The notes beneath the pieces are model-generated. The model saw only the letters and a program-made list of their open reading frames with translations, was not told where the DNA came from and ran no database searches. Of a DNA stretch of 64,000 nucleotides, positions 1-64,000 are shown piece by piece (within the stretch, counting starts at the first letter, position 1; each line of letters starts with the position of its first letter). The stretch comes from Panulirus ornatus (lineage: Eukaryota; Arthropoda; Malacostraca; Decapoda; Palinuridae), in assembly GCF_036320965.1 (NCBI RefSeq), contig NC_092240.1, positions 16,373,501-16,437,500 of the forward strand, read 5' to 3'. The translations under genes and the position numbers were made by a program.

Positions 1-1302
1 GGAAAGAGGGGCAAGTATGAAGTCTGTTGTGTATGAGAGAGCTTTGGAAGTGAGTCAGTTGTTGTTCGCTGATGATACTGCGCTGGTGGCTGATTCACGT
101 GAGAAACTGCAGAAGCTGGTGACTGAGTTTGGTAAAGTGTGTGAAAGAAGAAAGTTAAGAGTAAATGTGAATAAGAGCAAGGTAATATATTAGGTACAGT
201 AGGGTTGAGGGTCAAGTGAATTGGGAGGTAAGTTTGAATGGAGAAAAACTGGAGGAAGTAAAGTGTTTTAGATATCTGGGAGTGGATCTGGCAGCGGATG
301 AAACCATGGAAGCGGAAGTGAATCATAGGGTGGGGGAGGGGCCGAAAATCCTGGGAGCCTTGAAGAATGTGTGGAGGTCGAGAATATTATCTCGGAAAGC
401 AAAAATGGGTATGTTTGAAGGAATAGTGGTTCCAACAATGTTGTATGGTTGCGAGGCGTGGGCTATGGATAGAGTTGTGCGCAGGAGGGTGGATGTGCTG
501 GAAATGAGATGTTTGAGGACAATGTGTGGTGTGAGGTGGTTTGATCGAGTTAGTAACGTAAGGGTAAGAGAGATGTGTGGAAATAAAAAGAGCGTGGTTG
601 AGAGAGCAGAAGAGGGTGTTTTGAAATGGTTTGGGCACATGGAGAGAATGAGTGAGGAAAGATTGACCAAGAGGATATATGTGTTGGAGGTGGAGGGAAC
701 GAGAAGAAGTGGGAGACCAAATTGAAGGTGGAAAGATGGAGTGAAAAGGATTTTGAGTGATCGGGGCCTGAACATGCAGGAGGGTGAAAGGCGGGCAAGG
801 AATAGAGTGAATAGGATTGATGTGGTATACAGGGGTCAACATGCTGTCAATGATTGAATCAGGGCATGTGAAGCGTCTGGGGTAAACCATGGAAAGTTGT
901 GTGGGGCCTGGATGTGGAAAGGGAGCTGTGGTTTCGGTGCATTATTACAAGACAGCTAGAGACTGAGTGTGAACGAATGGGGCCTTTGTTGTCTTTTCGT
1001 AGTGCTATCTCGCACACATGAGGGGGGAGGGGGATGTTACTCCATGTGTGGCAAGGTGGTGATGGGAATAAATAAAAGGCAGACAGTATGAATTATGTAC
1101 ATGTGTATATATGTATATGTCTGTGTGTGTATATATATGTGTACATTGAGATGTATAGGTATGTATATTTGCGTGTGTGGACGTGTATGTATATACATGT
1201 GTATGGGGGTGGGTTGGGCCATTTCTTTCGTCTGTTTCCTTGCGCTACCTTGCAAATGCGGGAGACAGCGACAAAGCAAAATAAATAAATAAATAGATAA
1301 AA
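1..1302 (+). mobile_element. RTE-like retrotransposon copy, long 3' UTR
   Basis: The window opens inside the reverse transcriptase just before the FADD catalytic box (FADDTALVADS, positions ~68-100). A 2-nt insertion near 183 shifts the frame; the C-terminal part then runs 216-725, where a Trp codon has become TGA. This C-terminal region carries YLGVDLA and the conserved WFGHMERMSEERL block. From about 838 a long 3' UTR follows, with a box TTTCGTAGTGCTATCTCGC, a GT/TA-rich stretch, a second box TTTCCTTGCGCTACCTTGC and an (AAAT)n tail at 1278-1300. Dead copy; continues upstream of the window. Confidence 0.9.
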
Positions 1303-1305
1303 TAT

Positions 1306-2590
1306 ATATGGATCTGGAGAAGGCATATGATAGAGTTGATAGAGATGCTCTGTGGAAGGTATTAAGAATATATGGTGTGGGAGGCAAGTTGTTAGAAGCA
1401 GTGAAAAGTTTTTATCGAGGATGTAAGGCATGTGTACGTGTAGGAAGAGAGGAAAGTGATTGGTTCTCAGTGAATGTAGGTTTGCGGCAGGGGTGTGTGA
1501 TGTCTCCATGGTTGTTTAATTTGTTTATGGATGGGGTTGTTAGGGAGGTGAATGCAAGAGTTTTGGAAAGAGGGGCAAGGATGAAGTCTGTTGGGGATGA
1601 GAGAGCTTGGGAAGTGAGTCAGTTGTTGTTCGCTGATGATACAGCGCTGGTGGCTGATTCATGTGAGAAACTGCAGAAGCTGGTGACTGAGTTTGGTAAA
1701 GTGTGTGAAAGAAGAAAGTTAAGAGTAAATGTGAATAAGAGCAAGGTTATTAGGTACAGTAGGGTTGAGGGTCAAGTCAATTGGGAGGTGAGTTTGAATG
1801 GAGAAAAGCTGGAGGAAGTGAAGTGTTTTAGATATCTGGGAGTGGATCTGGCAGCGGATGGAAACATGGAAGCGGAAGTGGATCATAGGGTGGGGGAGGG
1901 GGCGAAAATTCTGGGAGCCTTGAAGAATGTGTGGAAGTCGAGAACATTATCTCGGAAAGCAAAAATGGGTATGTTTGAAGGAATAGTGGTTCCAACAATG
2001 TTGTATGGTTGCGAGGCGTGGACTATGGATAGAGTTGTGCGCAGGAGGATGGATGTGCTGGAAATGAGATGTTTGAGGACAATGTGTGGTGTGAGGTGGT
2101 TTGATCGAGTAAGTAATGTAAGGGTAAGAGAGATGTGTGGAAATAAAAAGAGCGTGGTTGAGAGAGCAGAAGAGGGTGTTTTGAAATGGTTTGGTCACAT
2201 GGAGAGAATGAGTGAGGAAAGATTGACCAAGAGGATAATTGTGTCGGAGGTGGAGGGAACGAGGAGAAGAGGGAGACCAAATTGGAGGTGGAAAGATGGA
2301 GTGAAAAAGATTTTATGTGATCGGGGCCTGAACATGCAGGAGGGTGAAAGGAGGGCAAGGAATAGAATGAATTGGAGCGATGTGGTATACCGGGGTTGAC
2401 GTGCTGTCAGTGGATTGAATCAAGGCATGTGAAGCGTCTGGGGTAAACCATGGAAAGCTGTGTAGGTATGTATATTTGCGTGTGTGGACGTATGTATATA
2501 CATGTGTATGGGGGTGAGTTGGGCCATTTCTTTCGTCTGTTTCCTTGCGCTACCTCGCAAACGCGGGAGACAGCGACAAAGTATAATAAA
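1306..2590 (+). mobile_element. RTE-like retrotransposon copy, short 3' UTR
   Basis: 5'-truncated copy that starts at the first RT catalytic motif (MDLEKAYDRVDRDALW). Its reading frame stays open to the natural end at ~2399: 363 residues covering LRQGCVMSPWLFNLFMD, FADDTALVADS, NKSKVIRYS and the C-terminal WFGHMERM block. The 3' UTR lacks about 250 bp of the long form: the sequence jumps from CCATGGAAAG to TGTAGGTATGTAT. The endonuclease and the N-terminal RT half are missing, so it cannot move on its own. Confidence 0.9.
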
Positions 2591-2690
2591 GCAAAAGAAA
2601 GCAAAAAGAAAGCAAAAAAAAAAATATTATATATTTATATTTATTTGTTTATTTATTATATATATATATATTTTTTTTTTTTCTTTTTTT

Positions 2691-3387
2691 TGCTTTGTCG
2701 CTGTCTCCCGCGTTTGCGAGGTACCACAAGGAAACAGACGAAAGAAATGGCCCAACCCACCCCCATACACATGTATATACATACGTCCACACACGCAAAT
2801 ATACATACCTACACAGCTTTCCATGGTTTACCCCAGACGCTTCACATGCCCTGATTCAATCCACTGACAGCACGTCAACCCCGGTATACCACATCGATCC
2901 AATTCACTTTATTCCTTGCCCTCCTTTCACCCTCCTGCATGTTCAGGCCATGATCACACAAAATCTTTTTCACTCCATCTTTCCACCTCCCATTTGGTCT
3001 CCCACTTCTCCTCGTTCCCTCCACCTCCGACATATATATCCTCTTGGTCAATCTTTCCTCACTCATTCTCTCCATGTGCCCAAACCATTTCAAAACACCC
3101 TCTTCTGCTCTCTCAACCACGCTCTTTTTATTTCCACACATCTCTCTTACCCTTACATTACTTACTCGATCAAACCACCTCACACCACCCATTGTCCTCA
3201 AACATCTCATTTCCAGCACATCCTCCCTCCTGCGCACAACTCTATCCATAGCCCACGCCTCGCAACCATACAACATTGTTGGAACCACTATTCCTTCAAA
3301 CATACCCATTTTTGCTTTCCGAGATAACGTTCTCGACTTCCACACATTCTTCAAGGCTCCCAGGATTTTCGCCCCCTCCCCCACCCT

Positions 3388-3388
<1 letters not shown>
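2691..3388 (-). mobile_element. RTE-like copy, inverted, short 3' UTR
   Basis: Read on the minus strand this is the C-terminal third of the ORF (start ~3393, YLGV region lost, through [13 protein letters not shown] and WFGHMERM) and the short 3' UTR ending at the box GCGACAAAGC next to 2691. It is a near mirror of 1870-2585, from which it is separated by ~100 bp of A/T-rich sequence, giving a tail-to-tail inverted repeat with ~700-bp arms. The + strand ORFs across it are antisense shadows. Confidence 0.88.
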
Positions 3389-3451
<63 letters not shown>

Positions 3452-3452
3452 A

Positions 3453-3522
<70 letters not shown>

Positions 3523-3525
3523 TTT
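3389..3525. repeat. (TA)n microsatellite and poly-T
   Basis: Two (TA)n runs (about 3391-3446 and 3457-3505) are split by a short A-rich spacer with AAAGCAAAA, which resembles the RTE tail, and end in about 20 T residues. It abuts the 5'-truncated end of the inverted RTE copy. Confidence 0.95.
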
Positions 3526-5928
3526 ATTTTAATGAGATGCCTTTAGTTAGTGCTTCACTTACCCGTGTTGTCTCAGCTGATATTTGAAAAAAAGTTATGA
3601 AAAGTGAAATATTGTGGTGCCTATAATGTGCAAAGCAAGTTGAAACTAATGATATTGGAGCTCCTGAATCTCACTGTTTTGTGGATCAAGATTTCTCCTT
3701 TTTAGAATAAATTTTTGACACTTGGGAGGGAACTCTGGATTTGTGAGGCATTGACTTTTGGTTTTAGGTGTTACAGTCTTTCAGAGACAGTCCCATATCT
3801 CAGAATTCTACAATTTCATGACATTGACTGTTCCTGGTGCCATTTTTTCAAAGATGGGTAGGTAAGGAATTGAAAAACCAGGATAATCTGAAACCTGCCA
3901 AGTCTTGAGCATCCTGTGTGTCTGAAAATTCACCTTTGAATAGCAATTTTTTTTTTTTTTTTTGGGTGGTTGATTCCTGTCTTATCAAGCAGAATTAAAT
4001 TTTTGCGATCCCTTGCCAGCCCTTTCTTCTTTGTATAATGCAGATTTGTTTTTAGAGCCATTAACCCATTGCTTGGAAAGACCCGAATTTTTACCACTTA
4101 TATCGTGAACTAAGGATCCCCTGCCGGATACCTGCCGGCTAGAGGTAATGATAGAGTTGTGGATGGTTCAGGTTAGAATTCTAAGATGTAATTACTTAGA
4201 TTTTGTAGTAATTAGCTTGGGCAATGTTATTAATAGCCTGGAAAAGGAGTGAAGATAGGGTCTTTTGCACTATGCATGTCATTGTTATAATGGAAAACTA
4301 GTTTGGTTATCATATAGCTTTGCTTCACATAAAGCAGAGATACCAAACTACTTTTTTTTGGATAGATACGGCAGTATGATTCTTCATAGTTAAATCCATT
4401 TTTTAGAGTCTGGTTGTATGTTCATGTATTGTGCATGTATATTGTATGGGGTGCATTGTTCAATTTATAGTGTACGTTCTCAATTGTGCACACAGTTACT
4501 AATGCAGTGTACAAAATAGGTTGGGCATCGGTCAATTTCCAACCATTTCGTGGAAATGACAGCACAGATTGTTGCATGGTTCGTCTTACTGTCTGATCAT
4601 TTCTTTAGCTTGTATAACCAGGCAAGTCCTGCTCCCAGGTCAGGCCCTCCTGAGGCTTCAAAAAGTCTTACAAAATCATGTAAAGAAGTGGATAAGAAAT
4701 TACTGGTTCCTGTCCATCTGTTGTTCTTCAAAGTAGTAAAGACTGATTTACTAAGATTTTCTAGAGGTGTAACAACGGAAATTTTGCTAGAAAAATCAAA
4801 TCCTCAGCGCATGAGTTACATTATCACATCACTTTATTTGAGCCCTGACCATTATTAATTAATGGGGATAAAATGAACTACTTTGTATTAAGCCGATCTT
4901 CTCCTGCAAAGTTTAGTTCATATCACCATTACAAATGCCAATTAATGTATATGGAAAACATCTGAAAAGTGATATGATAAGGAAAATCAGTTAGACAATG
5001 ACCAATTCATAATGAAGAGGTCAGAATGTTACAGCAATCTCCACCATGAGAAAACTAGGTCCTCATGTTTTGATGCTTTGGCTTGCTGTTGTTCATATCA
5101 CATGTCTTGCTATGCATCATCGAGTGAGTCAATGGTGAGCTGAAGAAAAGTGAAATCACTTCATCTTGGTATCAGTTTTAGGTACAAAATTGAGCAGGAA
5201 GAAGCAGACTTTTCAGTTGGAATACACCAGGAAGTGGCCCTGCATTGTGCAATCAGGAAAGGATGAATTTACTGCATGATGTAAAGTGTATGCTTAGGAT
5301 TTTAGCATTGCACACAGAGGAGGATTGACATTCAGACTAGATACTTTGTTGGTTTTAAAGTGAACAGTTGTGGACTATTTACATGGAAATAAATGAATGG
5401 AGATAATAGCGTGAGCACTGGACATCACAATTTCCTGTATTGTATGTAGTTGTAAGTTTTGTTTCGCAAAATTCCTTATTTTTGCCATATGTGTTCCATT
5501 TTTTTGCTTGACAAGATTGGCAGCTCTTTGTAAAGACTTGGAGAACTATATTTCAAAAAAAAAAGATGTATGCCCCAATTCTCAGGTAAGCTTACTTTTG
5601 CATTTAAAAGAAAGCATCCTAATAGAAATGAAGAGTTCTTTTGTAAGGCTTCAGGGTTAGTCCTCAATCAGGGGTTTAGGTTTATTCTCAACTGTTTATC
5701 ATAATAAGTGAAATTATGTAATGATGCTGCATAAGCTAGCAGTGGTAGATTTCATAATTGAATTGAGTTAGGGTGTTTTTTTATGTGGAAGATTAAATTG
5801 ATTTTTCTCTCATGCATTGGATTTATGTTAAAAGAATATAAAGTAAATTCATGGAAGATTGTATCAGTTTTCAGTCATGTATTAGATATATGGTAATGAA
5901 ATGCTCAGTCTAAACTTCCATTTCTTAG
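3526..5928 (+). other. IMPA1 intron without recognised features
   Basis: A/T-rich, apparently single-copy sequence ahead of the first visible exon. The longest open frame (4550-4858) has no recognisable motif and no splice context. I see no repeat or RNA gene. Confidence 0.6.
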
Positions 5929-6062
5929 CTTGTGCGTGATGCCATCAAGAAGAAGAAACGCATTGAAACAAAGAGTTCAGCCGTGGATTTAGTGACAGAA
6001 TCTGACAAGGCAGTAGAAAAGCTCTTGATATCAGGCTTGTCTAGTGCCTTCCCTGACCACAA
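5929..6062 (+). CDS. IMPA1: IMPA1 exon, residues ~22-65
   Basis: Acceptor tttcttag precedes the first codon and donor gttagt follows. The 134 nt encode 44 residues plus two bases of the next codon, which the following exon completes to Lys. The peptide contains KSSAVDLVTESD, the counterpart of the human KSSPVDLVTATD loop, in which Lys36 helps hold the third metal and phosphate. The rest is the amphipathic helix ending FPDH. No in-frame stop. A 5' partner exon must lie upstream of the window, because this exon starts inside the first helix. Confidence 0.93.
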
Positions 6063-6931
6063 GTTAGTTTTCATGTTTCTTTTGCTCTCTTTACCTGGCA
6101 TTATGTTGCCCTTTTCATTCTTTAATCTTGATAATTTCTTTTGTAGTCTTGCTCTGATCCTGTGCAATACTTCTGTCTTTTCTATGTCATATAATGTTGT
6201 GTTTCTAATTTGATGTCTTTAAGTTTATCCTTTCTTAGATTTGATCTTATTTTTTTCCAGTTACATTAGTTAAGATACCAGCTATTGTATGTACTTTGCT
6301 GTATGCATGTAGGATAGCAGTAGAGCAAAGGTTTTAAATAACATTAGCAAACTGTGATCAGTATATACTCATAGCACTGCCAGATAGGTATATTATCTGA
6401 CTCCTGTGTACCAGATTTACTTACAGTGTGAAGTTTTGTAATGTAAATATAGGTAAATTGAATATCTTTGTCTTGGAGAGTAGATTATGGAATAGAGAAA
6501 GATTATGAACTGCTTAGGGGTTGAAAATGTATGGAAACTGATTCTAGATGGAAAAGAGTTTGGAAGGTAGCCATTGACCAGGGAGGTATGTTGCCAGTAC
6601 TACCTGCCTAGATATCAGGAGGGTTAGTGACCTGTGTACCAGCACTACATTGGTTGTCAAGTTGCTCATATCTGACCCAGGTACCTGTCTTTTCTTTCTG
6701 CCTCACCCACATGTGGGCCACTGGCATTCTATCCGCAAACATACAATAACACTCGACAACACTTACCTCCCACAGCCCATTCTTGGTGACAGTAGATTTT
6801 CACCCGTTAAGCTCTGTTTGCTTGCCCTGCCTTTTGGGAAAATGTTTGGAGCAATACATAAAAGTAGTAGATTGAAACATTTAGGCAGGAGCATTAGGCA
6901 GCAGTAGTCATTAGGAACATACATCTCTCAG
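6063..6931 (+). other. IMPA1 intron, nothing recognised
   Basis: Starts at the exon donor. The part from about 6640 is richer in C and probably belongs to the retrotransposon fragment that follows, but I find no protein signature in it. Confidence 0.5.
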
Positions 6932-7640
6932 ATGTGCCCCCTTACCCACGGGGGACGAATTAAAAGGCACGATAACATCAGTGCCTTTTTAGCCGGGCAG
7001 TTGAGACAAAAAGGTTACGAGGTGGTCTGCAAGCCTTGCAGTCCTGTTGTAGGGTCCTTCCGGAAGCAGGACATTGTGGCTTCCAGAGGGTTAGAGACCT
7101 TTATCATCAACACACAGGTCTATGGTGTCAGCTTCGCGCTTTCAGCTGCACACCAACATAAGTGCAGCTACTATGGTACCCCGGAAGTCCTCAGGGGCGC
7201 ACAGGATTTAACCGGGAAAGACACCGTGCGAGTAACATCTTCCACTCTCAACTGGCGCTGACTTCTTTCCGTGGGCTAGGGCTCTCATACCGGGACCTGG
7301 AGGTGTGCTCCATGAAAGCCCTAACCTGGACCCATACCCTTTACAGGATGTAATCCATGAGTACAGGCTAGGATCAGTAGCCCATCGTGTCCATCTGGTG
7401 TCACCCCTTGGGCTGGCAAACACCCATCCCCTCTGTATGCTTGTGGGAGGTGGTTGGCTGTCCATCACCCTGTGGTGTACAGGCAGGTACTAATCCCTGA
7501 GGGCGGTCTGTTTGTCGGGGTGTGGGTGTCTTGGTGGAGCTGCCCACTGCCTCCGTCCAACAGATTGCAGTGGATGGTATAGGCGTAGGTGACCGCCACA
7601 CGTATGCGAGGAGACGAGATCAACAACTCCTGAACCATGT
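6932..7640 (+). mobile_element. R2/NeSL-type retrotransposon C-terminal fragment
   Basis: The open frame 6932-7261 matches the C-terminal restriction-like endonuclease domain of early-branching non-LTR retrotransposons (R2, NeSL, R4 group): CPLTHGG-RIKRHD near the start, FRKQDIVA (the usual R/K-P-D with Pro changed to Gln), IINTQVYG (the D-x-Q-V strand with Asp changed to Asn), then AHQHKCSYY. A frameshift near 7258 moves the last block, GLSYRDLEVCSMKAL, into another frame, ending ~7350. The rest looks like 3' UTR, possibly to ~7800. This family differs from the RTE copies, which use an APE-type nuclease. Two changed catalytic residues plus the frameshift make it a relic. Exact clade is uncertain. 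Confidence 0.65.
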
Positions 7641-8597
7641 TCTATCTATTTAACTTAATCTTCCTTATACCTATGCTATTACTATTCTGATCTATTACCT
7701 TCCTCTTGCCCTCATACACATTTCCAAAGACAATGTTGTTTCACTATCTACACAAAGAGCTTCTTATTCTTTGAAGATCATTATTATTATTAAACCTGAG
7801 GCTGTTAGCGACACAAATACCAAAGATTGGAAATATTCAAACAAAATAGGAGCCCCTGCAAATACTATGCTAGACTTGCCCTGTGCCTGTGGCCTGTTAA
7901 AGGTGAGGCACTCAGGGCTAAGAAGCAGCACTGGAATTCACTAGTTATGGAGACTGTATTGCCATGGGGAGTTACAGTTAGGAACAGGTGTCAGAGATAG
8001 ATAGATAGATTCCAAATATCCCAGAAAACAGTTTGAGTGGAAGGCATATATTGATGAAGTCATTGAAAAGTGAAAATGTTGCTAAAAGTGGATACAGTGA
8101 AAGGAAAGCATGTAAGGATCTTGCTCAAAAGGATGAATGGAAATCAGAGGGAGAATACCAAGGTATAGAAGTAGATAAAGAGTTGCAGAAGGGAGGTTTA
8201 TGTGAAATATGATGTACCATGGGAATGTGCATGGGAATTACCTTTTGACATGATTAAGCATGATTTTTTTTTTTTTCCCATCTAATGATTTCTCCATGTA
8301 CTGCATTTTCCATTTTCCCCATTTAATCTTGGACATTATGTGATCTATCTAATGATGCAAGTTTATCATCTGGTAGGAAGATCAGCATGGATTATGGGTT
8401 TAAACATTTTATTGTAACACCAGATTGGTCAAGTAGGATTTGATCATGCTAGATTAAAACTTTACTTACTGATGTAAAATTTAGATCTCTCTATTGTTAA
8501 TTACCCTTCCCTCTGCATTTTACTGTTCCTTTTCATTTATCACAACTTCATGATGTTAAACAAGGGATCAGGTCTTTAAGGTTATTTCATTTTTTAG
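7641..8597 (+). other. IMPA1 intron, nothing recognised
   Basis: Includes a possible retrotransposon 3' end to about 7800, a short (ATT)n at ~7782-7795, a short (TAGA)n at ~7998-8010 and a T-run at 8264-8277. No coding signal ahead of the exon acceptor at 8597. Confidence 0.5.
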
Positions 8598-8857
8598 GTT
8601 CATCGGTGAAGAATCAGTGGCAGCTGGAGGAAAGTGTGTCCTTACAGATGAACCAACATGGATTATTGATCCCATAGATGGGACAATGAATTTTGTTCAC
8701 AGTTTTCCTTACACATGCATCTCAGTGGGACTGTGGGTGAAAAAAGAAGCTGAAGTTGGTATTGTGTACAATGCAGTATTGGAACAGATGTTTACAGCTC
8801 TAAAAGGCCAGGGTGCATTTTTGAATAATGAGAAAATCTCAGTGTCAGGAGAGACAG
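8598..8857 (+). CDS. IMPA1: IMPA1 exon, residues ~66-152, metal site
   Basis: Acceptor ttttttag and donor gtatgt bound 260 nt. The exon opens with the last base of a split Lys codon, then encodes FIGEES (the metal ligand equivalent to Glu70), DPIDGTMNFVH (equivalents of Asp90, Ile92, Asp93 and Thr95, the signature of this phosphatase superfamily), and the beta-strand region up to GET. It ends with one base of the next Glu codon. All catalytic residues expected in this exon are present, so the gene appears functional here. A (ATT)n microsatellite and a Tigger transposon start within 100 bp downstream of the donor. Confidence 0.95.
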
Positions 8858-8887
8858 GTATGTTGTAACATTCATGTCAGTCAGTTA

Positions 8888-8940
8888 GTTATTATTATTA
8901 TTATTATTATTATTATTGTTATTATTATTATTATTATTAG
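8888..8940. repeat. (ATT)n microsatellite
   Basis: About 16 ATT units with one GTT interruption, just downstream of the IMPA1 exon donor and 18 bp before the Tigger end. Confidence 0.95.
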
Positions 8941-8957
8941 TTGTAGTAATAGTACTA

Positions 8958-10028
8958 CAGGTACACCACTGATTTTCCAGCACTCTTGGTTCCAAAGCCT
9001 TGCCGGATTAACCATTTTGCCGGACCAACTGTGGTCATGTAATAATAATTCATCAACACACCTCTAACCCACTAATTGTATATCTCTCATGTGTCTAAAG
9101 TGTACCATGGACTACTAGAAATTTAAATTAGACAAATATTGAATGTTTGAGCACCCTAAGATGGTAAGTCTGTCCTTAGATTGTTTGAATACTGTGGGGT
9201 CTTCTTCGTCGTCTGTTGTTAGTGTTTTCCTAGTTGTGCATTGCCAGAGAAATGCAGTTTTGTTTGCATTATACACCTGCTCAGGGCTGAGTTTCGCAAA
9301 TTCTTCTACAAACTCGGCAGCTCCTTCGTGGTTTGCAGACCGCTTTTCTCCGCACACTTTATTCATGGAAATTCCATGATGCTTCTTGAATCTTTGAAGT
9401 CATTTTTCACTGTAGTCAAGCTCATGTTGTAATTTAAGTTCTTTATGGAACAACTTCGCCTGGTCCATTATCATGCTACTGGACTCACCCCCTCACTCCG
9501 ACGCTGTCGAAACCATTCTATCATCTCTCGATCATGCTCAGTACTCTTACCATCTTTCATAGATTTTCTAATAGTCATTTGCTTCTTGGAATCACTGTCT
9601 GCATAGATTTCAATATTTTCTCCCTTTGCTTCTTTATATCATAAACATTTGATGAACCAATACTGTGGATGTCACTCAGCTTACGCACCAAACCCCATGG
9701 TCCCTTTTTTCAACAGTTCTACTTTATATTGGATCAATATGGACCGGTGTTTACGTTTGACACCATGACTGACACTTATATGTCTTAGAAGCCATAACTA
9801 GGGTTAAATTTAAGCAAAATAAGCAAAAAATCTCACAGAATTGCGGTATCACCACCAACAAGTGCAGTGTAAAGAATGTAAATAAGAGGGTCATACACAC
9901 AACACCATCTGTGGGCGCCCAGTAAACTAGTCTGGTGGCTGCAGTAATTTCAAGTTCCCTCACATAGTTTTGTCCGGACTGAAGGAGGTGCTGAACCATC
10001 AGTTGCTGGAAATTCAGTGGTGTACCTG
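8958..10028 (-). mobile_element. Tigger (pogo-type) DNA transposon, deleted
   Basis: Terminal inverted repeats CAGGTACACCACTGA at both ends and TA target duplications at 8956-8957 and 10029-10030 define a 1,071-bp element. On the minus strand, 9115-9366 encodes part of a pogo/Tigger transposase: CGEKRSANHEGAAEF, LSPEQVYNANKT and KTLTTDDEE...SKDRLTILGC. The first catalytic Asp of the DDE triad (NADET in intact relatives) reads as Asn. The HTH region and the remaining catalytic part are deleted, so it is non-autonomous. It lies in the intron between IMPA1 exons 2 and 3. Confidence 0.88.
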
Positions 10029-10044
10029 TAAGAGTATATGACTC

Positions 10045-10330
10045 CAGGACTCCTTTCACTGAAGGGGTTCCAGCAACTTCAAGGCTGTGCTACTTCCAGC
10101 AGCAGGTAAATGATGGACTCCTCCTGAGTGATAAGTTCCTTGATGAAACTGTGCTTCCTTTCATTAACAGACAGTGAAACAGCTGAAGATGACTTTTAAC
10201 TTTGGTGTAACCATGAGCAGGTGGGGTTCGTTAACACCTGTATCAGTGGCCATTGGCTAGTCCATAAGCTATAGATCAGCTAAATCAGTGACTTAGGGAA
10301 TAGACCAGTCTGAAACAACCAGCTTTGCTT
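10045..10330 (+). repeat. Old unclassified dispersed repeat, copy 1
   Basis: About 10045-10160 resembles 37210-37325: shared landmarks are AAGGTT/GGGTTCC, CAAGGCTG followed by ACTAC or CTACTT, then a TCCT-CTGA block and TTTGATGA/CTTGATGA. Similarity is weak to moderate by eye and the ends are not defined. No coding potential. Confidence 0.3.
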
Positions 10331-11185
10331 AACTTAAGAGTATACTAGTCTCTTTATGAAAATGAAGTAAACTGCAACATTTGTGAGTTGGTTTGTGTTT
10401 TTACATTCCACATTGTTAAAAAGGGAAATAGTACAGTTTGAGAGAAAAAAATTCTGACTTCTGTAAAGCAAAAATTCCTAATATCCATTGTCCAACACAT
10501 TCAAGATTATTGGGATTAGAGCTTCTTAGGGTTGGCACTTAGTTTATCATATGCTGATGAAGCATACACCATTGATTTTCTTGTCTAAATACATTGTAGT
10601 AAACTTTCATACATTTCTCAGGTCAAATTTTTGTTGAGCCTTCCTTTGTTATGGCTTCCAAACACTGTACAAGTGATAATGCTGGGTATCGTGTTTTGAA
10701 GAGAAAGGATAGTGTGCTACCATTATGCAAAAAGTGTATTTCTTATAGAAATTAGATAAGTGTATGATGGTGCATCACCTGACTGAGTCTTTGGATTTTG
10801 GTATAATGATATCAAAAGGCAGCATTAAAAGCTGGGATCATAAATCATTTCATGAAGTTAGAGCAGCTGACCTTGATAAGCCTGTATACAAATGGATTAT
10901 ACAGTTTTGCAGTGAAGGTGTATTTTTTCCTATGTAACTGAAAAATTTTATGAGGAATTAGAATATATGTGTGGCCAGGGCATTCATTGCCTCAGAATGT
11001 GTGCTGAAAACTCTCAGCAGACAGATGTGTTGAAAACTACGTTGCATTTTCCAAGTTAGTGAAATGAACTATAATAACATGGGAGGGAGCCAATGGAGGA
11101 TTTTGCCTCTAAGGCTTGTTCATCTGTTCTTGATGCTACCTCACTCTCATGGAAAAAAGTTAACATGAAATTTTTTGTTTTCATA
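10331..11185 (+). other. IMPA1 intron, nothing recognised
   Basis: A/T-rich sequence without open frames, repeats or RNA-like structure that I can recognise. Confidence 0.5.
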
Positions 11186-11189
11186 CTTT

Positions 11190-12490
11190 TTTGCCATTTC
11201 TTGTGTTAGTGAGGTAGTACAAGGAGCATATGAAGAAAAGGCCTCATTCGTTTACATCTATTCTCTAGCTGTCAAGTGTAATACACCTGAGCTGCATCCC
11301 CCAATCCACAAACAGGCCCCACGGACCTTTCCTTGGTTTCTCATGGCTGCTTCATATATCCTGGTTCAGTCCATTTACAGTGTGTTGCTCCCTGTATAAT
11401 GCATCACTCCAATTCACTCTGTCCCATTTCACCCTGCTACATGTTCAGGCTCCAGATGCTCAAAATCTTTTTCAATCCATTGTTCCATCTCCAATATGGT
11501 CCCCCCTTCCCCTTGTCCCCTCCACTCTGACATGCATATCCTTTTTATCAACCTCTCCTTCTCATTCTCTCTTTATGTCCAAACCATTTCAGTATACCCT
11601 CTTCATCTCTCAACCATACTCGTTTATATTACCACACCTCTTACCCTTTTATTTTTTACTTGATCACCCCACCTCATATCACATATTGCTCTCAAACGTT
11701 TCATCTCCAAAGCATCCACCCTCAAACCTTCTCAGGTTTCCCCCTTCACACACTCTTCCAAACTCAGACATCAGCACCTGCAGCTTTTGACATGAATTAC
11801 CCACCATTGTCAGCTCTCAGGCACCCCACACTCCCAGCAGAATGCTCCTGCCCCTCTGTCCAGGATTATTGGATTCATTTCCTTCACCACTCTATCCATA
11901 TACATTAAAAAGCCATAGTCATGTCACACACCCTTGCTATATACCCACTTTCACCTGGCACCACTTACACTCCTCTTTACTTACACATGTCTTGATAAAA
12001 TCTCACTGCTTCTAATAGCTTTCCTTATGCACCATGAATTTGTAACACCTTCCACAAAGGATTTGATGTCACCCCTATCATATGCTTTCTCCAGATCTCA
12101 CACATCCTTTACCACTCCTTAAACCATATTGTTCATCCCTGGTTGTATGCTCTCTGCATGCTTCCTCCCTCTCAGTCACAATTCTCTCAACTTACGCAGT
12201 AAACTTATACCATTGTAATTCGGACACACAGCTGAGTTCACCTTGCCATTATGTATTAAGACTATACAGGCAATCTGCCGATACTCAGGCACCTATCTGT
12301 GATATTTATTTACTTTGAAAAATCCTAACTAACCAGCCAACAACACATTTACCTCCTCTCTTAAGTAATTCATCTGTTGTACCTTTCATTCCAGCTGCCT
12401 TGCCACATTTCATCTTACTCAAGGTTTTCACCACCTCTTCTCTCTTCACCAAACCACTAACTTATGACACTCTTTGCATATCTAATTGAC
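11190..12490 (-). mobile_element. Old diverged RTE-like copy
   Basis: Minus-strand homology to the younger RTE copies runs through the whole stretch but with many stops and indels. Near 11200 is a degenerate 3' UTR box (GTTAGTGAGGTAGTACAAGG). 11430-11720 matches the antisense of the C-terminal ORF region, 11900-12120 the antisense of the QGCV and AYDRV motifs, and 12300-12470 the antisense of the domain with EDW and the start of RT. Much older than the copies at 1-3 kb. Confidence 0.75.
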
Positions 12491-12713
12491 AGTTAATTCA
12501 TGGTGATTTACTTTTTTCCAGACTCTTGTTTAGAATATTGTAGCACAATGAGAAAGAGCATCTGGTCATGTACATTGTGTCCATTCCCTAACCCTGTTTA
12601 TCATTTAAGGAGATAAATGTCTTTCCTGCTTGTATATGAATGGTAGGGAATAGTCAGAGTAGAGTAACTCACTACTATAATGAAGAAATCATCTTCATAG
12701 GTTTTAGCCTTTG

Positions 12714-13737
12714 TGTAAGTTTGCATGGAAAAACTGGAGGAAGTGAAGTGTTTTAGATATCTGGGAGTGGATTTGGCAGCGGATGGACCATGGAAGCGGA
12801 AGTGAGTCACAGGGTGGGGGAGGGTGCGAAGGTTCTGGGAGGATTGAAGAATGTATGGAAGGCAAGAACCTTATCTTGGAGAGCAAAATTGGGTATGTTT
12901 GAAGGAATAGTGGTTCCAACAATGTTATATGGTTGTGAGGCATGGGCTATAGATAGGGTTGTGCAGAGGAGGGTGGATGTGTTGGAAATGAGATGTTGAG
13001 GACAGTATGTGGTGTGAGGTGGTTTGATCAAGTAAGTAATGAAAGGGTAAGAGAGATGTGTGGTAATAAAAAGAGTGTTTTTCAGAGAGCAGAAGAGGGT
13101 GTATGGAAATGGTTTGGTCACATGGAGAGAATGAGTGAGGAAAGATTGACAAAGAGGATATATGTGTCAGAGGTGGAGGAAACGAGAAGTGGGATACCAA
13201 ATTGGAGGTGGAAGGTGGAGTGAAAAAAATTTTGAGTGATCGGGGCCTGAACATACAGGAGGGTGAAAGGAAGCGTGCAAGGAATAGAATGAATTGGAAC
13301 GATGTGGCATATGAGGGTCGACGTGCTGTCAGTGGATTTAACCATGGCATGTGAAGCATCTGGGGTAAACCATGTAAAGTTTTTGTGGGGCCTGGATGTG
13401 GAAAAGGAGCTGTGGTGTCAGTGCATTACACATGACAGCTAGAGACTAAGTGTGAATGAATGTGGCCTTTGTTGTCTTTTCCTAGCGCTACCTCACTCGC
13501 ACGTGGAGGGATGGGGGTGCCATTTCATGTGTGGCGGGGTGGCGGTGGGAATGGATAAAGGCATATATGTCTGAGTATGTATATGTATGTATGCATTGAA
13601 ATGTATAGGTATATAAATGTGCATTTATGTTTATACATGTGTATGTGGGTGGGTTGGGCCATTCTTTTGTCTGTTTCCTTGCACTACCTCACTAATGTGG
13701 GAGACAGTGACAAAGTATAATAAATGATAAATAAGGT
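12714..13737 (+). mobile_element. RTE-like copy next to IMPA1 exon 3
   Basis: Starts at the VSLNGEKLEEVKCF region (GTAAGTTTGCATGG), follows the C-terminal ORF with several 1-2 nt indels (near 12784, 12997, 13186 and 13215), and has a long 3' UTR with boxes near 13480 and 13676 and a tail GACAAAGTATAATAAAT. A diverged direct repeat, aggttttagcct / aggtttcaacct, flanks it and may be the target duplication. It ends about 60 bp before the IMPA1 exon. Confidence 0.85.
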
Positions 13738-13798
13738 TTCAACCTGATAGTCTGATACTGCACTTTTATTCATTGTTGTATTTTGATTTTACTTCCAG

Positions 13799-13904
13799 AA
13801 CTGAGTCAGGCCCTTATTTTCTCTGAAATTGGCTCAAGTCTTGACCCTGAGAAAGTGGATACCGTCCTTACCAATATTACAACCTTGATACCAAAAGTCC
13901 ATGG
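13799..13904 (+). CDS. IMPA1: IMPA1 exon, residues ~153-189
   Basis: Acceptor acttccag and a consensus donor gtaagc bound 106 nt. The peptide LSQALIFSEIGSS...PKVHG matches the human stretch from KSLLVTELGSS to PVHG. It starts with two bases finishing a Glu codon and ends after two bases of a Gly codon, so the next exon must supply one base; all three alternative exons downstream do. The exon starts about 60 bp after the 3' end of an RTE retrotransposon, so the normal acceptor region of this intron has been kept very short. Confidence 0.93.
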
Positions 13905-14409
13905 GTAAGCTGTCATGAAGTATTTTATGATTTGAAATTTGATTGATGTGAGACATTTCTTTATTATCAGTCCACAGGACTTGGGCTCAGCCCAGTGTCA
14001 AAACAGGATTACTGGTCGTTAATTACTGAGTCATTCACAAAGCTGGACATGGTCAAAAGAGGTAACCCAAAGCTCACTAGTCCTTTACTGACAAGATGTA
14101 CCTCTTACCTGACAAGAGATGGGGAAAAAATGTCACATTTGTCATTCACTTTACAAATCTAAGATTTCACTTAGATGATTTATATTTAGTTAACAGTATG
14201 TAACACAAGGCTATTTCAGGACAATATATTCTGTAGAATATAGTATTTAGTAAATTTATTTTACATTACTGTTTCAGATTTAGTTTATTAGTGACCATAT
14301 CAAGCTTCTTTTTACTCTGTATTTATTTATTGAAAGCCTTTACATCATATATCAAGGTAATGATATTTAAACAAGCTTAGAGAAGAGTAATGAGCTGCAT
14401 CACATGAAG

Positions 14410-14561
14410 GTGCCGCACCATGGGATGTGCAGCCTTACACATGGCTCATGTGGCTTTGGGTGCTGCTGATGCCAACTATTCCATGGGGGTTCACTGCTGG
14501 GACATTGCTGCAGGTTGTCTCTTAGTACAGGAGGCAGGAGGAGTGGTCATAGACACTGCAG
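14410..14561 (+). CDS. IMPA1: IMPA1 alternative exon 4a (pocket Ser variant)
   Basis: First of three homologous 152-nt exons. One base completes the Gly of the previous exon; 50 codons follow; one base is left over; donor gtacct. It encodes the segment equivalent to human residues 190-239, including CWD (Trp219-Asp220, metal ligand) and EAGGVVID. The counterpart of pocket residue Ala196 is Ala, but that of Glu213 is Ser (NYSMG). Acceptor is aag with an in-frame TGA at 14405 just upstream, which fixes the boundary; the usual pyrimidine tract is missing, so splicing may be weak or regulated. Protein identity by my count is 27/50 to exon 4c and 25/50 to exon 4b. Reading frame is open and conserved, which argues against a dead copy. 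Confidence 0.85.
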
Positions 14562-14989
14562 GTACCTTCATTATTAGGGGATTTTTGGAAACAATACAAG
14601 GTTTTAGGGTATTGTAGAGAGTTCCGTTGTACAGGGTATCATTAAACAGCATGTTTCAAACTTGAGTGTGGTGCTTTGTATAAAATTAAGCCTTTTTGGG
14701 TTCTTCACTGGGAAATTATTTGGGCCTTAGATCATCAGTGATATTATGGCTTATTGAAGGAGACAGGGAATGCTAACCTTTCATTTGATAGTGCTTGGGA
14801 GCTCATGTGGTCCATGCCAAAATTCATTAGGTAGGTAGTAAAGTATACACTAGCTGTAAGCATCATGCATGCATAGTAGAAGCTAACCTCCATAAAATGT
14901 AAATATGGTTAAGAATGTGCATTCCAGAAATTTTTGAGATCTACATAAAATTGTTAGAAATGTTAGGGAGCAGTCATATAGATACAAGA
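14562..14989 (+). other. IMPA1 intron after exon 4a, nothing recognised
   Basis: No repeat or coding signal recognised between the exon donor and the old RTE copy. Confidence 0.5.
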
Positions 14990-15965
14990 CAGTTCATAGA
15001 ATTTTACAGGTGTAAATGAAAATGGGTGTGTTGTGTGTAAAGAAAAACGAATGGTAATTGGGAATACATTGTTTATAAAAAGATGTATACTTAAGGTTAC
15101 AGGGATGAGAGGGGTTGGGGGTGAATGAGTGTTAATAGATTGTGTGTCAACTGACAGATGTGGAGCGAAATGGCAAGTAGAGTGTCTGATACTTTCTTGG
15201 TGGAATCAAGAATGAAGTTTTTATTAGTTTAAAGAAAATAGAAAATGACTGGCAAATATTTCAAGTGCAAGTGATGAAAGTGAGCTGGCTTGAAAAGTGG
15301 CTTGTGTGCTGAGATACCAGGTAAGACTTATTGATGAAAAGCTAAGGGTGAAAGTATATGAAACTAGGGGTAGTGAAAGTTGCTTAGGAAAGCAGTGCTT
15401 CAGTATTAGCATGTAGGTAGGATGTGGGGGAATCAGAAATATGGCAAATGATCAGATGAAGAAGTTAGATCATAAGTGAAATTGAAAAGGAAAGCTGTAT
15501 GGTTGATATCTCTATGGAGGAAAAGTGTGTTAGTGATCGGGGAGAGTACAAGAGATGAGAGAAGAAGGGAAAGGTTCGTTAACTGATAGAGAGAGCAAAT
15601 GAGAAATGGGTAGAGAAAGCAGCAGTGTAATTTAGAGAAAGAAAATTATTTGGAAGAATGCAAATAGTGTTAAAAGAACAACATGATAAATGAAGATGAC
15701 GGTAAGGAGAGTGGGTATAGAAGTGGTAATGGAGAGATTTTAACTGGAAATGGAGTATTTTAAAAGACTGCTGAATGTATTAGGTGGTAAGGAGGCAAAT
15801 GTGCTGTCTTTGGGACAAGCTGGGATGCAGATAGAGAGATACATAGCAAATGGGGTGATGAAGCTGAAGTAAACCCATCCTTAAAATGAAAAGTTTTAGA
15901 GCATTAGGACTGGATGAAATTGCAGCATATTTTCACAAGGAGGTGGGTTACATTGTTTTTAATAG
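14990..15965 (+). mobile_element. Old RTE copy, 5' part (split by hAT)
   Basis: Heavily decayed match to the endonuclease end and the middle domain: VIGNT-like and LIDCVS-like traces near 15050-15150, FWKKVNSVRK-like sequence near 15640-15680 and the segment AAYFHKEVGYIVFN at 15920-15964. The copy stops exactly where the hAT element begins. The continuation of its reading frame is found at 30278, so the two pieces appear to be one insertion cut in two. Confidence 0.65.
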
Positions 15966-16110
15966 CAAAGTTGGGCACTGAAGTGATAATCTGATGACAG
16001 ATGATTATCTAAGTTGATATTGATCAGAAGTTAACTTCCATAATCATTATCAAACCAGTTAACTTCTGATACTTGACTTTTTAGTCCGATAATGTCCATT
16101 AATTTTGTTC
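15966..16110 (+). repeat. hAT left terminal inverted repeat region
   Basis: After the GTTGGGCACTGA terminus come two internal copies of an AGTTAACTTC motif and AATCATTATC, mirrored in the right end. Mismatches are frequent, in keeping with an old element. Confidence 0.6.
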
Positions 16111-16204
16111 AATAAGATTTTTATTGTTTTAGTTTTCTTTATAGGTTTTTCAGTATCATTGTTATTCTTTCTTGTTAATTCTATTTCTTGTAATAGGAAA
16201 GTTT

Positions 16205-18335
16205 GCTGTGGTTTCGGGGCATTATTACATAACAGCTAGAGACTGAGTGTGAACGAATGTGACCTTTGTTGTCTTTTCCTAGTGCTACCTCACGCACATT
16301 CCGGGGGAAGGGGGTTTTATTTCATGTGTGGCGGGGTGGCAATGGGAATGAATAAAGGCAGACAGTATGAATAAAGGCAGACAGTATGGTACAGTATGAA
16401 TAAAGGCAGACAGTATGGTAAATTATATGGGAGGGTATTGATTGAGAGGGTGAAGGCATGTACAGAGCATCAGATTGGGGAAGAGCAGTGTGGTTTCAGA
16501 AGTGGTAGAGGATGTGTGGCTCAGGTGTTTGCTTTGAAGAATGTATGTGAGAAATACTTAGAAAAGCAAATGGATTTGTATGTAGCATTTATGGATCAGG
16601 AGAAGGCATATGACAGAGTTGATAGAGATGCTCTGTGGAAGGTATTAAGAATATATGGTGTGGGAGGCAAGTTGTTAGAAGTAGTGAAAAGTTTTTATCG
16701 AGGATGTAAGGCATGTATACGTGTAGGAAGAGAGGAAAGTGATTGGTTCTCAGTGAATGTAGGTTTGCGGCAGGGGTGTGTGATGTCTCCATGGTTGTTT
16801 AATTTGTTTATGGATGGGGTTGTTAGGGAGGTGAATGCAAGAGTTTTGGAAAGAGGGGCAAGTATGAAGTCTGTTGTGGATGAGAGAGCTTGGGAAGTGA
16901 GTCAGTTGTTGTTCGCTGATGATACAGCGCTGGTGGCTGATTCATGTGAGAAACTGCAGAAGCTGGTGACTGAGTTTGGTAAAGTGTGTGAAAGAAGAAA
17001 GTTAAGAGTAAATGTGAATAAGAGCAAAGTTATTAGGTACAGTAGGGTTGAGGGTCAAGTCAATTGGGAGGTAAGTTTGAATGGAGAAAATCTGGAGGAA
17101 GTAAAGTGTTTTAGATATCTGGGAGTGGATCTGGCAGCGGATGGAACCATGGAAGTGGAAGTGAATCATAGGGTGGGGGAGGGGCGAAAATCCTGGGAGC
17201 GTTGAAGAATGTGTGGAAGTCGAGAACATTATCTCGGAAAGCAAAAATGGGTATGTTTGAAGGAATAGTGGTTCCAACAATGTTGTATGGTTGCGAGGCG
17301 TGGGCTATGGATAGAGTTGTGCGCAGGAGAGTGGATGTGCTGGAAATGAGATGTTTGAGGACAATGTGTGGTGTGAGGTGGTTTGATCGAGTAAGTAACG
17401 TAAGGGTAAGAGAGATGTGTGGAAATAAAAAGAGCGTGGTTGAGAGAGCAGAAGAGGGTGTTTTGAAATGGTTTGGGCACATGGAGAGAATGAGTGAGGA
17501 AAGATTGACCAAGAGGATATATGTGTCGGAGGTGGAGGGAACGAGGAGAAGTGGGAGACCAAATTGGAGGTGGAAAGATGGAGTGAAAAAGATTTTGTGT
17601 GATCGGGGCCTGAACATGCAGGAGGGTGAAAGGAGGGCAAGGAATAGAGTGAATTGGATCGATGTGGTATACTGGGGTTGACGTGCTGTCAGTGGATTGA
17701 ATCAGGGCATGTGAAGCGTCTGGGGTAAACCATGGAAAGTTGTGTGGGGCCTGGATGTGGAAAGGGAGCTGTGTTTTCGGGCATTATTGCATGACAGCTA
17801 GAGACTGAGTGTGAACGAATGGGGCCTTTGTTGTCTTTTCCTAGTGCTACCTCGCACACATAAGGGGGGAGGGGGATGGTATTCCATGTATGGCGAGGTG
17901 GCGATGGGAATGAATAAAGGCAGACAGTGTGAATTGTGTGCATGGGTATATATGTATGTGTCTGTGTGTGTATATATGTGTGTACATTGAGATGTATAGG
18001 TGTGTATAGTTGTGTGTGTGGACGTATATGTGTATACATTGTGTATGGGGGTGGGTTGGGCCATTTCTTTCGTCTATTTCCTTGCGCTACCTCGCAAACG
18101 CGGGAGACAGCGACAAAGCAAAATAAATAAATAATAAATAATAGTATGAATTATGTACATGTGTATATATGTATATGTCTGTGTGTGTATATATATGTAT
18201 ACATCGAGATGTATAGGTATATATATGTGCATGTGTGGACGTGTATGTATATACATGTGTACCTGGGTGGGTTGGGTCATTCTTTCGTCTGTTTCCTTGT
18301 GCTACCTCGCTAATGCAGGAGACAGCAACAAAGCA
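16205..18335 (+). mobile_element. Chimeric RTE insertion (UTR-RT-UTR-UTR)
   Basis: A 13-bp direct repeat, aataggaaagttt, at 16192-16204 and 18336-18348 shows that the whole stretch entered as one unit. Order inside: a piece of 3' UTR (16205-16358); three copies of AATAAAGGCAGACAGTATG (to ~16414); RT from GKLYGRVLIERV through FADDTALVADS to the ORF end (~17681), with a 1-nt deletion near 17188; a full long 3' UTR with tail to ~18135; then a second 3' UTR end (18148-18335). This looks like reverse transcription of a read-through or template-switched RNA rather than a single element. Confidence 0.8.
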
Positions 18336-18548
18336 AATAGGAAAGTTTAAACTATAATTGATTATATGATTTATCATTTACGTTGTCATTTATGTGTATA
18401 TATGATGATATGTCACGTGTTATATAAATGAAATATATTTCTCAGATATACTGTTTATTTGTTTCATTTGTCCAACATAATCATGCAATGATCAGTTTTT
18501 GATATTTCTGTATAGTGATGAAAATTATATGGTTTGTAGAATAATACA

Positions 18549-20856
18549 GGGAAGTAATGCAAATGACTGGGAGATGTATAAAAGAAAGAGGCAGGAGGTC
18601 AAGAGAAAGGTGCAAGAGGTGAAAAAGAGGGCAAATGAGAGTTTGGGTGAGAGAGTATCATTAAATTTCAGGGAGAATAAAAAGATGTTTTGGAAGGAGG
18701 TAAATAAAGTGCGTAAGACAAGGGAACAAATGGAAACTTCAGTGAAGGGGGCTAATGGGGAGGTGATAACAAGTAGTGGTGATGTGAGAAGGAGATGGAG
18801 TGAGTATTTTGAAGGTTTGTTGAATGTGTTTGATGATAGAGTGGCAGATATAGGGTGTTTTGGTTGAGATGGTGTGCAAAGTGAGAGGGTTAAGGAGAAT
18901 GATTTGTTAAACAGAGAAGAGGTAGTAAAAGCTTTGTGGAAGATGAAAGCTGGCAAGGCAGTGGGTTTGGATGGTATTGCAGTGGAATTTATTAAAAAGG
19001 GGGGTGACTGTTTTGTTGACTGGTTGGTAAGGTTATTTAATGTATGCATGACTCATGGTGAGGTGCCTGAGGATTGGCGGAATGCTTGCATAGTGCCATT
19101 GTACAAAGGCTAAGGGGATAAAAGTGAGTGCTCAAATTACAGAGGTATAAGTTTGTTGAGTATTCCTGATAAATGATATGGGAGGGTATTGATTGAGAGG
19201 GTGAAGGCATGTACAAAGCATCAGATTGGGGAAGAGCAGTTTGGTTTCAGAAGTGGCAGAGGATGTGTGGATCAGGTGTTTGCTTTGAAGAATGTATGTG
19301 AGAAATACTTAGAAAAGCAAATGTATTTGTATGTAGCACTTATGGATCTGGAGAAGGCATATGATAGAGTTGATAGAGATGCTTTGTGGAAGGTATTAAG
19401 AATATATGGTGTGGGAGGCAAGTTGTTAGAAGCAGTGAAAAGTTTTTATCGAGGATATAAGGCATGTGTACATGTAGGAAGAGAGGAAAGTGATTGGTTC
19501 TTGGTGTATGTTGGTTTGCAGCAGGGGTGTGTGATGTCTCCATGGTTGTTTTATTTGTTTATGGATGAGGTTGTTAGGGAAGTGAATGCAAGAGTTTTGG
19601 AAAGAGGGGCAAGTATGCAGTCTGTTGTGGATGAGAGAGCTTGGGAAGTGAGTCAGTTGTTGTTCGCTGATGATACAGCGCTGGTGGCTGATTCATGTGA
19701 GAAACTGCAGAAGCTGGTGACTGAGTTTGGTAAAGTGTGTGAAAGAAGAAAGCTGAGAGTAAATGTGAATAAGAGCAAGGTTATTATGTACAATAGGATT
19801 GAGGGACAAATCAATTGGAAGGTAAGTCTGAATGGAGGAAGTGAAGTGTTTCAGATATCTGGGAGTGGATTTGGCAGTGAATGGAACCATGGAAGCAGAA
19901 GTAAGTCATAGGGTGGGGGAGGGGGCGAAAGTTCTGGGAGCGTTGAAGAATGTGTGGAAATTGAGAACATTATCTCGGAAAGCAAAAATGGGTATGTTTG
20001 AAGGAATAGTGGTTCCAACAATGTTATATGGTTGCAAGGCGTGGGCTATAGATAGAGTTGTGCAGAGGAGGGTGGATGTGCTGGAAATGAGATGTTTGAG
20101 GACAATATGTGGTGTGAGGTGGTTTGATTGAGTAAGTAATAATAGGTTAAGAGAGGTATGTGGTAATAAAGAGTGTGGTTGAGAGAGCAGAAGAGGGTGT
20201 TTTGAAATGGTTTGGTCACATGGAGAGAATGAGTGAGGAAAGATTGACTAAGAGGATATATGTGTCGGAGGTGGAGGGAACGAGGAGAAGTGGGAGACCA
20301 AATTGGAAGTGGAAAGATGGAGTGATAAAGATTTTGAGTGATCGGGTCCTGAACATGCAGGAGGGTGAAAGGTGTGCAAGGAATAGAGTGGATTGGAACG
20401 ATGTGGTATACTGGGGCCGACGTGCTGTCAGTGGATTGAACCAGGGCATGTGAAGCATCTGGTACAAACCATGGAAAGTTTTGTGGGGCCTGGATGTGGA
20501 AAGGGAGCTGTGGTTTCAGTGCATTATTACATGACAGCTAGAGACTGAGTGTGAACGAATGTGGCCTTTGTTGTCTTTTCCTAGCATTACCTCGCACACA
20601 TGCAGGGGAAGGGGGTTGTTATTTCATGTGTGGCGGGGTGGTGATGGGAATGAATAAAGGCAGATAGTATGAATTATGTACATTTGTATATATGTATTTG
20701 TCTGTGTGTATATATATGTATACGTTGAGATGTATGTGGACATGTATGTATATACATGTGTATGTGGGTGGGTTGGGCCATTCGTTCGTCTGTTTCCTTG
20801 CGTTACCTCGCTAACGCGGGAGACACCGACAAAGTAAAATAATAGATTATAATAAG
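18549..20856 (+). mobile_element. RTE-like copy with 8-bp target duplication
   Basis: Flanked by ataataca at 18541-18548 and 20857-20864. Starts in the middle domain (EMYKRKRQEVKRK), continues through all RT motifs and ends in a long 3' UTR. Disabling changes: CGA to TGA at ~18866, stop at ~19111 (YKG-stop), stop at ~19173, an 8-nt deletion near 19834 in the LNGEKLEE region, and a stop near 20129. Lacks the endonuclease. Confidence 0.87.
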
Positions 20857-20864
20857 ATAATACA

Positions 20865-21429
20865 AACAGATATTAAAAACATTAATCGTCGCCTTACATT
20901 TTATGATAGTAATAGCTGAGCCATCAAACACACCATTACTGACTCCCTCCCAGACTCTGATTGTAACTCCCAGTTCCACCTCCCTTCCCTCCCCTATACT
21001 GTTTCCATACCAAACAGGTACAGTGTAAGGTTACAAGCGGAAGCGGACGTGTCCATGATGGATCTTGTTGGTTGACAGTTGCCAATTATGTGGGAGGGAA
21101 AGAATTTCATTAAGATTTGTGAACTTTGTTATTATTATGTATAAAGCTAAATAAAATGCTTTAGAAAGGACAAATATAGGTTTTTCTTTTTTCTCAAAAT
21201 AAATAGGACAACCAGATCCAAAAAAAGACAGATTTTCCATAAAAGGACAGACCTAGCAACCCTGTTGACACACTGAGGATTTGGCCGTATCGGCTGTATA
21301 AGCCAGCAACGATGTTCATTATCATTGTCAACTTGACAGCGTTCAGTTCTCTAACTTCATTCTTACAGTCTGGTCTCTACAAGTTAATTTACAACGGTAA
21401 AGACTACAACAGACCATTGTCCATGGAAC
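20865..21429 (+). other. hAT 5' non-coding region
   Basis: Between the RTE insertion and the transposase coding part. The stretch 21195-21264 ends in GGACAGACCTAGCAACCCTG and would read as a terminal repeat on the minus strand (CAGGGTTGCTAGG...); no partner end was found, so I leave it unassigned. A possible acceptor, attcttacag, lies at ~21360-21369. Confidence 0.4.
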
Positions 21430-22091
21430 ACCAAGCGGAAGTTCTCTACATTTAAATTGCCTGTCTCAGGCACTTCTGTAGCGGAGATTTATCAGCCATC
21501 TGAGAGCCATGTTGCTGCCAGCCAGGACCAGGAGCCTTTCCAAAACCCCTGGCCCCACCTGGAGTGCTGCTTCGAGTTCAGTTGTCAGGACAAGGACAAC
21601 AGGTACTATTTTGAATGCCAAAAATGTCACCCTACCAAGAAAATTGTTAGAGGCCATGTCACCCATCCAGTTTGAGGAGGAGATCAAGGCTGGCTCTGGC
21701 CATGGCAAGCACTGCCACCACTCCTCTGGCAGCAGCATCATGCACAGCTGTGGCGACAACACCCTCAAGCTGCCCGCCAGTGAGGTCTGGAAGTCCACCA
21801 TCAGCAAGGCCCTGGGCTTAGCCAGCATTGGCAGTGCCATTCACCAGTCCACTCTCGACAAAAAGATGGTCCATCTTTTTGTCAACAACATACTTCTGCT
21901 CCACGTGGTTGAGTCCAGGGAGTTGGTTGACCTGATCAGGACCCTCGGCTCAACAAAGGTCAGCATGTTCAACCTCACCCTGGCAGGCGCATTGATGACA
22001 AACAAGAGGCAGTCGAGGAGACTCTCATCAATCTTTTTGATGGGCTGATGTACTTGGCGACCACTACCGACTGTTGGACTGCTCACAAAAG
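21430..22091 (+). pseudogene. hAT transposase, N-terminal part
   Basis: No ATG start is evident. The first frame (about 21457-21672) carries a BED-type zinc finger candidate: PWPHLECCFEF followed by FECQKC and a downstream His pair. A frameshift near 21660 moves to SPIQFEEEIK... and another near 21970 is needed to reach DGLMYLATTTDCWTAHKR at 22035-22090, where TTDCW holds the first catalytic Asp of hAT transposases (D-x-W). A donor-like gtaatt follows at 22092, and the frame resumes after a cag acceptor at 26660, so the RTE copies lie in a transposase intron. Not functional as it stands. Confidence 0.7.
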
Positions 22092-22305
22092 GTAATTATC
22101 ATTATTTATTTATGAATATTGTACTAACTCGTACATATAATGTAGTTAGTAGAATGAATTATTATGCATATACAGTGAGTATTACCATTTTGTTATATAA
22201 AAATTGGCATGAATTGAAATTCAGTTTAATTTCAAGTGTTTGAAATAAGAGCAGATAATCACTGAACCATTAATCAGTACTAGTCACAATTACGTAATCT
22301 TTCTT

Positions 22306-22540
22306 TCTTTCATACTATTCACCATTTCCCGCATTAGCGAGGTAGTGTTAAGAACAGAGGACTGGGCCTTTGAGGGAATATCCTCACCTGGCCCCCTTTC
22401 TGTTCCTTCTTTTGGAAAATAATAAAAAAAAAACGAGAGGGGAGGATTTCCAGCCCCCTGCTCCCTCCCCTTTTAGTCGCCTTCTACGACATGTTGGGAA
22501 TATGTGGAAAGTATTCTTTCTCCCCTATCCCCAGGGATAA
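22306..22540 (-). repeat. Element B (RTE-derived non-autonomous), copy
   Basis: On the minus strand it begins with TATCCCTGGGGATAGGGGAG, the same start as the RTE 5' UTR at 46831, and ends with GCTACCTCGCTAATGCGGGA, like the RTE 3' end. In between are a C/G-rich block and an A-run. No ORF, and no clear Pol III box was seen. Confidence 0.8.
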
Positions 22541-22656
22541 TAATGTAGTACATTAATGTTTCTTTTTATCATAATTTGCATAAATTTAACATAACTCATT
22601 TTAGAATGTTTGGAATTAAACTTAATCATCAGTATATTATTCAGTATATTATTCAG

Positions 22657-25424
22657 AGGACAAGAGCAAGGGAAGGAGTAGCAATACTCCTGAAACAGGA
22701 GTTGTGGGAGTATGTGATAGAGTGTAAGAAAGTAAATTCTCGATTAATATGGGTAAAACTGAAAGTTGATGGAGAGAGGTGGGTGATTATTGGTGCTTAT
22801 GCACCTGGGCATGAGAAGAAAGATCAAGAGAGGCAAGTGTTTTGGGAGCAGCTGAATGAGTATGTTAGTGGTTTTGATGCACGAGACCGGGTTATAGTGA
22901 TGGGTGATTTGAATGCAAAGGTGAGTAATGTGGCAGTTGAGGGAATAATTGGTATACATGGGGTGTTCAGTGTTGTAAATGGAAATGGTGAAGAGCTTGT
23001 AGATTTATGTGCTGAAAAAGGACTGATGATTGGGAATACCTGGTTTAAAAAGCGAGATATACATAAGTATACTTATGTAAGTAGGAGAGATGGCCAGAGA
23101 GCGTTATTGGATTACGTGTTAATTGACAGGCGTGCGAAAGAGAGACTTTTGGATGTTAATGTGCTGAGAGGTGCAACTGGAGGGATCTGATCATTATCTT
23201 GTGGAGGCTAAGGTGAAGATTTGTATGGGTTTTCAGATAAGAAGAGTGAATGTTGGGGTGAAGAGGGTGGTGAGAGTAAGTGAGCTTGAGAAGGAGATCT
23301 GTGTGAGGAAGTACCAGGAGAGACTGAGTACAGAATGGAAAAAGGTGAGAACAATGGAAGTAAGGGGAGTGGGGGAGGAATGGGATGTATTTAGGGAATC
23401 AGTGATGGATTGCGCAAAAGATGCTTGTGGCATGAGAAGAGTGGGAGGTGGGTTGATTAGAAAGGGTAGTGAGTGGTGGGATGAAGAAGTAAGAGTATTA
23501 GTGAAAGAGAAGAGAGAGGCATTTGGACGATTTTTGCAGGGAAAAAATGCAATTGAGTGGGAGATGTATAAAAGAAAGAGACAGGAGGTCAAGAGAAAGG
23601 TGCAAGAGGTGAAAAAAAGGGCAAATGAGAGTTGGGGTGAGAGAGTATCATTAAATTTTAGGGAGAATAAAAAGATGTTCTGGAAGGAGGTAAATAAAGT
23701 GCGTAAGACAAGGGAGCAAATGGGAACTTCAGTGAAGGGCGCAAATGGGGAGGTGATAACAAGTAGTGGTGATGTGAGAAGGAGATGGAGTGAGTATTTC
23801 GAAGGTTTGTTGAATGTGTTTGATGATAGAGTGGCAGATATAGGGTGTTTTGGTCGAGGTGGTGTGCAAAGTGAGAGGGTTAGGGAAAATGATTTGGTAA
23901 ACAGAGAAGAGGTAGTGAAAGCTTTGCAGAAGATGAAAGCCGGCAAGGCACCAGGTTTGGATGGTATTGCAGTGGAATTTATTAAAAAAGGGGGTGACTG
24001 TATTGTTGACTGGTTGGTAAGGTTATTTAATGTATGTATGACTCATGGTGAGGTGCCTGAGGATTGGCGGAATGCGTGCATAGTGCCATTGTACAAAGGC
24101 AAAGGGGATAAGAGTGAGTGCTCAAATTACAGAGGTATAAGTTTGTTGAGTATTCCTGGTAAATTATATGGGAGGGTACTGATTGAGAGGGTGAAGGCAT
24201 GTACAGAGCATCAGATTGGGGAAGAGCAGTGTGGTTTCAGAAGTGGTAGAGGATGTGTGGATCAGGTGTTTGCTTTGAAGAATGTATGTGAGAAATACTT
24301 AGAAAAGCAAATGGATTTGTATGTAGCACTTATGGATCTGGAGAAGGCATATGATAGAGTTGATAGAGATGCTCTGTGGAAGGTATTAAGAATATATGGT
24401 GTGGGAGGAAAGTTGTTAGAAGCAATGAAAAGTTTTTATCGAGGATGTAAGGCATGTGTACGTGTAGGAAGAGAAAAAGTGATTGGTTCTCAGTGAATGT
24501 AGGTTTGCGGCAGGGGTGTGTGATGTCTCCATGGTTGTTTAATTTGTTTATGGATGGGGTTGTTAGGGAGGTAAATGCAAGAGTTTTGGAAAGAGGGGCA
24601 AGTATGAAGTCTGTTGGGGATGAGAGAGCTTGGGAAGTGAGTCAGTTGTTGTTCGCTGATGACACAGCGCTGGTGGCTGATTCATGTGTGAAACTGCAGA
24701 AGCTGGTGACTGAGTTTGGTAAAGTGTGTGGAAGAAGAAAGTTAAGAGTAAATGTGAATAAGAGCAAGGTTATTAGGTACAGTAGGGTTGAGGGTCAAGT
24801 CAATTGGGAGGTGAGTTTGAATGGAGAAAAACTGGAGGAAGTGAAGTGTTTTAGATATCTGGGAGTGGATCTGGCAGCGGATGGAACCATGGAAGCGGAA
24901 GTGGATCATAGGGTGGGGGAGGGGGCGAAAATTCTGGGAGCCTTGAAGAATGTGTGGAAGTCGAGAACATTATCTCGGAAAGCAAAAATGGGTATGTTTG
25001 AAGGAATAGTGGTTCCAACAATGTTGTATGGTTGCGAGGCGTGGGCTATGGATAGAGTTGTGCGCAGGAGGATGGATGTGCTGGAAATGAGATGTTTGAG
25101 GACAATGTGTGGTGTGAGGTGGTTTGATCAAGTGAGTAACGTAAGGGTAAGAGAGATGTGTGGAAATAAAAAGAGCGTGGTTGAGAGAGCAGAAGAGGGT
25201 GTTTTGAAGTGGTTTGGGCACATGGAGAGGATGAGTGAGGAAAGATTGACCAAGAGGATATATGTGTCGGAGGTGGAGGGAACGAGGAGAAGAGGGAGAC
25301 CAAATTGGAGGTGGAAAGATGGAGTGAAAAAGATTTTGTGTGATCGGGGCCTGAACATGCAGGAGGGTGAAAGGAGGGCAAGGAACAGAGTGAATTGGAG
25401 CGATGTGGTATACCGGGGCTGACG
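22657..25424 (+). pseudogene. RTE endonuclease-reverse transcriptase ORF, two frameshifts
   Basis: APE-type endonuclease: LKVDGERWVIIGAYAPGH, the VIVMGDLNAKV catalytic strand, YTYVSRRDGQRALLDYVLID, then SDHYLVE (the SDH motif) at ~23188. Next a charged middle domain (KRKRQEVKRKVQEVKKRANE), the RT fingers (LDGIAVEFIKKGGD, YKGKGDKSECSNYRGISLLS), FRSGRGCVDQVF, palm motif MDLEKAYDRVDRDALW, LRQGCVMSPWLFN, catalytic FADDTALVADS, thumb NKSKVIRY, YLGVDLA, and a C-terminal block WFGHMERMSEERLTKR...GRPNWRWKDGV. Breaks: a 2-nt deletion at ~23187 in GGM-SDH and a 1-nt deletion at ~24472 in REESDW. Copies of target DNA by nicking and reverse transcription of its own RNA are the known activity of the family; this copy cannot make the full protein. 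Confidence 0.88.
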
Positions 25425-25627
25425 TGCTGTCAGTGGATTGAATCAAGGCATGTGAAGCGTCTGGGGTAAACCATGGAAAGCTGTGTAGGTATGTATATTT
25501 GCGTGTGTGGACGTATGTATATACATGTGTATGGGGGGGGGGGGTTGGGCCATTTCTTTCGTCTGTTTCCTTGCGCTACCTCGCAAACGCGGGAGACAGC
25601 GACAAAGTATAAAAAAAAAAAAAAAAA
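22657..25627 (+). mobile_element. Best-preserved young RTE-like copy
   Basis: Flanked by tattcag at 22650-22656 and 25628-25634 and ending in a short 3' UTR followed by an A-run. It starts inside the endonuclease (RTRAREGVAIL) and is only 5'-truncated by roughly 60-80 codons plus the 5' UTR. High similarity to the other young copies and few lesions suggest recent arrival. It sits in the intron of the hAT transposase. Confidence 0.9.
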
Positions 25628-25674
25628 TATTCAGTAATCACTTAATCAGTATTACACAGTGTATCAATCAATAC

Positions 25675-26634
25675 ACTGGGTGGGGAGGGGGCGAAGGTTC
25701 TGGGAGCGTTGAAGAATGTGGAAGGCGAGCCAATTATCTCAGAAAGCAAAAATAGGTATGTTTGAAGAGATAGTAGTTCCAACAAAGTTATATGGTTGTG
25801 AGGCATGGGCTATAGATAGGGTTGTGTGGAAGAGGGTGAATATGTTGGAAATGAGATGTTTGAGGACAATATGTGGTGTGAGGTGGTTTGATCGAGTAAG
25901 TAATGAAAGGGTAAGAGAGATGTGTGGTAATAAAAAGAGTGTGGTTGAGAGAGTAGAAGAGGGTGTATTGAAATGGTTTGGTCACATGGAGAGAATGAGT
26001 AAGGAAGGATTGACAAAGAGGATGTGTGTGTCAGAGGTGAAGGGAGCGAGAAGTTGGAGACCAAATTGGAGGTGGAAGGATGGAGTGAAAAAGATTTTTA
26101 GCGATTGGGGCCTGAATATGCAGGAGGGTGAAAGGTGTGCAAGCAATAGAGTGAATTGGAACGATGTGGTATACCAGGGTCGATGTGCCATCAGTGGATT
26201 GAACCAGGGCATGTGAAGTGTCTGGGGTAAACCATGGAAAGTTTTGTGTGGCCTAGGTGTGGAAAGGGAGCTGTGGTTTCAGTGCATTTCACATGACAGC
26301 TAGAGACTGAGTGTGAACGAGTGTGGCCTTTGTTGTCTTTTCCTAGCGCTACCTTGTGCGAGTGTGGGGGAGGGGGTGCCATTTATGTGTGGCGGGGTTG
26401 TGATGGGAATGGCTGAGGGCAGCAAGTATGAATATGTACATGTGTATATATGTATTTGTCTGTGTATGTATATGTATGTATACATTGAAATGTATAGGTA
26501 TGTATATGTGCGTGTGTGGGCATGTATGTATATACATGTGTATGTGGATGGGTTGGGGCATTCTTTCGTCTGTTTCCTTGCGCTACCTTGCTAACTCGGG
26601 AGCCGGCGACAAAGTATGATGAATATAGATATAC
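25675..26634 (+). mobile_element. RTE-like copy with 10-bp target duplication
   Basis: Direct repeats caatcaatac at 25665-25674 and 26635-26644. Contains the C-terminal ORF region from HRVGEGAKVL on, open from 25716 to 26216 apart from frame-keeping indels, and a long 3' UTR with boxes at ~26340 and ~26573 and tail GACAAAGTATGATGAAT. Landed only ~25 bp before the hAT transposase acceptor. Confidence 0.87.
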
Positions 26635-26660
26635 CAATCAATACTCAATCTTTGTTTCAG

Positions 26661-28075
26661 ATCTTAACTCGGCATGACAGCTCACTGGATTCACCCAGTC
26701 ACCAGGGCCAGGAAGCATGGTGTCCTCACCTTTACCCATCTGACTGGTCGCCACACTTGTGATGTCTCAACGGAGGCTATGGTTCAGTCCATGAGCATTT
26801 CAACATTCAGAACAAGGTAGTCAGGACAACCACTGACAACAGGTCAAACATCGTGAAGGATTTCATCCAATATGGCAGCCACATGGACCTATTTCCTGAC
26901 CTCGACAATGTTGGCAGGCTACCTGAGGCTGACTCAGACAACAAGAACAACATGGCTGAGGGTGACAATGCCACTAACATTGTACTCCTCAGTGAACTCC
27001 TTGGTGAGGAACATGAGCACCCCATTTTACCAGTCCTCATGAGGTGTGTGGCTCACACCTTCAATCTGGTGGTCTCCGTGTACTTGAGCAAGGGCTTCCT
27101 CAAGCAGGCAGGCTTTGCTGTCGCTGCCTTCAATGCCCTCAGCAAGAAGGCCCATGGCAAGGCTCAGGCACTCTTCAATGCCCAGGGGAGGAGCCCTCAG
27201 ATCAGCGATGCCATCGAGAATGCACTAGGCAGGAGGCTGGTGGTCCCTGGCAGTACAAGGTGGAGTGCCTAGTATGACTCAGTTGTTGTCCTCAACAACA
27301 TCCTGGCCACCAAGAAGGCTGAGCTCGATAGGTTTTTTAACCACATGGAGAACCTCTCAGCCTTCAGTGACCAGGAAATATCCTTCCTGAAGGAGGGGGC
27401 CAGTCATGTCCCATGTGACTATCACCCTCGACAACACTTAAGGGGAGAAGAATGCCTACCTTGGAACCCTCCTTCCCACAGTGGCCATCACCCTCATGAA
27501 GCTCAGAAATGTGAGGAACAGCTTGGCTATCAGCAAGCCACTGGTCACTGCCCTGGTAGCAGCCATCACTACCTGGTTCAACCATTGCCTGAACGAATGG
27601 GACTGGCAGCTGTCTCCCACACAAAATTCTGACTTCACTGGCTGCATGGGCTTGACAGAAACCTAACGATCTCTGTCAAGGCTGCCATGGAGGACGAGGT
27701 CGAGAGAGCACTGAGGGACCAGAACATATGCTGCACCACCCACTCCAGCTACAGCAGCATGCAGTCATTGCCATGCATGCCTGATGACCTCTTTGTTAGG
27801 TGGACAGCTGCTGGCTCAAGTACCATTGTCAAGCAGAAGGCCAAGAAACTTGTTGACACTTGGCTGGACACTGATGGGAAGGAGGTCATGACTGACTCTG
27901 ACTTTATAGGGGAGGAGATCTTCACCAACCTCTTCCTGAAGTGCCACATTCCCATTCCGTCCTGTGCCACAGTGGAATGGCTTTTTTCTCTCAATAAGAA
28001 CATCCTGAGTCCCAAGAGGTCAAGACTGTCAGCTGGGCCTAACTTTGAGAAGTTGGCTTTTCTTAAGAAAACTAG
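26661..28075 (+). pseudogene. hAT transposase, catalytic and C-terminal part
   Basis: After the acceptor tttgtttcag: a SYLG-like start, MTAHWIHPVTRARK, LTGRHTCDVSTEA, then after a frameshift near 26805 FNIQNKVVRTTTDN (second catalytic Asp) and VKDFIQYGSHMDL. The frame 26853-27272 continues with MRCVAHTFNLVV, a typical hAT block, and VVPGSTRW, then stops at TAG 27270. Further frameshifts lie near 27410 and 27670. The last frame, 27687-28074, holds the hAT dimerisation domain: FLKCHIPIPSCATVEWLF...NILSPKRSRLSAG...LAFLKK. The Tigger insertion at 28078 cuts off the last few residues. At least three frameshifts and one stop: dead. Confidence 0.8.
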
Positions 28076-28311
28076 TACAGGTACACCACCGAATGTCCGG
28101 CAACTGATGGTTCGGCACCTCCTTCAGTCCGGACAAAACTATGTGAGGGAACTTGAAATTACCGCAGCCACCAGACTAGTTTACTGGGGGCCCACAGATG
28201 GCATTATGTGTAGGGCATGCTTATTTACATTCTTTACACTGCACTTGTTGGTGGTGATATTGCAATTCTGTGAGATTCTTAACTTATTTTGCTTAAATTT
28301 AAACCCTAGTT

Positions 28312-28868
28312 ATGGCTTCTAAGACATATGAGAGTGTCAGTCGTGGTGTCAAACGTAAACACCAGTCCATATAGTTCCAAGATAAAGTAGAACTGTTGAA
28401 AAAAATGGACCATGGTGTTTCGGTGCATAAATTGTTTAACATCTACAGTATTGGTTCATCAACTGTTTATGATATAAAGAAACAAAGGGGGAAAATATTG
28501 AAATTCTATGCAGACAGCGATTCCAAGAAGCAAAAGACAATTAGAAAATCTATGAAAGATGATAAGAGTAATTGAGCACAATCAAGTGATGATGGAATGG
28601 TTTCGACACTGTCGGAGTGATGGAGTGGACTTGTCAGGTAGCATGATAATGGACCAGGCTAAGTTTTTCCATAAAGAACAACATGAGCTTAAATCTGGTG
28701 AAGGATGGATTCAGAGATTCAAGAAGTGTCATGGAATTTCCATGAATATAGTGTGCGGAGAAAAACGGTCTGCAAACCACGAAGGAGCTGCCGAGTATAT
28801 GGACAAATTTGTGAAACTCGTAGCTGACGAGCACCTTAGTCCTGAGCAGGTGTATATTTCGTTTATTT
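28312..28868 (+). pseudogene. Tigger/pogo transposase, DNA-binding half
   Basis: Starts MASKTYESV at 28312. First HTH: VELLKKMDHGVSVHKLF...SSTVYDIKKQRGKILKFY, typical of the CENP-B/pogo type; a stop lies at ~28371. After a frameshift near 28560, MMEWFRHCRSDGVDLSG and WIQRFKKCHGIS form the second (CENP-B) HTH. ANHEGAAEYMDKF and HLSPEQVY lead towards the catalytic domain, but the DDE region is absent. Binds the terminal repeats in intact relatives; here broken. Confidence 0.82.
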
Positions 28869-28878
28869 ATCTAATTTA

Positions 28879-29686
28879 GAGTTGTGCGCAGGAGGGTGGA
28901 TGTGCTGGAAATGAGATATTTGAGGGCAATATGTGGTGTGAGGTGGTTTGATCATGTAAGTAATGTAAGGGTAAGAGAGATGTGTGGAAGTAAAAAGAGC
29001 GTGGTTGAGAGAGCAGAAGAGGGTGTTTTGAAATGGTTTGGGCACATGGAGAGAATGAGTGAGGAAAGATTGACCAAGAGGATATATGTGTCGGAGGTGG
29101 AGGGAACGAGGAGAAGTGGGAGACCAAATTGGAGGTGGAAAGATGGAGTGAAAAAGATTTTGAGTGATCAGGGCCTGAACATGCAGGAGGGTGAAAGGCG
29201 GGCAAGGAATAGAGTGAATTGGATCGATGTGGTATACCGGGGTCGACGTGCTGTCAATGGATTGAATCAGGGCATGTGAAGCGTCAGGGGTAAACGATGG
29301 GAAGTTCTGTGGGGCCTGGATGTGGAAAGGGAGCTGTGGTTTCAGGCATTATTGCATGACAGCTGGAGATTGAGTGTGAGCGAATGGGGCCTTTGTTGTC
29401 TTTTCCTAGCGCTGCCTTGCACACATGAGGGGGGAGGGGGATGTTATTCCGTGTGTGGCGGGGTGGCAATGGGGGTGAGTAGGGGCGGACAGTGTGAATT
29501 GTGTGCATGTGTGTATATGTGTGTGTCTGTGTGTGTATATATGTGTGTACGTTGGGATGTGTGGGTGTGTATGTTTGCGTGTGTGGACGTGTGTGTGTGT
29601 GCATGTGTGTGGGTTGGGCCATTTCTTTCGTCTGTTTCCTTGCGCTACCTCGCAGGCGCAGGAGACAGCGACAAAGCAAAATAATA
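28879..29686 (+). mobile_element. RTE-like copy inside Tigger
   Basis: Perfect 10-bp target duplication atctaattta at 28869-28878 and 29687-29696. An 808-bp 5'-truncated copy: the last ~125 ORF codons (from VVRRRVDVLEM, with the frame open from 28884 to 29279) and a long 3' UTR unusually rich in GT, with TATA changed to GTGT (29470-29610). Tail GACAAAGCAAAATAATA. This pair of repeats gives the exact 3' end of the family. Confidence 0.92.
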
Positions 29687-30129
29687 ATCTAATTTACGTT
29701 TAATATTTGTTTGATTTAGATTTCTTGCAGTCCATGGTATACTTTAGATACATGGGAGATGTATGATTAGTGGGTTAAGAGGTGTGTTGATGAATTATTA
29801 TTATGTGACCATGGTTGGTCTGGCAAATGGTTAATCCGGTAAGTCTTTGGAACCAAGAGTGCTGGAAAATCATTGGTGTACCTGTACATAGTGTGAATGT
29901 GTGACTCAGACTTTAAAAGACTCATTGTCATAATGTGATTATTATATCATCTTTCCTCACATTTTAAGCTGATTAATTGCCAATTCTGTGTTTGTATATA
30001 GATATTATATTGTATGGTATGCTTAATAGTTTAGTAAGTGTACTTAAATCTAAGTTCATTGTATTGGTTTGGTTACAAGGATTTCAGAACTACATTTTTC
30101 AATAAAAATTTTAAAAATTAAGAAAATAG

Positions 30130-30269
30130 AAATAAGCATTTACTTTGGATTTTGAAGCTTTTTCCTTCTTTTTAATTCTTATTAAAAAGGTTATTGATAG
30201 ACTTGGAAATTGGGGTTATCGGATTATCATTATTGAAGTTAACTTTTTAGTTATCAGTGCCCAACACTG
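30130..30269 (+). repeat. hAT right terminal inverted repeat region
   Basis: Ends in CAGTGCCCAACACTG. It contains GAAGTTAAC and GATTATCATTATT, the inverse of motifs in 15966-16110. Confidence 0.6.
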
Positions 30270-31870
30270 GTTGAAAGGTTGGTCAGGCTGTTCAGTGTAT
30301 GCATTGCTCAAGGTGAGATGCTGTAGGGCTGATGAAGTGCATGTATAGTGCTTTTGTATAAAGGCAGGGGAAGAAATGTGATAGTTCAAAATTTTAAGGT
30401 AAAAACCTGTTGAGAATATGTAATATGGTATATGGGGGAATAGAGCTATGCACAGGGCAGCTGATTTGGCAGCAGTGTAGTTTCATGAAAGTTATAGAAA
30501 GTATTGACCATGTGTTTACCACATTATTTTAAAGGATGTTTGTTAGATTTAAAGAGAGTAACTTGTATGTCATTTGTGGATTTGGACAAGTTATATGATA
30601 CTCTTTATGGAGATGGCTCATTGAAAGTACTAAATAAAGATGAACGGAAGGAAACTGATTTTATACCGACATGGCATACGCAAATGCCATCTTAGGTGAA
30701 AGAAAAAAGTTAAAGAAAGTAGAAATTAATCAGGGCTCTGCAAGTTATGTGGATGAGTATCTAGGAAGGAGGGTAAATGTTTACATGTAGAAATGGGGTC
30801 TTTGTTAAGGATGGGTTATGTCTTTATGGCTGTTTAATGGATAAGGTGGTGAGGAGATGAACATGAAGGCCTAAGGGCAAGGGGTAGGTCATTATTATAT
30901 TGGAGATGGTGTGGGGGCTTGGGAGGTAAGTTAGTTGCTGTTTGCCGGTTACATGGCTGTGGTGGAATGCTTTCAAAAAATGCTCCAGGAGTTAGTAAAA
31001 GTCTTTCGGATATTGTGTAAAAAAAGAAAGCTAAAAATGAATGAATAAAAATCTGGTAATGAGCTGCACTTGGGAGGTGAGTTTAAGTGGGGAGAATTTG
31101 AGGAAAGTGGATTGTTTTAGGTACCTGGTAGTGGACATGGCAGTGGATGGAACCATTAAGGCTGAAGTGAGTCACAGGGTGGAAGATGAGATTAAAGTCT
31201 TTGGTGTAGTGAGCAAATGCAAAGGATAAGGTCCATGTGTTTAAGGTTTAAGATTGTAAAGATATCACAGTCTCCCAGTATTAAATGGAATGTGACTTTT
31301 AAGTGCTGAGTATGGTGATGGATGTGCTAGAAATGAAATGCTTTTAGATGTTACGTGACACTAAGGCAGGTTATCATATAGGAAATGATATTGTCTGTGA
31401 GAGGTCTGGTATTGAGAACTATCCAATTGAGAGGGTCAGCAAATGGAGTTGATGAGTGAAGAGAGACTGACAAAGAAGGTATTTATGTTGGAAGCAGAGA
31501 GAGGAGGTGAACTGAAGAGGATATAGGGGGTTTAGAGTAAAGGAGGCATTGAGATATTGTGCCTGAACATTAAGATGGGTGAGAGGCATGCATTGGATAG
31601 AAAGAATTGGAGTGGTACAGTGGTATACTTTCAGTGGGCTAAACTAGGGCGTATGAAGCGGACTATGGAACTTAATTGTGTTTGGTAGACTGATTTTAGT
31701 GTATTATTTATGACTGCTAGAGACTGGATGTGTGTATGAAGACTGTTTGTTGGTCTTTCCATGAGGTTGCCACATGAAGGTAAGATAGATATTGAAAAGA
31801 AAGAGAAATTCTCCCATGAGGCTGCCTCATGAAGGTAAGATAAAGCAACAGATTTTGAAAAAAGAAAAAG
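30270..31870 (+). mobile_element. Old RTE copy, 3' part (split by hAT)
   Basis: Begins with RLVRLFSVCIAQGE, aligned to WLVRLFNVCMTHGE of the young family, then decayed traces of YKGRG, FVDLDKLYDTL (palm motif), a degenerate LLFAGYM in place of the FADD box (~30940), KKRKLKMNE, and a C-terminal part to ~31640. The 3' UTR has GACTGCTAGAGACTGGATGT and, at its end, a ~32-bp sequence with CATGAGG-TGCC-CATGAAGGTAAGATA present twice (31759-31790 and 31815-31846). Many stops. Confidence 0.65.
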
Positions 31871-32137
31871 AAAATATCCCCTACTTTATAGAAATGTAAA
31901 CTTTATTGTATGTTGAACTGATTTTTATGATTAAACCCTGACCTAGGCTAGTTATGTAAGTATAGAGTAGAATTATGATCAATGTATCACTTAGGTAAAG
32001 AAATTTTTTAGCTATTTACTTGTGACTTTTTGAAAATGCTTAATTCTTTATTTTCATTATTGAGGCTTCAAATATAGTTTGTGTTACAGTATAAATAATT
32101 GTTTAGAATGTAAAAAATATTTTGACTCCATTTACAG

Positions 32138-32289
32138 TATTCGTGGAATGGGTTCAGCTGCTCTTGCAATGGTGAATATAGCAGCAGGTTATGGTGATGT
32201 CTTCTATCACTTTGGATTGTGTTGTTGGGACATGGCTGCTGGGGCCCTAATCCTGAGGGAGGCTGGGGGGTATTTGTGTGACACTCAAG
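32138..32289 (+). CDS. IMPA1: IMPA1 alternative exon 4b (pocket His variant)
   Basis: Second version, again 152 nt, acceptor tttacag and donor gttcgt, same phases as 4a. Encodes IRGMGSAALAM, CCWDMAAG and REAGG. The Trp-Asp metal motif is kept; the counterpart of Ala196 is Ala; that of Glu213 is His (FYHFG). Identity to 4c is 26/50 by my count. No other duplicated IMPA1 exon was found beside it, so it is a duplicated exon rather than the remains of a whole duplicated gene. It sits between an old RTE copy ending near 31870 and another starting near 32440. Confidence 0.87.
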
Positions 32290-32439
32290 GTTCGTAATGT
32301 TGTCTTAATATCAGCATCCGTCAGTAGCAAAGTATATTATCTCCTTCACTTTCACTCCATCACTTTCCCTTTTTTCTCTTTCTCAGGAGTACCACAAGGT
32401 ATTTTTTTAGTTTCATTCCTGCATTACTGCATGTATAAT

Positions 32440-33946
32440 GAAAACAGACACTGACAGATAGATATTGAATTTTGAGTGACTGTATAAATGGGTTTTAGAA
32501 TGAGGGGAACAGGGTCATATTGGGTGATATGGATATGAAAGTGGGATGTAATGAAATTGCTGAGTTAGTTGGAAAATGGGGAGTGCCTGGAGTAAATGGG
32601 AATGGAAGCTATCTTGTGTACATTTGTGCTGTTAGGTGTTTATTCATTGCAAACTCCTTTCAGCATAAGATGATCCTCAGATATACATGGATGAAAAATG
32701 ATTTAAGAGAAGAGCAAAAGGCTTTGATTGACTGTGTGGCAGTGGTTGAAAGATTGAGAAAGGCTGTGCTGGATGCTAGAGTTGTGAGAGGATTCTTTGG
32801 AGACTGACCATTTCAAGGTTCTTGTGGGAATGAGGATCAGGGAGAAGTGGTTGTGTTGTGTATGGAAGGATGAAGGAGTAAAAGTGTTGGCAAGCAAGAA
32901 GATAAATCAGGGAAAATGCAAGGAGAGAGTATGAAAGGAAGGTAACTGAAAGCTTAGATGGAAGTGCAGTGAATGTAGGAATGCAGTCATGTGTGAATGA
33001 GGTGTTTAAAGTGTTTAGATTAGTACTAGTAAAGGTTGTAGAATCAGTAGTTGGATACAAGGTAGTGAGATACTGGAATGAAAAGGGCAATGCATAGTGG
33101 ACAGAAGAGATTAGAAATGCTGTGGAAGAGAAGAAAGAGGCATATGGTAGATTGCTCAATAGGAATGTACCAGTGGAAGTTTAGTTAAGGAGGAGAGAAG
33201 AATGCATTCAAAATATGTAAGAGGAATCTTCAGAAGCTGTTAGAGAAAAGCAAAGAAAGAATATATGAAAGTTTAGGAAGCAAGGTAAGTGAAAAGTTTT
33301 GGGTTGATGAGAAGCTATACTGGACAGAGGTGAAAAAGGAGAGGTGGAAGTGTTACTGTGAGAAGTAAGGAGGGGGCATTGCTGAATCAAAAAGGAGGAA
33401 ATGAAAGGAAGATGAAAATAGCATTTTGAAGAACTGATGAATGTGGTTATGGAGGATGGAAAGAAGAGGATAGAAGTGCAGGGGCCTATAGCACAAAGGG
33501 AGGTAAGAAGGGCAATAATGAGGTTCAAGGTAAGAAAGGCACCTGGAGTGGATGGGATGACGCTGAAATGCTGAAGTTTGGAGGAGAAAGTGTGATGGAG
33601 TGGATGCATCTTATACATGATAAGGCATGGTAACAAAAGGTTGTGCATGAGGATTGTATGAAAGCTATTATCATTCCTTTATTCAAAGGGAAAGGTGCTG
33701 AGGAAGTTTGAAGCAATTGTAGGGAATAAGTCTGTTAAGTATACCAGGAAAAGTGTATGCAAGAATATTAATTTACCGAGTGATAGAAGTGACTGACTGC
33801 AGAATAAGTGAAGGGCAAGGGAGTTTTAGAAAAGGTAGCGGATGTGTGGATCAGATTTTTGAGTTGATATGGCTGGAAATGCATTTAGTGAAAGGTAAGA
33901 AGTTATATGCAGCTTTTAATGGATCTTAAGAAGGCATATGACAGTC
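32440..33946 (+). mobile_element. Old diverged RTE copy
   Basis: Endonuclease trace VILGDMDMKVG...GVNGNG at 32515-32605 (matching VMGDLNAKV and VVNGNGEELV), then ALIDCVAVVERLRKAVLDARVVRG. The middle domain is scattered over three frames; ISLLSIPGKVYARIL lies at 33728-33770, GSGCVDQIFEL at 33836-33870, and a last trace of KAYD at 33930. Multiple stops throughout. It begins about 150 bp after IMPA1 exon 4b. Confidence 0.72.
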
Positions 33947-34826
33947 GAGAGTTGGAAAGCAAAAATGGGTGTTTGAAGGAATAGTGGTTCCAACAATGTT
34001 ATATGGTTGCGAGTCGTGGGCTATAGATAGAGTTGTGCGGAGGAGGGTGGATGTGTTGGAAATGAGATGTTTGAGGACAATATGTGGTGTGAGGTGGTTT
34101 GATCAAGTAAATAATGAAAGGGTAAGAGAGATGTGTGGTAATAAAAAGAGTGTGGTTGAGAGAGCAGAAGAGGGTGTTTTGATTTGGTTTGGTCACATGG
34201 AGAGAATGAGTGAGGAAAGATTGACCAAGAGGATATATGTGTCAGAGGTGGAGGGAACAAGGAGAAGTGGGAGACCAACTTGGAGGTGGAAGGATGGAGT
34301 GAAAAAGATTCTGAACGATCAGGGCCTGAACATACAGGAGGGTGAACAGCGTTCAAGGAATTAAGTGAATTGGAATGATGTTGTATACCGGGCTCGATGT
34401 ACTGTCAATGGATTGAACTAGGGCATGTGAAGTGTCTGGGGTAAACCATGGAAAGTTTTGTGGGGTCTGGATGTGGAAAGAGAGCTGTTCGGTGCCATAC
34501 ACATGACAGCTAGAGACTGAGTGTGAACGAATGTGGCCTTTGTCATCTTTTCCTGGTGCTACCTCGCACGTGCAAGGGAGAGGGGTGTGCTGTTTCATGT
34601 TTGGCGGGGTGGCGATGGGAATGGATGAAGGCAGCAAGTATGAATCATGTACATGTGTATATATGTATATGTCTGTGTATGTATACGTTGAAATGTATGG
34701 ATATGTATATGTGCGTGTGTGGACGTGTATGTATATATGTGTGTATGTGGGTGGGTTAGGCCATTCTTTCATCTGTTTCCTTGCACTACCTCGCCAACAT
34801 GGGAGACAGTGACAGAGTATGATATA
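33947..34826 (+). mobile_element. RTE-like copy joined to the old one
   Basis: Abrupt rise in similarity to the young family at about 33947 (GGAAAGCAAAAATGGGTG). The ORF is open from 33969 to 34364 with a TAA a few codons before the usual end, followed by a long 3' UTR with the tail at ~34820. Either a new insertion into the old copy or one element with a large internal deletion; the age difference favours the first. Confidence 0.8.
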
Positions 34827-34840
34827 TATATATATATATT

Positions 34841-35076
34841 TTTTTCTTTTCAAACTATTCGCCATTTCCCGCATTAGCGAGGTAGCGTTAAGAACAGAGG
34901 ACTGGACCTTTGAGGGAATACCCTCACCTGGCCCAATTCTCTGCTCCTTCTTTTGGAAAATTAAAAAAAAAAACGAGAGGGGAGGATTTCCAGCCCCCCG
35001 CTCCCTCCCCTTTTAGTCGCCTTCTACGACACGCAGGGAATACGAGGGAAGTATTCTTTCTCCCCTATCCCTAGGG

Positions 35077-35080
<4 letters not shown>
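34841..35080 (-). repeat. Element B copy
   Basis: Minus-strand copy running from TATCCCTAGGGATAGGGGAG (near 35080) to the TAATGCGGGAAATGGCGAAT end near 34855. Flanked by (TA)n on both sides and very similar to 22306-22540. Confidence 0.85.

Positions 35081-35154
<74 letters not shown>
35081..35154. repeat. (TA)n microsatellite
   Basis: About 37 TA units between the 5' end of element B and the 3' end of the inverted RTE copy. Confidence 0.97.
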
Positions 35155-35155
<1 letters not shown>

Positions 35156-35893
35156 CTTTGTCGCTGTCTCCTGCGTTAGTGAGGTAGCGCAAGGAAACAG
35201 ACAAAAGAATGGCCCAACCCACCCACATACACATGTATATACATACACGTCCACACACGCAAATATACATGCCTATACATCTCTACATATACATATATAC
35301 ACACACAGACATATACATATATACACATGTAGATAATTCATACTGTCTGCCTTTATTCATTCCCATTGCCACCCTGCCACACATGAAATAACAAACCCCC
35401 TCCCCCCTCATGTGCGCGAGGTAGCGCTAAGAAAAGACAACAAAGGCCCCATTCGTTCACACTCAGTCTCTAGCTGTCGTGTAATAATGCACCGAAACCA
35501 CAGCTCCCTTTCCACATCCAGGCGCCACGGAACTTTCCATGGTTTACCCCTGACACTTCTGCCCTGGTTCAATCCATTGACAGCACGTCGGCCCCGGTAT
35601 ACCACATCGTTCCAATTCACTCTATTCCATGCACGCTTTTCACCCTCCTGTATGTTCAGGCCCCGATCGCTCAACATCTTTTTCACTCCTTCCACCTCCA
35701 ATTTGGTCTCCTGCTTCTTGTTCCCTCCACCTCTGACACATATATCCTCTTTGTCAATCTTTCCTCACTCTTTCTCTCCATATGTCCAAACCATTTCAAC
35801 ACAACCTCTTATGCTCTCTCAACTACACACTTTCTATTTCCACACCTCTCTCTTTCCCTTACATTACTTACTTGATCAAACCAGTTCACACCA
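35155..35893 (-). mobile_element. RTE-like copy, inverted, long 3' UTR
   Basis: On the minus strand: the ORF from about VRWFDQVSNVRE to the end (~35600), with small deletions near 35690, followed by the full long 3' UTR ending GCGACAAAGC at 35155. 5'-truncated at ~35893, beyond which is a TA/GT-rich stretch to 35985. Confidence 0.85.
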
Positions 35894-35984
35894 TGTATAT
35901 ATACATGTGTGTATATGTATATGTTTGCATATGTGTATGTATATGTGTGTGTATGGGCATATGTATATATTTATTTATTTTTAT

Positions 35985-36155
35985 TTAGTATACTTTGTTG
36001 CTGTCTCCTGCATTAGCGAGGTAGCGCAAGGAAACAGACAAAAGAATGGCCCAACCCACCCACATACTCATGTATATACATAAATGCCCACACAGGCACA
36101 TATCCATACCTATACATTTCAACGTATACATACATATACATACACAGACATATGC
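35985..36155 (-). mobile_element. RTE 3' UTR fragment
   Basis: Only the last ~170 bp of the 3' UTR on the minus strand, ending in the GCAACAAAGTATA tail near 35990. Its truncated end abuts the C/G-rich sequence at 36156. Confidence 0.82.
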
Positions 36156-36703
36156 TGGTCAGTGCCATCAGACACCTCATCCACAGGACCGTAAGCCCTG
36201 GCGCACTGCAGGAGAACACTATCAGGCCGCCCGTCATTCTGAGAGACACAATCATCACTGGAAAGGTAATGCTCAGCTGGAGTAAAGCCCGAAAAACCCG
36301 TGGGCGAGCGCGAGGGAGGCACCACCTGGCTAGAAAGGCCAATGTTTACATCGGCGGCCGCCGCGGCGTCATCAGCCCCCCGACTGGGGCCTAAGTTCCT
36401 TTTCTCCTTCAATTTCTCCACATCACCACGTAAAGCAGCCAAAGCGTCCATCACCATGTTCCAGGGCGGCGCAGATGCCTCACCCCGTGAGGTAGAAGGC
36501 AAGGAACGTGTGTGCTGGGAAGCAGAGTCACCGCCATCACCAATGCCGTGACCATGGGGCCTATTGTTACTGGCCTGAAGAGCCTCCCGCTGAGAAGGGC
36601 TGCTCCTGGAGCTAGTCCTATGCAAGGAGCCTTTCCTCACATGCCTGGCATGTTCAGAATCGCCCTCCTTACTCAACCTCCGTATGCCTGGGACATCCGA
36701 CAT
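36156..36703 (-). pseudogene. Possible DIRS-type retroelement ORF1 fragment
   Basis: Minus-strand frame starting ATG at 36703: a Ser/Arg-rich N-terminus (RKGSLHRTSSRSSPSQRE), a helical stretch MDALAALRGDVEKLKEKR, then SGFTPAEHYLSS and LLQCARAYGPVDEVSDGTDQ, where the RTE 3' UTR piece cuts it off. The A-x-x-YGP-x-x-EVS pattern resembles gag-like ORF1 of DIRS/tyrosine-recombinase retroelements as I remember them. Base composition (G+C-rich, to ~36960) differs sharply from the surroundings, which marks foreign or recently inserted DNA. No RT or recombinase seen. Could also be another gag-like gene or a host exon. Confidence 0.4.
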
Positions 36704-37635
36704 GGCGGTGGCGATAGCAAGGCGGCGGTGCAGGTCAGTGTGAGAGTCGTCAACTCCACAAGTGCATCAACAACGCACTTCTCTCCCCGCTCCTTAACGG
36801 ATCACGGGTGGTGTTGCAGCCAGCCCCAAACTGGGTGACAGGCTGTAGCAAAGCCTTTCCGCTCCAGAGGGATCACGGGAAGAAGGCTGCCAAGCTCGCA
36901 GCTGCAGAAAACCTTCTAGACGGCGCGAAGGAAGCACAGCAACTGGTGGCGTGAAGCGGCAAAGCGTATCTCATGGGAAAGCGACCTCAAGCAGAGGTGT
37001 GATTTGCTGATGTAAAATTACTTTCATTCCTGCAAGAATAACCCCTGCTATGCATTTGATGGAGACTGAAGCATTTTCACGTAGTACAGTGTACGTGAGG
37101 GAGGCATGTAAGGATAGGAATAATTGGAGTTTCTTGCCTTGGCCACCCCCCTGTTGGGAGTTCTTGAAGGGAATGGGCATTAGAGATATAGACATAATCA
37201 TGGTGTTACCTTGGACCTTTCTAAAGGTTCCTGTAGCACAAGGCTGCACTACTTTTATGAGTAGAGAAATATAGATTCCTTCTGAATGAGAAGGTCTTTG
37301 ATGAGATCGTACTCCCAATGACACAGCCTTGCCAAAGGTGACTTTTTCACTTGCTCTGTGACCTCAAGCATTTGGGGACCAGTAACACCCTTTGTACATA
37401 TGTTTACTCCTTCCTCAGTAGTCCTTTCTATTCTTGTGAGGCTTTTGCAGCATTCATTTTACGAGAGTTGAAGATCAGGCAGTCAAGGCACAGATTGAAG
37501 TACACCAGATGAATTGTTTGTGTAAGATTTTGAGGGATTCTTTTTCTTTACCAAATCTGGTGCCAGTTAGTGTTCTAAGGGCATTTGGTTTGGGTGTTGA
37601 TGTTATTGGTGTGGGAAGTGAATGTCTTGTGTCAT
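36704..37635 (-). other. G+C-rich leader of the ORF and plain intron
   Basis: 36704-36960 continues the G+C-rich composition and may be the 5' leader of the minus-strand ORF. From ~36960 to 37635 it is ordinary intron; 37205-37330 resembles 10045-10160 (old dispersed repeat). Confidence 0.4.
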
Positions 37636-37822
37636 ATATGCATCTTCCCATTTTTTGCCACAGGAAGGTAGCATTAGGAACAAATTGCTGAGCTCCCAAG
37701 TTTTAACACTGGAGAGGAGGATTTTCAACAGCCTGTTCTCTCCCCTTCTAGCTGCCATCTACAACTTATAGTAGATATGTGAGTTGTATTCTTTCTTTCC
37801 AATGCTGAGGAATGACATATGA
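37636..37822 (-). repeat. Ancient copy of element B
   Basis: Landmarks in order: GAAGGTAGCATTAGGAACA, GAGAGGAGGATTTTCAACAG, CTCTCCCCTTCTAGCTGCC, TCTACAACTTATAG, GTATTCTTTC and AATGCTGAGGAATGA. Each matches the element B consensus with about one change in five, so the family was active over a long period. Confidence 0.65.
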
Positions 37823-37854
37823 GAGAGTGAGCTCTGTCTTAGACAAAAGGGAAG

Positions 37855-38480
37855 ACTGAAGGGATTGTTTGTATCTGCACTGTCAGAAAGCATTTGACAC
37901 TACTGCATTGGAGGTAGGTTAAGAAGGTGGATCACTTGGTAGGCCTAAGGGGAAGACCCCTCTGTTGAAAAGCAGATAATCGTAATAGAAGGGAACAAAG
38001 GATTCATTTCAGAAAAGTCTTCTGGAGATGAGTGGATGTCACTAGAGGAATTTCACAACATTCTAATCTGGGATCATTAATATTTATCTATATGAATGAC
38101 TTGCCAGAAGATATGTATTTCTACCTGAATATGTTTGCTGCATATGGAAAGGTTGTAAGAGAAGTGAAAAGTGAGAAAGATTACATTGTCATACGAATGG
38201 ACCTTGACAGCCAAGAAAGTTGGCCTAATACAATGGGTGATGAAGTAAATGTAATGTAATGAGGATGGGTTGCAAAGAAGGCCTTCTTACGATTATCATG
38301 CTAGGAATGAACTTCAGGAATGTGTGTGACAAAGACTTAGGAGTTGATATTATACATGAATTGTTGCCAGTCTTACCTGAGGAGAGTAGTAAAGGTGACA
38401 AACTGTCTGCCAGCAATTATTAGCAATGCATTGAAGTGTATGGTTAAGGAAATATTGCTTGGATAAGGAAATATTCACCT
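37855..38480 (+). mobile_element. CR1/Jockey-type retrotransposon relic
   Basis: Degenerate RT: CQKAFDTTALE (palm motif YLDFQKAFDTV of the family), GISQHSNLGSLIFIYMNDLPE (for PQGSVLGPLLFLIYINDLP; ~38044-38110), MFAAYGKVVREVKSEKDY (FADDTK box with both Asp lost), VMRMGC, and CDKDLGVDIIHE. Several frameshifts. A different family from the RTE copies. Confidence 0.7.
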
Positions 38481-40369
38481 AGGTTTTTTGAGTAGATGTC
38501 TTACCTCAGATGGACTTTGACAATAGGGATTTTGATAAGGGGAGATGTTTTAGGTAGGTTTAATCTTTTCATAGAGTGGTACATTGGAGGATATCTGTGC
38601 CCCCAGAACCAGTGTATTGCTTCTGATTTGTTTTGTATCTAGTTTTAGAAGTAAGGACAATCAGAACAGTCCTCTATCCTTAGCTAGACGTTATTGGAAC
38701 CAAAAATATCTTTCCTTCTGGATTTTTATGTAGAAAATGTTCTTTTGAACCAACTGCTTTTCCAGGCTTTGGTAACATGTTAGTCCAGAATTGCTCAACA
38801 CCTTTGTGTCAGAGGTTCATTCATCTGTGCCATATGCCTAGAATTGAACCTGAGAATTTTTGTGGACTTTAGATTTGCAGGTCCTCCACTTCAGTCCTGG
38901 ATTCTAGTTTTTTCAGCATAGATATCTTTTTCTCTAACTTTCTGTAAGTAAAGATTTTGAGCAATGTAACATATGACTTCCAACATATCCTTCACCTTTT
39001 TACTTAATTCAGCTCAGATTGGCCTAAATACATGGTTTCCATGAAGAATCATATATTTTAGAAGTAACATGTGTTTTCTGTTAGAATTCTTTTTTGGCCT
39101 TGGCTGTTGAGAAAAATGTTACTAACACATTTGCCTCTTTAGAGTGCTCCTCAAGACTCCTTTGATTGCGTTTAGGGTTTTTTCCTAACTGGCCCAAAAA
39201 TAGAGAAATAGAAAAAATAGCCAGTCTTCCACCTTTTTGAATTGGTACATCAGGTTTTGATGTAGTGGAATCCTTCAGTAAAATTATTTTCCAGTTACTA
39301 CAATTCACCACTGAATGGTCTTTCCTCAGAGTTAGCCCTAAGTGAAGGCTTCCATCATCCTTGTGGAATGGGCTGCAAAGGAGAGAAATGTAGGCTTTGA
39401 AGTTTGAAAAATATTTTATTTCAGTTGGGCCCCATGAGCAGTTTTTCAAGATTTTCACCCTGCTTGGCCCTCCTCCCTTTTTTGAAATGATCAGTTAAAA
39501 ATGTATGAGCAGTTAATGGAGACATCAGTCTGGTTGCGATTGCCAATTTGCCAAGAGTAGACCCTTTTAGGCGAACATTTTACTGTGGACACATGGGGCA
39601 TTTGCTAAGGGATGAGTGTAGGTAGAATTAATGAGACTGAGCATGGTAATGCCATTATATTACCATGAGATTTTTATCTCATTGCTCATGGGACTCCATT
39701 TCAGAGAGGAAAAGTTTTTCAGCCTTTTAAACCAAAATTTCTCTGAGAATACTGAGTCATCACACATCTCCTCACTTAGAGAACTGAAAAAATTTGATGA
39801 AATCACTTTACCTGCCTTTTTCCACCCCTAACTGCTTGGACTCAGAAGTGGACATGTCCAGTACTAGTATGGAGTTACTCTTTGTATGCTAAGAAAAGTG
39901 GATGTACATTTTTATGTCTCTTGCTCTGAGATATGAACATTTGCTGTTAATTAGAATGGATCGACTCTTCCCTATGAATTAAGTAATTCTTGAAAATTTG
40001 AGGAGCAATTGTGAGATAGTAAGTGATCCTCCTTTTGAAAGTGATATATTGCATTAAGATTATAGCACTCAGAATCATAGCCTTAGATGACCACTGATTA
40101 CAAATGAATACTCCAAAAACATAAATTCAGTAACAGGTAACTTTGGTTTTTACATATACTCAATACCTGGACTTCTCCACAATGTCCTGACTTGCAACTA
40201 GGATGGCAGATGAAGAATCTTCACCAAAACCTTGAGCTTCAAATCATTTGAAATATTTTTGGTTGTGTACTGTTTCCATCTGTTTGGAGAGGAAATATTC
40301 ATACATTATTGAGAGCTTTGCCCATTTTATGAAAAGTAGTTGCAGTACATGTATTAGGTGCTGAATGCA
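38481..40369 (+). other. IMPA1 intron, nothing recognised
   Basis: Short open frames only (for example 39081-39458 minus and 39631-39831 plus), none with recognisable motifs or repeats. Confidence 0.5.
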
Positions 40370-40495
40370 CACACACATACACATTGCACATGACAGCTAG
40401 AGAATGGATGTGAGCTGCTTTAGCCTTTCTTTGTATGTTCCTGCTGCTACCTTGCTGACAGGAAAATGGTAATCAACTATGATAAGAAGAAGAAG
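40370..40495 (+). mobile_element. RTE 3' UTR fragment, old
   Basis: GCACATGACAGCTAGAGAATG and a degenerate box CTGCTGCTACCTTGCTGACA identify it. It abuts an inverted copy at 40505. Confidence 0.6.
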
Positions 40496-40504
40496 AAAAA
40501 AAAA

Positions 40505-41690
40505 CACTGCTTCCTCCAATTTTTCTCCATTCAAAATTATACCTCAACTAACCTGACTCTCAACCGTGCTAAATCTAATAACCTTGCTTTAATTCACATT
40601 TACTCTCACCTGCCTCCTTTCACACACTTTCAAACCCATTTGCTAGCTTCTGCAATTTCTCACTTGAATCTGCCACCAATCGATATCATCAGCAGCAACA
40701 AGTGACTCACTTTCTTTCTATGCCCTGTCATCCCTCACAGATTGCATACTTGTCCTTCTCTCAAGGTCTCATGCATTTACTCTTTCACCACCTTATCCAG
40801 AAACAAATTCAACAACCATATTGACATCACTTACCCTTCTCACATACAAACCTCACTCTCCTTTCTTTCCATTTGTACACATTTGTTACACCATTGATGA
40901 AAACTTCTTACTGCTCGTGGCAGGCTCTTCTCCCACACTGTTTATTCATAAGACCTTCCACAAGGCTTCTCTGTCAACCCTATCATATACTTTCTCCAGA
41001 TCCGTAAATGCCACATACAGATACATTTGTTTCTCATAAGTATTTCCACACACATTTTTTAAAGCAAACACGTAATCCACACATCCTCTGCCTCTTCTGA
41101 AACCACACTGCTGTTCCCCAAGCTGATGCTCTGTAATGCCTTGACCCTCATAATCAATACCCTCCCATACAACTTTCCAGGTATACTCAACAAACTCATG
41201 CCTCTGTAGGTTGAACACTCATCTTTATCCCCTTTGCCTTTGTACAATGCCACTATACATGCATTCTACCAATCCTCAGGCACTTCGCTGTGATCAATAC
41301 ATATATTGAATATCCATACAAACGAATCAACCAAACACTCATCCCCTTTCGTAATGAATTCAATTGTGATACCATCCACTCCAGGTATCTTTCCATATTT
41401 CACCTTATGCAAGGCTTCCCCCACCTCTCCTCTCTTTACTAAACTACTCTCCATGACTCTCTCACTTCACATACCAACCTAATCAAAACCCCATACATCT
41501 GCCACTTAGTCATCAAATGTATTTAACACTTTCAAAATATTCATTCTGTCTCCTCACTTCTTAACTACCTGTTATTATATCCCCCTTTGGTCCCCTTTGC
41601 TGATGATTCCATTTGTTCTCTTGTCTTTTGCACATTGTTTACCTCTTTCCAAAACATCTTTTTATTCCCATACACATACACATATTCATA
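40505..41690 (-). mobile_element. Old RTE copy, inverted
   Basis: Minus strand, from the middle domain (CKTREQM near 41630) through EDW (41270), YRGMSLLSIPGKLYGR (~41180), FRRGRGCVDYVF (~41090), FTDLEKVYDRVDREALW (~40960) to NGEKLEE (~40510). The FADD box is destroyed (~40690) and stops are frequent. No 3' end. Confidence 0.78.
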
Positions 41691-41696
41691 TTTGCT

Positions 41697-43382
41697 TCCC
41701 TTCATCCATTCCTGGCACTACCCCACCCCACATGAAGCAACATTGCTACCCCCTGCTTTAGCAAGGTAGCACCAAGGAAACAGACAAAAAAAGCCACATT
41801 GTTCACACTCAGTCTCTAGCTGTCATATGTAATGCACCAAAACCACAGTTCCATATCCACATCCAGGCCCCACAGATCTTTCCATGGTTTACCCCAGATG
41901 TTTCACATACTCTGATTCGGTCCTTTGACAGCACGTCGACCCCAGTATACCACATCATTCCAATTCACTCTATTCCTTGCATACCTCTCGCCCTCCTGTA
42001 TGTTCAGGCCATGATTGCTCAAAATCTTTTTCACTCCATCCTTCCACCTTCAGTTTGGTCTCCCACTTCATGTTCCGTCCACCTCTGATACATATATCCT
42101 CTTTGTCAATCTTTCCTCACTCATTCTCTCCAGATGTCCAAACCATTTCCATACATCCTCTTCTGCTCTCTCCACCACACTTATTAGTTCCACATTTCTC
42201 TCTTACCCTTTCATTACTTACTTGATCAAACCACCTCGCACCACATATTGTCCTCAAACATTTCATTTTCAATACATCCACCCTCCTCCATACAACCCTA
42301 TCTATAGCCCATGCCTTGCAAACATATAATATTGTTGGAACTACAATTCCTTCAAACACGCATTTTTGCTCTCCGAGATAATATTCTCTCCTTCCACACA
42401 TTCTTCATCACTCCCAAAACCTTCACCACCACCTCACCCTGTGACACATCTTACATAGTTCCATTTGCTGCTAAGTCCTCTCCCACATATCTAAAACACT
42501 TCACTTCCTACAATTTTTTTCCATTCTGACTTATATCCCAATTAACTTGTCCCTCAACCCTACTGAACCTAATGACCTTGCTCTTATTCACATTTACTCT
42601 CAACTTTCTCCTTTCACACACTTTTCCAAACTCAGTCACCAACTTTTGCAGTTTCTCCTTCGAATCAGCCACTAGAGCTGTATCATCGGCGAACAACAAC
42701 TGACTCTTCCCTGGCCCTGTCATCTCCAACAGACTGCATACTTGCCCCTCTCTCCAAAACTCTTGCATTTACCTCCCTAACCGCCCCATTTATCAACAAA
42801 TTGAATGACCATGGGGATATCACACACCCCTGCCGCAGACCAACATTCACTGTGAACCAATTACTCTCCTCTCTTCTTACTCGTACACATGCCTTACATC
42901 CTTGGTAAAAACTTTTCACTTCTTCTAGCAGCTTAGCTCCCACACCATATACTCTTAAGGCCTTCCGCAAAGCATGTCTATCAACCCTTATCATATGCCT
43001 TTTCCAGATCCATAAATGCTACATACAGATCCATCTTTTTTTCTAGGTATTTCTCACACACATTCTATGAAGCAAACACCTGATCCACACATCCTCTACC
43101 ACTTCTGAAACCACATTGCTCTTCCCCAATCTGATGCTCTGTACATGCCTTCACCCTCTTAGTCAGTCTTCTCCCATACAGTTTCCCAGGAATATTTAAA
43201 CAAACTCATGCCTCTGTAGTGTGAACACTTACCTTTATCCCCTTTGCCTTTGTGCAGTGGCTCTATGCATGCATTCTGCCAATCCTCAGGCACTTTACCA
43301 TGATCCATACATGCACAATATATCCTTACCAACCAATGAACAACACAGTTATCCGCTTTCTTAATAAATTTTACTGCAGCAC
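41697..43382 (-). mobile_element. RTE-like copy, inverted, with 3' UTR
   Basis: Minus strand from about IKKAD (43380), through the SGRGCVDQVFAS region, a broken palm motif at ~43000 (DLEKAYD then a 1-nt shift to RVDRHAL), LRQGCVISPWSFNLLI, FADDTALVADS intact at ~42690, then the C-terminal ORF with several indels and a long 3' UTR to ~41700. Middle-aged. Confidence 0.8.
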
Positions 43383-44356
43383 TGCTTTGTGGAAGGTCTT
43401 AAGAGTATGTGGTGTGAGAGGTAAGTTGCTAGAAGCAGTGAAAAGTTTTTACCAAGGATGTAAGGCATGTGTACAAGTAGGAAAAGAGGAGAGTGATTGG
43501 TTCCCAGTGAATGTTAGTCTGTGGCAGGAGTGTGTGATGTTCCCAGGGTTGTTTGATTTGTTGATAAATGGGGTGGTTAAGGAGGTAGATGCAAGAGTTT
43601 TGGAGAGAGGGGTGAGTATGCAGCCTGTTGTTGATGAGAGGGCCTGGGAAGTAAGTCAGTTGTTGTTCGCCGATGATGCAGCTCTAGTGGCTGATTCGTG
43701 TGAGAAACTGTAGAAGTTGGTGACTGAGTTTGGAAAAGTGTGTGAAAGGAGAAAGTTGAGAGTAAATGTGAATAAGAGCAAGGTTATTTGGTTCAATAGG
43801 GTTGAGGGACAAGTTAATTGGGATGTAAGTTTGAATGGAGAAAAATTGGAGGAAGTGAAGTGTTTTAGATATGTGGGAGTGGACTTAGCAGGGGATGGAA
43901 CCATTGAAGTGGAAGTGAGTCACAGGGTGGGGGAGGGGGCAAAGGTTCTGGGAGCGATGAAGAATGTGTGGAAGGAGAGAACGTTATATCTGAGAGCAAA
44001 AATGGGTATGTTTGAAGAAATAATGGTTACAACAATGTTATATGGTAGTGAGGCATGGGCCATAGTTAGGATTGTATGGAGGGTGGATGTGTTGGAAATG
44101 AAATGTTTGAGGACAATATGTGGTGTGAGGTGGGTTGATCAAGTAAGTAATCTAAGGGTAAGAGAGATGTGTGGAAATGAAAAGAATGTGGTTGAGAGAG
44201 CAGAAGGTGTGTTGAAATGGTTTGGACATATGGAAAGAATGAGTGAGGAAAGATTGACCAAGAGGATATATGTGTCAGAGGTGGAGGGAAGATGGAGAAG
44301 TGGGAGACCAAATTGGAGGTGGAAGGAAAGAAAGAAAAAGATTTTTAGTGATTTTT
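43383..44356 (+). mobile_element. RTE-like copy, head-to-head with the previous
   Basis: Starts at ALWKVLRVCGVRGKLLEAV and runs to KKIFSDF without 3' UTR. FADD is changed to FADDAALVADS; a stop interrupts at 43711 (EKL-stop-KLVTEF). The remaining frame is open from 43717 to 44358. The junction with the minus-strand copy at 43382/43383 is seamless. Confidence 0.8.
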
Positions 44357-45048
44357 AGCCCATGGCTTGCAACCATATAACATTGTTGGAACCACAATTC
44401 CTTCAGACATACCCATTTTTGCTTTTTGAGATAATGTTCTCGCCTTCCACACATTCTTCAATGCTCCCAGAACCTTCGCCCTCTCCCCCACCCTGTGACT
44501 CACTTCCGCTTCCATGGTTCCAACCGCTACCAAATCCACTTCCAGATATCTGAAACACTTCACTTCCTCCAGTTTTTCTCTATTCAAACTTACCTCCCAA
44601 TTGACTTGTCCCTCAACCCTACTGTACCTAATGACCTTGCTCTTATTCACATTTACTCTCAGCTTTCCTCTTTCACACACTTTACCAAACTCAATCACCA
44701 GCTTCAGCAGTTTCTCACCTGAATCAGCTACCAGCACTGTATCAGCAAACAACAACTGACTCACTTCCCAAGCCCTCTCATCCACAACAGACTGCATACT
44801 TGCCCCTCTCTCCAAAACTCTTGCATTCACCTTCCTAACAACCTCATCCATAAACAAATCAAACAACTATGGAGACATCACGCACCCCTGCCACGAACCG
44901 ACATTCACTGGGAACCAATCACTTTCCTCTCTTCCTACTCGTACACATGTCTTACAATCCTTGATAAAAACTTTTCACTGCTTCTAGCAACTTGCCTCCC
45001 ACACCATATACTCTTAATAACTTCCACAGAGCATCTGTATCGACTCTG
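44357..45048 (-). mobile_element. RTE-like copy, inverted, lacking both ends
   Basis: Minus strand from VDTDALWKLLRVYGVGG (45045) to MLYGCKPWA (44360). FADDTAL has lost an Asp (LLFADTVLVADS). One stop near 44868 and a frameshift near 44955. Directly abuts the plus-strand copy, so 43383-45048 holds two overlapping RTE segments tail to tail. Confidence 0.78.
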
Positions 45049-45051
45049 AAT

Positions 45052-45274
45052 GTTCCTATGAGTCCATGGGGAAAATGAAACACAATAAATTCCCAAGTGC
45101 CCTTTTGTGTAATAATCACATCATCGGGGAGACACAAGAGAGATATATAACAGTCAGTTGATATACAACGAAGAGACGTTATATTTCTCTCTAGTGTCTC
45201 CCCTCATGATGTGATTATTATACGAAAGTTCTTTTGGGAACTTATTGTGTTTCATTTTCACCATGCCCTCATAA

Positions 45275-45277
<3 letters not shown>
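45052..45277. repeat. Foldback element with ~98-bp arms
   Basis: 45052-45150 and the reverse complement of 45180-45277 align along their whole length (shared runs AAAATGAAACACAATAA and AATAATCACATCAT, and GGGGAGACAC), with a ~29-nt loop. A strong hairpin if transcribed. No ORF. Not part of the RTE sequence. Confidence 0.85.

Positions 45278-45280
<3 letters not shown>

Positions 45281-45358
<78 letters not shown>
45281..45358. repeat. (TA)n microsatellite
   Basis: Roughly 39 TA units between the foldback element and an RTE endonuclease fragment. Confidence 0.97.
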
Positions 45359-45361
<3 letters not shown>

Positions 45362-45800
45362 TTCAAATCACCCATCACTATGACCCGGTCTCGTGCATCA
45401 AAACCACTAACACACTCATTCAGCTGCTCCCAAAACACTTGCCTCTCTTGATCTTTCTTCTCATGCCCAGGTGCATATGCACCAATAATCACCCACCTCT
45501 CTCCATCAACTTTCAGTTTTACCCATATTAATCGAGAATTTACTTTCTTACACTCTATCACATACTCCCACAACTCCTGTTTCAGGAGTATTGCTACTCC
45601 TTCCCTTGCTCTTGTCCTCTCACTAACCCCTGACTTTACTCCCCAGACATTCCCAAACCACTCTTCCCCTTTACCCTTGAGCTTCGTTTCACTCAGAGCC
45701 AAAACATCCAGGTTCCTTTCCTCAAACATACTACCTATCTCTCCTTTTTTCACATCTTGGTTACATCCACACACATTTAGGCACCCCACTCTGAGCCTTC
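45359..45800 (-). mobile_element. RTE endonuclease N-terminal fragment
   Basis: Minus strand; this is the only well-preserved N-terminus in the window: GCLNVCGCNQDVKKGEIGSM, LDVLALSETKLKGKGEEWF (catalytic Glu in SETKL), then VIVMGDLNA, where it is cut off by (TA)n. A Met at ~45789 is a possible start. Its upstream side ends exactly at the left border of the tandem duplication. Confidence 0.85.
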
Positions 45801-46775
45801 GAGTCAGTTGTTGTTCGCTGATGATACAGCGCTGGTGGCTGATTCATGTGAGAAACTGCAGAAGCTGGTGACTGAGTTTGGAAAAGTGTGTGGAAGAAGG
45901 AAGTTAAGAGTAAATGTGAATAAGAGCAAGGTTATTAGGTACAGTAGGGTTGAGGGTCAAGTCAATTGGGAGGTGAGTTTGAATGGAGAAAAACTGGAGG
46001 AAGTGAAGTGTTTTAGATATCTGGGAGTGGATCTGGCAGCGGATGGAACCATGGAAGCGGAAGTGGATCATAGGGTGGGGGAGGGGGCGAAAATCCTGGG
46101 GGCCTTGAAGAATGTGTGGAAGTCGAGAACATTATCTCGGAAAGCAAAAATGGGTATGTTTGAAGGAATAGTGGTTCCAACAATGTTGTATGGTTGCGAG
46201 GCGTGGGCTATGGATAGAGTTGTGCGCAGGAGGATGGATGTGCTGGAAATGAGATGTTTGAGGACAATGTGTGGTGTGAGGTGGTTTGATCGAGTGAGTG
46301 TACGTAAGGGTAAGAGAGATGTGTGGAAATAAAAAGAGCGTGGTTGAGAGAGCAGAAGAGGGTGTTTTGAAGTGGTTTGGGCACATGGAGAGGATGAGTG
46401 AGGAAAGATTGACCAAGAGGATATATGTGTCGGAGGTGGAGGGAACAAGGAGAAGAGGGAGACCAAATTGTAGGTGGAAAGATGGAGTGAAAAAGATTTT
46501 GTGTGATCGGGGCCTGAACATGCAGGAGGGTGAAAGGAGGGCAAGGAATAGAGTGAATTGGAGCGATGTGGTATACCGGGGTTGACGTGCTGTCAGTGGA
46601 TTGAATCAAGGCATGTGAAGCGTCTGGGGTAAATCATGGAAAGCTGTGTAGGTATGTATATTTGCGTGTGTGGACGTATGTATATACATGTGTATGGGGG
46701 GGGGGTTGGGCCATTTCTTTCGTCTGTTTCCTTGCGCTACCTCGCAAACGCGGGAGACAGCGACAAAGTATAATA

Positions 46776-46782
<7 letters not shown>
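45801..46782 (+). mobile_element. RTE-like copy, short 3' UTR (unit 1)
   Basis: Starts at QLLFADDTALVADS, with a 1-nt insertion near 46298 (VSVRKG instead of VSNVRV); the frame resumes to ~46585. Short 3' UTR with a G-run at 46696-46706 and tail GACAAAGTATAATA before (TA)n. Confidence 0.88.

Positions 46783-46783
<1 letters not shown>

Positions 46784-46830
<47 letters not shown>
46784..46830. repeat. (TA)n microsatellite
   Basis: About 23 units, preceded by an A-run, between an RTE tail and the 5' UTR of the next RTE copy. Confidence 0.95.
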
Positions 46831-46833
<3 letters not shown>

Positions 46834-49800
46834 TTGGGGATAGGGGAGAAAGAATACTTCCCACGCATTCTCCGCGTGTCGTAGAAGGCGACTATAGGGG
46901 ATGGGAGAGGAGTTGCTAGAAACCCTCCACTCCTTGTGTTGTAACTTTCTAAAAGAGGAAGCAGAAGGAGTCACGCAGGGAGTGCTCATCCTCCTCGAAG
47001 GCTCAGATTTGGGTGTCTATGTGTGTGGATGTAACCGAGATGAGAAAAAAAAGGAGAGACAGGTAGTATTTTTGTGGAAAGGAACCTGGATGTTTTGGCT
47101 CTGAGTGAAACAAAACTCAAGGGTAAAGGGGAAGAGTGGCTTGAGAATGTTTTAGGAGTAAAGTCAGGGGTTGGTGAGAGGACAAGAGCAAAGGAAGGAG
47201 TAGCATTATTCCTAAAACACGAGTTGTGGGAGTATGTGATAGAGTTTAAGAAAGTAAACTGATATGGGTAAACTGAAAGTGGATGGAGAGAGATGGGTGA
47301 TTATTGGTGCATATGCACCTGGGCATGAGAAGAAAGATCATGAGAGGCAAGTGTTTTGGGAGCAGCTGAGTGAGTGTGTTAACAGCTTTGATGCACAAGA
47401 CCAGGTTATAGTGATGGGTGGTTTGAATGCAAAGGTGAGTAATGTGGCTGTTAAGGGAATAATTGGTGTACATGGGGTGTTCAGTGTTGTAAATGGAAAT
47501 GGTGAAGAGCTTGTAAATTTGTGTGCTGAAAAAGGACTGGTGATTGGGAATACCTGGTTTAAAAAGAGAGATAAACATAAGTATACATATGTAAGTAAGA
47601 GAGATGGCCAGAGAGCGTTATTGGATTACATGTTAATTGATAGGTGTGTGAAAGAGAGACTTTTGGATGTTAATGTGCTGAGAGATGCACCTGCAGGGAT
47701 GCCTCATGATTATCTTGTGGAGGCGAAGGTGAAGATTTGAAGAGGTTTTCAGAAAAGAAGAGTGGGTGTTGGGTTGAAGAGAGTGGTGACAGTAAGTGTG
47801 CTTGGGAAAGAGAATTGTGTGAGGAAGTACCAGGAGAGACTGAGTGCAGAATGGAAAAAGGTGAGAGCAAAGGACATAAAGAGAGTGGGGTAGGAATGGG
47901 ATATATTTAGGGAAGCAGTGATGGCTTGCGAAGAAGATGCTTGTGGCATGAGAAGCGTGGGAGGTGGGTAGATTTGAAAGGGTAGTGAGTGGTGGGATGA
48001 AGAAGTAAGATTATTAGTGAAAGAGAAGAGAGAGGCATTTGGATGATTTTTGCAGGGAAACAGTGCAAATGAGTGGGAGATGTATAAAAGAATGAGGCAA
48101 GAGGTCAAGAGAAAGGTGCAAGAGGTGAAAAAGAGGGTAAATGAGAGTTGGGGTGAGAGAGTATCATTGAATTTTAGGGAGAATAAAAAGATGTTTTGGA
48201 AGGAGGTAGATAAAGTGCGTAAGACAAGAGAATAATGGTAACATCGGTGAAGGGGGCTAATGGAGAGGTAATAACAAGTAGTGGTGATGTGAGAAGGAGA
48301 TGGTGTTAGTATTTTGAAGGTTTGTTGAATGTGTTAGATGATAGAGTGGCAGATATAGGGTGTTTTGTTCGAGGTGGTGTACGAAGTGAGAGGGTCAGGG
48401 AGAACGGTTTGTTAAACTGAGAAGAGGTAGTGAAAGCTTATGGAAGATGAAAGCCGGCAAAACGGCGGGTTTGGATGGTATTGCAGTGGAATTCATAAAA
48501 AAAGGGGGTAACTGTGTTGTTGACTAGTTGGTGAGGATATTCAATGTATGTATGGCTCATGGTGAAGTGCCTGAGGATTGGCGGAATACATGCATAGTGC
48601 CATTGTACAAAGGCAAAGAGGATAAAGGTGAGTGTTCACATTACAGAGTTATAAATTTGTTGAGTATTCTTGGAAAATTATATGGGAGGGTATTGATTGT
48701 GAGGGTGAAGGCATGCACAGAGCATCAGACTGGAGAAGAGAAGTGTGGTTTTGGAAGTGGTAGAGGATGTGGGATCAGGTGTTAGCTTTGAAGAATGTAT
48801 GTGAGAAATACGTAGAAAAACAAATGGATTTGTATGTAGCATTTATGGATATGGAGAAGACATATGATAAGAGTTGATAAGAGATGCTCTGTGGAAGGTA
48901 TTAAGAGTATATGGTGTGGGAGGCAAATTGCTAGAAGCGGTGAAAAGTTTTTATAGGATGTAAGGCATGTGTACGAGTAGGAAGAGAGGAAAATGACTGA
49001 TTCTCAGTGAATGTCGGTTTGCGGCAGGGGTGCGTGAAGTCTCCATGGTTGTTTAATTTGTTTATGCGTGGGGTGGTTAGGGAGGTGAATGCAAGAGTTT
49101 TGGAGAGAGGGGCAAGTATGCAATCTGTTGTGGATGAAAGGGCTAGGGAAGTGTCAGTTGTTGTTCGCTGATGATACAGTGCTGGTGGCTGATTTGGGGT
49201 GAGAAACTGCTGAAGTTGGTGACTGAGTTTGGTAAAATGTGTGAAAGAAGAAAGCTGAGAGTAAATGTGAATAAGAGCAAAGTTATTAGGTACAGTAGGG
49301 TTGAGGGACAAGTCAGTTGGGAGGTAAGTTTGAATGGAGAAAAACTGGAGGAAGTGAAGTGTTTTAGATATCTGGAAGTAGATTTGGCAGCGGATGGAAC
49401 CATGGAAGCGGAAGTGAGTCACAGGGTGAGGGAGGGGGTGAAGATTCTAGAAGTGTTAAAGAATGTGTGGAAGGCTAGGACATTATCTCTGAAAGCAAAA
49501 ATGGATATGTTTGAAGGAATAGTGGTTCCAACAATGTTACATGGTTCCGAGGCATGGGCTATAGATTGGGTTGTGTGGAGGAGGGTGGATGTGTTGGAAA
49601 TGAGATGTTTAAGGACAATATTTTATGTAGGGTGGTTTGATCGAGTAAGTAATGAAAGGGTAAGAGAGATGTGTGGTATTGAAAAGAGTGTGGTTGAGAG
49701 AGCAAAAGAGGGTGTATTGAAATGGTTTGGTCATGTGGAGAGAATGAGTGAGGAAAGATTGACAAAGAGGATATATGTGTCATAGGTGGAGGGAACGAGG

Positions 49801-50323
49801 GGAAGTGGGAAACCAAATTGGAGGTGGAAAGATGGAGTGAAAAAGATTTTAAGTGATCGGGGCCTGAACATGCAGGAGGGTGAAAGGCTTGCAAGGAATA
49901 GAGTGAATTGGAATGATGTGGTATACCAGGGTTGACATGCTGTTAGTGGATTGAACCAGGGCATGTGAAGTGACTGGGGTAAACTATGGAAAGTTTTGTG
50001 GGGGCCTGGATATGGAAAGGGAGCTATGGTTTCAGTGCATTATACATGACAGCTAGAGAGTGAGTGTGAACGAATGCGGCCTTTGTTGTTTTTTCCTAGC
50101 ACTACCTCGCAGGCGTGCGGGGAGAGGGGGATGTCATTTCATGTGTGGCAGGCTGGCTATGGGAATGAATGAAGGCAGCAAGTATGAATTATGTACATGT
50201 GTATATACGAATATGTCTGTGTATGTATATATACGTATACGTTGAAATGTATAGGTATGTATATGTGCGTGTGTGGACATGCATGTATATACGTGTGTAT
50301 GTGGGTGGGTTGGGCCATTCTTT

Positions 50324-50327
<4 letters not shown>
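46831..50327 (+). mobile_element. Near-full-length older RTE copy (unit 1)
   Basis: The longest RTE copy, ~3.5 kb. 5' UTR 46831-~47010 begins CTTGGGGATAGGGGAG. Endonuclease: LDVLALSETKLKGKGEEW, a short deletion near 47262, ERWVIIGAYAPGH, VIVMGGLNAKV (catalytic DLN changed to GLN) and HDYLVE (SDH changed to SHD/PHD). The middle domain has stops at ~47738, 47890, 47971 and 48045, and the RT has stops or shifts at ~48234, 48306, 48418, 48524 and 48868; the palm motif is broken and the FADD box (~49158) lies out of frame. Long 3' UTR from ~49935; the final ~60 bp are replaced by (TA)n. It gives the element's overall order: 5' UTR, endonuclease, middle domain, RT, 3' UTR. Confidence 0.88.

Positions 50328-50376
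<49 letters not shown>
50328..50376. repeat. (TA)n microsatellite
   Basis: About 24 units joining the truncated 3' end of the RTE copy to element B. Confidence 0.95.
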
Positions 50377-50380
<4 letters not shown>

Positions 50381-50600
50381 CCTGGGGATAGGGGAGAAAG
50401 AATACTTCCCACATATTCCCTGCATGTCGTAGAAGGCGACTAAAAGAGAAGGGAGCGGGGGGCTAGAAATCCTCCCCTCTTTTTTTTTTTATTTTCCAAA
50501 AGAAGGAACAGAGAAGGGGGCCAGGTTAGGATATTCCCTCAGAGGCCCAGTCCTCTGTTCTTAACGCTACCTCGCTATGGCGGGAAATGGCGAATATTAT
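50377..50600 (+). repeat. Element B copy (unit 1)
   Basis: Plus-strand copy from TCCCTGGGGATAGGGGAG to CGCTACCTCGCTATGGCGGG and GGCGAATATT. Flanked by (TA)n on both sides. Aligns with the RTE 5' UTR at 46831 for ~150 bp, then with the RTE 3' end. Confidence 0.87.
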
Positions 50601-50630
50601 AAAAAAAATATATATATATATATTTTTTTT

Positions 50631-52916
50631 TGCTTTGTCGCTGTCTCCCGCGTTTGCGAGGTAGCACAAGGAAACAGACGAAAGAAATGGCCCAACCCAC
50701 CCCCATACACATGTATATACATACACGTCCACACACGCAAATATACATACCTACACAGCTTTCCATGGTTTACCCCAGACGCTTCACATGCCCTGATTCA
50801 ATCCACTGACAGCACATCAACCCCGGTATACCACATTGATCCAATTCACTCTATTCCTTGCCCTCCTTTCACCCTCCTGCATGTTCAGGCCCCGATCACA
50901 CAAAATCTTTTTCACTCCATCTTTCCACCTCCAATTTGGTCTCCCTCTTCTCCTCGTTCCCTCCACCTCCGACAAATATATCCTCTTGGTCAATCTTTCC
51001 TCACTCATTCTCTCCATGTGCCCAAACCATTTCAAAACACCCTCTTCTGCTCTCTGAACCACGCTCGTTTTATTTCCACACATCTCTCTTACCCTTATGT
51101 TACTTACGCGATCAAACCACCTCACACCACACATTGTCCTCAAACATCTCATTTCCAGCACATCCATCCTCCTGCGCACAACTCTATCCATAGCTCACGC
51201 CTCGCAACCATACAACATTGTTGGAACCACTATTCCTTCAGACATACCCATTTTTGCTTTCCGAGATAATGTTCTCGACTTCCACACATTCTTCAAGGCT
51301 CCTAGGATTTTCGCCCCCTCCCCCACCCTATGATCCACTTCCGCTTCCATGGTTCCATCCGCTGCCAGATCCACTCCCAGATATCTAAAACACTTTACTT
51401 CCTCCAGTTTTTCTCTATTCAAACTTACCTCTCAATTGACTTGACCCTCAACCCTACTGTACCTAATAACCTTGCTCTTATTCACATTTACTCTTAACTT
51501 TCTTCTTTCACACACTTTACCAAACTCAGTCACCAGCTTCTGAAGTTTCTCACATGAATCAGCCACCAGCGCTGTATCATCAGCGAACAACAACTGACTC
51601 ACTTCCCAAGCTCTCTCATCCCCAACAGACTTCATACTTGCCCCTCTTTCCAAAACTCTTGCATTCACCTCCCTAACAACCCCATCCATAAACAAATTAA
51701 ACAACCATGGAGACATCACACACCCCTGCCGCAAACCTACATTCACTGAGAACCAATCACTTTCCACTCTTCCTACACGTACACATGCCTTACATCCTCG
51801 ATAAAAACTTTTCACTGCTTCTAGCAACTTGCCTCCCACACCATATATTCTTAATACCTTCCACAGAGCATCTCTATCAACTCTATCATATGCCTTCTCC
51901 AGATCCATAAATGCTACATACAAATCCATTTGCTTTTCTAAGTATTTCTCACATACATTCTTCAAAGCAAACACCTGATCCACACATCCTCTACCACTTC
52001 TGAAACCACACTGCTCTTCCCCAATCTGATGCTCTGTACATGCCTTCACCCTCTCAATCAATACCCTCCCATATAATTTACCAGGAATACTCAACAAACT
52101 TATACCTCTGTAATTTGAGCACTCACTCTTATCCCCTTTGCCTTTGTACAATGGCACTATGCATGCATTCTGCCAATCCTCAGGCACCTCACCATGAGTC
52201 ATACATACATTAAATAACCTTACCTACCAGTCAATAATACAGTCACCCCCTTTTTTAATAAATTCCACTGCAATACCATCCAAACCTGCTGCCATGCCGG
52301 CTTTCATCTTCCGCAAAGCTTTTACTACCTCTTCTCTGTTTACCAAATCATTTTCCCTAACCCTCTCACTTTGCACACCACCTCGACCAAAACACCCTAT
52401 ATCTGCCACTCTATCATCAAACACATTCAACAAACCTTCAAAATACTCACTCCATCTCCTTCTCACATCACCACTACTTGTTATCACCTCCCCATTTGCG
52501 CCCTTCACTGAAGTTCCCATTTGCTCCCTTGTCTTACGCACTTTATTTACCTCCTTCCAGAACATCTTTTTATTCTCCCTAAAATTTAATGGTACTCTCT
52601 CACCCCAACTCTCATTTGCCCTCTTTTTCACCTCTTGCACCTTTCTCTTGACCTCCTGTCTCTTTCTTTTATACATCTCCCACTCAATTGCATATTTTCC
52701 CTGGAAAAATCGTCCAAATGCCTCTCTCTTCTCTTTCACTAATAATCTTACTTCTTCATCCCACCACTCACTACCCTTTCTAATCAACCCACCTCCCACT
52801 CTTCTCATGCCACAAGCATCTTTTGTGCAATCCATCACTGATTCCCTAAATACATCCCATTCCTCCCCACTCCCCTTACTTCCATTGTTCTCACCTTTTT
52901 CCATTCTGTACTCAGT
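50631..52916 (-). mobile_element. Long RTE-like copy, inverted (unit 1)
   Basis: Minus strand, from the end of the endonuclease linker (ERLSTEWKKV at ~52910) through the middle domain and the complete RT to the ORF end (~50817) and a short 3' UTR. Only three nonsense changes are evident: near 52221 (DWLVRL), 51430 (NWEVS, TGG to TGA) and 51196 (EAWAMD, TGG to TGA). Catalytic FRSGRG, AYDRVDRD, LRQGCV and FADDTALV are intact. Young. Confidence 0.88.
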
Positions 52917-53092
52917 ATAGTATGTAAGTAGGAGAGATGGCCAGAGAGCGTTATTGGATTACGTGTTAATTGACAGGCGCGTGAAAGAGAGACTTTTGGA
53001 TGTTAATGTGCTGAGAGGTGCAACTGGAGGGATGTCTGATCATTATCTTGTGGAGGCTAAGGTGAAGATTTGTATGGGTTTTCAGAAAAGAA
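52917..53092 (+). mobile_element. RTE endonuclease C-terminal fragment (unit 1)
   Basis: VSRRDGQRALLDYVLIDRRV to SDHYLVEAKVKICMGF on the plus strand, directly head-to-head with the inverted copy and cut at the duplication junction. In unit 2 the same fragment continues into a longer copy. Confidence 0.85.
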
Positions 53093-54066
53093 GAGTCAGT
53101 TGTTGTTCGCTGATGATACAGCGCTGGTGGCTGATTCATGTGAGAAACTGCAGAAGCTGGTGACTGAGTTTGGAAAAGTGTGTGGAAGAAGGAAGTTAAG
53201 AGTAAATGTGAATAAGAGCAAGGTTATTAGGTACAGTAGGGTTGAGGGTCAAGTCAATTGGGAGGTGAGTTTGAATGGAGAAAAACTGGAGGAAGTGAAG
53301 TGTTTTAGATATCTGGGAGTGGATCTGGCAGTGGATGGAACCATGGAAGCGGAAGTGGATCATAGGGTGGGGGAGGGGGCGAAAATCCTGGGGGCCTTGA
53401 AGAATGTGTGGAAGTCGAGAACATTATCTCGGAAAGCAAAAATGGGTATGTTTGAAGGAATAGTGGTTCCAACAATGTTGTATGGTTGCGAGGCGTGGGC
53501 TATGGATAGAGTTGTGCGCAGGAGGATGGATGTGCTGGAAATGAGATGTTTGAGGACAATGTGTGGTGTGAGGTGGTTTGATCGAGTGAGTGTACGTAAG
53601 GGTAAGAGAGATGTGTGGAAATAAAAAGAGCGTGGTTGAGAGAGCAGAAGAGGGTGTTTTGAAGTGGTTTGGGCACATGGAGAGGATGAGTGAGGAAAGA
53701 TTGACCAAGAGGATATATGTGTCGGAGGTGGAGGGAACAAGGAGAAGAGGGAGACCAAATTGTAGGTGGAAAGATGGAGTGAAAAAGATTTTGTGTGATC
53801 GGGGCCTGAACATGCAGGAGGGTGAAAGGAGGGCAAGGAATAGAGTGAATTGGAGCGATGTGGTATACCGGGGTTGACGTGCTGTCAGTGGATTGAATCA
53901 AGGCATGTGAAGCGTCTGGGGTAAATCATGGAAAGCTGTGTAGGTATGTATATTTGCGTGTGTGGACGTATGTATATACATGTGTATGGGGGGGGGTTGG
54001 GCCATTTCTTTCGTCTGTTTCCTTGCGCTACCTCGCAAACGCGGGAGACAGCGACAAAGTATAATA

Positions 54067-54068
<2 letters not shown>
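53093..54068 (+). mobile_element. RTE-like copy, short 3' UTR (unit 2)
   Basis: Counterpart of 45801-46782 with the same 1-nt insertion (near 53590) and the same short UTR; one Ala codon is changed (LAVDGT instead of LAADGT) and the following (TA)n is shorter (54075-54109). Confidence 0.88.
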
Positions 54069-54109
<41 letters not shown>

Positions 54110-54112
<3 letters not shown>

Positions 54113-57100
54113 TTGGGGATAGGGGAGAAAGAATACTTCCCACGCATTCTCCGCGTGTCGTAGAAGGCGACTATAGGGGATGGGAGAGGAGTTGCTAGAA
54201 ACCCTCCACTCCTTGTGTTGTAACTTTCTAAAAGAGGAAGCAGAAGGAGTCACGCAGGGAGTGCTCATCCTCCTCGAAGGCTCAGATTTGGGTGTCTATG
54301 TGTGTGGATGTAACCGAGATGAGAAAAAAAGGAGAGACAGGTAGTATTTTTGTGGAAAGGAACCTGGATGTTTTGGCTCTGAGTGAAACAAAACTCAAGG
54401 GTAAAGGGGAAGAGTGGCTTGAGAATGTTTTAGGAGTAAAGTCAGGGGTTGGTGAGAGGACAAGAGCAAAGGAAGGAGTAGCATTATTCCTAAAACACGA
54501 GTTGTGGGAGTATGTGATAGAGTTTAAGAAAGTAAACTGATATGGGTAAACTGAAAGTGGATGGAGAGAGATGGGTGATTATTGGTGCATATGCACCTGG
54601 GCATGAGAAGAAAGATCATGAGAGGCAAGTGTTTTGGGAGCAGCTGAGTGAGTGTGTTAACAGCTTTGATGCACAAGACCAGGTTATAGTGATGGGTGGT
54701 TTGAATGCAAAGGTGAGTAATGTGGCTGTTAAGGGAATAATTGGTGTACATGGGGTGTTCAGTGTTGTAAATGGAAATGGTGAAGAGCTTGTAAATTTGT
54801 GTGCTGAAAAAGGACTGGTGATTGGGAATACCTGGTTTAAAAAGAGAGATAAACATAAGTATACATATGTAAGTAAGAGAGATGGCCAGAGAGCGTTATT
54901 GGATTACATGTTAATTGATAGGTGTGTGAAAGAGAGACTTTTGGATGTTAATGTGCTGAGAGATGCACCTGCAGGGATGTCTCATGATTATCTTGTGGAG
55001 GCGAAGGTGAAGATTTGAAGAGGTTTTCAGAAAAGAAGAGTGGGTGTTGGGTTGAAGAGAGTGGTGACAGTAAGTGTGCTTGGGAAAGAGAATTGTGTGA
55101 GGAAGTACCAGGAGAGACTGAGTGCAGAATGGAAAAAGGTGAGAGCAAAGGACATAAAGAGAGTGGGGTAGGAATGGGATATATTTAGGGAAGCAGTGAT
55201 GGCTTGCGAAGAAGATGCTTGTGGCATGAGAAGCGTGGGAGGTGGGTAGATTTGAAAGGGTAGTGAGTGGTGGGATGAAGAAGTAAGATTATTAGTGAAA
55301 GAGAAGAGAGAGGCATTTGGATGATTTTTGCAGGGAAACAGTGCAAATGAGTGGGAGATGTATAAAAGAATGAGGCAAGAGGTCAAGAGAAAGGTGCAAG
55401 AGGTGAAAAAGAGGGTAAATGAGAGTTGGGGTGAGAGAGTATCATTGAATTTTAGGGAGAATAAAAAGATGTTTTGGAAGGAGGTAGATAAAGTGCGTAA
55501 GACAAGAGAATAATGGTAACATCGGTGAAGGGGGCTAATGGAGAGGTAATAACAAGTAGTGGTGATGTGAGAAGGAGATGGTGTTAGTATTTTGAAGGTT
55601 TGTTGAATGTGTTAGATGATAGAGTGGCAGATATAGGGTGTTTTGTTCGAGGTGGTGTACGAAGTGAGAGGGTCAGGGAGAACGGTTTGTTAAACTGAGA
55701 AGAGGTAGTGAAAGCTTATGGAAGATGAAAGCCGGCAAAACGGCGGGTTTGGATGGTATTGCAGTGGAATTCATAAAAAAAGGGGGTAACTGTGTTGTTG
55801 ACTAGTTGGTGAGGATATTCAATGTATGTATGGCTCATGGTGAAGTGCCTGAGGATTGGCGGAATACATGCATAGTGCCATTGTACAAAGGCAAAGAGGA
55901 TAAAGGTGAGTGTTCACATTACAGAGTTATAAATTTGTTGAGTATTCTTGGAAAATTATATGGGAGGGTATTGATTGTGAGGGTGAAGGCATGCACAGAG
56001 CATCAGACTGGAGAAGAGAAGTGTGGTTTTGGAAGTGGTAGAGGATGTGGGATCAGGTGTTTGCTTTGAAGAATGTATGTGAGAAATACATAGAAAAACA
56101 AATGGATTTGTATGTAGCATTTATGGATATGGAGAAGACATATGATAAGAGTTGATAAGAGATGCTCTGTGGAAGGTATTAAGAGTATATGGTGTGGGAG
56201 GCAAATTGCTAGAAGCGGTGAAAAGTTTTTATAGGATGTAAGGCATGTGTACGAGTAGGAAGAGAGGAAAATGACTGATTCTCAGTGAATGTCGGTTTGC
56301 GGCAGGGGTGCGTGAAGTCTCCATGGTTGTTTAATTTGTTTATGCGTGGGGTGGTTAGGGAGGTGAATGCAAGAGTTTTGGAGAGAGGGGCAAGTATGCA
56401 ATCTGTTGTGGATGAAAGGGCTAGGGAAGTGTCAGTTGTTGTTCGCTGATGATACAGTGCTGGTGGCTGATTTGGGGTGAGAAACTGCTGAAGTTGGTGA
56501 CTGAGTTTGGTAAAATGTGTGAAAGAAGAAAGCTGAGAGTAAATGTGAATAAGAGCAAAGTTATTAGGTACAGTAGGGTTGAGGGACAAGTCAGTTGGGA
56601 GGTAAGTTTGAATGGAGAAAAACTGGAGGAAGTGAAGTGTTTTAGATATCTGGAAGTAGATTTGGCAGCGGATGGAACCATGGAAGCGGAAGTGAGTCAC
56701 AGGGTGAGGGAGGGGGTGAAGATTCTAGAAGTGTTAAAGAATGTGTGGAAGGCTAGGACATTATCTCTGAAAGCAAAAATGGATATGTTTGAAGGAATAG
56801 TGGTTCCAACAATGTTACATGGTTCCGAGGCATGGGCTATAGATTGGGTTGTGTGGAGGAGGGTGGATGTGTTGGAAATGAGATGTTTAAGGACAATATT
56901 TTATGTAGGGTGGTTTGATCGAGTAAGTAATGAAAGGGTAAGAGAGATGTGTGGTATTGAAAAGAGTGTGGTTGAGAGAGCAAAAGAGGGTGTATTGAAA
57001 TGGTTTGGTCATGTGGAGAGAATGAGTGAGGAAAGATTGACAAAGAGGATATATGTGTCATAGGTGGAGGGAACGAGGGGAAGTGGGAAACCAAATTGGA

Positions 57101-57601
57101 GGTGGAAAGATGGAGTGAAAAAGATTTTAAGTGATCGGGGCCTGAACATGCAGGAGGGTGAAAGGCTTGCAAGGAATAGAGTGAATTGGAATGATGTGGT
57201 ATACCAGGGTTGACATGCTGTTAGTGGATTGAACCAGGGCATGTGAAGTGACTGGGGTAAACTATGGAAAGTTTTGTGGGGGCCTGGATATGGAAAGGGA
57301 GCTATGGTTTCAGTGCATTATACATGACAGCTAGAGAGTGAGTGTGAACGAATGCGGCCTTTGTTGTTTTTTCCTAGCACTACCTCGCAGGCGTGCGGGG
57401 AGAGGGGGATGTCATTTCATGTGTGGCAGGCTGGCTACGGGAATGAATGAAGGCAGCAAGTATGAATTATGTACATGTGTATATACGAATATGTCTGTGT
57501 ATGTATATATACGTATACGTTGAAATGTATAGGTATGTATATGTGCGTGTGTGGACATGCATGTATATACGTGTGTATGTGGGTGGGTTGGGCCATTCTT
57601 T

Positions 57602-57605
<4 letters not shown>
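54110..57605 (+). mobile_element. Near-full-length older RTE copy (unit 2)
   Basis: Counterpart of 46831-50327 with the same stops and deletions. Differences noted include one fewer A near 54330, SHD instead of PHD at ~54980 and TTTGC instead of TTAGC at 56061. Followed by (TA)n to 57654. Confidence 0.88.
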
Positions 57606-57654
<49 letters not shown>

Positions 57655-57658
<4 letters not shown>

Positions 57659-57877
57659 CCTGGGGATAGGGGAGAAAGAATACTTCCCACATATTCCCTG
57701 CATGTCGTAGAAGGCGACTAAAAGAGAAGGGAGCGGGGGGCTAGAAATCCTCCCCTCTTTTTTTTTTTATTTTCCAAAAGAAGGAACAGAGAAGGGGGCC
57801 AGGTTAGGATATTCCCTCAGAGGCCCAGTCCTCTGTTCTTAACGCTACCTCGCTATGGCGGGAAATGGCGAATATTA

Positions 57878-57878
<1 letters not shown>
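57655..57878 (+). repeat. Element B copy (unit 2)
   Basis: Counterpart of 50377-50600, followed by A-run, (TA)n and T-run to 57919. Confidence 0.87.
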
Positions 57879-57918
<40 letters not shown>

Positions 57919-57919
57919 T

Positions 57920-60205
57920 GCTTTGTCGCTGTCTCCCGCGTTTGCGAGGTAGCGCAAGGAAACAGACGAAAGAAATGGCCCAACCCACCCCCATACACAT
58001 GTATATACATACACGTCCACACACGCAAATATACATACCTACACAGCTTTCCATGGCTTACCCCAGACGCTTCACATGCCCTGATTCAATCCACTGACAG
58101 CACATCAACCCCGGTATACCACATTGATCCAATTCACTCTATTCCTTGCCCTCCTTTCACCCTCCTGCATGTTCAGGCCCCGATCACACAAAATCTTTTT
58201 CACTCCATCTTTCCACCTCCAATTTGGTCTCCCTCTTCTCCTCGTTCCCTCCACCTCCGACAAATATATCCTCTTGGTCAATCTTTCCTCACTCATTCTC
58301 TCCATGTGCCCAAACCATTTCAAAACACCCTCTTCTGCTCTCTGAACCACGCTCGTTTTATTTCCACACATCTCTCTTACCCTTATGTTACTTACGCGAT
58401 CAAACCACCTCACACCACACATTGTCCTCAAACATCTCATTTCCAGCACATCCATCCTCCTGCGCACAACTCTATCCATAGCTCACGCCTCGCAACCATA
58501 CAACATTGTTGGAACCACTATTCCTTCAGACATACCCATTTTTGCTTTCCGAGATAATGTTCTCGACTTCCACACATTCTTCAAGGCTCCTAGGATTTTC
58601 GCCCCCTCCCCCACCCTATGATCCACTTCCGCTTCCATGGTTCCATCCGCTGCCAGATCCACTCCCAGATATCTAAAACACTTTACTTCCTCCAGTTTTT
58701 CTCTATTCAAACTTACCTCTCAATTGACTTGACCCTCAACCCTACTGTACCTAATAACCTTGCTCTTATTCACATTTACTCTTAACTTTCTTCTTTCACA
58801 CACTTTACCAAACTCAGTCACCAGCTTCTGCAGTTTCTCACATGAATCAGCCACCAGCGCTGTATCATCAGCGAACAACAACTGACTCACTTCCCAAGCT
58901 CTCTCATCCCCAACAGACTTCATACTTGCCCCTCTTTCCAAAACTCTTGCATTCACCTCCCTAACAACCCCATCCATAAACAAATTAAACAACCATGGAG
59001 ACATCACACACCCCTGCCGCAAACCTACATTCACTGAGAACCAATCACTTTCCACTCTTCCTACACGTACACATGCCTTACATCCTCGATAAAAACTTTT
59101 CACTGCTTCTAGCAACTTGCCTCCCACACCATATATTCTTAATACCTTTCACAGAGCATCTCTATCAACTCTATCATATGCCTTCTCCAGATCCATAAAT
59201 GCTACATACAAATCCATTTGCTTTTCTAAGTATTTCTCACATACATTCTTCAAAGCAAACACCTGATCCACACATCCTCTACCACTTCTGAAACCACACT
59301 GCTCTTCCCCAATCTGATGCTCTGTACATGCCTTCACCCTCTCAATCAATACCCTCCCATATAATTTACCAGGAATACTCAACAAACTTATACCTCTGTA
59401 ATTTGAGCACTCACTCTTATCCCCTTTGCCTTTGTACAATGGCACTATGCATGCATTCTGCCAATCCTCAGGCACCTCACCATGAGTCATACATACATTA
59501 AATAACCTTACCTACCAGTCAATAATACAGTCACCCCCTTTTTTAATAAATTCCACTGCAATACCATCCAAACCTGCTGCCATGCCGGCTTTCATCTTCC
59601 GCAAAGCTTTTACTACCTCTTCTCTGTTTACCAAATCATTTTCCCTAACCCTCTCACTTTGCACACCACCTCGACCAAAACACCCTATATCTGCCACTCT
59701 ATCATCAAACACATTCAACAAACCTTCAAAATACTCACTCCATCTCCTTCTCACATCACCACTACTTGTTATCACCTCCCCATTTGCGCCCTTCACTGAA
59801 GTTCCCATTTGCTCCCTTGTCTTACGCACTTTATTTACCTCCTTCCAGAACATCTTTTTATTCTCCCTAAAATTTAATGGTACTCTCTCACCCCAACTCT
59901 CATTTGCCCTCTTTTTCACCTCTTGCACCTTTCTCTTGACCTCCTGTCTCTTTCTTTTATACATCTCCCACTCAATTGCATATTTTCCCTGGAAAAATCG
60001 TCCAAATGCCTCTCTCTTCTCTTTCACTAATAATCTTACTTCTTCATCCCACCACTCACTACCCTTTCTAATCAACCCACCTCCCACTCTTCTCATGCCA
60101 CAAGCATCTTTTGTGCAATCCATCACTGATTCCCTAAATACATCCCATTCCTCCCCCACTCCCCTTACTTCCATTGTTCTCACCTTTTTCCATTCTGTAC
60201 TCAGT
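57920..60205 (-). mobile_element. Long RTE-like copy, inverted (unit 2)
   Basis: Counterpart of 50631-52916 with the same three nonsense changes. Extra differences: TTTCACAG instead of TTCCACAG near 59149, which makes a further stop (DAL-stop on the minus strand), and one more C in a C-run near 60157, which restores the frame GVGEEWDVF that is shifted in unit 1. Confidence 0.88.
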
Positions 60206-62044
60206 ATATGTATGTAAGTAGGAGAGATGGCCAGAGAGCGTTATTGGATTACGTGTTAATTGACAGGCGCGTGAAAGAGAGACTTTTGGATGTTAATGTG
60301 CTGAGAGGTGCAACTGGAGGGATGTCTGATCATTATCTTGTGGAGGCTAAGGTGAAGATTTGTATGGGTTTTCAGAAAAGAAGAGTGAATGTTGGGGTGA
60401 AGAGGGTGGTGAGAGTAAGTGAGCTTGGGAATGAGACTTGTGTAAGGAAGTACCAGGAGAGACTGAGTACAGAATGGAAAAAGGTGATATATATACAGTC
60501 ACATATATATACATGTATATATATATACATCAGACTGTATATATATACAGTCTGATGCTCTGTACTTGCCTTCACCCTCTCAATCAATACCCTCCCATAT
60601 AATTTACCAGGAATACTCAACAAACTTATACCTATATATATATATATATATATAGTGGGGAAGAGCAGTGTGGTTTCAGAAGTGGTAGAGGATGTGTGGA
60701 TCAGGTGTTTGCTTTGAAGAATGTATGTGAGAAATACTTAGAAAAGCAAATGGATTTGTATGTAGCATTTATGGATCTGGAGAAGGCATATGATAGAGTT
60801 GATAGAGATGCTCTGTGGAAGGTATTAAGAATATATGGTGTGGGAGGCAAGTTGTTAGAAGCAGTGAAAAGTTTTTATCGAGGATGTATGGCATGTGTAT
60901 GTGTAGGAAGAGAGGAAAGTGATTGGATCTCAGTGAAAATATGTTTGCGGCAGGGGTGTGTGATGTCTCCATGGTTGTTTAATTTGTTTATGGATGGGGT
61001 TGTTAGGGAGGTAAATGCAAGAGTTTTGGAAAGAGGGGCAAGTATGAAGTCTGTTGGGGATGAGAGAGCTTGGGAAGTGAGTCAGTTGTTGTTCGCTGAT
61101 GATACAGCACTGGTGGCTGATTCATGTGAGAAACTGCAGAAGCTGGTGACTGAGTTTGGTAAAGTGTGTGAAAGAAGAAAGTTAAGAGTAAATGTGAATA
61201 AGAGCAAGGTTATTAGGTACAGTAGGGTTGAGGGTCAAGTCAATTGGGAGGTAAGTTTGAATGGAGAAAAACTGGAGGAAGTAAAGTGTTTTAGATATCT
61301 GGGAGTGGATCTGGCAGCAGATGGAACCATGGAAGCGGAAGTAGATCATAGGGTGGGGGAGGGGGTGAAAATCCTGGGAGCCTTGAAGAATGTGTGGAAG
61401 TCGAGAACATTATCTCGGAAAGCAAAAATGGGTATGTTTGAAGGAATAGTGGTTCCAACAATGTTGTATGGTTGCGAGGCGTGGGCTATGGATAGAGTTG
61501 TGCGCAGGAGGATGGATGTGCTGGAAATGAGATGTTTGAGGACAATGTGTGGTGTGAGGTGGTTTGATCGAGTAAGTAACGTAAGGGTAAGAGAGATGTG
61601 TGGAAATAAAAAGAGCGTGGTTGAGAGAGCAGAAGAGGGTGTTTTGAAATGGTTTGGGCATATGGAGAGAATGAGTGAGGAAAGATTGACCAAGAGGATA
61701 TATGTGTCAGAGGTGGAGGGAACAAGGAGAAGTGGGAGACCAAATTGGAGGTGGAAAGATGGAGTGAAAAAGATTTTGTGTGATCGGGGCCTGAACATGC
61801 AGGAGGGTGAAAGAAGGGCAAGGAATTGAGTGAATTGGATCGATGTGGTATACCGGGGTTGACATGCTGTCAGTGGATTGAATCAGGGCATGTGAAGCGT
61901 CTGGGGTAAACCATGGAAAGATGTATAGGTATGTATATTTGCGTGTGTGGACGTATGTATATACATGTGTATGGGGGTGGGTTGGGCCATTTCTTTCGTC
62001 TGTTTCCTTGCGCTACCTCGCAAACGCGGGAGACAGCGGCAAAA

Positions 62045-62048
<4 letters not shown>
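60206..62048 (+). mobile_element. RTE-like copy with internal inversion
   Basis: Plus-strand endonuclease end (60206-60485, through SDHYLVE to ERLSTEWKKV), then a TA-rich palindrome, then an inverted ~85-bp piece (60548-60632, minus strand YRGISLLSIPGKLYGRVLIERVKA), a (TA)n at 60632-60654, and then plus-strand RT from GEEQCGFRSGRGCVDQVF. The RT frame 60696-61829 (377 residues) is the longest unbroken RT in the window, with MDLEKAYDRVDR, LRQGCVMSPW and FADDTALVADS; a TGA at 61827 ends it about ten codons early. Short 3' UTR. The middle domain is missing. Confidence 0.85.
60527..60556. repeat. Perfect 30-bp palindrome
   Basis: 15-bp arms (CATCAGACTGTATAT and its complement) without spacer, located exactly at the plus/minus switch inside the RTE copy. 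The arms derive from the GAGCATCAGATTGG region of RT. Confidence 0.9.

Positions 62049-62108
<60 letters not shown>
62049..62108. repeat. (TA)n microsatellite
   Basis: About 30 units between two RTE copies in the same orientation. Confidence 0.97.
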
Positions 62109-62111
<3 letters not shown>

Positions 62112-62970
62112 GGTACATTAGGTTATTAGGTACAGTAGGGTTGAGGGTCAAGTCAATTGGGAGGTAAGTTTGATTGGAGAAAAACTGGAGGAAGTAAAGT
62201 GTTTTAGATATCTGGGAGTGGATCTGGCAGCGGATGGAACCATGGAAGCGGAAGTGGATCATAGGGTGGGGGAGGGGGCGAAAATCCTGGGAACCTTGAA
62301 GAATGTGTGGAAGTCGAGAACATTATCTCGGAAAGCAAAAATGGGTATGTTTGAAGGAATAGTGGTTCCAACAATGTTGTATTGTTGCGAGGCGTGGGCT
62401 ATGGATAGAGTTGTGCGCAGGAGGATGGATGTGCTGGAAATGAGATGTTTGAGGACAATGTGTGGTGTGAGGAGGTTTGATCGAGTAAGTAACGTAAGGG
62501 TAAGAGAGATGTGTGGAAATAAAATGAGCGTGGTTCAGAGAGCAGAAGAGGGTGTTTTGAAATGGTTTGGGCACATGGAGAGAATGAGTGAGGAAAGATT
62601 GACCAAGAGGATATATGTGTCGGAGGTGGAGGGAACGAGGAGAAGTGGGAGACCAAATTGGAGGTGGAAAGATGGAGTGAAAAAGATTTTGTGTGATCGG
62701 GGCCTGAACATGCAGGAGGGTGAAAGGAGGGCAAGGAATAGAGTGAATTGGATCGATGTGGTATACCGGGGTTGACGTGCTGTCAGTGGATTGAATCAGG
62801 GCATGTGAAGCGTCTGGGGTAAACCATGGAAAGCTGTGTAGGTATGTATATTTGCGTGTGTGGACGTATGTATATACATGTGTATGGGGGTGGGTTGGGC
62901 CATTTTCTTTCATCTGTTTCCTTGCGGTACCTCGCAAATGCGGGAGACAGCGACAAAGCAAAAGAAAAAT
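62109..62970 (+). mobile_element. RTE-like copy, short 3' UTR
   Basis: Starts at VIRYSRVEGQVNWEV. The ORF is open from 62170 to 62775 with the normal end. Point changes: MLYCCEAW (Gly to Cys), VRRFDRV (Trp to Arg) and NKMSVVQRA. Short 3' UTR and tail GACAAAGCAAAAG. Last transposon before IMPA1 exon 4c, ~310 bp upstream of it. Confidence 0.88.
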
Positions 62971-63281
62971 ATATATTATATATATATTCCCTGCCAAATA
63001 CATACCAGGTTTAAAATATGGTGTCCTAAGCACTAAGGTTTAAAAAATGGCAGATGTACTAGATTTAGATGTGTGTGGCTAGTTAAATGGCTTATGAGAC
63101 TTATTATGCATATGAGTTTTTGCTGATTTTGCCCATCTTGGGGAGACACCTTATTTTATTACCATGGTTGGCACTTGAAGAGATAATGGTTACAAATGTT
63201 AGCAGTTATCTTATTTTGAAGAGAACCTTTATGGCTGTTATTGTATTAAAAACACCACATTCTTGTTTCTTCTCTCCTTAG

Positions 63282-63433
63282 AATCCGTGCCATGGGCTCA
63301 TGCACCTTGAATATGTGTTATGTAGCAATGGGTGGCGTTGATGTTTGCTTTGAGTTTGGAATTCATGCATGGGACATGGCAGCTGGTTACCTGGTTGTAA
63401 CAGAGGCAGGGGGAGTGGTCATTGATACTGAGG
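63282..63433 (+). CDS. IMPA1: IMPA1 alternative exon 4c (canonical Glu variant)
   Basis: Third version, 152 nt, strong acceptor (pyrimidine-rich run ending ctccttag) and donor gtaggt, same phases. Encodes IRAMGSCTLNM, FEFGIHAWDMAAG and TEAGGVVID. It keeps the Glu equivalent to human Glu213 and the Trp-Asp motif, but has Cys at the Ala196 position. With the best splice site and the ancestral Glu it may be the default form; this is inference. The next exon (GPFD...) is not seen in the remaining 570 bp. Confidence 0.88.
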
Positions 63434-63962
63434 GTAGGTGCTTTTTATATGTTTACCCTGAGCAGGTTGTTAGATTTTATTGAAATGCAGCAAGCATGGG
63501 TTGTAGATGACTCATGATTTATGATATTGTGTAGTAGATTGGCTTTTCAAATTTGTTAATGAATTATTCACTGTATTTGACTGTATTAGAATGAAAACCC
63601 TCCATAACCATATAGTTATTTTTAGTTTATTCTATCCACTGTATATTATGGCATGGGAAACAATAATCCATGAGAAAATGAATACTGAGGAAGGGAATAA
63701 GGAAGATTGCTGTATGTATTACACCATCATATTTGTGTACATCTTTTGTTCTGTAATTACCTATTTGCACTGTATGGGGAAGGAGTTTTACACTCACAGG
63801 GCCCTATCTCTTCAACACTTTCAGCTATCATACCACATCTTGAATTTATGTATGCTGTCTGCCTTAACTACGCCCTCACTTGTATTCCATTCATCCACCT
63901 TTCTTATAGTTACTTCTTTACATCTTTTTGAGCAAGTTTCTCTATTAATTTCATGTTATGCC
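63434..63962 (+). other. IMPA1 intron after exon 4c, nothing recognised
   Basis: Ordinary A/T-rich sequence. The next IMPA1 exon was looked for (GPFDLMS-like) and not found. Confidence 0.55.
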
Positions 63963-64000
63963 CTCTGTGGTTTCAGAAGTGGAAGAGGATGTATAGATTA
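63963..64000 (+). mobile_element. Start of another RTE fragment
   Basis: TGTGGTTTCAGAAGTGGAAG encodes CGFRSGRG of the RT followed by GCI. It runs off the end of the window. Confidence 0.7.

Follow-up and report, generated by a model that had tools for sequence, protein, structure and literature searches.

A three-way choice of homologous exons in a lobster IMPA1-type gene that probably alters the substrate choice of inositol monophosphatase

The window, a stretch of 64,000 nt from the lobster Panulirus ornatus that was analysed as a whole, contains part of an IMPA1-type gene. Searches with tblastn, with human IMPA1 as the query, recovered three constitutive coding exons and, downstream of them, three homologous exons termed a, b and c (E = 8e-13, 2e-11 and 2e-13, respectively), which follow one another in this order along the forward strand in an array spanning 49 kb (Table 1). 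The IMPA1 exons of the window match a deposited Panulirus ornatus isoform at 100%, and the constitutive exon at 8598..8857 carries the equivalents of the human metal-site residues E70, D90, I92 and D93. The first coding exon and the terminal GPFD exon were not found in the window: in six frames the lobster peptides matched at no more than 10/38 and 7/22, so that both exons probably lie outside it, and no acceptor-anchored match of at least 7/21 to the human terminal motif was found on the forward strand of the window.

Table 1. Features of the IMPA1-type gene in the window
Feature	Position	Strand	Remarks
Constitutive coding exon LVRDAIKK...FPDHK	5929..6062	+	tblastn; matches P0001; AG/GT borders
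Constitutive coding exon FIGEESVAAG...VSGET	8598..8857	+	tblastn E 5e-31; borders checked
Constitutive coding exon ELSQALIFSEIGSS...PKVHG	13799..13904	+	tblastn; last shared exon upstream of the choice
Intron preceding exon a	13905..14409	+	505 nt
Alternative exon a	14410..14561	+	152 nt; Ser213, Ala196, Asp220; acceptor 9/20 pyrimidines; in isoform X3 = P0006
Interval exon a to exon b	14562..32137	+	17.6 kb; 56% repeated within window; reverse-transcriptase ORFs
Alternative exon b	32138..32289	+	152 nt; His213, Ala196, Cys217, Asp220; acceptor 12/20 pyrimidines; in isoform X2 = P0007
Interval exon b to exon c	32290..63281	+	31.0 kb; 78% repeated within window; reverse-transcriptase ORFs; 7.3-kb tandem duplication
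Alternative exon c	63282..63433	+	152 nt; Glu213, Cys196, Asp220; acceptor 18/20 pyrimidines; in isoform X1 = P0001

Exons a, b and c encode alternative versions of residues 190–239, and each is open in frame with an AG upstream and a GT downstream. A first-pass annotation had placed three 152-nt exons of the same phase at 14410, 32138 and 63282, which was confirmed on the sequence, and had put their mutual identity at 50–54%; we measured 26 (a–b), 28 (a–c) and 27 (b–c) identities over 51 residues, that is 51–55%. Its further claim that no other IMPA1 exon is duplicated agrees with the single tblastn match that was obtained in the 64-kb window for each of the exons 5929–6062, 8598–8857 and 13799–13904. 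When the whole window was scanned in six frames without gaps, no fourth copy of the alternative exon with at least 15/51 identities appeared. The arrangement seen here, in which exons that are homologous and alike in length and phase lie between common flanks, is one by which mutually exclusive tandem-duplicated exons are recognized. Class c is the version closest to the single exon of insects.

One annotated lobster protein per exon is already public: P0006 (labeled isoform X3 in the databases) contains exon a, P0007 (X2) exon b and P0001 (X1) exon c, with identical flanks on either side, all of them being NCBI X-models and hence predictions. Among 14 isoform pairs compared, 11 pairs from eight species, the three lobster pairs among them, had zero differences outside residues 188–242, and the remaining three had one outside difference, two outside differences or a shifted tail. 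The deposited models and transcript-sized contigs thus indicate that lobster IMPA1 is a single gene in which splicing switches between three exons, in agreement with the reading originally proposed. Given that each exon measures 152 nt, the frame is lost when the exons are skipped or two are included, which would help exclusivity; in the window sequence, outside which the terminal exon probably lies, leaving out all three exons or combining two of them shifts the frame, and the combined forms reach a stop. Transcripts that join the exons had been named in the first-pass annotation as evidence against an exclusive choice. In Panulirus there are one-exon models for each of a, b and c; models of the joined kind are present in other decapods. 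Three deposited models, from Homarus, Cherax and Procambarus, fit a frame-shifted and truncated double inclusion, and Petrolisthes P0005 joins a b-type exon in frame to a c exon via 12 extra residues. Procambarus P0042 contains part of a b exon and P0049 no such exon, these being the two decapod proteins without the segment motif; of four more odd model tails, each either has no explanation or does not exceed chance. As several deposited decapod models thus depart from the use of one whole exon, either exclusivity leaks or the annotation errs. With respect to docking or selector pairing, the region that follows 13904 was compared with 500 nt on either side of a, b and c, and in this one species its 10-mer complementarity to them showed no excess over shuffles. 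The complementarity of up_b/dn_b and up_c/dn_c was slightly high, and was equalled by 9 and 20 of 200 shuffles, respectively.

A search for the same exons in other arthropods, as the earlier reading had suggested, revealed that the exon classes recur in other decapod proteins, with some groups showing fewer than all classes among the best 120 of 3,562 matches (region-restricted protein searches: six proteins for exon a and four for exon b). We surveyed the segment in all 122 proteins, in which it was located by the motif WD-x-A-[AG]; in some cases several rows represent different models for a single gene, and four lgn proteins were assigned to the decapods by us. In a tree of 48 rows picked by us from the 122 proteins, class a rows grouped together across species, and so did class b rows.

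Inositol monophosphatase (IMPase) catalyzes a step of inositol recycling and is usually regarded as a single enzyme with a single pocket. Titles of solved structures name it as a putative target of lithium therapy. The three lobster isoforms matched the PF00459 profile with 276.5 to 281.1 bits (cut-off 27) over residues 6–269 of 278. Their metal-binding residues are E71, D91, D94 and D220 (human E70, D90, D93 and D220), and these, including the catalytic Asp220, were kept in 53/53 proteins spanning all three classes, in an alignment whose rows we chose and which was made without the segment motif; in the 122-protein survey Asp220 is present by construction, as the motif itself contains it. A column comparison that excluded Eriocheir X1 (on account of an insert), krill and the isopod showed that 3/52 positions, namely 196, 213 and 216 only, are at least 80% fixed within each class yet not alike between classes. 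Position 196 is mostly Cys in class c and Ala in a and b, and residue 213 is Glu in class c, mostly Thr or Ser in a and His in nearly all of b. In Eriocheir X1 the insert makes the motif offset fall on a Thr, which is preceded by a His at a distance of two residues.

Residue 213 is described as contacting inositol, and dual IMPase/FBPases such as TM1415 and CysQ are reported to have Asp, His, Ser or Thr there (PMC2080633), a set that includes the residues of isoforms a (Ser) and b (His) and excludes that of c (Glu). These enzymes also have a shortened beta9-alpha6 loop (PMC2080633), whereas isoform b, when aligned with bovine IMPase, shows no such deletion but one gap of a single residue, slightly ahead of VHG (187–189). 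Given that the short loop of the FBPase type is absent, the substrate does not follow from residue 213 by itself. For an enzyme of Dictyostelium, a computational study attributes selectivity to many subtle contacts and not to one or two (PMC12324327). The class-fixed differences at 196, 213 and 216, which include the inositol-contact residue, are the new element that the alignments point to. Since the exon versions differ at the residue that grips inositol, one gene would probably furnish three enzymes with different substrates, and the splicing switch therefore probably changes substrate choice.

We consider it likely that a single IMPA1-type gene uses exons a, b and c singly, with c giving an ordinary IMPase, a and b giving forms with weakened inositol selectivity, and the choice being governed by splice-site strength. 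Three phase-matched homologous exons, each used singly between common flanks, would yield three full-length enzymes of the inositol-monophosphatase fold, and the swappable exon would carry the constant Asp220 together with the class-specific substrate-site positions 196 and 213. The c form would act as the ordinary inositol-1-phosphate enzyme, and the a and b forms may accept other small sugar or alcohol phosphates. As the proximal acceptors of a and b are poor and the distal one of c is strong, c would be chosen by default, with activation required for a or b.

Tandem IMPA genes occur in insects, and by analogy b and c might belong to separate full-length genes whose other exons were lost by assembly error or lie elsewhere. 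The a–b and b–c gaps are long and filled with repeats, and the 7.3-kb tandem block in the latter, which is 99.5% alike, could be mis-assembled. Full paralogous genes around b and c, which had been raised as a counter-indication to a single gene, were nevertheless looked for with tblastn and not found in the window, no other IMPA1 exon having a second copy in the 64 kb; with the identity of the isoforms of eight species outside residues 188–242 and the labeling of the lobster proteins as isoforms, we regard separate genes as hardly credible. It also appears very unlikely that only c does the work while a and b, as old duplicates, enter transcripts through splicing noise, with the deposited isoforms representing rare reads: the weak acceptor of exon a and the double-inclusion-type models of Homarus, Cherax and Procambarus would suit such noise, but a and b have kept their phase and their class-specific character in shrimps as well as in lobsters or crayfish, and decay is incompatible with the 43/52 (a) and 41/52 (b) residues that are kept between Panulirus and Homarus.

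Another alternative takes the exclusive exons as real and a and b as giving subunits that are poor catalysts or have a regulatory role, for example within mixed dimers, such that splicing would tune the amount of active IMPase and not its substrate. This sits poorly with the constancy of the metal-site residues in all classes, with the non-random residues at position 213 in a and b, and with isoform b being predicted to fold as an IMPase (pLDDT 93), although Cys or Gly replaces His217 in 12/14 class b rows, four of the class b rows, of the LGPWD type, are also without Asp237, and the b branches are longer than those of c in the tree. We consider it rather unlikely.

No report of a three-way IMPA1 exon switch was found in searches of one open-access library. 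Human IMPA1 and IMPA2 are two separate genes, unlike the one spliced gene of the lobster; the two share the fold and the segment, and in our alignment IMPA2 has Gln where IMPA1 has Glu at 213. A close precedent is described for helminth coq-2, an enzyme gene in which the alternative internal exons 6a and 6e swap the core near the substrate and, as in lobster IMPA1, are of equal length that is not a multiple of three (134 nt versus 152 nt); coq-2 has two such exons rather than three, belongs to a different enzyme and lineage, and its e form is reported as necessary in rhodoquinone synthesis (PMC7434440), whereas the substrate change in lobster IMPA1 is inferred. The exon switch in the fatty-acid gate of human ACSL6 similarly swaps a substrate-gate segment, in an enzyme of another kind and fold (PMC1543647). 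Arthropod Dscam and muscle myosin heavy chain are likewise described as having homologous exons in arrays from which one is used each time (PMC3912159, PMC3364881); lobster IMPA1 differs from them in being a small metabolic enzyme with three exons over 49 kb and in that no docking or selector pairing was detected in our limited test.

In lobster IMPA1 the residue of the pocket by which the inositol ring is read lies on a swappable exon and is fixed differently in each version across decapods, with the catalytic aspartate untouched. This offers a natural three-way comparison of the determinants of substrate choice in the IMPase fold within an otherwise identical protein, and predicts that shrimps, crabs and lobsters have enzymes that vary with tissue or state. 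More tentatively, exon choice might produce three distinct phosphatases, with c acting on inositol monophosphates and a (Thr/Ser213) and b (His213) on other small phosphates, by a switch that predates the decapods. A springtail gene model contains a His213 copy of the segment followed by a Glu213 copy, which would perhaps date the switch to an ancestor shared by crustaceans and springtails.

A tblastn search of the window, for which a human IMPA1 sequence served as the probe, recovered six IMPA1 exons, the best match past these (E 0.8) lying inside a reverse-transcriptase ORF. The result confirmed the first-pass annotation of three homologous exons of equal length and phase: each of the versions a, b and c is flanked by AG upstream and GT downstream, its first base being the third of the Gly189 codon and its last base the first of the Gly240 codon. 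Their mutual identity of 51–55% in protein agrees with the roughly 50–54% claimed there, and each of the other exons matched within the 64-kb window was indeed found once. Among a, b and c the third codon positions are the least alike (19–24 of 51 identical, versus 30–37 of 51 for the first two), a pattern that would be expected under selection on the protein. Searches of the window for the first coding exon of IMPA1 and for its terminal exon found neither.

Features of the IMPA1 region in window coordinates
Feature	Position	Strand	Evidence
IMPA1 exon, found once	5929-6062	+	tblastn
IMPA1 exon, found once	8598-8857	+	tblastn
IMPA1 exon, found once	13799-13904	+	tblastn
Exon version a, 152 nt	14410-14561	+	tblastn E 8e-13
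Exon version b, 152 nt	32138-32289	+	tblastn E 2e-11
Exon version c, 152 nt	63282-63433	+	tblastn E 2e-13
Reverse-transcriptase (RVT_1) ORFs	1293-2396, 16375-17202, 19177-19908, 23168-25419, 51435-52223, 60603-61826	both orientations	

The joined exons with c matched at 100% the protein deposited for Panulirus ornatus as 'inositol monophosphatase 1 isoform X1' (P0001), while exon a is present in isoform X3 (P0006) and exon b in isoform X2 (P0007), both deposited under the title 'inositol monophosphatase 2'. All three have 278 residues and differ only at 190–239, so that the one-gene, three-exon reading was already implicit in the public annotation, albeit in X-models, i.e. predictions. We then considered a set of 122 proteins (the best 120 of 3,562 and two from further searches), 44 of them from decapods, four being placed there by assignment and the others by name. 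Of 14 isoform pairs compared, 11, from eight species (Panulirus, Homarus, Eriocheir, Penaeus japonicus, Macrobrachium rosenbergii, Procambarus, Portunus and Scylla), had no difference outside residues 188–242; of the remaining three, one had a single difference beyond that span, one had two and one had a shifted tail. A c and a b protein of the 'lgn' source, 279 residues each and one residue apart outside the exon, look like products of one gene. Their contigs of 979 and 929 bases, respectively, leave no space for introns, and we infer that this source consists of assembled reads. Among the papers listed in searches of one open-access library (20 of 116 in one case) there was no report of an IMPA1 exon array; in the two nearest by terms, the enzyme is mentioned only as a neighbouring gene (a firefly genome) or in an abbreviation (a lung-cancer review). 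The closest precedent is coq-2 of helminths, which has two mutually exclusive exons of 134 nt (PMC7434440).

Alignment to bovine IMPase equated lobster positions 213 and 220 with Glu213 and Asp220. In human IMPase Glu213 bonds the C3 and C4 hydroxyls of inositol, and the same account gives Glu or Gln at 213 for inositol-1-phosphate-specific enzymes and Asp, His, Ser or Thr for those also or only taking fructose-1,6-bisphosphate (PMC2080633). Across the 122-protein set, position 213 is Glu in 17/17 decapod segments of class c, Thr in seven and Ser in one of the eight of class a, and His in 16 of the 18 of class b (Gln and Thr once each), two decapod proteins with no readable segment lying outside these counts. 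Among 79 non-decapod segments it is Glu in 77, Gln in one and His in one. When rows of classes a (n = 6), b (n = 14) and c (n = 14) were compared over 52 columns, with a threshold of at least 80% for a column to be fixed in each class, only three columns were fixed in each yet not alike: 196 (Ala/Ala/Cys in a/b/c), 213 (Thr/His/Glu) and 216 (Val/Leu/Ile). Asp220 was unchanged in 53/53 aligned proteins. The residues of IMPase bonding inositol are listed as D93, G94, T95, A196, E213 and D220 (PMC12324327), of which 196, 213 and 220 are encoded by the swapped exon. Thus, of the three columns that mark the classes, two belong to the substrate site, an overlap spotted after the fact and among related rows. 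Residue 196 may contribute through its backbone.

In a tree of 48 exon segments, class a (6 rows, from Penaeus, crayfish and lobsters) formed one branch with support of 100/99 and class b (15 rows) another with 98/79, and class c did not split off from the single exons found in insects and other organisms. After addition of one springtail row, a second tree placed the 15 c rows, krill among them, on one branch (95/90); given just 52 columns, finer branches mean little. Among the proteins listed (the best 120 of 3,562 and two more), class a was unseen in crabs, carid prawns and porcelain crabs, and class c in Procambarus, which is no test of absence from these species. Procambarus and three genera of crabs each showed two b-like versions. 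Some crab and porcelain crab proteins (P0037, P0038, P0041, P0046 and P0005) carry a divergent b version (motif LGPWDMAAG) in which Asp220 is kept but His217 is replaced by Gly and Asp237 is missing.

In the window, any join among the alternatives (a-b, a-c, b-c or a-b-c) results in a frame shift and stops, and skipping all three leaves the message in a different frame from single inclusion. The reading of one gene with one exon per product stands for the predicted lobster models X1, X2 and X3, which carry c, b and a, respectively, but its exclusivity is qualified by models from other decapods that fit double inclusion. The odd tails of Homarus P0121 (5 codons), Cherax P0024 (10 codons) and Procambarus P0033 (12 codons) fit, over their whole length and stop, an a-b join, an a-c join and a join of two b versions, respectively. 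With shuffled exons the longest fits were 4, 5 and 5 codons, respectively (500 trials each), P0121 being the weakest fit because of its short tail. Four more odd tails were tested: the fit of P0014 was no better than chance, and there was none for P0010, P0019 or P0026. Furthermore, in Petrolisthes P0005 a b-type segment and a c segment share one frame, with 12 residues between them, Procambarus P0042 has part of a b exon only, and Procambarus P0049 has none. Together with the double-inclusion fits, these models suggest that either exclusivity leaks or annotation errs. In the Homarus and Cherax double-inclusion models a precedes b or c, the same order as in the lobster. The acceptors contain 9, 12 and 18 pyrimidines in 20 positions for a, b and c, and 14 in each of the three constitutive exons. 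As c is last in order and has the strongest acceptor, a natural scheme would be one in which c is the default and a or b is used on activation. The gaps of 17,576 nt (a-b) and 30,992 nt (b-c) make steric crowding of splice sites an unlikely cause of exclusivity; a docking or selector signal was sought in the 500-nt flanks and none was found.

In a model from the springtail Allacma fusca (P0034) the segment occurs twice, with His213 and then Glu213, the copies being separated by 13 residues, which hints at an alternative exon outside crustaceans. The second tree placed its His213 copy inside the b group (93/82), with a very long branch. An isopod IMPA protein with Gln213 (P0071, Armadillidium vulgare) grouped beside decapod class b in the 48-segment tree (87/91), and hence the b lineage may go back further than the decapods. 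Either the array predates the decapods, or copies of this kind originated repeatedly.

No IMPA1 exon was found inside a 7.3-kb block that lies between b and c and is duplicated head to tail (45801-53096 and 53093-60386, 99.5% identity), reflecting either duplication in tandem at a very recent date or a misassembly. The RVT_1 ORFs are present in several copies within the long introns or close to them.
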